In this document: positions 1 to 64,000 of the stretch, in pieces
Layout: each line of letters starts with the position of its first letter
Position numbering within the stretch: position 1 is the stretch's first letter
Assembly (NCBI GenBank): GCA_949130485.1
Contig: OX422188.1
Location: 323,391 to 387,390 of the forward strand
Origin: Agelas oroides
Taxonomy: Eukaryota; Porifera; Demospongiae; Agelasida; Agelasidae
Length of the DNA: 64,000 nucleotides
Direction: 5' to 3'
Made by a program: the position numbers and the translations under genes
The notes under the pieces: model-generated
The model's input: the letters and a program-made list of their open reading frames with translations, nothing else
Databases searched by the model: none
What the model was told of the DNA's origin: nothing

Positions 1-99
1 TTATTCATGAGTCAGAATTGGGTTGATCTACAATTTTAAGGTTGTCGATGACTAATGATTTTGTTAGTCATCACTTTTCATTGTGATGATTACACTTGG

Positions 100-480
100 T
101 GTACTGTGTAGACAGGTTCTGCGCCAACGAGAAGGGTGAGACAAGGTGGGTGGGTTTAGGCACGGGATGCTGTGCATACACATGGTGGCTATGTGGCTGG
201 CTATAGGAAGGCCTTGGTCAGTACTGGGTAGACCAGTAACTGGCTCACTGCCTTTGAACAAATGGGCTTAGTAAATGCTACTCTCAGAGCTCCATATCTG
301 AACGGGAGGCATTTTTAGTCTGAATGGGCATTGACTGGTCAAGTTGGTGTGGTTTAGAGTTCTAAATTGCACAAAATGGCTGAAGGAACCCTTGGATGAA
401 GTTTTAAGTGTTAGACCCCAGTAAAAATGAACACAGGGTATTTTGAAAGGCTTCATAACCTAAAACTGGCCTCTGCAGAA
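100..480. mobile_element. Partial copy of the same 0.5-kb element family
   Basis: It shares GGGTGAGACAAGGTGGG, GGTTTAGGCACGGG and GAAGGCCTTGGTC with the copy at 16077-16589. Terminal repeats were not found. The rest of 1-1240 shows no gene I can support. Confidence 0.45.
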
Positions 481-1241
481 AACTAACAGTGAGTTAATAA
501 CTCAGACATACTAACTTCAGAATCAGCACTAAAGCTAACAGCGCAGACCAACAGCCAGAATAATGCTAACAAAACTAAGAAGTGTACATCTATATACCAC
601 AGCCTTTAAACTCTGTAAATTGTATTGTATGAAGTATATATGACAACATTTTTGCATACTTCCATGACACAAATAATACATTTGGGGATGGCTTTAACCT
701 ACCTGTGTTGGATTGGGGCAGGGTCTGGGAACAATGACCCATGGAAGCTACTATCACTACAGTGAAACTTTTCCTAATGGATATTATCAAAAGCAGACAT
801 GTTGTTAAATTGGACAAAAATCTACAGTCTGGAGTAATTTTCTATTGGGTGCAATACTTTCCAGCTCTCCAAAATGCAGACACCTCCATATTCCACATAA
901 TGGACATGTACACTAACAATACTTAACCACCTCCACCAGGCAGATGCTCATCTACCTCACCCACAAGACTGTCCACAACTACTGCTGGATATAATGACTA
1001 GACTGTTTCAGCATTATTAATTCTAGAAATAGCCTCTCGTTAATCTTTTTCCCAGTAGTGTACAAGTACATGTCATACAGCAAGAGAGAGTTCTGCTAAA
1101 TAGCTTTGTTGGCTGTAGCCTGAGTATGCATTGCCACACGTATCGGAATATAGCCTCATACCCAGGCTCCTCCCCAGAAAAATGGGGAGAGAACGTGGAA
1201 GATCTGATCACATGCCCGTGACGTATTATGTTTTGATAATC

Positions 1242-1726
1242 AAATTATTGCCCATGCAGTCCGTACTCAACGTTAAAGCACTGTATGGGCTTTGTTGAAG
1301 TTCTGGATGTCGCAGAGATGACAGATCAGCACTGGAAGGCTTGTAACCTACACCTCGTTCCACTCAAATGGCACTGGAGACTGTTGCTTTATTGACGTTC
1401 ACAGTGCTGGCTACTGCTCACTGCATGTCACTATGACACAGAACTCACAACTGTTCACAGAGGCCTTCCAATTGATGCCATAGTGAGCGATGGGTGACAC
1501 TGTGAACCTTCACAAGGCGATTGCCTTCCGAGCTGCTCGAACAGAACAATGTCGTAGCAGTATAGAACTTGGCGGTTCAGTAGAAGCTTTTAAATATTAT
1601 ACTGGTAACTTACCAGCTTGCTGGATAGCAGCAAACCAGCCTTCCAGTGCTGATCTGTCATCTCAGCAATATCCAGAACGCCCTTGCAGTGCTTAAATGC
1701 TGAGTATTGACTGCATGGCCAATAGT
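1242..1726. mobile_element. Foldback element
   Basis: Arms of roughly 100 bp at 1242-1350 and 1635-1726 are inverted copies. For example, GATGACAGATCAGCACTGGAAGG at the left recurs as its complement near 1642-1665. No coding capacity was recognised. Confidence 0.6.
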
Positions 1727-2333
1727 TACGGTGGCCAAGGGGTATAATGGGTTTCACGCGCGCTTTTCGAAATGACCAAGGGAAAATTTCAACTGCAATT
1801 ACAACGTTCAACTTTCAACTGCGATTCAACTTTTCAACAGTGATTCGTTATTTCTGCTTGCAAAACTCAATCACCATTTTCAACGTTCAACTGCAATTTC
1901 AACACTCAACCGCGATTTGGTTTTTCAATGCTCAACCGCAATTTGTTTCAACGTTCATCTGCAATTCGACTTTTCAACGCTCAGCTGCGATTCCAACTTT
2001 CAACTGCAATTTGCATTTTTTAAGTGACCAACTGTAATTCCAACTCCAGTTTATAAACTATATATTAGAATTAAATACATAATTATAAACAGCAGTTGAA
2101 ATCACAGACGCTGAAAATGCAAATCGCAGTTGAAAGTTGGAATTGCAGTTGAAAGTTGGAATCGCAGTTGAGCGTTGAAAATAGCGATTGCATGTTGGAA
2201 GCTGAAATAACGAATCGCTGTTGAAAAGTTGAATCACGGTTGAAAGTTGAACGTTGCAATCGCAGTCAATAATTTCCCCTGGAAATTTTGAAAAGCGCAC
2301 TCGAAAACTGTTATACTCCTCGGCCACCGTAAA
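1727..2333. mobile_element. Foldback element built of short CAACTGCAAT-type tandem repeats
   Basis: The left end reads TACGGTGGCC and the right end GGCCACCGTA. The inversion continues through GCGCGCTTTT (left) and AAAAGCGC (right). Each arm is mostly short repeats of a TTTCAACTGCAATTCC type, in opposite orientation in the two arms, around a spacer near 2040-2095. It adjoins the foldback at 1242-1726. Confidence 0.65.
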
Positions 2334-2493
2334 TTATCAAAACATCAAAACCACACATAAAACCATATTATGTCACATGGCACGTGATCAGATCTTCCAG
2401 GCTTTCTCCCCGTTTTTCTGGCAAGGAGTCGGCTATCAGAATGTACCAAAAAATCCAAACACGTTTTTTACAGTGGACATGCAGTGGAGATCC

Positions 2494-2756
2494 TAGTCTA
2501 TTAAGCCAGCCCATCTCTCACCCTCCAGAAAAGTGAGAGAGGGTCTAGCAGATGTCATAGTTCACAGCTTGTTTAATCTGCAGCCCTAAAACTGTACCAG
2601 TATTAGTCTTACCTACTGAAGCCAAGGTGTTGCTACTGTCTCAAAATGGAACAGTAGGATCTGAGTGGTCAGCATTTCATGCATACTAATAACATCTGCT
2701 AGATTATCTCTCACTTTTCTGGAGGGTGAGAGAGGGTCTGGCTTGATAGATTATGG
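2494..2756. mobile_element. Small inverted-repeat element
   Basis: AGTCTATTAAGCCAG with CTCTCACCCTCCAGAAAAG at the left is mirrored by CTTTTCTGGAGGGTGAGAG with CTGGCTTGATAGATTA at the right. It is non-coding. Confidence 0.55.
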
Positions 2757-3534
2757 AGGTCCCTGTTGTGCCCACTTTAGAGAGGTTCCAGTAGCTAGTA
2801 GCATACTGTGCCAATTATCGACTGGTACCAATTATCGAACAGTAGAAGATGGAAAAATTTCACGCAAATATTGCATGAATGTGTATCAAGTGGACGGCAT
2901 TTAACTTCTGGTCAATGCATTGCGCAGTCAGCAAGACAGTTTTGCATTATTTACTGGCATATGCTTCCGATTTTGCAAAGGAACGGTATTGATTTTAGAG
3001 CTACTATTCGTCTAAACCACCAGAGAATGTCTAGCAGTTTTGGAAGGAACTCTGGGGCTCAGTAACACCCTACTACCTGTGTGTCTGTCCATGATGGAAG
3101 TTCTTCCTGCCAAGTCTGACTCAGCTCTTGTGTAATGCCAGGTGCTAGTGTAACAGTATGGTACAGGAGGCATGGTGGTACTAAATTTCTTTCAAGCTAT
3201 ATAACAGTTCAGAATCTTGTTGCTGGTCGATAATTCATAATAGGAAAATGGATGAGCAGTTGATAATTGGTACTGGCATAAGTGGCATGGTATGAAAAAC
3301 ATATTGCTCATGCGCACTTGTGTGTTAGATAAAAGAGTTATCCTATTCGGCAAGAGCCTACTCTCTTGTTTGGTGCTTTGTTCCTGTATCATTCCTGAAC
3401 TGAGATGAAGGCAACTACAAGTTGCATTCAATAATTGGTACCATACGCTAACATTTAACAATGGGATGCTGATAGCTTGCATTATTTTCACCTAGATTGC
3501 AATAATTTGAGATGGATAATAATCAACAGCTTAC

Positions 3535-6223
3535 CAATGCACTGTCGACAAATTCCACCATTACGAAATGATAACCCACTCCCAAGGCAGCAGTCCCTGG
3601 CAGTGCTCACACCAGTGACATTATTTCCTCCACAGCCAGTAGCATCATGGCATGACTGGAACTGTGCAGAACCTGTGGGAAAACACAAGTTAACAGTAGG
3701 ACCTATATTGTACCCCATTAAATGAGTGAATTTGTTGTCTGCCATTAGATCAAATAATATTTAGTTGTTTTTAATGTACAAGTACAAAATGTTTGTTACA
3801 TCAGACACTCATTTTGTTTCCCATTGATATGTCGCTGCTCTGGCAGGTGGGTGAAAGCTCATATCATGTGTAGGTCAAGCTGCACAGTTGAGCACATTAA
3901 GTGGATGCAACAGAGATTCTTTATGGTTCTCTCAAAAGGAATGCTTCAGCAGTTATCTAATTTGCCAACCACTTGTTGTGATGACAGATACCACAAAATT
4001 CTTGACTGATATCTTCAAAGAGAAGTGAACAGATGGTGACTGGCCTTCAGTGGTAATATCCTAGACAAGATTACACCCAAAAATGACTTCTGGTAAACAG
4101 GAGAGACAGCTGGTCAAGTCCTTGAAGTGAAACTGGTCAAAGCAATTAACTAATTGCATGGCCCAGAGAAGATTCTAGTGGTCAAGATGAAGCCAGGAGT
4201 GGTTGGACAAGGTAAGTGTGATTTAGTTACAGTGGTGAGGTCTTATGCACAGATAGTTTCTGTGGACATTTTTCCAGATCACCAATAGTGTACAGAGGTA
4301 TCTCTACAGCACTGAAGTAATGTGCAGGTGTAAAGTGCTTATCAATACAAAGTGTGGATAAATGTTTACCTCCACAATTCGGAGGCACTTTCATATTACA
4401 TTTGCATCACTATCTTAGCTTTTCCAGACTAAGTCCAAATAACACACAGTACTCTCAGAACATACTAGCATGCCACAAGCTGATTTCACTAGTGAGCCTT
4501 GACTAAGGGGGTTTCCATGGCAACCACAGACACTGGTCTGGATCCACCACTGAGTCACACAAGCACACATCTTCAACATTAGCAGGAAAGAGTATCACTA
4601 ATCAGCAGTCTATAATCCATGGACAGTAGAGGCAAAGATTTCCTATCTGCTCAGCAACGCTTAGAGAGATGTATGCCAAAAATGCTGGGCATCAGGACAC
4701 TTTAGTTTCTAGCTGCGTAGTAGATTCTTTGAGCTATGACTGCCAATGTCCACCTGGATTCTCATAGATCTCTACTCGATCTTGTCTGTTGGATGCCACC
4801 AATGCTTTTTTATTATATAACTGAGATGATTACATCAAATGTACATTTCCCTCAAATTTGATGGCACAGATACCAACTGAAGTAAGCAGCTTAGATCGAA
4901 GGTGGGTCACATAACTAAAACAATGAAGGGTGCTAATGGTGGCTCACACAACTGGAACAAAGATGGGGTGTGCATTAGGTGGTTCACATAACTGAGGGTG
5001 ATAAAGATGGTTCACATAGCTGAAACAATGGAGAGCGATAAAGGTGGTTCACATAGCTGAAACAATGGAGGGCGATAAAGGTGGTTCACATAGCTGAAAC
5101 AACGAAGGGCGATAAAGGTGGTTCACATAGCTGAAACAATGGAGGGCGATAAAGGTGGTTCACACAACTGAAACAACGGAGGGTGATAAAGGTGGTTCAC
5201 ACAACTGAAACAACGGAGGGCGATAAAGGTGGTTCACATAACTGAAACAACGGAGGGCGATAAAGGTGGTTCACATAACTGAAACAATGGAGGGCGATAA
5301 AGGTGGTTCACATAACTGAAACAATGGAGGGCGATAAAGGTGGTTCACATAGCTGAAACAACGGAGGGTGATAAAGGTGGTTCACATAGCTGAAACAATG
5401 GAGGGCGATAAAGGTGGTTCGCATAGCTGAAACAATGGAGGGGGATAAAGGTAGTTCACATAGCTGAAACAATGGAGGGAGCATGAGGTGGTTCACATAG
5501 CTGAAACAATGGAGGGTGATAAAGGTGGTTCACATAGCTGAAACAATGGAGGGCAATAAATAGCTGAAATAATGGAGGGCGATAATGATGGTTCACATAG
5601 CTGAAACAATGGAGAGCGATAATGATGGTCCACATGACTAAACAATGAAAGGTGGTTCACAGCTGAAACAATGGAAGGACAACATGGTGGACTTGTGTTG
5701 TCTGTGGATGCACTGTCAAAAGATTGTCTACATGATATGCCTTGCCACTCCTCGTTTCCTCACGCACTCAATCTGTTTAGTGCACATATAATCGTATTAT
5801 TGTACACAGTTAATAGTCGGTGGCTGCATTTTGTCTGAACTTTGTCACACGTTTGAGGATATACTTTTGTCTATATAGCAGCGTGAAAGACTAAGCATGT
5901 TTATGTCAGCAGAAGGTGCTAACCGACAATAATTATGGCTATCGCGAAGCATGTCCCATTGCCACCATGACGCGCGCAACAGTCAGCAGCTAACATTATT
6001 GCGGTCGTTCTCATGATGAATAAATCATAATTAGGACATGCAACAAATTTTTCGTAACAAGCTGCTTCACTTCGTATGCGAACATTTTTTCCCTGATACA
6101 AAACACATTGTACAGGTCCAGATTCAGTCTTGCGGTTAGGTAATGCTCACCTGGCTGTACTGCAGCAGCTAGAATCACCAGCACGGTCACAGTTGCGATG
6201 TACAAGGTTCCCGGACGCGCCAT
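3535..6223 (-). CDS. 5' end of a third family gene (signal peptide and cysteine module only)
   Basis: Exon 1 (6151-6223, 24 codons plus one base) starts MARPGTLY followed by a hydrophobic stretch (IATVTVLVILAAAV) and ends at GTGAGC. Exon 2 (3535-3672, 46 codons) carries SCHDATGCGG, RDCCLGSGLSFRNGG and CRQCIG, then a GTAAGC donor. Both junctions are phase 1, as in the paralogues. No Calx-beta exon is visible in the 3.5 kb to the left, whereas the paralogues have one within about 0.4-1.0 kb. The rest may lie beyond the window or may have been lost. The 2.5-kb intron contains a 37-bp minisatellite. Confidence 0.55.
4898..5690. repeat. 37-bp minisatellite, about 21 copies
   Basis: The unit is close to GATAAAGGTGGTTCACATAG followed by CTGAAACAATGGAGGGC. 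Copies vary by a few bases and degenerate at both ends. It lies in intron 1 of the third family gene. Confidence 0.9.
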
Positions 6224-7445
6224 CACTGAAGCAGCGGTCCAAGGAAATACTGACTCGACTGTAGCCTGTGCTTGACTGCAACTGCAAGCTGAGTGGAGCT
6301 CCGTTTCCGTATATTGGAAGGGCGGCGGCGGCGTGCGCACCGGTGGGCGTGGCAGTGGTTGTGGTAAAAAAAAAATTAGGCTTTGCCGTGGTACAATTAT
6401 TATGACTTCAAACAAGCAGTCTCCCATATGGCCATCGTTTAATTACAGGCATCCAATCTTTGTCTGTGGACAGCCACCTATAAGATGGCTGCTTAAACAA
6501 TGTTTGTAGCCAACTACCCTTCCCACCATCCAGTTTTTGATCGCTTGCATCTTGATGTTTAGAATGAACAATAGTGCTTATGAGTCCCAACCATCTAAAA
6601 TAGTCAGTAAACAGTGAACCTAGCGTTAAATGTAGTATAGTCTCACAACCCACTCTCTTTGCATGGAGATATGCAAATGCCAGAGTTGTGTGACTCATTA
6701 GCTTAGGACATGCTAACATCATGTTTCAGTGATGTAAATACTAACCCATTTGTGCAATCTACAAAGAACACTTCCTATGTGGCAGCAATGTGATGGTCAC
6801 AGTGAGTGAGTAGACTCTTCCCCTCCATGCAAATGAGAAACTAGCTATAGCCATATGACAAAATGTAGATAGATGAATGAAACAGAGCCAAAGTATCTAT
6901 CCCCATGATTTTGTTTTTACAACCTAGTAGCACCTCTCTCTTCACCAGCATAGCAAAAAATTCTTACCAGGGAAAATGTTGGTTGCCTTGGTGATATGCT
7001 GATAATGAACAGATGGTAAGGTCTTGTTGCTGCTGTACCACAAACAACCAAACCAACCAAAACTATGCACACAATCAGCAGTGTCAAGAGGGTGGGTGGT
7101 TGTTCTAGTACTACAACAGATGGCTATCTTGGAACTGTTTGTCCAAATAACAGATGATGAACAGATGGTTATGTCACTACATGCCAAGGTACAAAGTTTG
7201 TGGCTAGACAATGACAAAAATACCAATCAGGAATGTTACAGACATATACAATGTCTATATACACCTCTGATAGCCCCAAGTTTATCTAGAGTCACAATGC
7301 TAAAGTACTAAACTGGTTGTGAATCTCAAAAGCAACATAAAACACAATCAACTCTGATCATGATTCTAAGAATTAGAAAGATGCATGACATTTAAGACTT
7401 CGACAGTTCCGGACTAATCATAGACGTAGGAAAGACTTTTTGATT

Positions 7446-7470
7446 GGGGGGGGGGGGGGGGGGGGGGGGG
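7446..7470. repeat. Poly-G run of 25 bases
   Basis: An uninterrupted G tract is followed by CACATGCCCCCCGGTGCCCC, part of a G/C-rich dispersed repeat also seen near 25440-25510, 25820-25860, 60361-60400 and 63355-63375. Confidence 0.9.
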
Positions 7471-7798
7471 CACATGCCCCCCGGTGCCCCCTGGTTCCTA
7501 CACCTATGTTAATCATTGGAAGTATGCTGAAGTTGGCCTGGTTTTTTTAAGGTTTCTAAATGAAAACAACAGGTGTGGACTCGGTCTAAGTGCATTTCCA
7601 GTCATAATCACAGTGGCTACACAGTTAAATTGGCTGGACTGTTTATACAACAGAATAGCCACTGAGATTACAGTATCAAAATATAAACTCTTCCTTGCAT
7701 AAATTGCAGCAAATGTTTGTCAAAACAAATCACATTTTGTTCCTTAGGCAAATTATTTACAAATCCTCTACTAGTGTTGATAAAGACAACACACATAT

Positions 7799-7799
7799 A

Positions 7800-7839
<40 letters not shown>

Positions 7840-7930
7840 TGCAAGCATACACATACACACACGCATGCACGCACACACATACAAACACATGCACACACAC
7901 ACACCCACAGACACACCCCCACACACACAA
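7799..7930. repeat. (CA)n microsatellite, interrupted
   Basis: Almost continuous CA dinucleotides with GCATGCA interruptions. Any open frame across it is an artefact of the dinucleotide. Confidence 0.95.
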
Positions 7931-7942
7931 GACTGTGATTAC

Positions 7943-8252
7943 TGTAAGTAGAGTAACCATGCACAATCCATAATAATCATCTTACTATATGTACACATTA
8001 TCTCTAATGATAACGGTAGTATGATAGCTACTGCACATCTGGCATAAGGGTGCACTGTGATCACGCATTCAATTATCCTCGTTCCCAGGCACTTGAACGA
8101 GTGCCTGGGAACGAGGCTAGTAGAGTAAGTGTAAGTAGAGTAACAATGCACAACCATAATCATCTTACTACACATTATCTCTAATGATAACCGTAGTATG
8201 ATAGCTACTGCACATCTGGCAGGGTACACTGTGATCATGCATGTATTCAATC
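7943..8252. repeat. About 125-bp direct repeat flanking a palindrome
   Basis: 7943-8073 and 8131-8252 share GTAAGTAGAGTAAC, CATTATCTCTAATGATAAC and GATAGCTACTGCACATCTGGC. Between them, at 8077-8116, lies an inverted repeat with 17-bp arms beginning CCTCGTTCCCAGGCACT. Confidence 0.75.
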
Positions 8253-8332
8253 TGCAATGTTGTGATAATGATAAACACCCACGTGCACATGATCATTAAA
8301 AGTCTACTACAAAATTTGCTGATGGTATTTTG

Positions 8333-8368
8333 GATTCATAGGCCTACTTGCAAGTAGGCCTATGAATC
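8333..8368. repeat. Perfect 36-bp palindrome
   Basis: The 18-bp arm GATTCATAGGCCTACTTG is followed directly by its reverse complement with no spacer. Confidence 0.9.
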
Positions 8369-8607
8369 ATGCTGCTTAGTGTATTGTAAATAATTGTCCT
8401 ACTTGGTTGCTGTCAAGTGGGGATAGCAAGCTTTAGTCAGCATACTTTCCATCATTATTGACTAACAATCGTCCTCCACTATTACAATGCTCTGTCAGTG
8501 GCTTGGAGGACACCATCCATGATGGGGTGCTAAAGCAACAGCAGAAGCCCAAAACATGCTTTCTCTAGAACACCAACATAATCTCTCCATAAAATGAGGT
8601 CCTCAGT

Positions 8608-8644
8608 AGTCTCATTCCCAGATCCCCAGTCTGGGAATGAGACT
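8608..8644. mobile_element. Minimal element with AGTCTCATTCCCAGA ends
   Basis: Two 15-bp inverted ends are separated by 7 bp. The same ends bound the 494-bp element at 25391-25884, in the same position relative to the homologous exon. Confidence 0.6.
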
Positions 8645-9312
8645 GGATACACCTATTATTTTCAGTGCAGTGTTGAGATGGTTCTAGATTTTAAGTTGCT
8701 ATGATCTGGTGGCATCGGATTCACACACATTGGGTAAAGTTGATGGCAAAATTTCAAATAGATTGCCATCCTTCACCAGGCAGAATACGGATTAATGCAT
8801 GGTAAGTAGGCTCTTTTGCAATGCTAAATTTGGAAATCATATTAATTGGAGATTGTGATGTCTGTATTACCACTAGAGACCAAATTCAGCATCACATCAC
8901 ACACTAAGAAAAACAACAACATTGATACAATACATCAATGCATGTGTGAAGGACACACTACAGTGGTGTTTAAGGAGCTGAAGCCAGCGTCTATTGTATC
9001 AACTAAACATACTGAGCTGCTGTTAGATTGTTGGCACCTAAAACCTGCCACCTACTATACTGTACACTTAGAAAATCCTGCAGTGCTACAATAATGTTGT
9101 CATTCAACATTTTGGATCTACATGTATAAGTTAACAACTTTTGGCTTGTACCACAAGTAAGTGTTATCAGTAAACCAAAAATCAAATAATCATACATTCC
9201 TGATCATCCACTAAGTAGTTTCTGTACACGGAATCAAAAGTTTTACAAAACAAACTAGTTTTACTACTGTGTCATTGTACCAACTCGGGGTATGTACCAC
9301 TCAAATGCTAGT

Positions 9313-10377
9313 TTAAGCCATGCACCTTGCTGAATCAAAGTGGTCAAAAGCATATTCTGTTCCAAATATGTTGTCCACCTTGTAGTCACTGTATTCGCCC
9401 TGGAGCACAGGATCATTCGGGTTGTCCACCTCACTGATTGGACCTCCCTGCCTGTTTCCCACATAGAGACACCAGTTTTCCTTGAGCTCCCAGTTCAGGG
9501 GATAAAGGAACCCCACAAACTGTCTCTGTTGGCCAGGATAGTTGACTGTGATGGTATAGGCATCTGTACGCACTTCTCCACGAATCTGTTCATTGTAGCG
9601 AACCACATTAATGGGGATATTCCAGAATTGACCTGTACAGAAGAGGTCCATTCAGTTGCTCATGTGTTGCAGACAAAAACAATATTATTGATTGTGATAC
9701 TGCCTCGATGATCTTAGCAGTAATAATTTGATTAGACATGCAACCCTTTGAAAGTAGGTACCACCAGGCTTCTACAAACAATGTTACATTATGACATGCA
9801 GACTAACCCAGTATGCCATGGGATGTCTCTGCCAGGTTAAGCCCACGAGCAATGACATAGCGAATCATCGGAGCCTCAAAGGTGGCATTTCCATTTTCAA
9901 AGGTACCGGTTTGGCAGAAGACCCACATGACCAGGTCATGGTCCTCACAGTTGGGTACTGCAATACGAACACGAGTTGGATATTTTCGGACAGAAATTCC
10001 TCCCATTCTGTATGACGTGGTTATCTCCACACCATCCACAAAAGCCCTGCAACCATTGAGATCTGCCCTAATGTTGTGACACTGACTAGCACCATCCACG
10101 GCTCGGACTCCGATTCTGTCAATGATGTTAATGTCCACATCACTTCTGACCCTTGCATAGTGGGCATTGACGGAGACACACACATCACTCACGAGGTTGA
10201 AGTGCTCATTTGCCTCTCCATGAACCTCATAGCACAGGGACACACGTTCATTCTCATTGAGCCCCAGTAGCATTCGAGTGCCATTTCCAACATTCAGAGG
10301 TACGGTCATGAGTGGGTCACCAGTGACTGTGTCATTAACACGAACCACTGGTGTTAGTGATGGTGGTGTTGTTGGAC
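9313..10377 (-). other. Paralogue conserved C-terminal region (ITIH-C/VWD-like)
   Basis: Exons 9808-10377 (190 codons) and 9313-9632 (to the stop). Motifs match the giant gene position by position: VNDTVTGDPLMTVPL, SLCYEVHGE, FNLVSDVCVSVNAHY, VRIAVPNC, MWVFCQ, VIARGLNL, SHGILGQFWNIPI, YVGNRQGGPI and a final DSARC. A proline/threonine-rich linker (PTTPPSLTP) precedes it. Confidence 0.75.
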
Positions 10378-13300
10378 CTAATGGTATGGCAAAGAGAGGT
10401 AGGAATACATGGTATATCAGAATATGTCACTTTATACTTCAAAAATCTACAAAAGTACAAAAATTGAAAGGGTCGCTTTAAGCCTAGTTATGTTACATTT
10501 TAAAAATACTGCATCATCTGTTTGCGAGAGACAAATACAGATATTTCAAAGCTTCATTTCACAGCTGTTACTTACTGAGGTCATTGTCTGTAATCTGCAC
10601 TGTTGTTTCAGATGAATCAACAAGAATCCGATCTGCAGAAATAGTTGTCACTGAGCTATTTATGAGTGTCAACCTGACGGTGAACTCTTCTGTTGGCTCG
10701 ACACTGGCATCGTTCATGATTGATATACTGAAGCACTGTCTTGGACGCTGGCTGGTGAAGGGACCCAATGTCATTGAAACACTCATGTAGTCACTAGTAG
10801 AGACTAAAATATGTATGTGGTGAGTTGGGGTTGTGGGGTTTGGGGGATGGAGTGTACACACATCACATACAGATTATAACAGCACACTCAAATATGTAAT
10901 TCTGTACTTATATTTGTAGGCCACCAATTAATTAAGTGTTTAGACTCCTATTGTTTGTAATACCTGCACTGCCATCTTGTGTCTCCACGGTGAGGTTGAA
11001 GGTGACGGTACCAATGTCCTGTCGTCTTGGCATTGTAATGTTGACACACACTTCCACCTGTCCATCTCCTTCACCAACTGTGTATGTGCGCCTCTCAAAT
11101 CCTACCACCACAGCTGTAAGGAAAGATTGAGTGGTATGTAAATAATGAGCAATCATATGTAATGTTCACCTTGGTTTGCTTCAAATGCCATCAAAGGGTC
11201 TACGCATCTTCAAGATCTAAGGGTTCTTATCAAAGTCTGAGGAAGTATTGTGATATGTTGCTTTAACCATATTGTGAGACATTACCAAATCACAGCATAC
11301 AGACTATGTACGTATGTCTATGAGTACTGTCACTCTTTACTGTATTGCTCTATAAAATATATATGTATATATCTGGCATACGTATTCTGCATGTCTTTAA
11401 ACATTATTTAGTGCGACAGCCCTGTGTCACGTATAGACACTAAGTAAGGTATTCACTGCTACTGACATGATACAGCCAGTGCAAGAGGTTACGTGTTTTC
11501 AGTGTGAGTAAAAATGAAAAGCAAAGTATTTCAGTTCATAAGTGTTAGTCAGCACCAAAAATTATAATGGCTATCCTCAACTATTTTTTTTAAATCCATG
11601 ATAACGTACAGCTAGAGTCGTGTATTCTGACAGTAGCCACAGCAGGTGTAACATTCACTGATCCTGGTGGTAAGGTGGGATCTGCCCGAAGAGACAAGGT
11701 TAACTGCAGCTCTTCCACTCCCTCAGGAACATCATCCACAAATATAGGAAATGTGAATGTTTGTGATCGTCGTGTATCATTAAACATTGCATTTACAACA
11801 GAGAATCCTTGGTTGTCAAATATAGAGTAGAAACCACCAGCAATTCGTGGAAAGTCCTCAACCCCAGCTATAGGATTCCGCCCAGCGTCAATGGCTGATT
11901 GTGATCCTGCACAAGGAAAGTACAACTACAAAAATAGTACAGTAATGAACATTTGAATTACCTCTACCTAGTTTAGGCTAGGCAGGCATAGAGTACAAGC
12001 TAGCAACAATAAGGAATGCCATCCCTACCTGCTGAGCCATTCATGGAATCCACATTGAGACCGAACATAATCTCAAATCCAAGTACAGGGTCAGGTGCTG
12101 GGGAACTAATACTGACATTGAGAGTAGCTTGTCCATCAGTTTCATTAATTTCAACCAGTGTGTCCACAAATCCAACCACAACAACTGTAAGGTGAGAAGA
12201 GTACTCATTATCTTAGGGAGCCAAACTGCAACAGTTATTTTTATTATGGTGATACATATTGTTCCCAGGCTCATCCCACGCATGATGGAAAGCTGGGCGT
12301 AGCCTTGGGACTAGGCTAACATATACACATGTACACACATTGACAGTATTTGGACAGAAACTACAGTATGATCCTAGCAAATGCCACTTTCTGGCATGTT
12401 AATATTGCCCGGTATACCACAAAGTAACATAAAGTAGTCTAATAATTAAACTTATCATTGCCATTTCCTAAATTGAGTCTCTTACATAGTCTGCTACATT
12501 GAGTCTCTAATCATATACATGGTCTGCTACAAAGGACTAGAAATTGCAAAAGAATACATGGAAGATAGGTCTGGTGACTTACTACCTGCATGTAATAATA
12601 TTTCGATAACATAATAAAGTTTCACTGTTAATATTGAGAAGCATGGCTAATTAAGATAATGGGCTAAAATCTATGGCTTTGCTAAAGAAACTCTGAATAT
12701 ATCAGTAGAATTTTGTAACTCACCATCATCATCCTGGATCACTATTTCAAGTTGCTGAAAGCATCCATTAGCCTCAGTGCATGAAAAAGCTGGACTGTTA
12801 ACAGCTGGAGTGACGGACAGCTGGAATACTTCTTGGTTCTCTGGTGTATTATCTCCAATAATTTGGTAAGAAAAACTGATATTGTTTTGTCCAGGTGCCA
12901 GTTCTCGAACTACAACAGAAACATCGCGTCCAGCAGCTACAAAATCTACACCTTTTGTAGCACTTTGTCCAAATGGTGAGGTAAGTGTACCAATCTCAAT
13001 CTGAACAAAAAATGTTTGTTCTGACGCAAGACTTTTATCAATGATTGTTTCAAACTGTTGAAACACTTCAGTGTGGAAGATTCTTCGCAATGTAAAACCG
13101 ATTTCAATAGCTGTAGAAAAAAGGGGAAACAACAATCAACACGGGAAAGCTCTTTGATATCAAGTTGGTAACAGAAAACTTTCTTTACATCAATAACATA
13201 GAAATGACAATCCTTACTCTCTAACCGGAGGCCACCTTACTATTGTGTAAAGGCCACAAAAGCTCTTCTTTGACAAAGGAAAGTGCTAAGTGAGCTCATG

Positions 13301-16300
13301 TCTGGCTCACCTTTGAATGTACCTCAAGATGCTCCCAGTGTTTAGTGCTACATAGCAATTGTAGTAAACTGGGCATTTATGAGGTACAAGATACTTAACA
13401 AAGTAGCATTTCAATTTTGAGAACTGTACATCAAATACACTAAATATGACTTACGGTCACTTTGGCGAATCCTACATAAGGTCGTTCGCCTCCTGTAGCT
13501 CACCACATTAGAGATGTTGCTCACAATTTGCAGAGCTACTTCAAAACTTTCTCGAGCTTCATTAATATCATCGTCAAATATATGAATTGCTTCCATCAGT
13601 TGAGTTTGCGCTGCTGGAATTTCCCTTACAATTACTGTAGCATTGAAATCATTTACTGCAGCATTGAAATCATTTACTGCATAGAAAGATAGGCATACAT
13701 TAATAAACTGTACTGTTTAGTTGTATATTTCATGGTTTCTGGTTTCTAATTCCTACACATTCCCAACCAGAACATCCCAGTGGATATTGCATGGGTGAAG
13801 ACCCTTCACCACAGTTGTTATCCAGTAACATGTTGTGCCTCTGTCTTTTCCAAGCGTACTTGTATACCCATTAAAGCAAAGCCCCTTGATGCCTGATTAC
13901 TGTTTGCTGGAGCTGGTGGTCAGCTCACAGTGCTACACCCACTAATAAGATACAACCTACGCCTGTAATAGATTTGGCCAAAACAGTAATGTTGCAATAG
14001 ATGAAATTTCACATTTCGTACCTGTAGCATTTCTCGCTGTGGGTGTCAGTTGAATTTCTAGGGGGATTTCAAGACTCCTTTCAATAAGTTCAACAACAAC
14101 AGTACATGGAGAGTTTGGTCGTGATACATCTCCGGGTTCTCCTTCATCTCCAGTGTAGTCATCTTCAGAAAATCCAATCACTACATCTGAAAATGAAATG
14201 ATAGTAGCACTCATTATTTCCAATGCTGACTACAAAGATTCTAACTTTATAATGGTCAAGGCTATCCAGCCTTGTTCTCAGGTCTCACTTGCTTTGATTA
14301 ATTTTGCTAATGTCGCAGTGATTCAGTCTGGGAATATGAGACCGCACGCAAACCAAATACGGATAGTGCTCCGTTTTGCATACTGCAAACAGTCAAAAAC
14401 TGGGAAGGTCTGGGAACGAGGCTAGTATATGCCATAGGCGCTCTATTTAATATATCTTTTCAAATTCTGTGTCATGCATTATATTTCTAATTATACATCT
14501 TAAAATTATACAGATAATTAGAGAGCCTGTTCATAGGCACTAGCAGCTAACCCTAACCCTGACTTGCCAAACTTCTGTAACTTGGGGGGAGGCCTGGTTC
14601 ATTTTATCACATGAATGACGTACGTGTCTACCTTGGTAGACAGAGGGGGGGAGGGGTCCCTGATCGAAACAAAGAGTTTGAGGCCTTTTCTTGTAGTTTC
14701 TGTCCCAAGCACTGGAGTTTTGAACGTTCACAGAGCCAAAAACGTACCGCTCCTTGTTCAAAACGAAGAACACATGCGTGAAACTCATTCTTTCAATCGG
14801 GGACCCCTTCCCCCTCTGTCTACCTAGGTAGACGCTGGTGTCACTTTCATGATAAAATGGACCAGACCTCCCCCCTCCGTTTTTGCATACTGCAAGGAAT
14901 CAAAAACTGGACGGTGGGAAGGCCTGGGAACGAGGCTAGGCATATACTATCTTTATGATACTTGACACAGTACATAGCTACATCCAGGCCTACAGGCCTA
15001 CTATGCTAGACCAACACAATTATCCTTATCCTTATCCTATATGGGCCTATAAATATCTGATGATGTTGCTCAGATCAACCCTATAAGGTAATAATCACAG
15101 TTACCTGTCACATCAATAATTGTGATGGTTGATGCATTCTGGAAGAAAATGTTTCCAGCACTGTCAACTGCATCTTGTGTCGGGTTTGTCAATGTGAGTT
15201 GCTGCGTTAGTACTTCAGTTCCTTCAATCTTATCATCAGCTACAGCACTGACGCCCACTTCAGACGTCCTTCGTGCTGAAGGAAACAGTTGGAGCTGAAT
15301 ATTGTTACCACATCCTGTATCAGAGTAGTCACCTGGATCTGTTGAAAGAGAATTTTACTGTCATTAGTATTGTTCAAAGTATTCCTGCGATATGTATAAG
15401 CATTGACACGCAGTTGTATTTACTGTAGTTTGACTTGCTAGCTGGCCTAAACAAGAGCTCTAACACTGTTTTAAGTCATTATACATATGTACAAGTATTC
15501 TATATCCTCTTCTCAAGTGTTGTCAAGTGAGTTAACTCAGCTGAGTAGATACTTTTGTAGTTTTTCTCAAGGGTTGATTATTACCAGGCTGAGTTACTTG
15601 CAAACTACATAAGTACACAGAGATGCTACAAGATGTAGGCCTGAAAGCTAGGTATACAAAGACATGCTGGAACCCATGTTACATGTAAATACAGAGGCTC
15701 TTCCAATATGCATTCATGACTTACCGGCTGCCTGAGGACCACCACCACTGGAACTGTCAGTACATGTGAATGAGAAATCAAAATTCAGAATTCGAGTACT
15801 GGCAGGTTCCATGCGTGTGTTTCCTTTAACATCCAGGATAACTCTGATTACTTCCTGTGTAGCTCCTTCGTCCAACACAAAATCAGTGGTTTCAAAACCG
15901 TGAACTGAGGAAACAGACAAACACAACACAACCCAGTAAAACCAGAATAGGGTCTTTAACTCACTGATCTTTCTATTGCTTGCACCTCCACCAACTCATG
16001 GCTTGTTAGTCACACACATCTCTATATATGGTGACCCTATCCTGGTCTACCAAATATGTAGAATGGCTGTCTTCTTAACCCTTTAACCACCAATGACACT
16101 ATTTGGCATCATCTGACTTTGGCCGCATGTTATCACGTGGCACAATCCACTTTGACGAGAGGCTGTGCACTAGCAAAAAGGGTGAGATAGGGGGAAGTGG
16201 GCAGGTTTAGGCACGGGTGCCATGCACATGGCAGCTGCCTTGACTGGCTGTAGAATGGCCTTGGTCGGCAATGGCTGAACCATTTCTCACCTTGTTACCA

Positions 16301-19300
16301 CAAACAGGTGTAGTAACCACCCCTTTCCCCTTGTAGGGGCACAATTTCTTGTACTGTAGGCAGTTTTCAGTCAGGAGGAGCGTTGGCTGGTCAGAGAGCC
16401 CTGACCATTGAAAGCTCACTAATGAGTGGGTGTGGTCAAGGTTATGAACCCCCAGAAAACTGCTCAAAAAAAGCTTGGGCTCAAGTTTCCAGTGCTAGCT
16501 CTTAGCAGAAGTGGAAATACAGACTAAAGAAAGTATCCATATAATCTAAACAAGACTTCAAGTGAATGGCCTACGGTGGTTAATGGGTCAATATGGTCTA
16601 GTATAAACCTGAACAAGCCCCACATGTTCTTTGGTCATGTGGTGGACAAAGTTTCCTGGTTGTTGTTAGGCAGTACCTTACATTCGCCCACCAGGTAGTT
16701 TAGTATCAAAGTGTAATTTATAGTCAACCAGTTATTTGTTAAGAGACTAAAGCTAAGATTAGTTGTTCTGAGAAAGACTGTCTGCAGTGCTCTGTTCACT
16801 ACACAATTCATTGCATATAGTAAGATTGACCCTTGACAGCTTCTACTAAATTCACATGGATGGTACTACACATATATAGCAATTGCTCACCAATGCACTG
16901 TCGACATACCCCTGAACCATTACGAAAGGATAAACCACTTCCAAGGCAGCATTCCTCAACAGTGTTCACACCAGTGACCATGTTTCCTCCACAGTCACTA
17001 GCATCATGGCATGTGTGGTTTATTAGTACTGTGGAAGGACACAAAGTAAAGAGTGAGTGCAGTAATGTACAGGAAGAGAACACATAAAGATGGTGCCTGC
17101 CATCAATGTTTTTAAAAAAGGAAATTTTTAAGGTTGTGTCTGCACTATTTCTAGTGGCCATGGGAGAATCCTTGTGACAACAGTATATTCAAACTATACC
17201 CAAACAAAAGTAGTCCTGAGGTTATTCACTTGCACATGTAGTGGGCACATGCTTTTGTGTACTTAGCTAGTGCCTATTATGGTGAGAAAAGGAACTGTGT
17301 CAGAAAGTAAATGAAGTCATGTGGCAATTCTGTGTAAATCAACGCCATTTCTTGTTCCGTAAATCAATGCCATTTCTTGTTCCTTCTCTGAAGTATTATA
17401 GTACAGGTCTTTGCAGGCAGGTTGAGGGAATGCTGCAGAGTAACAAGTTACTCATGCGTGCCTACATAATTAAATAATGACAAGGACTAATCATGAAGAT
17501 GGTACCTGGTTGTAATTAAGAGCAAAAGGAATGATCCAACTGTAATATAACATTAAGACCTTTGTGAGCCTTACACTCACACCACTGTGCCAACTGTCCA
17601 CTCTTTAATTCTTTTTTTGTTGTTGTTGTTGTCTTAAAATAACTAATTGCATTACTTACATGCATACAACAACATAATTGAGTTCATAAAGCCGCAAATG
17701 AAAGTTATTACTCAGGGAAGGTAACCTTGTCTTGTATGTTACATATGTATGGTACCAAGAGCGTATGATGACATCTTTGTTATTATCCCTCCACAATAAA
17801 ACATTATCATGCACTATTGATGGCACACTGTGCCTGCCATCAATGTTTTTAAGGAAATTTTTAAGGTTGTGTTTGCACTATTCCTAGTGGCCATGGGAGA
17901 ATCCTTGTGACAACAGTATATTCAAACTATACCCAAACAAAAGTAGTCCTGAGGTTATTCACTTGCACATGTAGTGGGCACATGCTTTTGTGTACTTAGC
18001 TAGTGCCTATTATGGTGAGAAAAGGAACTGTGTCAGAAAGTAAATGAAGTCATGTGGCAATTCTGTGTAAATCAATGCCATTTCTTGTTCCGTAAATCAA
18101 TGCCATTTCTTGTTCAGTAAATTAACGCCATTTCTTGTTCAGTAAATTAACGCCATTTCTTGTTCCTTCTCTGAAGTATTATGGTACAGGTCTTTGCGGG
18201 CAGGTTGAAGGAATGCTGCAGAGTAACAAGTTACTCATGCATGTCTATATAATTAAATAATGACAAGGGCTATCTCAAATACTGTAGGAAGTCATTATCC
18301 AAACACGTTGGGACAAGAGGGAGTTCAGATAACTGAAATGTTTGGATAAGTAATGCAAAGCAGATTACTTTCCATTTAACATACAGCAAAATTTATCATT
18401 ATTTTGGGAGTTCAGATTACTGAAGATTCGGATAACTGAAGTTTGGATAGGTGACTTCCTACTGTACAACACTTTCCATTATTCAATGAGCATGAGTGAC
18501 TTGCTACTCTGCTACTGTACAGCCATTCCCTTAACCTACCTACAAAGTACCCTTGTCCCCAGGCCCCTCCTGAAAAATCGGGAAAAGGGCCTGGTTACAT
18601 TTGCAAAAATTCCCGTATGTGCTGTGTCAGCAGTAGCCGATGAATCACGTTTGTCCATTACCAATTACTAAATTCTTGACCATGTGAGAGTAGTTTACGG
18701 AGGGTTACGGGGACTTTACTAAAATTTACAAGAGAGTACGGAGGTATCCTAGTATGTCATTACACCCTGGGACAGACACTGAAAAACCATAGGGTACCCT
18801 TATTAAATGGGATAGCACAATGGAGCCATCCATTCTACCTAAGCAGCTACTCTTGCTACCTGTAGGCAAAGTCTGAACACAGCCAGGCTTGTGATGCATA
18901 GTCCTTACTTGAGGCATCTTAGAGAAAGGCTGGCAGATGGGGGGTCGCCACGCATCAGCTGTGAAGCAGAATCTCTGCCTTCTGTGTTCAGTCTGTCTAC
19001 ACAACTGTTTAATAGCGCTTGTATACATACACATACGGTAGGTACTCACACTTCCAGCTGCCTGTTCCGATGTCGCTGCCAACACAACTGCTGTCCATTG
19101 TACAATAGGTGCGCACACTCTGACTGTCCTTCCTGGCTGTCTTCTATAAACGTCATCTTTAGCTTACCTTGGAGCTAGCTGCCTAAGGCTATCTATGCTG
19201 GCTGCCAAGTTGTATGAAAATCTTACTTACGGTCACGTTAAATTACAGCATTTAAAAGCATGGAACGACGTACGCCAGATAATATATATATGAAAAATCG

Positions 19301-20985
19301 CAATTCAACTCACTAGTGTGGGGCTCACTCACGCTCACCCCAATGAACTGTGGCAGCTTCTCATAGACTGATGTTGGCACACCCTTTCAAATGAAGCTGT
19401 TGTTATTCCTGTGCCTCAGACAAACACACTTTTGCTACTTCTAACATAATTATAGCTATGTCTCAGAAGCCACCACATGCAAGCTCATCTACACCAAAAG
19501 AAGCAATTTTTTCATCCTGTAGTGGTAATTACTCATACGTCTCAAACACAGGGTAATAATGTAACTATTTGCCTCATTGCTCAGAAACCAATATGCATAT
19601 TATGTCGGCCATATTCGGTTCAGGCAGAGAAGTAAGAAAAATTTTAGGACCTAAAATACTGCTTTTCTCAGAATCATGATTTTTTTTATCACAGAAAGTT
19701 TTTACTGGTCTAAGCCAGTTTAAGCCCAAGGTGACTTACCACAATCAAAGTTGACATTGGCCACTTGGGGAGCTGTGCAATTTGCCACACACACGTCATT
19801 CTCATAGTAGTTGCAACAGCCACTGTCCAACCTATTGAAGCACATCATGAGACCACTGCTGCAAGCTGAGTTGCAAGCTAAGAGGAGGTGGGGGGAGGGA
19901 AGAAAGTCAAACAGATAAACCCACAACCAAATGGAATGTAGCCTTCACATCAGTCACTTGATGTGCGCGCAAGTGGGCAATAGGCCCAAAAGTGATCTGG
20001 TCAACTCTAAAACTGAAAGCAAAAGTATACTGCACTAGTCTCAAACCCTGGGCTCAGACTATTAACGCACATACATTGACAGATCTACTTATTCTTGGTC
20101 ATCCCAAGGGACTTCAGCACAGTAAGCTCATCACCATCACCAGACACTCATTATCTAGCTATGTGGGTGCATCAATTAGAATTGCATATGCTGGAAACAG
20201 GGGAGGGCCTGTGCCTCCGTAGGCTCCCCCCTTAAAATCGCCAGTGATATGCACAATGCTTACCAGTCGTAAAGTCAAAAGTAGTGGCTACTTGTCACAA
20301 TACGAGTTTTCCAAACTGTAAACACACTTGAACATGCAGTTACCACGAGACATACCAGAAAAGTAGGAAAACTAGCTAGATCATGTGATGACTGACAATG
20401 GTTTCAAAAATGAGGGGTTGCAGGAGGTGTGTTCATTGATGGAAAACTATGTTAAAAAAAGCAATTAAACTTACATCCACAGTGCTGCGAGTTATTAGTG
20501 AGACCACTAAATGAAGCTCGCATTGGACTGACACACACTCCACAGTCACTTCTTCTGGGGGTTGAGAAACTGCCATCTGGGGGGGTTGTGATAATGTTGG
20601 CAGCACTGCCGCCCACGCTGGCAGACCAACTAGTGCGAACACATTCGAACTCAAACTGGGAAAGTGTGGGATTTCCAGTACACTCGGAGGCAGAGGGAGG
20701 ACCAGTGCAGGTGTAGTTAACGATTACCGACACTGCGCTGAACGTGTCCCGAGTCCGTCCACTTCTGAGACACACAACGTGTGTGGCGTGTACTTGCACA
20801 GTTACAGGTGCAGAAGGGTCTCCGCTCACAACGCGAAACACATCTACGACCAGCCCAGTTGAAGATGGCGCATCTGCACTTCCCAGGAGGGTTTCATTAA
20901 ACAATGGGCAATCGTTCTGAGCTTTCGAAAAAGAGAGGATCAAGATCAGATAGAGAAGCGGTGCCATAAATTTACACAGCCCCAT
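9313..20985 (-). CDS. Secreted five-Calx-beta-domain paralogue, 14 predicted exons
   Basis: Exons: 20475-20985, 19740-19877, 16891-17028, 15725-15904, 15105-15338, 14022-14186, 13455-13676, 12724-13110, 12029-12184, 11610-11906, 10964-11113, 10576-10803, 9808-10377, 9313-9632. The total is 3,696 nt, in frame, 1,231 residues. All internal junctions are phase 1 with GT-AG borders. The protein has a signal peptide, a cysteine-containing N-terminal region of about 148 residues, an EGF-like cysteine exon, a CC/C-x2-C module, five Calx-beta domains and the C-terminal region shared with the giant gene. A secreted adhesion or matrix role is inferred from family and architecture. It lies 2.1 kb downstream of the giant gene's stop in the same orientation, as expected for a tandem duplicate. 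An exon missed in the long introns (17029-19739, 15905-16890) cannot be excluded. Confidence 0.83.
14270..14425. mobile_element. Small element with CCTTGTTCTCAG/CTGGGAACGAGGCTAG ends, in an intron
   Basis: The ends belong to the same family as the elements at 26778-26877 and 57345-57452. It lies in the intron between paralogue exons 5 and 6. Confidence 0.5.
14584..14877. mobile_element. Foldback element of about 294 bp in an intron
   Basis: GGGGGAGGCCTGGTTCATTT at the left is mirrored by AAATGGACCAGACCTCCCCCC at the right. Nested inside are TCTACCTTGGTAGACAGAGG and CCTCTGTCTACCTAGGTAGA. It has no coding capacity. Confidence 0.65.
16077..16589. mobile_element. Element with AACCCTTTAACCACC ends, about 0.5 kb
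   Basis: It begins AACCCTTTAACCACCAATG and ends GGTGGTTAATGGGT. Internal blocks (AGGTTTAGGCACGGG, GAGTGGGTGTGGTCAAGG) recur at 120-180 and, inverted, in 26189-26635. It lies in the intron between paralogue exons 3 and 4. Confidence 0.6.
16891..17028 (-). other. Paralogue exon 3: conserved CC/C-x2-C module
   Basis: This exon has 46 codons and symmetrical phase. Key residues are TCHDASDCGG, ECCLGSGLSFRNG and CRQCIG. The exon at 3535-3672 has the same length and nearly the same motifs, and 59142-59282 is a more distant relative, so this module marks the family's N terminus. Confidence 0.75.
17093..18268. repeat. Direct duplication of about 400 bp inside an intron
   Basis: 17093-17488 and 17831-18268 are near-identical, beginning GTGCCTGCCATCAATG and ending near AATAATGACAAGG. 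A 25-bp tandem motif (GTAAATCAATGCCATTTCTT plus GTTCC) has two copies in the first and four in the second. The intron (17029-19739) shows no exon I can support. Confidence 0.8.
19740..19877 (-). other. Paralogue exon 2: EGF-like cysteine module
   Basis: This exon of 46 codons is phase 1 at both ends. It has eight cysteines, spaced C-x3-C-x6-C-x7-CC-x7-C-x3-C-x12-C, ending NFDCG before a GTAAGT donor. The spacing is loosely EGF-like. It is absent from the giant gene as traced. Confidence 0.6.
20475..20985 (-). other. Paralogue exon 1: signal peptide plus unrecognised cysteine domain
   Basis: The exon has 170 codons plus one base. It starts MGLCKF, then a hydrophobic run (APLLYLILILSF) and a likely cleavage near SKAQ-NDCP. 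The next 148 residues contain paired features such as IVNYTC, FEFEC and CGVCVSP, and end QHCG at a GTAAGT donor. The giant gene and the third gene lack this region and instead have a tiny signal-peptide exon. I do not recognise the family. Confidence 0.7.
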
Positions 20986-21672
20986 GGCTTAGCGCAAATG
21001 CTTGTCACAGCGCTTGGTCACAACTATGAAGCCGCCTTTGATGTATGCGCATGTGCAATGAGCTTGAGCTTTTGGAATGTCTTTTAAATGTATGTGTTTG
21101 GTGTATGTAAGCAATCGTGCTCCATGTTGAGCGTTATCGATGAACCTTTGAACCTTTGGACAGCAACATCACATACATAGTCCAGCAGTGCAAGATACTA
21201 AAATCTCAGCTTGGAACTGACATTGTTGCTAAATGCCTCCACGATCAAGAAAATGCCACCTCCATTGTGCAATCCTCCAAAAAGGGTACCACAAACTTCT
21301 ATTTGTATCACTCTCGCACCACCCTTCAACCAAGCTAGTTACCACTATTCCAGTGTCATCATCCTAGAGACAGCTCTGGAACATGGCCCTTGATAGAGGG
21401 ACGAAAGGAACTCGTAGTATGTAATTTTATTCAAAGAACTGAGCCGCCTGCGCATCAGAGAAAAATTGTGTAAATTATGCGACCACGCTGTACGTACATA
21501 AACAAACTGCATGCCTGTGAACATCATCCCACTTTTTGGGGTGAACTCTTTAGTGAAGTAGTTGTCACCACTCTAAAAGAGGACTTGTCTGATTCTATTT
21601 TTTCTGTAATCAACTGTATATCAGACTGCAATTAATTGTGACATTAGCACTATTTATTATTTACTGCATATG

Positions 21673-21778
21673 TAATAGTTATATCCCTCCCTGGGGGGTG
21701 GTCGTTTTACACATTAGTGTCGGGCGTAGCCCGACACCAATGTGCAAGACCACACCCCAGGGAGGGATATAACTATTA
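21673..21778. repeat. Long hairpin with near-perfect arms of about 50 bp
   Basis: TAATAGTTATATCCCTCCCT at the left is mirrored by AGGGAGGGATATAACTATTA. The arms meet at GTGTCGGGC-GTAG-CCCGACAC. It lies in the spacer between the giant gene and its paralogue. Confidence 0.85.
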
Positions 21779-21859
21779 TATAACCTGTTACCTAGGCAAC
21801 ATCACTGTAGAAGAGAGATATGGGCAACATTCTTATATGTTGCCTAGGTAACAGGTTAT
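21779..21859. repeat. Adjacent second inverted repeat
   Basis: ATAACCTGTTACCTAGGCAA at the left, with its complement TTGCCTAGGTAACAGGTTAT at the right. It directly abuts the hairpin at 21673-21778. Confidence 0.85.
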
Positions 21860-22227
21860 ATTGCTGTATTTTGTAATGCCAATGCCCTTCCAGGTTAATT
21901 GTGCTATATGAACCTTTGGACAGGTCAGTAGCCTTGTTCTATCAACTAAGTTGGAGAAATGTGTTCCCAGGCCTTCCAATTAATGTACCAACAAAAAGTG
22001 CGTTTCTGAAACAAAAATAGTGTGTAAGGTTGGACAGGAATTTAAGTTTGTGGGGGAGGCTATAGGTTGTGGTACACTTGTAACTTCGTTGCTGGAATGA
22101 TGTGACCCCTTTGTTTGTCAAAAAGGCACTACCAATTAAGTAGGGTGTGCCTTGCTAGCCAAGTAGAAGTGTATATATGTATGTCTGGCTTCACCTGTGG
22201 ATAAAAGCGTTATGCTTTTTGAGGTGC

Positions 22228-22755
22228 AGTTTAGTCTTCATTGATACTTCAAAGAAAATGTTTACTAAGTGTTAAAGGCAATTGTCATAGCTATGTTATG
22301 GCAATGTTAGTATGAAGGTTTGGAATGCCCAGTAATGGCTTGCATTACCATGAAGTCAATGGCCAAGACTACAGCATAGTCTTTTATGGGGCAGCATAAA
22401 ATTTTTTTTTTTTTTTAAACTGAAATCTCTGCCTGACCATATACACCACCAATATACACCTGTTGGTACGTTCCCAGGGCCTCCCCTCCTCCAGTTTTTG
22501 ATTGCATATCAGCGGTTTGCAGTTGATACTTCAATGAAAACATTTTGCAGTTGGCAACAGAGAACTTTGCTTCACAATCATTCTCACACAACACAGCATA
22601 TTATGTTAAGGGCTGTTGTCATACCTATGTAATGGCTATGTTAGTACGTAGGTTTGAAATGCTCAGCCAAAAGGCTTGCATTACGTCAATGGCAAAGACT
22701 GAGGCACATGCCAGTCTTTTATGCACCAGAAGGGTGGAGGGCAGCATAAATTTTG
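22228..22755. repeat. Imperfect direct repeat in the spacer
   Basis: 22228-22405 and 22520-22755 share a GATACTTCAA start, GTCATA(G/C)CTATGT, GTTAGTA, GGCTTGCATTAC and GGCAGCATAAA. Apart from the repeats listed, the spacer 20986-23054 shows no gene I can support. Confidence 0.55.
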
Positions 22756-23024
22756 TAACACTGCTGGTGTAGCACAACCAGATGTTCTAATGCAGGATTT
22801 CCAAGATCAAAGATGGTTCTGCAACTTTACCAGCTGTTCATTGCCATGGTAACTATTATCACTCATGTACTATGTTGGGCATGTTACCATACAAGTCAAG
22901 CTGTATAAAGAACACAGTCCCATCACCATGGCAATCAAAATATCCAAGAGGAGTGGGTGGTTGTTTTGGTAGGCACAAACATCTTGGAAACTACATGCCC
23001 AAATACAATAGCTACTATTCTAAA

Positions 23025-23030
23025 TTTAAT
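23025..23030 (-). terminator. Possible polyadenylation signal of the giant gene
   Basis: The minus strand reads ATTAAA, a common variant signal, 25 bp beyond the stop codon. This would give a very short 3' UTR. Only the hexamer supports it. Confidence 0.3.
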
Positions 23031-23054
23031 ACAGCACATATCTCATGTTAGTGG

Positions 23055-23979
23055 CTAGACAATGCATCTGTTGCTATCAAATTGGCTAAAGAAAAACTCT
23101 GTCTCAAATGCACCACTGACTCGATAATCTTCATATGTTCCCTCAATAACCGAATCATTTGGGTCTTCCACTTCATAGATAGGGCCTCCCTGTTGGTTCC
23201 CCACATAAAAGCAAGGACCTTTCTCAAATTCCCAAGTGATGTCATACAATAGTCCTGTAAATGCTCTTGGAATTTCAGAGGCAGGGTGTGTGACATTGAT
23301 TACATAGCGGTTCTCTGGTTCAACACCTTCCCGAAAGCTGCCTTCAAATGCAGAGATTTGAATTGGAATATTCCAAAACTGACCTGTGTATGGTAGAAAA
23401 CATATAAACAATTGTTTGTAACAGAAGAATGAAAACACCTACCAAGAAGTCCATGGGAACTCTCGTTGAGGTTCAAGCCACGGGCAATGACAAACTTGAT
23501 CATTCTTGCAGCAAACTGCTCCTCGGTAAAGGGGTCTGTGAGAGTATTGTTTTGGCAGATTGCCCACATCACAAGGGTGCTGCTAAGGTTGCAATTTGGG
23601 ACACTGATGCGGACACGATCAGGGTAGCGACGTACAAATATCCCGTGAGATCGGTAGTTTGTGGTCAATACTACCCCATCAACAGAAGCAGAACATCCCT
23701 GAAGATTCACAGAAATATTTTTGCACTGTCCATTATTGTTGACAGCTCTAACAGCAATGATGTTTATTCCATTCAGGTAATCTGTCACTGTAAAGTAGTG
23801 TGCATTCACAGACACACACTTATCAGTCACTAAGTTAAAGTATTTGTCTCTTTCGCCATGAATCTCAAAGCAAAGTGAAGCACTGTCAATTCCAATTCCA
23901 AGGTCCTGTATGCTAGGGAGAGGTACTGTCAGCAGTGGGTCACCAACAACAGTATCATTCACATGTGGAACTTCGGGTA
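23055..23979 (-). other. Giant gene, conserved two-exon C-terminal region (ITIH-C/VWD-like)
   Basis: Exons 23443-23979 (179 codons) and 23055-23383 (to the TAG stop) encode the C terminus. Visible motifs in order: VNDTVVGDPLLTVPL, SLCFEIHGE, FNLVTDKCVSVNAHY, NYRSHGIFVRRYP, VRISVPNC, IARGLNL, SSHGLLGQFWNIPI, YVGNQQGGPI and a final DSNRC. The GDP-L/LCFEI/FNLV-D/VNA pattern resembles the ITIH C-terminal and von Willebrand D folds. The gene at 9313-20985 has the same region. Equivalence to the 'Wreath' domain of sponge aggregation factors is possible but cannot be shown here. Confidence 0.75.
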
Positions 23980-26900
23980 CTGCAGGGAAGATTATGCATA
24001 TTAAGATGGTAATACACCCACTCCAATATTCTTTCACTATCTTCAACTGCTCAGCTAACTACATTTCCTGTACCTTACATTTTGAGGTATCTTTGTGTGA
24101 TATTCATCAGTTTGACACTGGTTATTTACAAAGGTTATTTACAAAAAAACAAAACAATCTGAGTATGTGCATGAGATAGACTGGACCTCCTGGATCTATT
24201 ATTCTGTCAGCTGCAAGGCACTGAATTATATGTGTCAAATTACAATAGCATAGTATGAACTCTTGGAAGTACCTGCATCATCGATAAGAATTGTTGCTTG
24301 TGTGGCAGTGCCAGGTCGGACTGCAGCCTCATTGCCTGGGGTTTGCAGCTGAACAGCAAAGTTCTCTACGTCTTCAAATGTCCTGTCATCAGTAACCTGA
24401 ACTCCTACACAGGATATTGCATTGGGCTCCTCCAACAGGGTAAGAGTAAATTCTCCACCCACAAAGTCAGAGCCATCTGCATAAATAGAGAATACTTAGC
24501 ATGAACACTTCACTGCAAATTTTGGTCTAATACAGACAATGTGGAGAGATTACAATATTTCTCTCTGCATCTTTTTCTCACCAAACGCTGTTCCATCTAC
24601 TGTCCGCAGTGTGACATTGAAACTCCTGGCTGTTTCAAGGTCTTTTGTCACACATACCATGACCCTAACTTCTTGCTCAAGTAAACGGAAGTTTTGGCGA
24701 GTCAGTTCAGTGGTGACCACTACAAAGAGAGAAAAGAGAGTACTCTGCATACTTTGTGTCCTTTGTTCACATAGTTCTGGGGATTTATTAGTTATCAAAA
24801 CTCATCACAGGTAGTCACAACTTCTAACCAGCAAATTGCAGCAAAGATAAAATTAACCACAGAGTTGTACATGGGACCACATTCCCTTGTATTGGTCATA
24901 ATCCAATATACCTTGCAAAAAAACACTAGCATATGGCAACATTTGTAGAGTAACATGCACCAAATATTCCTGCAACCACTGTTCAAAACACACACTTCTA
25001 ACCATATATGGTGTGTAATGCTGTCAAATCATTATTTACCATCATCGTCCACAATGATGACAACAGCTCTGTCAGTGGGAAGGAGAACTCCATTCATCAT
25101 GGGATCTTGAAGCAACAGCCAAAAGTCTTCTGTTTCCTCTAGAGCAATAACATCATTAATAATTTCTCCGCTGAAGCAGGTTCTATTTTGCAATGGATCC
25201 AGAGTGACAGAGGTAGCCCCTAGTGGTACATAGTCTGTGTGCATGAGAGAATTTATGTATTCCTTTTCAAATTTGAAACTAACTTCAGCTTCATGTGCTG
25301 GCTATATATAATGTCAGCTATTCATTGCTTCCCCTTCGTCATCACTAAATATGCACTACAAGCACCCCAAGTTTACAATTATTACTCTGCAGTCTCATTC
25401 CCAGATCCCCAGCTGTGGCACAGGTATTTCAGATTGGGGGGGATGAGTAATGTTGTGTGCAAAAGCGCACAGTGGGAGGGGGGTATGGGGGCATGCCCTC
25501 CCCCAGGAAAATTTGTATGTTTAGATGCTCTGAGATTGCTTCTGAGGCCAGTTTTGGGTCAAAACAGCTGCTAGAATAGTTTTTTCAATATAGCTAGCAG
25601 TTGCCGATTTGCAGCCAAACAAGAGCATGCATTAATGTTGTATTTCATGTCATTTGGCAGCTCCAAACTTTCAAGTCTACACTTTGAGTACACCTGGGTA
25701 CATTGATTACAGATTTGAATGATGTCGCTGCTCAGCCAATGGCCAAATCTATGCTGCAGGTTGAAATGGTAGCTACGCGGATACTAGCTATGCCAAATAT
25801 TTGTGAGGGAGGATTGGGGCCCCCCCCCCCCCCCCCCCTAGTCCCCCCGGTTCCTATGCCTATGCTAAGTCTGGGAATGAGACTAAGTATACCTATGCTT
25901 CTCAGTGCAGTGTTGGGCTGGTCCTGGATTTGAAGTTGCAGTGGTCTGGTGGTGACTCGGTCCTTTACCACACACATCATGAATGTCATATCACTTTCAT
26001 TCACTTGGGTGACATTCCTCCCAAATCCAACAGTAACAACTGGTAATGAGAATAGATAATAATTATCCATAGTCTATTATTGGAACTGACTCTGTGTATA
26101 ACATAACTAGCATAATTTTAGCACTTAATTCATGCAACAAAAACTCTATGTTTTACAGTTAGATGTGACAAATCACACAATTATTATTACCCTTTAACTA
26201 CTGAATGTGTATTTTCTAGAGGTCTTGTTTCGACTAGTGACACCTTTTTTGACCTGTATTTCGACTTCTGCTGGGAGCTAGCCCTGAAAACGTGAGGCAT
26301 AGCTTCTCTCTGATGTGCTTTGCAAGTTCATGACCTTGACCACACCCACTTGTTAGCAATACTCAGGGCCCTCTGACCAGAGAACACTGCTCTGGACTGA
26401 AAGCTGCCTAAAATGCCAGAAATAGAGTCCCTACAAGGTGAAAGGGGTGGGGCTTTCTACAGCAAGCTGCAACAGCCGCCATGCAGTGTCACCTAGAGGG
26501 TGACACCTACCCACTTCCCCCCTATCCCACCTTTCTGCTAGCGCAGAACCTATCTTCAAAACAGATTGCACAAACTGATAGCATGCAGCCAAATTTCGAT
26601 GACACCTCTAGTCGTCATTAGTAGTTAAAGGGTTAAAGGAGAATATTCCATAGCAAAGATGAGTCTTTTACCACACATTTCACCAAAAAAAAAAAAAAAC
26701 GCTATAGTGTGCTAGCTACTTTAGTATCAAACCGACACTATCAGATTCTAGTTTTTCACCCCAGTGTATGACATTTCTAGCCTCGTTCTCAGGCCACTCC
26801 CAGATTTAATCTTGCAGCTGTGGAGAAGAATCCACGGCCGTGAGATAAAATCTGGGAGTGGCATGGGAACGAGGCTATGACATTTAACATAGTGGATGTC

Positions 26901-29900
26901 TTGCATAGTACTTACCATCATCATCCAAGATGTTGACAGTTGTTACACTGGGATTTCCTAGCCGTATACCAGTTGTAGGTTGTGGCAACCTGAGTACAAC
27001 ATTATAGCTCTCCAATTCTTCTAAAGCAACATCATCATTGCTTATGTTGAAGGACACACTTGTAGAGTTTAAGGAGCCAAAGCCAGCTTCAAAGATCACT
27101 GTTGTATCTATGCCATCTGCTGACTGAACAATGTTCTGCTGTGCACTTGGGCCTATCACAGTGAAACAGAAATGTTAACTTGTGCACAAGATATACATTC
27201 TTTACAGACTTACCTCCAGTAACAAACACTACAATCTCTGAAGTGGATACACCAACTTTAATAACATCTACCACGCCCACAATATCATCTTCAAAGAAGG
27301 TGTATGTCGGCAATCCAAACATCACAGTCACCTCTGAATGCATAAGGAAATGACAATATTACATAAAGGAACTTTTCTTAATGATTGTAGAGCCCTACCA
27401 TCATCATCCTCTATGGTCACATTGGATACTGGAGAAGGAAGCCTCACATCTGGATCAGTGCTATTGATAAGAACCCTGAAATCCTCTGGTGGCTCAGCAG
27501 TACTGTCGTTCAAGACTAGGATTCTCACGCAGGATTGTCTGACACTTCCACTGAATGTCAGCTCCATTAGAGTGCCTATATAGTCCTCAGAGACTGCAAT
27601 ACAAATGTGTAACAAGTGATGCATACACATCACAGGTTGGTAGAGTTGTTTCGATCTCTATGACAAGTGATTAACTTGTAACATATCATCTGGGGTGGTT
27701 TAATAGCATCTCAATGTTTAGCATATTTTGTCACAAAAATTTGCAGCAAACCTATGGCAGAGCCATCTTTAGTAGAGAGCGTGACAGTCACTGTCCTCTC
27801 TAGTGATCCACGCACAATTACAGCACAGACTTCCACGTGCCCCTCATTTTCTGTTACAGTGTATGTCCCGTTCTCCAACTCAACCGTTATCACTGTGCCA
27901 AACAGAAAGAAGTGATGCTCACACTTCGTGCATGTACTGTTGTGCTATTGACTGCTAGCTTACCATCATCGTCCACTATAAGAATGGTGGCTTCATCTGG
28001 TGCCACACTGACACTTGCATCTACACTTTCAAGCCTTAGCCTTGTGAATAGGTTCTCTTGAATCTCATCAACGTCATCATTGATGATGGACACATTGACC
28101 AAAACACGTCCAGTGTTACTATTAAAAGTCAGGAGCATATCCAAGGCAGAAAAGTCTTGAGGACCTGCAGATACAGGACAACCATATCATTGGAATCCCA
28201 ATATTGACAGATACTCACTCATCACGACTTACTCCTTGCCATCCCGTCCATGGTAAAAAGCTGCACAATGACATTTCTAGACAGATCTCCATCCAAAACT
28301 GCTACAGCTATCTCCACAATTCCATCACTTTCACTGGTAGTAAATGACGTCTTCTCAAATCCAATTCTAGCAACTATAACACAAAGTCAGAAAATTATCA
28401 CAGACACTGAGAGATAGTAGAACAAAAACAGCATACCATCGTCATCTCTAATCACAATTTGCGCAATATCGGGTAGCAGTGTCACCACACCCTCCACAGT
28501 GGATAACACAGCCATAAAATCTTCTGCTCTCTCCAGGACAGTATCATTCACAAACATGAACTGCACACATCTCCTCTCTGACCCTTCTCCAAAGGTCAGT
28601 ACAACACTCAGCTGCTGGTAGTCTGCACCAGCTGCATGAGGCAATGAGAAAATAGCAAACCATCTTCACCTTCCCGTCTATAACACTTCCTTTCCTCTAG
28701 AACTTACCCACTGCACTGCCATCCTGGGTTACTAGTGCCACCTCTACATCCCTCTGAAGACCACCATCTATCACTCTGGCACACACCTCTACTGAGCCTT
28801 GTCCCTCATCTGATGAGTATGTTTCATTCTCAAAACCAATAGTGACTCCTGTAGAAAATAATATGAATAAATTTGGACATCTCTTCCGAACTATAACGTG
28901 ATTGTCCTCACCATCATCATCAACTATAGTGATGGTACTGGGTGGCCCTGGCATCACATCTGGATCAGTGCTGTTGAGAGTGACAGTGAACTCCTCTGGG
29001 TCCTCCACCCTGCTGTCATTCTGGATTGGGATTCTCACACAGGATCTTCTGACACTCTCACTGAAAGTTAGGTCAACCGACACTGCTCGATAGTCCTCTT
29101 GATCTGGATGGATGCAAATAAAATATATCAACTGCTGGCTGAAAAGTAAATAAACACTTTGTTATAAACATTTACAACCAACCTGTGGCAGAGCCATCTT
29201 TAGTAGAGAGTGTGACAGTCACTGTCCTCTCCAGGGAGCCATGCACAATTACAGCACAGACTTCCACATGCCCCTCATTTTCTGGAACAGTGTATGTCCC
29301 GTTCTCTAACTCAACTGATATCCCTGTATCGAGGAGAAAAAGTGATGCTCACACTTCGTGCATGTACTGTTGTGCTGTTGACTGCTTGCTTACCATCATC
29401 GTCCACTATAAGAATGGTGGCTTCATCTGGTGCCACACTGACACTTGCATCTACACTTTCAAGCCTTAGCCTTGTGAATAGGTTCTCTTGAATCTCATCA
29501 ACTTCATCATTGATGATGGATACATTGACCAAAACACGTCCAGTGTTACTATTAAATGTCAGGAGCATATCCAAGGCAGAAAAGTCTTGAGGACCTGCAG
29601 ATACAGGACAACCATATCATTGGAATCCCAATATTGACAGATACTCACTCATCACAACGTACTCCTTGCCATCCCATCCATGGTAAAAAGCTGCACAATG
29701 ACATTTCTAGACAGATCTCCATCCAAAACAGCTACAACTATCTCCACAATTCCATCACTTTCACTGGTAGTAAATGACGTCTTCTCAAATCCAATTCTAG
29801 CAACTGTAACACAAAGTCAGAAAATTATCACAGACACTGAGAGATAGTAGAACAAAAACAGCATACCATCGTCATCTCTGATCACAATCTGTGCAGTGTC

Positions 29901-32900
29901 TGGTACCAGTGTCACAACACCCTCCACAGTGGATAGTGCAGCCATGAAATCCTCTGGTCTCTCCAGGGCAGTGTCATTCACCAGCTCAATCTGCACACAA
30001 CTCCTCTCTGAATCTTCTCCAAAGGTTAGGACAACACTCACTTGCTGGTAGTCTGCACTAACTGCATGGGGTAAAGAGAAAAATGCAGAAAAGTTCATGG
30101 TGTACCTTCAACTGCACGCATTTATCTTTTTCTGCACACCTACTGCGCTGCCATCCTGGGTTACCAGTGTCACCTCTACACCCCTCTGAAGACCACCATC
30201 TATCACTCTGGCACACACTTCTACTGAGCCCTGTCCCTCATCTGATGGGTAGGTTTCATTCTCAAAACCAATAGTGACTCCTGTACAGCATAGAATACAT
30301 TGTACACATAAAGTTAGTAAATTTTACATCACTTTGCAGGATATACTGTACATTATTTCTTGTCCTCACCATCATCATCGACTATAGTGACAGTGCTAGA
30401 TGGGCCCGGTATCACATCTGGATCAGTGCTGTTGAGAGTTACGGTGAACTCCTCTGGGTTCTCCACCCTTCTGTTATTCTGGATTGGGATTCTCACACAG
30501 GACTGGTTGACACTCTCACTGAATGTCAGTTCCATTGATACAGCTTGATAGTCCTCTTGGTCTGGGTGGATCAAAACAATTAAAACTAGCACCTGCCATT
30601 GGAAATGCTAGTTGCATTAGGGCTAACCTATGGCAGAGCCATCATCAGTGAGTAGGGAGACAGTCACTGTTCTCTCCAAAGATCCACGTGTAATCACAGC
30701 ACAGACTTCCACAGATCCCACATTCTCTGGGACAGTGTATGTCCTGTTCTCCAACTCGATTGTAATTTCTGCTCAATGTGAAATGTTGGTAAAGTGTGTT
30801 TTAGTGCTTTTGACTTCCTAATTATGTAATACCATGTGAACTTACGGTCATTATCTACTATCTCCGCCAAAGCTTGGAAATTGGTCCCAACTTCAACCAG
30901 GGTCTCACCAACAGGTACACTAAGTGCAGCACTGAAACTTTCCACATCTTCAAGTACATCATCATCTGTGACCACCACCTCTACAGTTATTTCCATTTCA
31001 TCGGCCGGGATGGTGACAACATAGTTTGTACGTGGTTCAAAGTCCCCTGGGCCTGTGAGAAGACACTGAGTCTTTGAGCTTTGGTCATACACTTTATGAT
31101 CAGGTCATTCATCAACCAATGAGTGTTTCACAACCCTACCTTCCGCTGATCCTGGTGAAGTGCTGAACAAAACTGTTACATCTTCTGTTGTAGTATTGCG
31201 TTTCACAATGCGGAAAATTACGTCATCTGTCTCCGGAACAGTGTATGCTGTAGGCTCAAACTCCACCACCACCACTGTAAAGTAATAGATTGCATTACAA
31301 CAATTCTTTGCAAAAATTCACACAACACAAAACTCAACTTACAAGCGTCTTCTGTGATATTAATGTTAGCAGTTTCCTGTCCAATTGTCACTCCCTCTGA
31401 GCCATCACTGAGGACTGCAGAAAGACTCTCCCTCCCCTCTACTGTGCTGTCTGGAATGGTGCGAAGAAGCACAAACTGTTCACTCTGGTTTGGAGTGAAC
31501 GTTACATTCTGTGCTGAGATGAAAGTGTAGTCTACTGGAGCTGGAAGACAAAAATAGAAATCAAGTCATCACTTCTGTAGTTGTTTAGTTACTGTTATAT
31601 GAGCTCAACCTACCCACTGCTGTTCCATCCGTAGTTGATATCAACACAGAAACTGTTATTGATGCCTCTCCAACCTTCACAATTCTAAGATTTCTCTCCT
31701 CTCCCTCTAGTACAGTGTATATAGCTGGATCAAACTCTATTATCACAGCTGAAAGGAATACAAGAAAGCGTAAATTTAATACACTAACTTTGCACGTATA
31801 TTAAGTTTGCAAACTACTCACAGTCGTCATCAGTCATCTCAACACTGGCCATGTTAGCACCAAGAACTACCCCATCCTGACCAGCTGGCAGGAATAACCG
31901 AGCAGTGAATTGCTCAGTTCCTTCGAAAGTATTGTCTGGCAAGATGGGTACCATAACTATTTGTGAAGCATCTGCAGCCTGAAATGTCAATGTTACTGAA
32001 GTTGTTGTGTAGTCTTCTCCAGCTGTAGAATGCACGTAGATACAACATAGTTGATGTCTCCTGTCACAGCAACATTTGCTACTTAGTACCTGTCGCAGAG
32101 CCATCTGCAGTATTGAACTCCACATTGACTACAAGTGTTGTTTGGCCCCTCTTCACAACTGTGATGTTGGCTAGGCGGCCAGACTCAGAGACAGTGTAAC
32201 TTGTAGGATCAAACTCCACCGTCACAACTGGAGATGAAGGTATAATTCACTATATGTCAGCATTATATAGCTTGGTTGAAGCCATACAGTATTAAGCTTT
32301 CTCAAAACGGTGCACTCACACCCACCATCATCATCCTGGATCATGACTCTTGCAGTGTCTGGTACCAGTCTCACCACCGTTTCCACGGTGGTTAACACAA
32401 CCGTCAAGTTCTCTGGTCCCTCAAAGATAGTATCATTCACCAGCTCAATCTGCACACAACTCCTCTCTGAACCTTCTCCAAAGGTTAGGACAACACTCAC
32501 TTGCTGGTAGTCTGCACTAACTGCATGGGGTAAAGAGAAAAATGCAGAAAAGTTCATGGTGTACCTTCAACTGTACGCATTTATCTTTTCCTGCATACCT
32601 ATTGCACTGCCATCTTGGGTTACCAGTGTCACCTCTACACCCCTCTGAAGACCACCATCTATCACTCTGGCACACACCTCTACTGAGCCTTGTCCCTCAT
32701 CTGATGGGTAGGTTTCATTCTCAAAACCAATAGTGACTCCTGTAGAACATAGAATACATTGTACATATAAACTTAGTGAATTGTACATCACTGCAGGATA
32801 TACTGTACATGCATTCTTCCTAAAATATAAAGTGCTTGTCCTCACCATCATCATCGACTATATTGACAGTGCTGGGTGGGCCCGGTATCACATCTGGATC

Positions 32901-35900
32901 AGTGCTGTTGAGAGTCACGTTGAACTCCTCTGGGTCCTCCACCCTGCTGTCATTCTGGATTGGGATTCTCGCACAGGACTGGTTGACACTCTCACTGAAT
33001 GTCAGTTCCAATGACACAGCTTGATAGTCCTCTTCGTCTGGGTGTATCAAAACAATTAAAACAAGCACATGGCATCAGAAATGCTATTTGCAATAGGGCT
33101 AACCTGTGGCAGAGCCATCATCAGTGGATAGGGAGACAGTCACTGTTCTCTCCAAAGATCCATGTGTAATCACAGCACAGACTTCCACAGATCCCTCATT
33201 CTCTGGGACAGTGTATGTCCTGTTCTCCAACTCGATTGTAATTTCTGCTCAATGTGAAATGTTGGTAAAGTGTGTTTCAGTGCTTTTCACTTCCTAATTA
33301 TGTAATACTATGTGAACTTACGGTCATTATCTACGATCTCTGCCAAAGCTTGGAAATTGGTCCCAACTGCAACCAGGGTCTCACCAACAGGTACACTAAG
33401 TGCAGCACTGAAACTTTCCACATCTTCAAGTACATCATCATCTGTGACCACCACCTCTACAAATATTTCCATTTCATCGGCCGGGATGGTGACAACATAG
33501 TTTGTACGTGGTTCAAAGTCCCCTGGCCCTGTGAGAAGACACTGAGTCTTTGAGCTTTGGTCATACACTTTAGGATCTAGTCATTCACCAACCAATGAGT
33601 GTTTCACAACCCTATACCTTCCGCTGATCCTGGTGAAGTGCTGAACAAAACTGTTACATCTTCTGTTGTAGTATTGCGTTTCACAATGCGGAAAATTACG
33701 TCATCTGTCTCCGGAACAGTGTATGCTGTAGGCTCAAACTCCACCACCACCACTGTAAAGTAATAGATTGCATTAATCAACAAAATTTACACAACAAAAA
33801 CGCAACTTACAAGTGTCTTCTGTGATTGTAATGTTAGCAGTTTCCTGTCCAATTGTCACTCCCTCTGAGCCATCACTGAGGACTGCAGAAAGAGTCTCCC
33901 TCCCCTCCACTGTGCTGTCTGGAATGGTGCGAAGAAGCACAAACTGTTCACTCTGGTTTGGAGTGAATGTTACATTCTGTGCTGAGATGAAAGTGTAGTC
34001 CACTGGAGCTGGAGGACAAAAATAGAAATCAAGTCATCATTTCTGTAGTTGTTTAGTTACTGTGCTCAACCTACCCACTGCTGTTCCATCCATAGTTGAT
34101 ATCAACACAGAAACTGCTACTGATGCCTCTCCAACCTTCACAATTCTAAGGTTTTGTTCCTCACCCTCGGGCACAATGTAATTGGCAGGATTGAACTCAA
34201 TTATTACGGCTGCAGGAAAAAAGTAGGATTGGAATTTACTGTCATGTACATTATTGCATGTGCACTTAATACTAGGTTAAAATCTCACAGTCATCATCGG
34301 TAATCACAACTGTGACTGTGTTTGCACCAAGCACAACTCCATCCTGACCAGCTGGCAGTGATAACTGAGCAGTGAACTGTTCTTCTCCTTCGAGAAGGTT
34401 GTCAAACAAGATGGGTACCATCACAACTTGTGAAGTCTCTGCAGCCTGAAATGTCACTGTTGCTGAAGTTGTTGTGTAGTCTTCTCCAGCTGTAGAATGC
34501 ATGTAGAGAAAAAACATACTGATGTAAACAGTCACAGTAACATTTGCGAATTATTACATACCTGTCGCAGAGCCATCTGCAGTATTGAACTCCACATTGA
34601 CTACAAGTGTTGTTTGGCCCCTCTTCATGATTGTGATGTTGGCAAGGCGGCCAGACTCAGAGACGGTGTAGCTTGTAGGATCAAACTCCACCGTCACAAC
34701 TGGAGATGGAGGTATAATTCACTATATGTCAGTATTACATAGCAGCCATACAGTATTCAGCTTTTTGCACTCACACCTACCATCATCATCCTGGATTGTG
34801 ACTCTTGCAGTGTCTGGTGCCAGTGTCACCACCGTTTCCACAGTGGATAACACAACCGTCAAGTCCTCTGGTCCCTCAAAGATAGTATCATTCACCAACT
34901 CAATCTGCACACAACTTCTCTCTGAGGCTTCTCCAAAGGTTAGGACAACACTAACTTGCTGGTAGTCTGCACTAACTTCATGGGGTAAAGAGAAAAATGC
35001 AGGAAATTTATGGTGTACCCTCAACTGTACGCATTTATCTTTCTCCAGCATACCTACTGCACTGCCATCTTGGGTTACCAGTGTCACCTCTACATCCCTC
35101 TGAAGACCACCATCTATCACTCTGGCGCACACCTCTACTGAGCCTTGTCCCTCATCCGATGGGTAGGTTTCATTCTCAAAACCAATAGTGACTCCTGTAC
35201 AGCATAGAATACATTGTACACATAAAGTTAGTAAATTGTACATCACTTTGCAGGATATACTGTACATTATTTCTGAACTATAACGGCTTGTCCTCACCAT
35301 CATCATCAACTATAGTGACAGTGCTGGGTGGGCCCGGTATCACATCTGGATCAGTGCTGTTGAGAGTCACGTTGAACTCCTCTGGGTTCTCCACCTTGCT
35401 GTCATTCTGGATTGGGATTCTCGCACAGGACTGGTTGACACTCTCACTGAATGTCAGTTCCATTGACACAGCTTGATAGTCCTCTTGGTCTGGGTGGATC
35501 AAAACAATTAAAACTAGCACCTGGCATCGGAAATGCTATTTGCAATAGGGCTAACCTGTGGCAGAGCCATCATCAGTGGATAGGGTGACAGTCACTGTTC
35601 TCTCCAAAGATCCACGTGTAATCACAGCACAGACTTCCACAGATCCCACATTCTCAGGTACAGTGTATGCCAAGTTCACAAACTCGATTGTAACTTCTGC
35701 TCAATGTGAAATGTTGGTAAAGTGTGTTTCAGTGCTTTTCACTTCCTAATTATGTAATTCTATGTGAACTTACGGTCATTATCTACGATCTCTGCCAAAG
35801 CTTGGAAATTGGTCCCAACTGCAACCAGGGTCTCACCAACAGGTACACTAAGTGCAGCACTGAAACTTTCCACATCTTCATGTACATCATCATCTGTGAC

Positions 35901-38900
35901 TACCACCTCTACAGTCACTTCCATTTCATCGGCCGGGATGGTGACAACATAGTTTGTACGTGGTTCAAAGTCCCCTGGGCCTGTGAGAAGACACTGAGTC
36001 TTTGAGCTTTGGTCATACACTTTAGGATCTAGTCATTCACCAACCAATGAGTGTTTCACAACCCTACCTTCAGCTGATCCTGGTGAAGTGCTGAGCAAAA
36101 CTGTCACATCTTCTGTTGTAGTATTGCGTTTCACAATGCGGAAAATTACGTCATCTGTCTCTGGAACAGTGTATGCTGTAGGCTCAAACTCCACCACCAC
36201 CACTGTAAAGTAATAGATTGCATTAATCAACAACATTTACACAACAAAAACGCAACTTACGAGTGTCTTCTGTGATTGTAATGTTAGCAGTTTCCTGTCC
36301 AATTGTCACTCCCTCTGAGCCATCACTGAGGACTGCAGAAAGAGTCTCCCTCCCCTCCACTGTGCTGTCTGGAATGGTGCGAAGAAGCACAAACTGTTCA
36401 CTCTGGTTTGGAGCGAACGTTACATTCTGTGCTGAGATGAAAGTGTAGTCCACCGGAGCTGGAAGACAAAAGTAGAAATCAAGTCATCATTTCTGTAGTT
36501 GTTTAGTTACTGTTAAATGCGCTCAACGTACCCACAGCTGTTCCATCCATAGTTGATATCAACACAGAAACTGCTATTGATGACTCTCCAACCTTCTCAA
36601 TTCTAAGGTTTTGTTCCTCACCCTCGGGCACAATGTAATTGGCAGGATCGAACTCAATTATTACGGCTGCAGGAAAAAAGTAGGATTGGAATTTACTGTC
36701 ATGTACATTATTGCATGTGCACTTAATACTAGGTTAAAATCTCACAGTCATCATCGGTAATCACAACTGTGACTGTGTTTGCACCAAGCACAACTCCATC
36801 CTGACCAGCTGGCAGTGATAACTGAGCAGTGAACTGTTCTTCTCCTTCGAGAAGGTTGTCAAACAAGATGGGTACCATCACAACTTGTGAAGTCTCTGCA
36901 GCCTGAAATGTCACTGTTGCTGAAGTTGTTGTGTAGTCTTCTCCAGCTGTAGAATGCATGTAGAGAGAAAAAACATACTTGATGTAAACAGTCACAGTAA
37001 CATTTGCGAATTATTACATACCTGTCGCAGAGCCATCTGCAGTATTGAACTCCACATTGACTACAAGTGTTGTTTGGCCCCTCTTCATGATTGTGATGTT
37101 GGCAAGGCGGCCAGACTCAGAGACGGTGTAGCTTGTAGGATCAAACTCCACCGTCACAACTGGAGATGGAGGTATAATTCACTATATGTCAGTATTATAT
37201 AGCAGCAATACAGTATTCAGCTTTTTGCACTCACACCTACCATCATCATCCTGGAGTGTGACTCTTGCAGTGTCTGGTGCCAGTGTCACCACCGTTTCCA
37301 CAGTGGATAACACAACCGTCAAGTCCTCTGGTCCCTCAAAGATAGTATCATTCACCAACTCAATCTGCACACAACTTCTCTCTGAGGCTTCTCCAAAGGT
37401 TAGGACAACACTCACTTGCTGGTAGTCTGCACTAACTTCATGGGGTAAAGAGAAAAATGCAGGAAATTTATGGTGTACCCTCAACTGTACGCATTTATCT
37501 TTCTCCAGCATACCTACTGCACTGCCATCTTGGGTTACCAGTGTCACCTCTACATCCCTCTGAAGACCACCATCTATCACTCTGGCGCACACCTCTACTG
37601 AGCCTTGTCCCTCATCTGATGGGTAGGTTTCATTCTCAAAACCAATAGTGACTGCTGTACAGCATAGAATACATTGTACACATAAACTTAGTAAATTGTA
37701 CATCACTTTGCAGGATATACTGTACATTATTTCTGAACTATAACGGCTTGTCCTCACCATCATCATCAACTATAGTGACAGTGCTGGGTGGGCCCGGTAT
37801 CACATCTGGATCAGTGCTGTTGAGAGTCACGTTGAACTCCTCTGGGTTCTCCACCCTGCTGTCATTCTGGATTGGGATTCTCACACAGGACTGGTTGACA
37901 CTCTCACTGAATGTCAGTTCCATTGATACAGCTTGATAGTCCTCTTGGTCTGGGTGGATCAAAACAATTAAAACTAGCACCTGGCATCGGAAATGCTATT
38001 TGCAATAGGGCTAACCTGTGGCAGAGCCATCATCAGTGGATAGGGAGACAGTCACTGTTCTCTCCAAAGATCCATGTGTAATCACAGCACAGACTTCCAC
38101 AGATCCCACATTCTCAGGTACAGTGTATGCCAAGTTCACAAACTCGATTGTAACTTCTGCTCAATGTGAAATGTTGGTAAAGTGTGTTTCAGTGCTTTTC
38201 ACTTCCTAATTATGTAATTCTATGTGAACTTACGGTCATTATCTACGATCTCTGCCAAAGCTTGGAAATTGGTCCCAACTGCAACCAGGGTCTCACCAAC
38301 AGGTACACTAAGTGCAGCACTGAAACTTTCCACATCTTCATGTACATCATCATCTGTGACTACCACCTCTACAGTCACTTCCATTTCATCGGCCGGGATG
38401 GTGACAACATAGTTTGTACGTGGTTCAAAGTCCCCTGGCCCTGTGAGAAGACACTGAGTCTTTGAGCTTTGGTCATACACTTTATGATCAAGTCATTCAC
38501 CAACCAATGAGTGTTTCACAACCCTACCTTCAGCTGATCCTGGTGAAGTGCTGAACAAAACTGTCACATCTTCTGTTGTAGTATTGCGTTTCACAATGCG
38601 GAAAATTACGTCATCTGTCTCCGGAACAGTGTATGCTGTAGGCTCAAACTCCACCACCACCACTGTAAAGTAATAGATTGCATTAATCAACAAAATTTAC
38701 ACAACAAAAACGCAACTTACGAGTGTCTTCTGTGATAGTAATGTTAGCAGTTTCCTGTCCAATTGTCACTCCCTCTGAGCCATCACTGAGGACTGCAGAA
38801 AGAGTCTCCCTCCCCTCCACTGTGCTGTCTGGAATGGTGCGAAGAAGCACAAACTGTTCACTCTGGTTTGGAGCGAATGTTACATTCTGTGCTGAGATGG

Positions 38901-41900
38901 AAGCATAGTCCACCGGAGCTGGAAGACAAAAATAGAAATCAAATCATCACGTCTGTAGTTGTTTAGTTAAATGAGCTCAACCTACCCACTGCTGTTCCAT
39001 CCGTAGTTGATATCAAGACAGAAACTGCTATTGATGTCTCTCCAACCTTCACAATTCTAAGGTTTTGTTCTTCACCCTCAGGCACAATGTAATTGGCAGG
39101 ATTGAACTCAATTATTACAGCTGCAGGAAAAAAAGGTAGGATTGGAATTCACTGTCATGCACATTATTCCATCTGCACTTAATACTAGGTTAAAATCTCA
39201 CAGTCATCATCGGTAATCTCAACTGTGGCTGTGTTTGCACCAAGCACAACTCCATCCTGACCAGCTGGCAGTGATAACTGAGCAGTGAACTGTTCTTCTC
39301 CTTCAAGAAGGTTGTCAAACAAGATGGGTACCATCACAACTTGCGAAGTCTCTGCAGCCAGAAATGTCACTGTCTCCAAAGTTGTTGTGTAGTCTTCTCC
39401 AGCTATAGAATGCATGTAAATACAACATACTTGATGTAAACAGTCACAGTAACATTTGCAAATTATTACGCACCTGTTGCAGAGCCATCTGCAGTATTGA
39501 ACTCCACACTGACTACAAGGGTTGTTTGGCCCCTCTTCACAACTGTGATGTTGGCAAGGCGGCCAGATTCAGAGACAACATAGTTTGTAGGATCAAACTC
39601 CGCTGTCACAACTGGAGATGGAGGTATGATTCACTATATGTCAGTATTATACAGCCTGGTTGATGCTCAAAACGGTGCACTCACACCCACCATCATCATC
39701 CTGGATCGTGACTGTTGCAGTGTCTGGTACCAGTCTCACCACCGTTTCCAGAGTGGATAACACAACCGTCAAGTTCTCTGGTCCCTCAAAGATAGTATCA
39801 TTCACCAACTCAATCTGAACACAACTTCTCTCTGAGGCTTCTCCAAAGGTCAGGACAACACTCACTTGCTGGTAGTCTGCACTAACTGCATGGGGTAAAG
39901 AGAAAAATTCATGGAGTACCTTCAACTGTACACAATTTTATCTTTCTCCAACATACCTACTGCACTGCCATCTTGGGTCACCAGTGTCACCTCTACATCC
40001 CTCTGAAGACCACCATCTATCACTCTGGCACACACTTCTACTGAGCCTTGTCCCTCATCTGATGGGTAGGTTTTATTCTCAAAACCAATAGTGACTCCTG
40101 TAGAGCACAGAAAAAATTGTATACATAAACGTAGTAGATTGTACATCACTTTGCAGGATATACTGTACATCTCTTCTGAACTATGATGTGATTGTCCTCA
40201 CCATCATCATCGACTATAGTGACGGTGCTAAATGGGCCAGGTATTACATCTGGATCAGTGCTGTTGAGAGTCACGTTGAACTCCTCTGGGTTCTCCACCC
40301 TTCTGTTATTCTGGATTGGGATTCTCGCACAGGACTGGTTGACACTCTCACTGAATGTCAGTTCTAATGACACAGCTTGATAGTCCTCTTGGTCTGGGTG
40401 GATCAAAACAATTGTTACTAGCACCTGGAATCGGAAATGCTATTTGCAATAGGGCTAACCTATGGCTGACCCATCATCAGTGGATAGGGAGACAGTCACT
40501 GTTCTCTCCAAAGATCCATGTGTAATCACAGCACAGACTTCCACAGATCCCTCATTCTCTGGTACAGTGTATGTCCTGTTCTCCAACTCGATTGTAATTT
40601 CTGCTCAATGTGCAAATGTTAAAGTTTTAGTGCTTTTGACATCCTAATTATGTAATACCATGTGAACTTACGGTCATTATCTACTATCTCCGCCAAAGCT
40701 TGGAAATTGGTCCCGACTTCAACCAGGGTCTCACCAACAGGTACACTAAGTGCAGCACTGAAACTTTCCACATCTTCAAGTACATCATCATCTGTGACCA
40801 CCACCTCTACAAATATTTCCATTTCATCGGCCGGGATGGTGACAAGATAGTTTGTACGTGGTTCAAAGTCCCCTGGGCCTGTGAGAAGACACTGAGTCTT
40901 TGAGCTTTGGTCATACACTTTATGATCAAGTCATTCACCAACCAATGAGTGTTTCACAACCCTACCTTCCGCTGATCCTGGTGAAGTGCTGAACAAAACT
41001 GTTACATCTTCTGTTGTAGTATTGCGTTTCACAATGTGGAAAATTACGTCATCTGTCTCCGGAACAGTGTATGCTGTAGGCTCAAACTCCACCACCACCA
41101 CTGTAAAGCAACAGATTGCATTACAACAATTCTTTGCAAAAATTCACACAACACAAAGCTCAACTTACAAGTGTCTTCTGTGATAGTAATGTTAGCAGTT
41201 TCCTGTCCAATTGTCACTCCCTCTGAGCCATCACTGAGGACTGCAGAAAGAGTCTCCCTCCCCTCCACTGTGCTGTCTGGAATGGTGCGAAGAAGCACAA
41301 ACTGTTCACTCTGGTTTGGAGCGAATGTTACATTCTGTGCTGAGATGGAAGCATAGTCCACCGGAGCTGGAAGACAAAAATAGAAATCAAATCATCATGT
41401 CTGTAGTTGTTTAGTTAAATGAGCTCAACCTACCCACTGCTGTTCCATCCGTAGTTGATATCAAGACAGAAACTGCTATTGATGCCTCTCCAACCTTCAC
41501 AATTCTAAGGTTTTGTTCTTCACCCTCGGGCACAATGTAATTGGCAGGATTGAACTCAATTATTACAGCTGCAGGAAAAAAAGGTAGGATTGGAATTCAC
41601 TGTCATGCACATTATTCCATCTGCACTTAATACTAGGTTAAAATCTCACAGTCATCATCGGTAATCTCAACTGTGGCTGTGTTTGCACCAAGCACAACTC
41701 CATCCTGACCAGCTGACAGTGATAACTGAGCAGTGAACTGTTCTTCTCCTTCAAGAAGGTTGTCAAACAAGATGGGTACCATCACAACTTGCGAAGTCTC
41801 TGCAGCCAGAAATGTCACTGTCTCCAAAGTTGTTGTGTAGTCTTCTCCAGCTATAGAATGCATGTAAATACAACATACTTGATGTAAACAGTCACAGTAA

Positions 41901-44900
41901 CATTTGCAAATTATTACGCACCTGTTGCAGAGCCGTCTGCAGTATTGAACTCCACACTGACTACAAGGGTTGTTTGGCCCCTCTTCACAACTGTGATGTT
42001 GGCAAGGCGGCCAGACTCAGAGACAACATAGCTTGTAGGATCAAACTCCGCTGTCACAACTGGAGATGGAGGTATGATTCACTATATGTCAGTATTATAC
42101 AGCCTGGTTGATGCTCAAAACGGTGCACTCACACCCACCATCATCATCCTGGATCGTGACTGTTGCAGTGTCTGGTACCAGTCTCACCACCGTTTCCAGA
42201 GTGGATAACACAACCGTCAAGTTCTCTGGTCCTTCAAAGATAGTATCATTCACCAACTCAATCTGAACACAACTTCTCTCTGAGGCTTCTCCAAAGGTCA
42301 GGACAACACTCACTTGCTGGTAGTCTGCACTAACTGCATGGAGCAAAGAGAAAAATTCATGGAGTACCTTCAACTGCACACAATTTTATCTTTCTCCAAC
42401 ATACCTACTGCACTGCCATCTTGGGTCACCAGTGTCACCTCTACATCCCTCTGAAGACCACCATCTATCACTCTAGCACACACTTCTACTGAGCCTTGTC
42501 CCTCATCTGATGGGTAGGTTTTATTCTCAAAACCAATAGTGACTCCTGTAGAGCACAGAAAAAATTGTACACATAAACGTAGTAGGTTGTACATCACTTT
42601 GCAGGATATACTGTACATCTCTTCTGAACTATGATGTGATTGTCCTCACCATCATCATCGACTATAGTGACGGTGCTAAATGGGCCAGGTATTACATCTG
42701 GATCAGTGCTGTTGAGAGTCACGTTGAACTCCTCTGGGTTCTCCACCCTTCTGTTATTCTGGATTGGGATTCTCACACAGGACTGGTTGACACTCTCACT
42801 GAATGTCAGTTCCATTGATACAGCTTGATAGTCCTCTTGGTCTGGGTGGATCAAAACAATTAAAACTAGCACCTGGCATCGGAAATGTTATTTGCATTAG
42901 GGCTAACCTATGGCAGAGCCATCATCAGTGGATAGGGAGACAGTCACTGTTCTCTCCAAAGATCCACGTGTAATCACAGCACAGACTTCCACAGATCCCT
43001 CATTCTCTGGTACAGTGTATGTCCTGTTCTCCAACTCGATTGTAATTTCTGCTCAATGTGCAAATGTTAAAGTTTTAGTGCTTTTGACATCCTAATTATG
43101 TAATACCATGTGAACTTACGGTCATTATCTACTATCTCCGCCAAAGCTTGGAAATTGGTCCCGACTTCAACCAGGGTCTCACCAACAGGTACACTAAGTG
43201 CAGCACTGAAACTTTCCACATCTTCAAGTACATCATCATCTGTGACCACCACCTCTACAAATATTTCCATTTCATCGGCCGGGATGGTGACAAGATAGTT
43301 TGTACGTGGTTCAAAGTCCCCTGGGCCTGTGAGAAGACACTGAGTCTTTGAGCTTTGGTCATACACTTTATGATCAAGTCATTCACCAACCAATGAGTGT
43401 TTCACAACCCTACCTTCCGCTGATCCTGGTGAAGTGCTGAACAAAACTGTTACATCTTCTGTTGTAGTATTGCGTTTCACAATGTGGAAAATTACGTCAT
43501 CTGTCTCCGGAACAGTGTATGCTGTAGGCTCAAACTCCACCACCACCACTGTAAAGCAACAGATTGCATTACAACAATTCTTTGCAAAAATTCACACAAC
43601 ACAAAGCTCAACTTACAAGTGTCTTCTGTGATAGTAATGTTAGCAGTTTCCTGTCCAATTGTCACTCCCTCTGAGCCATCACTGAGGACTGCAGAAAGAG
43701 TCTCCCTCCCCTCCACTGTGCTGTCTGGAATGGTGCGAAGAAGCACAAACTGTTCACTCTGGTTTGGAGCGAATGTTACATTCTGTGCTGAGATGGAAGC
43801 ATAGTCCACCGGAGCTGGAAGACAAAAATAGAAATCAAATCATCATGTCTGTAGTTGTTTAGTTAAATGAGCTCAACCTACCCACTGCTGTTCCATCCGT
43901 AGTTGATATCAAGACAGAAACTGCTATTGATGCCTCTCCAACCTTCACAATTCTAAGGTTTTGTTCTTCACCCTCGGGCACAATGTAATTGGCAGGATTG
44001 AACTCAATTATTACAGCTGCAGGAAAAAAAGGTAGGATTGGAATTCACTGTCATGCACATTATTCCATCTGCACTTAATACTAGGTTAAAATCTCACAGT
44101 CATCATCGGTAATCTCAACTGTGGCTGTGTTTGCACCAAGCACAACTCCATCCTGACCAGCTGGCAGTGATAACTGAGCAGTGAACTGTTCTTCTCCTTC
44201 AAGAAGGTTGTCAAACAAGATGGGTACCATCACAACTTGCGAAGTCTCTGCAGCCAGAAATGTCACTGTCTCCAAAGTTGTTGTGTAGTCTTCTCCAGCT
44301 ATAGAATGCATGTAAATACAACATACTTGATGTAAACAGTCACAGTAACATTTGCAAATTATTACGCACCTGTTGCAGAGCCATCTGCAGTATTGAACTC
44401 CACACTGACTACAAGGGTTGTTTGGCCCCTCTTCACAACTGTGATGTTGGCAAGGCGGCCAGATTCAGAGACAACATAGTTTGTAGGATCAAACTCCGCT
44501 GTCACAACTGGAGATGGAGGTATGATTCACTATATGTCAGTATTATACAGCCTGGTTGATGCTCAAAACGGTGCACTCACACCCACCATCATCATCCTGG
44601 ATCGTGACTGTTGCAGTGTCTGGTACCAGTCTCACCACCGTTTCCAGAGTGGATAACACAACCGTCAAGTTCTCTGGTCCCTCAAAGATAGTATCATTCA
44701 CCAACTCAATCTGAACACAACTTCTCTCTGAGGCTTCTCCAAAGGTCAGGACAACACTCACTTGCTGGTAGTCTGCACTAACTGCATGGGGTAAAGAGAA
44801 AAATTCATGGAGTACCTTCAACTGTACACAATTTTATCTTTCTCCAACATACCTACTGCACTGCCATCTTGGGTCACCAGTGTCACCTCTACATCCCTCT

Positions 44901-47900
44901 GAAGACCACCATCTATCACTCTGGCACACACTTCTACTGAGCCTTGTCCCTCATCTGATGGGTAGGTTTTATTCTCAAAACCAATAGTGACTCCTGTAGA
45001 GCACAGAAAAAATTGTATACATAAACGTAGTAGATTGTACATCACTTTGCAGGATATACTGTACATCTCTTCTGAACTATGATGTGATTGTCCTCACCAT
45101 CATCATCGACTATAGTGACGGTGCTAAATGGGCCAGGTATTACATCTGGATCAGTGCTGTTGAGAGTCACGTTGAACTCCTCTGGGTTCTCCACCCTTCT
45201 GTTATTCTGGATTGGGATTCTCGCACAGGACTGGTTGACACTCTCACTGAATGTCAGTTCTAATGACACAGCTTGATAGTCCTCTTGGTCTGGGTGGATC
45301 AAAACAATTGTTACTAGCACCTGGAATCGGAAATGCTATTTGCAATAGGGCTAACCTATGGCTGACCCATCATCAGTGGATAGGGAGACAGTCACTGTTC
45401 TCTCCAAAGATCCATGTGTAATCACAGCACAGACTTCCACAGATCCCTCATTCTCTGGTACAGTGTATGTCCTGTTCTCCAACTCGATTGTAATTTCTGC
45501 TCAATGTGCAAATGTTAAAGTTTTAGTGCTTTTGACATCCTAATTATGTAATACCATGTGAACTTACGGTCATTATCTACTATCTCCGCCAAAGCTTGGA
45601 AATTGGTCCCGACTTCAACCAGGGTCTCACCAACAGGTACACTAAGTGCAGCACTGAAACTTTCCACATCTTCAAGTACATCATCATCTGTGACCACCAC
45701 CTCTACAAATATTTCCATTTCATCGGCCGGGATGGTGACAAGATAGTTTGTACGTGGTTCAAAGTCCCCTGGGCCTGTGAGAAGACACTGAGTCTTTGAG
45801 CTTTGGTCATACACTTTATGATCAAGTCATTCACCAACCAATGAGTGTTTCACAACCCTACCTTCCGCTGATCCTGGTGAAGTGCTGAACAAAACTGTCA
45901 CATCTTCTGTTGTAGTATTGCGTTTCACAATGTGGAAAATTACGTCATCTGTCTCCGGAACAGTGTATGCTGTAGGCTCAAACTCCACCACCACCACTGT
46001 AAAGCAACAGATTGCATTACAACAATTCTTTGCAAAAATTCACACAACACAAAGCTCAACTTACAAGTGTCTTCTGTGATAGTAATGTTAGCAGTTTCCT
46101 GTCCAATTGTCACTCCCTCTGAGCCATCACTAAGGACTGCAGAAAGAGTCTCCCTCCCCTCCACTGTGCTGTCTGGAATGGTGCGAAGAAGCACAAACTG
46201 TTCACTCTGGTTTGGAGCGAATGTTACATTCTGTGCTGAGATGGAAGCATAGTCCACCGGAGCTGGAAGACAAAAATAGAAATCAAATCATCATGTCTGT
46301 AGTTGTTTAGTTAAATGAGCTCAACCTACCCGCTGCTGTTCCATCCGTAGTTGATATCAAGACAGAAACTGCTATTGATGCCTCTCCAACCTTCACAATT
46401 CTAAGGTTTTGTTCTTCACCCTCGGGCACAATGTAATTGGCAGGATTGAACTCAATTATTACAGCTGCAGGAAAAAAAGGTAGGATTGGAATTCTCTTTC
46501 ATGCACATTATTCCATGTGCACTTAATACTAGGTTAAAATCTCACAGTCATCATCGGTAATCTCAACTGTGGCTGTGTTTGCACCAAGCACAACTCCATC
46601 CTGACCAGCTGACAGTGATAACTGAGCAGTGAACTGTTCTTCTCCTTCAAGAAGGTTGTCAAACAAGATGGGTACCATCACAACTTGCGAAGTCTCTGCA
46701 GCCAGAAATGTCACTGTCTCCAAAGTTGTTGTGTAGTCTTCTCCAGCTATAGAATGCATGTAAATACAACATACTTGATGTAAACAGTCACAGTAACATT
46801 TGCAAATTATTACGCACCTGTTGCAGAGCCGTCTGCAGTATTGAACTCCACACTGACTACAAGGGTTGTTTGGCCCCTCTTCACAACTGTGATGTTGGCA
46901 AGGCGGCCAGACTCAGAGACAACATAGCTTGTAGGATCAAACTCCGCTGTCACAACTGGAGATGGAGGTATGATTCACTATATGTCAGTATTATACAGCC
47001 TGGTTGATGCTCAAAACGGTGCACTCACACCCACCATCATCATCCTGGATCGTGACTGTTGCAGTGTCTGGTACCAGTCTCACCACCGTTTCCAGAGTGG
47101 ATAACACAACCGTCAAGTTCTCTGGTCCTTCAAAGATAGTATCATTCACCAACTCAATCTGAACACAACTTCTCTCTGAGGCTTCTCCAAAGGTCAGGAC
47201 AACACTCACTTGCTGGTAGTCTGCACTAACTGCATGGAGCAAAGAGAAAAATTCATGGAGTACCTTCAACTGCACACAATTTTATCTTTCTCCAACATAC
47301 CTACTGCACTGCCATCTTGGGTCACCAGTGTCACCTCTACATCCCTCTGAAGACCACCATCTATCACTCTAGCACACACTTCTACTGAGCCTTGTCCCTC
47401 ATCTGATGGGTAGGTTTTATTCTCAAAACCAATAGTGACTCCTGTAGAGCACAGAAAAAATTGTACACATAAACGTAGTAGGTTGTACATCACTTTGCAG
47501 GATATACTGTACATCTCTTCTGAACTATGATGTGATTGTCCTCACCATCATCATCGACTATAGTGACGGTGCTAAATGGGCCAGGTATTACATCTGGATC
47601 AGTGCTGTTGAGAGTCACGTTGAACTCCTCTGGGTTCTCCACCCTTCTGTTATTCTGGATTGGGATTCTCACACAGGACTGGTTGACACTCTCACTGAAT
47701 GTCAGTTCCATTGATACAGCTTGATAGTCCTCTTGGTCTGGGTGGATCAAAACAATTAAAACTAGCACCTGGCATCGGAAATGTTATTTGCATTAGGGCT
47801 AACCTATGGCAGAGCCATCATCAGTGGATAGGGAGACAGTCACTGTTCTCTCCAAAGATCCACGTGTAATCACAGCACAGACTTCCACAGATCCCTCATT

Positions 47901-50900
47901 CTCTGGTACAGTGTATGTCCTGTTCTCCAACTCGATTGTAATTTCTGCTCAATGTGCAAATGTTAAAGTTTTAGTGCTTTTGACATCCTAATTATGTAAT
48001 ACCATGTGAACTTACGGTCATTATCTACTATCTCCGCCAAAGCTTGGAAATTGGTCCCGACTTCAACCAGGGTCTCACCAACAGGTACACTAAGTGCAGC
48101 ACTGAAACTTTCCACATCTTCAAGTACATCATCATCTGTGACCACCACCTCTACAAATATTTCCATTTCATCGGCCGGGATGGTGACAAGATAGTTTGTA
48201 CGTGGTTCAAAGTCCCCTGGGCCTGTGAGAAGACACTGAGTCTTTGAGCTTTGGTCATACACTTTATGATCAAGTCATTCACCAACCAATGAGTGTTTCA
48301 CAACCCTACCTTCCGCTGATCCTGGTGAAGTGCTGAACAAAACTGTTACATCTTCTGTTGTAGTATTGCGTTTCACAATGTGGAAAATTACGTCATCTGT
48401 CTCCGGAACAGTGTATGCTGTAGGCTCAAACTCCACCACCACCACTGTAAAGCAACAGATTGCATTACAACAATTCTTTGCAAAAATTCACACAACACAA
48501 AGCTCAACTTACAAGTGTCTTCTGTGATAGTAATGTTAGCAGTTTCCTGTCCAATTGTCACTCCCTCTGAGCCATCACTGAGGACTGCAGAAAGAGTCTC
48601 CCTCCCCTCCACTGTGCTGTCTGGAATGGTGCGAAGAAGCACAAACTGTTCACTCTGGTTTGGAGCGAATGTTACATTCTGTGCTGAGATGGAAGCATAG
48701 TCCACCGGAGCTGGAAGACAAAAATAGAAATCAAATCATCATGTCTGTAGTTGTTTAGTTAAATGAGCTCAACCTACCCACTGCTGTTCCATCCGTAGTT
48801 GATATCAAGACAGAAACTGCTATTGATGCCTCTCCAACCTTCACAATTCTAAGGTTTTGTTCTTCACCCTCGGGCACAATGTAATTGGCAGGATTGAACT
48901 CAATTATTACAGCTGCAGGAAAAAAAGGTAGGATTGGAATTCACTGTCATGCACATTATTCCATCTGCACTTAATACTAGGTTAAAATCTCACAGTCATC
49001 ATCGGTAATCTCAACTGTGGCTGTGTTTGCACCAAGCACAACTCCATCCTGACCAGCTGGCAGTGATAACTGAGCAGTGAACTGTTCTTCTCCTTCAAGA
49101 AGGTTGTCAAACAAGATGGGTACCATCACAACTTGCGAAGTCTCTGCAGCCAGAAATGTCACTGTCTCCAAAGTTGTTGTGTAGTCTTCTCCAGCTATAG
49201 AATGCATGTAGATACAACATACTTGATGTAAACAGTCACAGTAACATTTGCAAATTATTACGCACCTGTTGCAGAGCCGTCTGCAGTATTGAACTCCACA
49301 CTGACTACAAGGGTTGTTTGGCCCCTCTTCACAACTGTGATGTTGGCAAGGCGGCCAGACTCAGAGACAACATAGCTTGTAGGATCAAACTCCGCTGTCA
49401 CAACTGGAGATGGAGGTATGATTCACTATATGTCAGTATTATACAGCCTGGTTGATGCTCAAAACGGTGCACTCACACCCACCATCATCATCCTGGATCG
49501 TGACTGTTGCAGTGTCTGGTACCAGTCTCACTACCGTTTCCACAGTGGATAACACAACCGTCAAGTTCTCTGGTCCTTCAAAGATAGTATCATTCACCAA
49601 CTCAATCTGAACACAACTTCTCTCTGAGGCTTCTCCAAAGGTCAGGACAACACTCACTTGCTGGTAGTCTGCACTAACTGCATGGGGTAAAGAGAAAAAT
49701 TCATGGAGTACCTTCAACTGTACACAATTTTATCTTTCTCCAACATACCTACTGCACTGCCATCTTGGGTCACCAGTGTCACCTCTACATCCCTCTGAAG
49801 ACCACCATCTATCACTCTAGCACACACTTCTACTGAGCCTTGTCCCTCATCTGATGGGTAGGTTTTATTCTCAAAACCAATAGTGACTCCTGTAGAGCAC
49901 AGAAAAAATTGTACACATAAACGTAGTAGGTTGTACATCACTTTGCAGGATATACTGTACATCTCTTCTGAACTATGATGTGATTGTCCTCACCATCATC
50001 ATCGACTATAGTGACGGTGCTAAATGGGCCAGGTATTACATCTGGATCAGTGCTGTTGAGAGTCACGTTGAACTCCTCTGGGTTCTCCACCCTTCTGTTA
50101 TTCTGGATTGGGATTCTCGCACAGGACTGGTTGACACTCTCACTGAATGTCAGTTCTAATGACACAGCTTGATAGTCCTCTTGGTCTGGGTGGATCAAAA
50201 CAATTAAAACTAGCACCTGGCATTGGAAATGTTATTTGCAATAGGGCTAACCTGTGGCAGAGCCATCATCAGTGGATAGGGAGACAGTCACTGTTCTCTC
50301 CAAAGATCCACGTGTAATCACAGCACAGACTTCCACAGATCCCTCATTCTCTGGTACAGTGTATGTCCTGTTCTCCAACTCGATTGTAATTTCTGCTCAA
50401 TGTGCAAATGTTGGTAAAGTGTGTTTTAGTGCTTTTGACTTCCTAATTATGTAATACCATGTGAACTTACGGTCATTATCTACTATCTCCGCCAAAGCTT
50501 GGAAATTGGTCCCAACTTCAACCAGGGTCTCACCAACAGGTACACTAAGTGCAGCACTGAAACTTTCCACATCTTCAAGTACATCATCATCTGTGACTAC
50601 CACCTCTACAAATATTTCCATTTCATCAGCCGGGATGGTGACAAGATAGTCTGTACGTGGTTCAAAGTCCCCTGGGCCTGTGAGAAGACACTGAGTCTTT
50701 GAGCTTTGGTCATACACTTTATGATCAGGTTATTCACCGACCAATGAGTGTTTCACAACCCTATACCTTCCGCTGATCCTGGTGAAGTGCTGAACAAAAC
50801 TGTTACATCTTCTGTTGTAGTATTGCGTTTCACAATGCGGAAAATTACGTCATCTGTCTCCGGAACAGTGTATGCTGTAGGCTCAAACTCCACCACCACC

Positions 50901-53900
50901 ACTGTAAAGCAACAGATTGCATTACAACAATAATTTTTCTTTGCAAAAATTCACACAACACAAAGCTCAACTTACAAGTGTCTTCTGTGATAGTAATGTT
51001 AGCAGTTTCCTGTCCAATTGTCACTCCCCCTGAGGCATCACTGAGGAGTGCAGAAAGAGTCTCCATCCCCTCCACTGTGCTGTCTGGAACGGTGCGAAGG
51101 AGCACAAACTGTTCGCTCTGGTTTGGAGCAAACGTTATATTCTGTGCTGAGATGGAAGTGTAGTCCACTGCAGCTGGAAGACAAAAATAGAAATCAAGTC
51201 ATCACTTCCGTAGTTGTTTAGTTACTGTTAAATGAGCTCAACCTACCCACTGCTGTTCCATCCATAGTTGATATCAACACAGAAACTGCTATTGATGCCT
51301 CTCCAACCTTCACAATTCTAAGATTTCTCTCCTCTCCCTCTGGTACAGTGTATACAGCTGGATCAAACTCTATTATCACAGCTGAAAAGGAATACAAGAA
51401 AGCATAATTTAATACACTAGCATTGCGCATATATTAAGTTCGCAAACTACTCACAGTCATCATCAGTCATCTCAACACTGGCCATGTTAGCACCAAGAAC
51501 TACCCCATCCTGACCAGCTGGCAGGGATAACCAAGCAGTGAATTGCTCAGTTCCTTCGAAAGTATTGTCCGGCAAGATTGGTACCATAACGATTTGTGAA
51601 GTATCTGCAGCCTGAAATGTCAATGTTACTGAAGTTGTTGTGTAGTCTTCTCCAGCTGCAGAGTGCATGAAAATTAGTTATATAACTCTATGCTGTACTG
51701 AGCACAGATTTTATTCATTCTAACCCCTGGCAGAGTTGTCTGCAGTATTAAAGGTCACACTGACTGCCCGAGTTGTGCTTCCACGTTTCACAACTGTGAT
51801 ATTGGCAAGACGACCGGATTCAGAGACATTGTAACTTGTGGGGTCAAACTCAACTGTCACAGCTGGTAAGAGAGAGAGAGAGAGATACACACAATAATTA
51901 TTATGCTCTCTTCACAACATGATCGGTATGAATGCTTACAGTCGTCATCAGTGATCTCAATACTGGCCATGTTATCACCAAGCACCACCCCAGTCTGACC
52001 AGCTGGCAGTGATAACTGAGCAGTGAACCGCTCCACACCTTCAAGAATGTTGTCAGGCAAGATGGGCACCATCACAACTTGTGAAGTCTCTGCAGCCTGA
52101 AATGTTACTGTCACTGATGTTGTTGTGTAGTCCACTCCATCTGCAGAATGCATGACAATCTGTTCTATAACTCTATGCTGTAATAAATAGAGACCTTAAC
52201 AACTAACCAATAGCAGAGTTGCGTGCAGTACTAAAGTCCACGCTGACTGCAAAAGTGGTTTGTCCCCTCTTCACGACCGTGATATTGGTAAAGCGGCCAG
52301 ACTCAGAGACGGTGTAGCTTGTGGCACTAAACTCCACAGTCAGAGCTAGAGAGAGGTACAAAAATGCTTGAAATACTTTCTCTATAACACATAGGCAGTA
52401 TAAATCACTCACAGTCATCATCAGTGATCTCAACTGTGGCTGTGTTTGCACCAAGAACTACCCCAGTCTGACCAGCTGGCAGTGATAACTGAGCAGTGAA
52501 CTGTTCGACTCCTTCAAGAAGAGTGTCAGGCAAGATGGGTACCATCACAACTTGTGAACTTTCTGCAGCCTGAAATGTCACTGTCACCGAAGTTGTTGTG
52601 TAGTCTTCTCCAGCTGCAGAGTGCATGAGGACCAGTCCTATAGCTTTATGTTGTACTGAATAGAGAGCTAATTAATTCTAACCAATGGCAGAACCATCTG
52701 AAGTATCAAACTCCAAACTGACTGCAAGTGTCGTTTGTCTCCTCTTTACAATTGTGAGGTTAGCAAAGCGGCCAGACTCAGAGACAGTGTAGCTTGTGGG
52801 ATTGAACTCCACTGTTACAGCTGGAGGGAGAGAAACATATGATTATAATACATACTTACTTAACAATACTAGCTGAATAAATTACTCACTGTCATCATCA
52901 GCAATCTCAACTGTGGTCGTGTCTGCACCAAGCACTACCCCAGTCTGACCAGCTGGCAGTGATAACCGAGCAGTGAACTGTTCGACTCCTTCGAACGTAT
53001 TGTCAATCAAGATGGGTACCATAACTATTTGTGAAGTATCTGCAGCCTGAAATGTCAATGTTACTGAAGTTGTTGTGTAGTCTTCTCCAGCTGCAGAGTG
53101 CATGAAAATTAGTTACATAACTCTATGCTGTACTGACCACAGATTTATTCATTCTAACCCCTGGCAGAGTTGTCTGCAGTATTAAAGATCACACTGACTG
53201 CCTGAGTTGTGCTTCCATGTTTCACAACTGTGATATTGGCAAGACGACCAGATTCAGAGACATTGTAACGTGTGGGATCAAACTCAACTGTCACAGCTGG
53301 TAAGAGAGAGAGAGAAATACAAACAATAATTATTATGCTCTTTTACAACATTATCAGTATGAATGCTTACAGTCGTCATCAGTGATCTCAATACTGGCCA
53401 TGCTAGCACCAAGCACCACCCCAGGCTGGCCAGCTGGCAGTGATAACTGAGCAGTGAACTGCTCCACTCTTTCAAGAATGTTGTCAGGCAAGATGGGTAC
53501 CATCACAACTTGTGAAATCTCTGCAGCCTGAATTGTTACTGTCACTGAAGTTGCTGTGTAGTCCACTCCAGCTGCAGAGTGCATAAATTGTATAAATTTC
53601 AGCAGTTCTGAACAGAGAGCTTAATAATTCTAACCAATGGCAGAGCTGTCTGCAGTACTAAAGTCTACACTGACAGCAAGTGTTGTCTGTCCCCTCTTCA
53701 CAATTGTGAGGTTGGCAAAGCGATCAGACTCGGTGACAGTGTAGCTTGTAGGATCAAACTCCACTGTCACAGCTGGAAAATGGGATACACAAATGATTGT
53801 AATGCCTCCTGTACAGTATCACAGGATGCGTGAATGGCTTACAATCATCATCAGTGATCTCAACTGTGGCTGTGTCAGAACCAAGTACCACTCCCCTCTG

Positions 53901-56900
53901 ACCAACTGGCAAAAACAGTTGAACCCTGAATTGTTCCACTCCTTCAAGAGTATTGTCACCCAAGATGGGCACCATCACAACTTGTGAAGTCCCTGCAGGC
54001 TGAAACACCACAGTTGTTGAAGTGGTTGTGTAGTCCTCTCCAGCTGTAGAAAGCACAAAAATCAGTTTTGCAGCTGTAACTAATGAACAGAGAGCTTATT
54101 AATTCTAACCAGTGGCAGAGTTGTTTACAGTGGAGAAGTCCACAACAATTGGAAATAATGTCTGTCCCCTCTTCACAACTGTGATGTTGGCAAAGCGGCC
54201 AGATTCAGAGACAGTGTAGCTTACAGGATCAAACTCCACTGTCACAGCTGAAAAGAGAAATATACAAACATAGAATACTATCTCTGTAGTATTGGCTACA
54301 CAAATGACTCACAGTCATCATCAATGATCCTGACTGTGGCTGTGTCTGCACCAAGCATCACACCATCCTGACTAGTTAGCAGTGATAGCCGAGCAGTGAA
54401 CTGCTCGACAACTTCCCCACGAGTATCAGCCAAGATGGGCACCATCACAATTTGCGAAGTATCTGCAGCCTGAAATGTCACTGTCACTGAAGTTGCTGTG
54501 TAGTCCTCTCCGGCTGTAAAGTGCAATATTGATTATCTCTGTGCTGTATTTAACATGAATAGCTGGAAGACATACCAATAGCAGGACCATCTACAGTGAC
54601 GAAGTTCACACTGACTGTCTGTGTGATTTGTCCCCTCTTCACAATTGTGATGTTGGCAAAGCGATCGGACTCAGAGACAGTGTAGCTTGTGGGAGCAAAT
54701 TCCACAATCAATGCTGAGAAGAGATGTACGCACATAGTATGTTTACTTCCTTTTATACAACAGTTGAACTAATACTTCCTTAACAATACTAGCTGAATAA
54801 ATCACTCACTGTCATCATCAGTGATCTCAACTGTGGCAGTATTTGCACCAAGCATCACTCCATCCTGACCAGTTGGCAGGGATAACCGAGCAGTGAACCG
54901 CTCCACTCCTTCAACAAGACTGTCATTTATGATGGGCACCATCACAACTTGTGAAGCATCTGCAGCTTGAATTGTCACTGCCATTGAAGTTGCTGTGTAG
55001 TCATCTCCAGCTGTATGCAAAATGGATGAGCGTCACCATAGTTACTCAGTATACTAAATTTCAATGAAAAATTAGTCTAACCAATGGCAGTGTTGGCTGA
55101 AGTAGTGAAGTCCACATTGACTGCAAGGGTGGTTTGTCCTCTCTTCACAATTGTAATATTGGCAAAACGGCCAGACTCAGGGACGGTGTAGCTTGTGGGG
55201 TCAAACCCCACTGTTATTACTGCATGATTAGCATGAACCCATTAATCACAAATTCATTAAATTATTTCATAAAACTTTACCATCATTGTCTGTGATTTGG
55301 ATTGTAGTTTGGCGTGGTCGAATGGTAAGTCTTGGAATGTTTGGTACAACACCTCCACCAGTTTGAACTCCAACCAACTCTCCAGTAAAGTCCTCAGTCC
55401 CCTCAAGAACTTGGTCATCAAAAATGGTAATTTTAAGACACTGAGTGTTAGATACACTTTGACTAAAGTTGTAAAATGATGAAGCAGATGGAGGTGAATA
55501 GTCCTGTGGTGAATCTTCTGCATGGGACATAAGATAGTGTACAAGAGGTAGTGGCAACTTGCTACATTAATTAGTAGAGGATGATGAAACACACAATATG
55601 ATATGAATAGTATTCTGCCTACCACTTGCAGAACCTTCTTGCCATTGAGGTTGAAGGGAAATGGCTCGTCCAAGATCTCCTGTCATGACAACGCATATGT
55701 TCACCATTCGTTGTGCGAGACCACTTGACTCAGCAAATGTATAGAGTTCTCGTTCAAACCCAACAGTTGCAACTGTGCACAAAAATAGTACTGTAAACCT
55801 GAGCTATGCAAAAGCACCAACCTTACAAAGTTATATTTGACAAACACTGATGCTTAATTGCTGTACACAGAACAGATATCCACATGTAACAAAGGCAAGA
55901 TTGCAGTGTACAAGAACTTACCCTCATCATCCAAAATGTTGACTGTGGCACTTCCAGGGTCAATGCGGACTCGTGTGACACCAGAAGCTAAGCTTAAATC
56001 AACCTGAAAATTTTCAATATCCATCTCAAAAAGCATGTCATTTGTGATCCTGATTGAAAAGCAGTTCTGGCGAGATGAGTTACTGAATTGATTCAGTAAA
56101 GTGCTATCAGTCAGTTGCTGAAAATCAAGCTCCGCTAAAGGAACAGGGATAAAAGAAAAGAAAATTAATAGGAGTTATGTAAGAGTAAATTATTGCACCA
56201 CATACAAGCTGAGCCTCTTTCTGTGTTGAGTATCAGTGAGAAGGTGAATGGAATGGGGGCACTGGTAGAAGGTTGTGAAATGCTGACACAGAGCTCCACT
56301 CGACCAGCACTCTCAGATATATTCACAGCTGTCTGCTCAAATCCAACAACAACATCTGAAGGAAAGTGAGAACAGCATAAATTATTGCTTTGGTAAAGTC
56401 ATATGCTACTTCAACCAGTTACTTTATTCATAAAACTATAAACGAGAATCACTCACCATCTGTATCAGTTATCACTATGGTAGTAGTAGCATTTGTACCA
56501 TTGGCAACTTCGGTGCCTTTGTACAGTGTGAAGCCTTCTAAATTTTCAGGAATGTCATCAGAATGAATCGTGAAAGAGACCTGTTTGGTACTTTGAAGTG
56601 GCTGGAAAGTAAATGTTTGAGCCTGGAAAGTGAAGTCTTCTGCAGTTGTTGCCCTGTCAATAGCGTTAACTAAGGGAACCATTTGCACTGTTACGACAAG
56701 TAGGTGATCAGCCAAAACCTCTAGTATTAGTGGGATCTCATACATTGTATCAACTTCAGGCTCAGCAAATTCGTACATTGATTGACGAAATCCAACTCTG
56801 GCATCTGCATGGAGAAATGAGTAGCAAGGTAGTGTCCGTAATAAAGTACAAGACTGTGACAAAATGTCTTGGATCACAACCTTGTTTGAGTAGTTGTAAT

Positions 56901-58473
56901 CCAGATATAAATGAATATCATTCAACTATACTCACTATCATTATCAAATATTCGAATCAATGTAGCCCTTCTAGCTGTGCTGTTAAGTATTGCCCCTTCA
57001 GTGATTTGTAGAACATCCAAGACTGCAATGAATCCTTCTTGATCCGTCTCATCAATAAGATCATCCACTATCGGCAGTGTTGGGCGAAGTACAATGCCAG
57101 GCCGTTCCCCGCTTGGTATGGTAAAGTTCTGTGATTGTTGGTCAAAATCAGAAGCTGTGAAATAAGTTAAAGAAGATTGATCACCCATACTCAACAATCA
57201 GTCAGTAGTAAAAAGCAGCTACTTGCAATAAACAGTTATAGTAAGAGGTGGTCAAATGTACAAACTCTAGGTAGCAAATAATCTTGTGTGAGTGTGTGCA
57301 TACAAATATGTTTAAATAGTGTGTGTACACATGCACACAATGTTTAGCCTCATTTCCAGGCCTCTGTCCAGCTTTCTGTCACTTGCTGGTATGATAGTGG
57401 GAGAACAATCTGCAAGTGAGGGACTGCTAGGCAGGGCCCAAGAACGAGGCTACACAATAATATCCACACATATACACCTATATTATGCACATATGCATAT
57501 ACAACTTTAATGGCTCTAACCACTAGCTGCTGTAGGTGCCCCAGTAGGTACTTGCATCCCCATTTGCTCGAATTCAGAGTAAAGTAGTGGAGTAATTTGC
57601 ACGATAACATCAGTAGTAAATACTGAGCTGGAACTAACTGTGATCCCAACCCGTTGTGCAGGCTCTCTGTTGTCATAGTCTGCTTCTACAAACTGAAGTG
57701 TTGCCACTGCAGAAACGAGATGGACAAGACAATGAACGCCACTGAAGTTGATCCACACAATGTACACACCGGCAGACTATTGAAGGTAGCGTAAAATATG
57801 TGGAACCTTTGTTCTGCTTATGATTGGTATCTGTATATCTAATTTAAGTGCAAACAACACTTTCTAGTCAAATGTTGAATGTATCCCTACGTATTATTGA
57901 TCAACCTCAGTCAAATATTGAAGGCACTAGCATGTTATGTGATGACATCAGTCTTCATCAAATGCCATCTATTAGCTTGTAAAATTAATAAGTGAGATGA
58001 TAACTAATACAGTTAATCAAGAACAATGATTTAACAGAGTAAGTATTAGCATATCCTACCAGTGGTATCCATAATGAGGACATTCAGAGGGCTCTGTAAA
58101 AACTGTCCAGAAGAAAGTGATCCAGATGCCAGCTCAAGATCCAAATGAAACGTCTCATTTCCTTCAACCAAGTTGTCACTGTTTGCCGTGAATGGCAGCT
58201 CAACAGATGGTCTAGTTGATCTTAGCGTGATTGTGCCTCCAGTTGGTATTGGCTCAATGTAGTCATTTCCACCTATTGTAGTGAAAACTAAGGTGCTAAA
58301 GATTTGTATACAGGAAAGGCATAAGGGATACACACTTCAAATGTATATCAAATGTTAAATACATGCTGAAGTAATAACAAACTTCGCACACACTTTGCCT
58401 ACATAACATGCTCAGTGCAGAATTGCTGTTACGGCTTATATCATATACTTGTGTTTATAAACCCTATGTAGTG

Positions 58474-58504
<31 letters not shown>

Positions 58505-61500
58505 ATCATACATGGAACAATATGTGACATCTAGATAAGACAGCAAATCATACCTCCCCAGAAAAAAAAACAACTTAGCCCAGTCACCAAAAAATTTCAG
58601 TAGTAGTCTATACAGTTTACCAGTAGAGTCGGCTTACTAAAGCTTGCAGTCCCATCAGTGCGGGATACCCTCAAAGAAAGTCTCCTCCCCGGAAGAGACC
58701 CTTTGATAGTTGTAACTGCAACAGTAGTACGTTCTTCTCCTGCCTCACGAATGACTATACTTGTGTTCACAAACCCAAATACTAAAGAAGAAGAAACAAA
58801 GTGCAAGACGCAACAGCAATATTACTCCTTACTCCAAAATACCAAGTTTTATTTTTTTCAACCTCAGAGTAAACATGGCCACTTAAAATGCAGCAAAAGA
58901 GGGAAGGCTGATGAAATTAGCATGTGTGACCACGAGGGTGAGAAACCAGCACTAAAATCGTGAGCCGGTAAATCTGTGAAATTTGGGAGGCCTAATGTGG
59001 TCAATAATGAAATCCCGCATACAGGTAAGCAACACTTGTGTTTCTATGGAGATGAAGCTTCTAAAGTGCTGCTTTCATATAGCTGCATTAAACAATGAAC
59101 CATTAAACAACCATTAAACTTCTATAGTACTAGCCACAAACCATTGCATAGAGTGCAGGTTCCTCCATTCATGTAAGCCATTCCCCTCTCACTGAGACAA
59201 CACAAACTTTCATCGGTAGTATCTGTGAGTTCTGTTCCTGTGCAGTCAGCTCCAATGAAGCAACGAACAGTCTGGGAGTTGCCTGCAACAGAGTTAAAGG
59301 ATATATTTTGGTAATAACTGTTTGTGTTGAAATGTACATTGAAATGTTGCATCGCCAACTATAAAAAACACTCTTGGGTATTTATGAACCACCATTACCT
59401 TGACTCTGAAGTTACATTTACATACCAGGTATAGAGCCTTGTTCTCAAGTCACTAGCTTATTAGTGCTTGCACCACAAAATAACCAATTGCAATGTCTAT
59501 CGTGTAATGTGTTGGAGAGCCTGGGAATGTAGAAGATGGAAGTGTGCATGTGTGATCATGTGAGAACTACGACTATGATTTTGCTCCCAACAAACCCGAC
59601 ACCAGGATGCAAAACAGAATCTGAGATTTCTCCTACCAACACCTCAAGAAGTAAAGAACTAATTCTAGTTGGAAAACAGATGGTGTCCATATGGTGAAGT
59701 TCAATAAATCCAGTGCATCCATTTGAAGTTTCTTATTTGCTACTGCAGGGGTTCATCAGCTACTGATGCATGGTAACATGAGCAGGGGTAGGTTGTGGCC
59801 AACAGATGGCTGTTGTTTACTGATTAACTAACACCGCCACAGCAAAGGAACCACAGTTCAACTTGGTGGTCACAATTAGCCACATAGAGGCTACTGACAA
59901 CCAAGATATCCCAGTCAAATTTCACAGTGGGGTAATTAGGTGTTGCATATGGATGGCTTAGCTCCTCTACGTTACTAAGGCAACCACAATGTTACCACAT
60001 GCAAGGCTGCAGTGTGGTTCGTTTGTTGTGGCAATTGTAGTTAAACATGTTGGCCACAATTCATTGCGTGGTAGCTAGGGTTCCTGAGCACCAGAAAACA
60101 GAGTAGGCATGCATGGGCATAGGGGATTGTTACCTATAGGTCACTGGATAACAGAAGTTAACTAGATATTTACTGACTGGGATAATTTCTGCTAAAACCT
60201 GGGGTGAGCTTGAGTAAGCCCCACAAAGTTGTGTCAGTGAGGCCAGTCTACTGTTAAATGCTTAGGCATTGTCAAGTTTACTGTATGCCAGACTTACCAT
60301 CCATATCACTGCAAAAACAAATCGGTTGTTTAAACCACAGAGTGGTTACCCTGGTTGCAGTGGTGGGGGGTGGGGGCATGCTCCCCTAGCAAATTTTTGT
60401 ATTTGAAATGCCATCGGTCTTGAGTCAGGAGTAGTTCTGACCCATGAGCTTTGGTACGTATATGTGGGTGCAGTACAGGCCTCCACCAGTAACGCCAAAC
60501 TCGTGAACAGTGAGGTCATAGTTAATATACACTCTACGGTGAGGCCAAGAGAGCATAGGAAACTGCATCATTCTATAGATGCAAATAGCTATACTACAAT
60601 GTTCAATCTGACACCCGGGCCCAGGCCCGGCCGGGTTGGCATGGGCTTGACTATGCTATTGCCTGGTTGCAGTCAAGCTAAAGGGACAGTGGTTATAAGA
60701 GGTTTATTTTGGTATTAGAGACTACCTGCATAAGGAAATCAGAAAGGCAACTGCCCTGATGGATGAACAACCAGGCTCAGCTCATCTTACAACCACAATA
60801 CACATACAACCCTCAGAACATCTGTGATGGAGTCACTACAAATGCACAGTTCAAAGTAGCAGTAAGGAACTTTCATATGTTCTTATAATGCAAGCGATTA
60901 CCTCATGGTTACTATCAGCAGGATCATGGTTGTAAAATAATCAAGGCAGCTGCCTCCATAACTGCCTTATGCAATTAGTCTGTAATACTAAAGTAGACTT
61001 CTCATAACCACTGTCTCTTCAGCTTCACTGCAACCATGGTAACCACTCTGTGATTTACACTGTCGCAAAGTGTGTGCTAGCCCAAGAAATTCAACTTGGT
61101 TAATCAGACCGTTTCTCCTCATGAAAGGGTGGGGTCTGGGAATGAGACTAACATTATACTAGCCTGTAAAACATGGCCTCTTGCTTCCCAATGCCCTTTT
61201 GACTACAGATGGATTCAAATGGATGGGGTCAACCACTTCCGGAGAGCAACTCTGTAATTGAGAGGGAGCAGTACAGTTGACCTTTTGCCTTGATGGAAGC
61301 TTCTATTTGCATCTTTCACGCGTCACTAATTTTAGGAATTGATGTAACGCTTCTTTGCCTACATTTTGTACATAACTGGACTGCACGCAAACCCCACCCG
61401 TTGCCCTCCAAAAGTGAATACTTAATATACTAAGCCATACTCCATGAACTGATCACCTGATTATACTGGCAGATTGATCATGCTCAAGATAGGGTTTAAC

Positions 61501-62430
61501 AATAGTTAAGCCAGTTAACGGGGAGGGGCTCACTGCACAAGTTGTCCCGCTCACACCTTCGGATTGGGGAGGGAAGCACCAAGGGCTTCCGTTGGAGGAG
61601 TTAATACCAGAAGTAGGATTCCTACTTGATCTTAACAGGACCCAAATCCATTACAGGGTACATTCCAATGTTCAGGCACTGACACCAAGTAACCTCGTTC
61701 CCATTCTCTCAGCCAGGGAATGGGATTATGGCACCAAAGCATGCACCTGCCTTCCGGTACACCACCAACAATGGTAACCACAATGGGTACGAAAAGCATT
61801 TATGACAAGAGGCCGACGGTAGTTAACTTACAACAGTAATCGTGCTGGAGTAACAACTGTGATATAAACACAAGTTGGCAGCTTACCAGGCTACAAGTGT
61901 CTCCTGCATGGTGGTGGTTAGAGCTATTACTATAGACTTGTACCCAGTAGTATGCAACATTTTAGGCAAGTGAGTCTAATTACAGAGCATAGATAATAAG
62001 GTCAGTCCAGTAGTCCACTCCAGTTGTCCAGTCCAGTGAATAGAGACACCCTGGGTTTTAGATATATGGTAGTTCTTTGAATCAGCATTTATCGCCGCGC
62101 TGTACTTTGACCTATGATACAAAAAACAAACGCCTTCTCAGCGCGCGCGCATCGAGAGTTTCGCGGCTGGTTTGGATTCTGCATCTACGTTTTGGAGGTC
62201 TGATATATATACTCTGGTGGTGCACGCGAGTTTTTAGTATGTGTGCATGAAGACTGCAGAACCACCGCGGTTTCGGCATACGCGATTACCTACAATAATT
62301 GTTGTTTTGTAAATAGCATAATCATGCAGGAAAGACATACATGAGTTTACTAACCTGATTCGAATAGTGCGCTTAAGACCACTAGCAGAGCAGCAACTAC
62401 GCTGCAGTAGCATGTTACCGATGGCACCAT
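23055..62430 (-). CDS. Giant secreted Calx-beta repeat protein, 133 predicted exons
   Basis: I traced 133 exons from ATG 62430 to TAG 23055-23057. They sum to 23,193 nt, exactly divisible by three, giving 7,730 residues. Exon 1 (62355-62430) encodes a signal peptide and exon 2 (59142-59282) a cysteine module; 65 Calx-beta domains and a two-exon C-terminal region follow. Every internal junction is phase 1 with GT-AG borders. Most B exons end in DDDG, DDDC or a DND motif, the calcium-site signature of Calx-beta domains (known from Na/Ca exchangers, FRAS/FREM and sponge aggregation factors). No transmembrane segment was seen, so a secreted calcium-dependent adhesion or matrix role is inferred. 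Nine tandem five-domain units form its centre. The product is far larger than its neighbour at 9313-20985, which has five domains. Exon and domain counts depend on hand-read splice sites and on correct assembly of near-identical repeats. Confidence 0.85.
25391..25884. mobile_element. 494-bp element with AGTCTCATTCCCAGA ends, 7 bp from a splice donor
   Basis: The ends are AGTCTCATTCCCAGA and TCTGGGAATGAGACT. Its interior holds G/C-rich dispersed-repeat sequence and a poly-C run at 25820-25838. The donor of the exon ending at 25893 begins at 25892. Confidence 0.6.
26189..26635. mobile_element. Inverted copy of the AACCCTTTAAC-ended element
   Basis: It begins ACCCTTTAACTACTGAATG and ends TAGTAGTTAAAGGGTT. 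Blocks such as GACCTTGACCACACCCACT are the reverse complement of the copy at 16077-16589. It lies in an intron of the giant gene. Confidence 0.6.
26778..26877. mobile_element. 100-bp foldback with TAGCCTCGTTCTCAGGCC ends
   Basis: The ends are TAGCCTCGTTCTCAGG and CATGGGAACGAGGCTA, with a second inverted pair, CACTCCCAGATTT and AAATCTGGGAGTG, inside. Confidence 0.65.
29867..32227 (-). repeat. Array unit 9 (C-terminal)
   Basis: Exons: 32090-32227, 31822-32022, 31614-31748, 31343-31540, 31140-31274, 30846-31052, 30628-30768, 30370-30561, 30140-30280, 29867-30061. Its second and third exons resemble those of unit 1 (ASVEMTDDDC; VIIEFDP), so the two edge units retain older variants while the inner ones have been homogenised. 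Its last domain overlaps the three-domain duplication found further downstream. Confidence 0.85.
32326..34699 (-). repeat. Array unit 8
   Basis: Exons: 34562-34699, 34289-34489, 34075-34209, 33811-34008, 33618-33752, 33322-33528, 33104-33244, 32846-33037, 32599-32739, 32326-32520. Exon 8 begins DEEDYQ rather than DQEDYQ. Exon 10 is closer to unit 9 than to unit 7. Confidence 0.85.
34781..37159 (-). repeat. Array unit 7
   Basis: Exons: 37022-37159, 36746-36946, 36532-36666, 36261-36458, 36068-36202, 35774-35980, 35556-35696, 35298-35489, 35054-35194, 34781-34975. Exon 10 uses an AAG acceptor. The preceding intron (34976-35053) is 78 nt and open in frame, so retention would insert 26 residues without a shift. 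Confidence 0.85.
37241..39611 (-). repeat. Array unit 6
   Basis: Exons: 39474-39611, 39202-39402, 38986-39120, 38721-38918, 38528-38662, 38234-38440, 38016-38156, 37758-37949, 37514-37654, 37241-37435. Its first exons resemble unit 5, while its later exons resemble unit 7 (EVTIEF in exon 7, an AAG acceptor before exon 10), so it is a junction unit. The last intron (37436-37513) is 78 nt with no in-frame stop. Confidence 0.85.
39691..42059 (-). repeat. Array unit 5
   Basis: Exons: 41922-42059, 41650-41850, 41434-41568, 41169-41366, 40966-41100, 40672-40878, 40460-40600, 40202-40393, 39957-40097, 39691-39885. It is the near-identical partner of unit 3. Confidence 0.85.
42139..44507 (-). repeat. 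Array unit 4
   Basis: Exons: 44370-44507, 44098-44298, 43882-44016, 43617-43814, 43414-43548, 43120-43326, 42908-43048, 42650-42841, 42405-42545, 42139-42333. It is the near-identical partner of unit 2. Confidence 0.85.
44587..46955 (-). repeat. Array unit 3
   Basis: Exons: 46818-46955, 46546-46746, 46330-46464, 46065-46262, 45862-45996, 45568-45774, 45356-45496, 45098-45289, 44853-44993, 44587-44781. It matches unit 5 at an offset of 4,896 bp apart from a few substitutions concentrated near 45.9-46.5 kb. It shares SLELTF and the ADPSS codon context in exon 7 with unit 5. Confidence 0.85.
47035..49403 (-). repeat. Array unit 2
   Basis: Exons: 49266-49403, 48994-49194, 48778-48912, 48513-48710, 48310-48444, 48016-48222, 47804-47944, 47546-47737, 47301-47441, 47035-47229. 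It is near-identical to unit 4 at an offset of 4,896 bp, for example sharing MELTF in exon 8 and the LLHAV intron-exon border before exon 10. Confidence 0.85.
49483..51862 (-). repeat. Array unit 1 (N-terminal, most diverged)
   Basis: Exons: 51725-51862, 51455-51655, 51247-51381, 50976-51173, 50767-50901, 50471-50677, 50252-50392, 49994-50185, 49749-49889, 49483-49677. The first two exons resemble the preceding one-domain repeats. The fourth exon differs from other units (AAVDYTS, LSDASGG, STVEGME). The last four exons resemble the core units, so the unit is a mosaic. Confidence 0.8.
51940..55219 (-). repeat. Giant gene, domains 6-12: one-domain tandem repeat, period about 476 bp
   Basis: There are seven A/B exon pairs of constant size (138 and 201 nt): 55082-55219/54810-55010, 54576-54713/54313-54513, 54110-54247/53843-54043, 53635-53772/53371-53571, 53159-53296/52890-53090, 52683-52820/52413-52613 and 52208-52345/51940-52140. 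A exons start V(T)VEF and contain SES(G/D)RFANIT(I/V)VKRG. B exons start AGEDYT and end DDDC or DDDS. Successive A exons begin 506, 466, 475, 476, 476 and 475 bp apart. The stretch at 53159-53590 is almost the same as 51725-52150, showing a later three-domain duplication on top of the single-domain one. Confidence 0.8.
57345..57452. mobile_element. 108-bp element with TAGCCTCATTTCCAGGCC ends
   Basis: The ends are TAGCCTCATTTCCAGG and CAAGAACGAGGCTA. It belongs to the same end-sequence family as 26778-26877. It lies between the B exon of domain 2 and its upstream A exon. Confidence 0.55.
58473..58502. repeat. (CA)n microsatellite
   Basis: About 15 CA dinucleotides in an intron of the giant gene, between the A and B exons of domain 1 and close to the former. 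Confidence 0.9.
59142..62430 (-). other. 5' end of the giant gene: signal-peptide exon, 3.1-kb intron, cysteine-module exon
   Basis: Exon 1 is 62355-62430 (25 codons plus one base). It starts MVPSVTCY, is followed by a hydrophobic stretch (VVAALLVVLSALF), and ends at a GTTAGT donor. Exon 2 is 59142-59282 (47 codons) and carries cysteines in the order C, C, CC, C-x2-C, the same pattern as exons at 16891-17028 and 3535-3672. Its donor is GTTTGT. The intron between them (59283-62354) shows no exon that I can support. It holds repeat-like stretches, including a G-rich dispersed repeat near 60361-60440. Confidence 0.7.
59283..62354. other. Intron 1 of the giant gene, no gene seen
   Basis: Open frames on either strand here are short, without recognisable motifs. 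A G-rich repeat near 60361-60440 is shared with 25440-25560. I see no further Calx-beta or cysteine-module exon. Confidence 0.5.
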
Positions 62431-62570
62431 TGCTGCATGCACTGCCGATTAGTCAATCATTCAATGGCAATGCAAACTTCCGAATGTTGAGTGCAGCTGC
62501 ACTCCCCCTTCGTCTAGTTTTGTGCTGTATGGCCTGCACAATCGACTGAAGTGCACAAAACAACCTCGAC

Positions 62571-62576
62571 TATATA
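62571..62576 (-). promoter_or_regulatory. Possible TATA box upstream of the giant gene
   Basis: The minus strand reads TATATA about 140 bp upstream of the ATG at 62430. A start site about 30 bp downstream would leave a 5' UTR of roughly 110 nt. The support is sequence-only and weak. Confidence 0.25.
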
Positions 62577-63028
62577 CTTGCGGGCCACGCATGCGCAGAG
62601 CAGTGCAGGCCGACCCTCGCGTAGTCCCGTGCCCAGCCCGTCTGGTGACAAATTTCTTGAAAAAATTCAAAGCCAAAAGTGGTAAGGACCAATGAGATTG
62701 CGAGATCGGTGATTTTACGAAGCACTTGCCTTACAACAACACAGTAACAGCCATGGCCGGACCAATTTTTGAGACTTTCCAAGATTTTTCGAGCGACCAC
62801 ATGCTCGTGCAGGCTGGAAATATGCGTGCTTGTCGCCTGCAAGCTAAGTGCCGGCGTAGTCTCGCGGAGCCAGACTCTCACACGAAAAGTGCCGGCGATG
62901 CCAGACTAATGTAGTGTAGTTCGACCCTAGCTGCAGCGTTCGTCGCGGCTGCGCGAATTTCGTGCTGCCGGGGTCTGGGAACGGGGCTAAAACTACATGT
63001 AGCCACGTGGTTGCGTAGCAGACCAATC

Positions 63029-63220
63029 ATGGCATTGTCGAAGCTTTTAGCTCCTCTAAACCTGCCAGACCTTCCAGATGAGCCTAATCACCTCCCATCA
63101 ACCTTTGTATTTCCGAAGGGTGAGTTTGGTATAAAAGCGCAAATTGTGAAGCGTTCCTGTCAGCGCCCTAATTTCGTGTTAGTGCAGAAATATACGCGAT
63201 GTCTCGAGTCGAACCAGTAG
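63029..63220 (+). pseudogene. Possible TTF-type zinc-finger (hAT/ZMYM-like) N-terminal fragment
   Basis: An open frame starts MALSKLLAPLNLPDLPDEPN and continues STFVFPKGEFG, IVKRSCQRPNF, then stops after 63 codons. In TTF-type zinc-finger proteins of the ZMYM1/hAT class, a DLPD(x)P, FPK(x)EFG, VKRSFQ sequence precedes a WF-x2-W-x-WLHY motif; here the frame departs after QRPNF, before that motif. It is best read as a fragment of a transposon-derived gene. A GTGAGT after the FPKG codons could act as a donor, so a real first exon of a plus-strand gene is the alternative. The rest of 62431-64000 has no supported gene. Confidence 0.35.
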
Positions 63221-64000
63221 GCTACCAGACCATATATATTCGACGCATGTGGACGTGCCAAATTGAATCAGAATCCAGCCTGCCAAGAGCTACAGATAAG
63301 GCTGAAGAAGGGTCCAAAAATGGCCTCAGAAGAGCATCAAATTTGACAAAATTTCCTTGGGGGGCATGCCCCCGAAAGACACCCTACTTGCTGCGTGCTT
63401 ACGCATGCAGTCACGTACTCACGTATATACTCAGCTGGACCTGCGTGTCTACCTTTTTTGAGCGGTTTGAGGCTAAATGTTTTGAACGTTGCTCGGTTAT
63501 ACTGTCGCAAAAGCCAAAGAAATTCGACTTGGTTAACCAGTTTTGCCTCGTGAGAGGGTGGGGTGCTCAGACCGTCACAGTTACGCACGGAACGGCATGG
63601 AACGGGGAGAGGGGTCACCTACTCTTTCTTCTACTTTCAAGAGAGGTAACTGTTCTTAGTACATCAGCACTCACTAGAACTTGCATGGAAGCAAATCCAC
63701 TGGGAGTCCTGATCAAATAGTATATTTACGCCCAAAGGATATAACGTATTCACTTATGCAGAACATCCGATCATATGCAAGTCCATCCCCATTCACTCTC
63801 CTGAACAGGCCATTGAGAACTTCAAAAACTCAGTTTTTAGACTTTCTATCTAATTTGTTGTTTTCATTCCACTCTGTGTAAATTTGTGTTTATACATTGC
63901 ACATCCCATGAAGGGGTGCAATGAAGCTCTTTGAACGTTACGCAGAAATGTATAAACAAGGTCATAACGGCAACAAATTTCTACAAATTTTTCTTCATGT

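What the first reader, a model, noticed from the sequence alone, without database searches (positions are those of the whole stretch)
23055..62430. A 7.7-thousand-residue secreted protein with 65 Calx-beta domains in 133 exons
Hand-read splice sites give an unbroken frame through 133 exons, with a signal peptide, a cysteine module, 65 Calx-beta domains and a C-terminal domain but no membrane anchor. Well-known Calx-beta proteins carry far fewer copies (the ADGRV1 receptor has a few dozen, and it is membrane-bound). A soluble chain of this length would be a very long calcium-stiffened extracellular fibre.
Basis: partly seen in the sequence, partly recalled or inferred. Interest (0 to 1): 0.87.

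Follow-up and report, generated by a model that had tools for sequence, protein, structure and literature searches.

The report
Giant 65-domain sponge cell-adhesion protein gene
A sponge gene of 133 exons encodes an enormous secreted calcium-binding chain that looks like an unusually long member of the family of proteins sponges use to glue cells together and to tell self from non-self.

Summary
A splice-aware gene finder written for this check, with exons 1-2 set by hand, gives the minus-strand chain 62430-23055: 133 exons, no internal stop, 132 phase-1 GT..AG introns, 7,723 aa (829 kDa, pI 4.05), signal peptide, cysteine module, 65 Calx-beta domains, C-terminal domain, no evident membrane anchor. 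dN/dS of 0.27-0.53 between repeat units supports a working gene. Forty-five domains form nine 2.45-kb units of five; units 2-5 are two 4.9-kb dimers 99.9% identical, so the count may reflect recent duplication or assembly.

It is best read as a sponge aggregation-factor-type core protein. The genome has silicatein-like sequences. The C-terminal domain recurs at 13 places, 11 on one contig; Calx-beta exons adjoin 7 of them and VWD exons two others. The one relative found among prokaryote genomes is sponge DNA in a Poecilosclerida symbiont assembly.

[quoted passage not shown] The usual His after it is Leu, which counts against self-cleavage. No published aggregation-factor sequence, transcript or structure could be compared.

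The parts
62571..62576 (-). TATA-like box 146 nt upstream of the ATG
   Evidence: pattern scan; consensus match only
62355..62430 (-). exon 1: start codon and signal peptide MVPSVTCYCSVVAALLVVLSALFES, phase-1 donor
   Evidence: hydropathy peak 2.41; set by hand
59142..59282 (-). exon 2: cysteine module (CFIGADC..CC..CTLC)
   Evidence: bounds set by hand; related modules at 16892-17014 and 3536-3655
24273..58781 (-). exons 3-131: 65 tandem Calx-beta domains, two exons per domain (one domain in a single exon)
   Evidence: PF03160 on 19 of the 20 domains scanned
29324..51381 (-). nine higher-order repeat units of about 2.45 kb, five Calx-beta domains each; units 2 and 4, and 3 and 5, differ at 3 of 2,448 positions
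23443..23979 (-). exon 132: first part of the C-terminal domain with NDTVVGDPLLTVPL (the only G-D-P in the protein)
23055..23383 (-). exon 133: second part of the C-terminal domain (GQFWNIPI...), stop TAG
23025..23030 (-). polyadenylation-type hexamer 24 nt after the stop
9313..17014 (-). downstream paralogue: cysteine module (16892-17014), divergent Calx-beta exons, same C-terminal domain; start exon not established
3536..3655 (-). third cysteine module: likely start of a further paralogue running off the left edge

Best explanation
A gene of a sponge, probably a silica-forming one, that encodes a secreted aggregation-factor-type core protein. Shown here: the gene structure, the 65 Calx-beta domains with conserved acidic calcium-site columns, the family-wide C-terminal domain, and head-to-tail neighbours of the same build. 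Inferred: after secretion the Calx-beta chain binds Ca2+ and becomes a stiff arm of a few hundred nanometres; the C-terminal domain joins arms to each other or to the glycan-bearing core of the aggregation factor, which bridges cells in a Ca2+-dependent, species- or individual-specific way. Arm length changes by unequal crossing-over between 5-domain repeat units; because every intron is phase 1, every product stays in frame.
For: Open 133-exon chain, phase 1 throughout, score far above the opposite strand and shuffles. Calx-beta by Pfam in the pieces scanned and, with a composite query, by match to NCX calcium-binding domains. Seven acidic columns (N allowed at two, E for D at one) together in 60 of 65 domains; all eight strictly in 44 of 65. 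dN/dS 0.27-0.53 in 10 of 10 unit pairs tested, of 36 possible; introns diverge more than exons in 9 of 11 pairs tested. C-terminal domain at 13 places plus two weak fragments, 11 of the 13 on C6 0.22-1.73 Mb; Calx-beta exons within the fetched 1.5-kb flank at 7 of 13; upstream and downstream neighbours share cysteine module, Calx-beta and C-terminal domain on the same strand. VWD exons directly before two of the other six copies, C6:494413 (copy at 495545) and C22:2820973 (copy at 2823654), with Calx-beta exons further upstream on the same strand. Silicatein-type CGASYAF at three clustered places; papain-family and propeptide-inhibitor matches around the one examined. The one relative found in the prokaryote collection is a contig of a Poecilosclerida symbiont MAG with Calx-beta exons followed by the same domain, 52% identical over 180 residues. 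Demosponge aggregation factors are Calx-beta proteoglycans from a gene cluster (PMC10815962, one passage).
Against: No published aggregation-factor sequence could be compared, so identity of the C-terminal domain with the published Wreath domain rests on recalled architecture. The window gene has no Pfam VWD match in the pieces scanned. Four of 13 C-terminal copies showed neither a Calx-beta nor a VWD exon in the fetched flank. [quoted passage not shown] this protein has no RGD. A grafting transcriptome of Amphimedon saw no enrichment of aggregation-factor-mediated adhesion (PMC5450542, passage), so a role in allorecognition is not settled. Other Calx-beta genes here (C13, C14) showed no such C-terminal domain in the stretches read, so Calx-beta alone proves nothing. 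No RNA, protein or glycan data.
Confidence: 0.76

Rival explanations
1. A structural matrix fibre of the sponge mesohyl with no role in cell recognition: same protein, but a FRAS/FREM-like scaffold rather than an aggregation factor.
For: FREM/FRAS matrix proteins carry Calx-beta domains (listing and abstracts). No RGD and one LDV in the sequence, so no obvious cell-binding motif.
Against: A cluster of paralogues with a shared C-terminal domain, two with VWD, fits the aggregation-factor pattern. FRAS/FREM carry CSPG repeats (recalled); none was found in the pieces scanned.
Confidence: 0.14
2. The gene is real but the domain number is changed by assembly of near-identical 4.9-kb dimers; the true allele may carry about ten domains fewer, or more.
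For: Units 2 and 4, and 3 and 5, differ at 3 of 2,448 positions. A whole-genome DNA search did not list even the array's own copies, because common words are skipped, so haplotype copies elsewhere cannot be excluded.
Against: Frames and splice sites stay intact through every unit. The other units are clearly older: against units 2-5, unit 1 is 96%, units 6-7 91-92%, unit 8 88%, unit 9 79% identical, so most of the array is not an assembly echo. Arrays on C13 and C14 show the same local homogeneity.
Confidence: 0.3
3. Two separate genes, the break lying at 26.9-25.2 kb, joined by the forced single-gene model.
For: Unforced runs split the chain there; introns of 876 and 658 nt, the longest after intron 1.
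Against: The forced chain stays in phase 1 with domain halves completing one another on both sides. Read by eye, the upstream paralogue has counterparts of exons 126 and 128-131 in the same order before its C-terminal domain.
Confidence: 0.07

Closest known systems
Sponge aggregation factor (AF, glyconectin) core proteins: MAFp3/MAFp4 of Clathria (Microciona) prolifera, AqAF cluster of Amphimedon
   Same: Secreted, tandem Calx-beta domains, clustered paralogues, sponge host, some members with VWD, conserved C-terminal domain (family features recalled from Grice et al. 2017, which is not held; Calx-beta and gene cluster stated in PMC10815962).
ADGRV1 (VLGR1)
   Same: Long Calx-beta array in an extracellular chain (35 domains, PMC10323441 passages).
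   Different: No GPS or seven-helix domain in the pieces scanned and no evident transmembrane segment.
[quoted passage not shown]
   Same: Weak Pfam ITI_HC_C matches in 4 of 6 two-exon domains tested (E 5.4e-05 to 0.05); G-D-P at the start of the domain; 274 residues after the Asp against pro-domains of 239 and 244 (PMC7170535 passages).
   Different: All matches below the Pfam cut-off; Leu instead of His after G-D-P; no VIT or vWFA in the pieces scanned; Calx-beta array instead.
NCX1 calcium-binding domains CBD1/CBD2
   Same: Same Calx-beta domain family, matched in the PDB at E 5.8e-15 with a composite query.
   Different: Regulatory domains inside an exchanger, two copies only.

Membership tests
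Calx-beta domain (PF03160) | Pfam model above cut-off | tested here: met
   Three pieces scanned: 199.5, 330.5 and 562.5 bits against cut-off 27; 19 of the 20 domains in them; 45 of 65 not scanned
Calx-beta domain (PF03160) | acidic calcium ligands | tested here: met
   Seven acidic columns together in 60 of 65 domains; correspondence to NCX ligands partly by alignment, partly recalled; binding itself not tested
Sponge aggregation factor family | sponge host | tested here: met
   Silicatein-like sequences (serine as silicatein mark recalled); relative in Poecilosclerida-associated DNA; no species name obtained
Sponge aggregation factor family | signal peptide, tandem Calx-beta, no anchor | tested here: met
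   signal peptide by hydropathy only
Sponge aggregation factor family | clustered similar genes | tested here: met
   11 of 13 places on C6 0.22-1.73 Mb; window gene with a same-strand neighbour on each side
Sponge aggregation factor family | VWD domain | tested here: inconclusive
   Not found in the window gene pieces; beside two of 13 paralogue places
Sponge aggregation factor family | Wreath domain | not testable with these tools
   No reference sequence held; the conserved C-terminal domain is the candidate
Sponge aggregation factor family | purified factor mediates species-specific Ca2+-dependent aggregation | not testable with these tools
   needs bench work
ITIH heavy-chain C-terminal domain (PF06668) | Pfam cut-off of 27 bits | tested here: not met
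   Best 23.3 bits, E 5.4e-05 for the C22 paralogue; window gene 13.7 bits; 2 of 6 without any match; single exons 0 of 24
ITIH / VWD autocleavage | G-D-P-H motif | tested here: not met
   G-D-P-L in the window gene; D kept in 11 of 12 rows, one G-G-P; Leu in 12 of 12; His to Asn inhibits cleavage in FCGBP (PMC10880436 section 2.4)
ADGRV1-type receptor | GPS and seven-helix domain | tested here: not met
   none in the pieces scanned; no evident internal transmembrane segment

The most novel reading that the evidence does not exclude
The aggregation-factor C-terminal domain is a sponge cousin of the ITIH pro-domain: the precursor is cut between Asp and Pro of the conserved G-D-P, splitting it into a Calx-beta arm and a C-terminal piece, and the arm's new C-terminal Asp is ester-linked to a large acidic glycan. 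That would explain how one precursor yields two aggregation-factor proteins (recalled) and would put the ITIH kind of protein-to-glycan ester chemistry near the base of animals.
Probability: 0.2. Interest if true: 0.88.

Novelty: new variant of a known kind. Interest (0 to 1): 0.6.

Why it matters
Aggregation factors are a classic system of cell adhesion and self-recognition in sponges, yet how their protein arms are built and tied to glycans is open. A locus where arm length evolves by in-frame exchange of 5-domain blocks gives a concrete source of variation between individuals, and the conserved G-D-P at the domain junction gives a single-bond prediction that mass spectrometry can test.

Tried and rejected
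PF06668 in the own genome: no match, and no control genome rang either, so uninformative. Viral contigs: no relative with the single protein or with A2. Paralogue L016 was looked at for an intron-less C-terminal domain; the read-through holds a stop, so it was dropped. Gene 2: models differ with settings and its first exon is not settled; one run stopped with an error. DNA search with one repeat unit did not list the array's own copies and so says nothing about haplotype copies. Considered and rejected: an ADGRV1-like receptor (no GPS in the pieces scanned, no evident membrane segment) and chance (controls). Papers seen as passages only and of little help: PMC11229196, PMC5793068, PMC4557014 (which describes a different, 36-kDa Geodia aggregation-factor protein), and PMC8380372 (passages, one section).

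Dropped before counts: duplicate hits of one place from overlapping loci; the partial copy at C6:998k was left out of A2 but its second exon kept in A1; fragments at C6:875k and 992k are not among the 13 places. The ITI_HC_C count covers 6 of the 13 places, those for which both exons were put together.
Full report
What is there. The window lies at C6:323391-387390 of a 259.3-Mb assembly of 141 contigs. On its minus strand an ad hoc splice-aware Viterbi model, trained on the region itself, predicts a gene of 128 exons followed by one of 5 exons; required to be one gene, it gives 133 exons ending at 23055. Its first exon (59690) gave no signal peptide, so I replaced the first two exons by the signal-peptide exon 62430-62355 and the cysteine exon 59282-59142, which join in phase 1. 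The result is 7,723 aa in 133 exons with a single final stop, 829 kDa and pI 4.05. All 132 introns are phase 1 and GT..AG, median 73 nt; the longest are intron 1 (3,072 nt) and introns 127 and 128 (876 and 658 nt). The same model scores 3,199 on the minus strand, 82 on the plus strand and 0 to 2.1 on four shuffles; because it was trained on this gene, these figures show contrast, not independent proof.

Domains. A profile from the gene's own exon pairs reports 65 domains. Pfam Calx-beta was run on three pieces, at a permissive E of 10, and found 19 of the 20 domains in them, missing one of the six at the N-terminus; the other 45 were not put to Pfam. In the alignment of all 65, E is kept at one early column in 64, D at the next in 64, and two E in 65 of 65; seven such columns together (N allowed at two, E for D at one) in 60 of 65, all eight strictly in 44 of 65. 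A composite array sequence matches NCX calcium-binding domains at E 5.8e-15. The hydropathy windows above 1.6 outside the signal peptide lie inside Calx-beta domains and hold charged residues, so no membrane anchor is evident; no dedicated predictor was run. No RGD is present.

The array. Nine consecutive blocks of ten exons (five domains, about 2.45 kb) cover 51381-29324. Blocks 2-5 differ from one another at 3 to 30 positions of 2,448; 2 and 4, and 3 and 5, differ at only 3, that is a 4.9-kb dimer present twice. Against blocks 2-5, block 1 is 96%, blocks 6-7 91-92%, block 8 88% and block 9 79% identical; blocks 6 and 7 are 97.9% alike. Introns diverge more than exons in 9 of 11 pairs tested, by a wide margin in the older pairs among blocks 1, 2, 6, 7 and 8 (introns 7-13%, exons 4.5-7.3%); u2-u9 by less than a point; u1-u2 and u8-u9 go the other way. 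dN/dS is 0.27 to 0.53 in 10 of 10 pairs tested of 36 possible. This reads as a coding array under constraint that grows and shrinks in 5-domain steps, phase-1 symmetric exons keeping every exchange in frame. The very recent dimer means the exact copy number needs long reads.

Host. A DNA pattern for the silicatein active-site stretch CGASYAF, recalled, occurs at three clustered places on C4 and its reversed control at none; around one, frames match the cathepsin propeptide inhibitor (1 of 5 frames) and papain families (3 of 5), one frame matching nothing. Serine in place of the catalytic cysteine is the silicatein mark (recalled). The host is thus most likely a silica-forming sponge; no species was identified. 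Independently, the second C-terminal exon, searched by peptide patterns in the 84,980-genome prokaryote collection, gave 16 pattern matches and one relative: contig LWTN01000179.1 of a Cycloclasticus symbiont of a Poecilosclerida sponge, which carries Calx-beta exon pairs followed by both C-terminal exons, so most likely host DNA, 52% identical over 180 residues.

Family. The 288-residue C-terminal domain is found at 13 places plus two weak fragments, 11 of 13 on C6 between 0.22 and 1.73 Mb, one each on C12 and C22. In the short loci fetched around them (1.5-kb flanks), Calx-beta exons appear at 7 of 13 places and not at the other 6. Two of those six have a Pfam VWD exon directly before the domain, at C6:494413 and C22:2820973, with Calx-beta exons further upstream on the same strand (VWD has 16 exon matches in the genome). 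For the remaining four the upstream part was not read. The neighbour upstream of the window gene (about 408-388 kb) has a cysteine module, 20 Calx-beta domains in the gene model, diverse in the printed hits, and the same C-terminal domain; the neighbour downstream (window 17.0-9.3 kb) has the cysteine module, divergent Calx-beta exons and the same end; a further cysteine module starts at window 3.6 kb; all are on one strand. Calx-beta, von Willebrand and a terminal Wreath domain in a gene cluster is the description of the sponge aggregation-factor family by Grice et al. 2017, which I recall; that paper is not held. A held review states that demosponge allorecognition is controlled by a cluster of genes encoding proteoglycan aggregation factors with an extracellular Calx-beta domain (PMC10815962, one passage). 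Another describes aggregation factors as elongated or circular multimeric core proteins up to 1 um long with about 20 long acidic glycans (PMC7828597, section 3.1.1). Against a settled role in recognition, a graft transcriptome of Amphimedon saw no enrichment of aggregation-factor-mediated adhesion (PMC5450542, passage).

How it may work. Shown: a secreted-looking, acidic, calcium-ligand-bearing chain with a family-specific end. Inferred: at roughly 4 nm per domain (recalled) 65 domains would span about 260-290 nm, a calcium-stiffened arm; the terminal domain would join arms to each other or to the glycan core. A sharper idea comes from the terminal domain. Four of six two-exon versions tested (the window gene and five paralogues) have ITI_HC_C, the ITIH heavy-chain C-terminal domain, as a Pfam match, always below the cut-off (E 0.047 for the window gene; 0.043, 0.05 and 5.4e-05 for three paralogues; two paralogues none). 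Single exons do not match it, 0 of 24. [quoted passage not shown] In the sponge protein the only G-D-P of 7,723 residues sits at the start of the domain, 274 residues following the Asp; NDT(V/I)xGDPL is kept in 11 of 12 aligned rows, the twelfth having G-G-P, and also in the Poecilosclerida relative. Against it: the His is Leu in 12 of 12 rows, and His to Asn inhibits cleavage in an FCGBP VWD domain (PMC10880436, section 2.4). So self-cleavage is doubtful; a helper enzyme, another mechanism or mere conservation of a turn remain open.

Context and novelty. Human ADGRV1 has 35 Calx-beta domains (PMC10323441, passages). In this genome C14 carries a 113-exon model with 56 Calx-beta domains and a signal-like start, its end not read; a separate chain upstream holds a GPS-like motif, so a receptor is possible but not shown (not Pfam-checked). 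C13 has 20 domain pairs in 20 kb. The window gene is the longest of the three family members whose domains I could count; published domain counts of aggregation factors were not available. Searches for the sponge aggregation factor with Calx-beta, Wreath, MAFp3/MAFp4, ITIH or GDPH listed no paper whose title or abstract start links the family to ITIH; several lists were capped (25 of 40, 12 of 46, 10 of 1,228 shown), so this is not proof of absence. I file it as a new variant of a known kind.

Noticed in passing
G000:C14:7532001-7582000 (L044, L045, L050-L052): A second Calx-beta array: 113-exon model with 56 domains and a 1.17-kb repeat period; a separate upstream chain has a GPS-like motif (TCSCNHLTNFAV). 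Possibly ADGRV1-like receptors.
   Followed up: partly
G000:C13:8362001-8382000 (L042, L043): A further homogeneous Calx-beta array with a 1,032-bp, two-domain period; 20 domain pairs of exons in 20 kb.
   Followed up: partly
window 20455-20988, minus strand: Open frame with a signal-like start (MAPLLYLILILSFSKAQ) and cysteines between the two Calx-beta genes; no Pfam match; possibly a separate secreted or membrane protein.
   Followed up: no
window 4994-5647: Minisatellite of a 37-bp unit, 18 copies.
   Followed up: no
window 17334-17383 and 18067-18165: Nearly the same 25-bp unit (GTAAATCAACGCCATTTCTTGTTC plus C or A) in two short arrays near the start of the downstream paralogue.
   Followed up: no
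L056 5816-6155: In the Poecilosclerida contig a second, divergent copy of the last C-terminal exon, in two pieces, follows the first: local duplication of the end of the gene.
   Followed up: no
LWTN01000179.1 (L056): What looks like sponge host DNA sits in a Cycloclasticus symbiont MAG held among prokaryote genomes: probable host contamination.
   Followed up: partly
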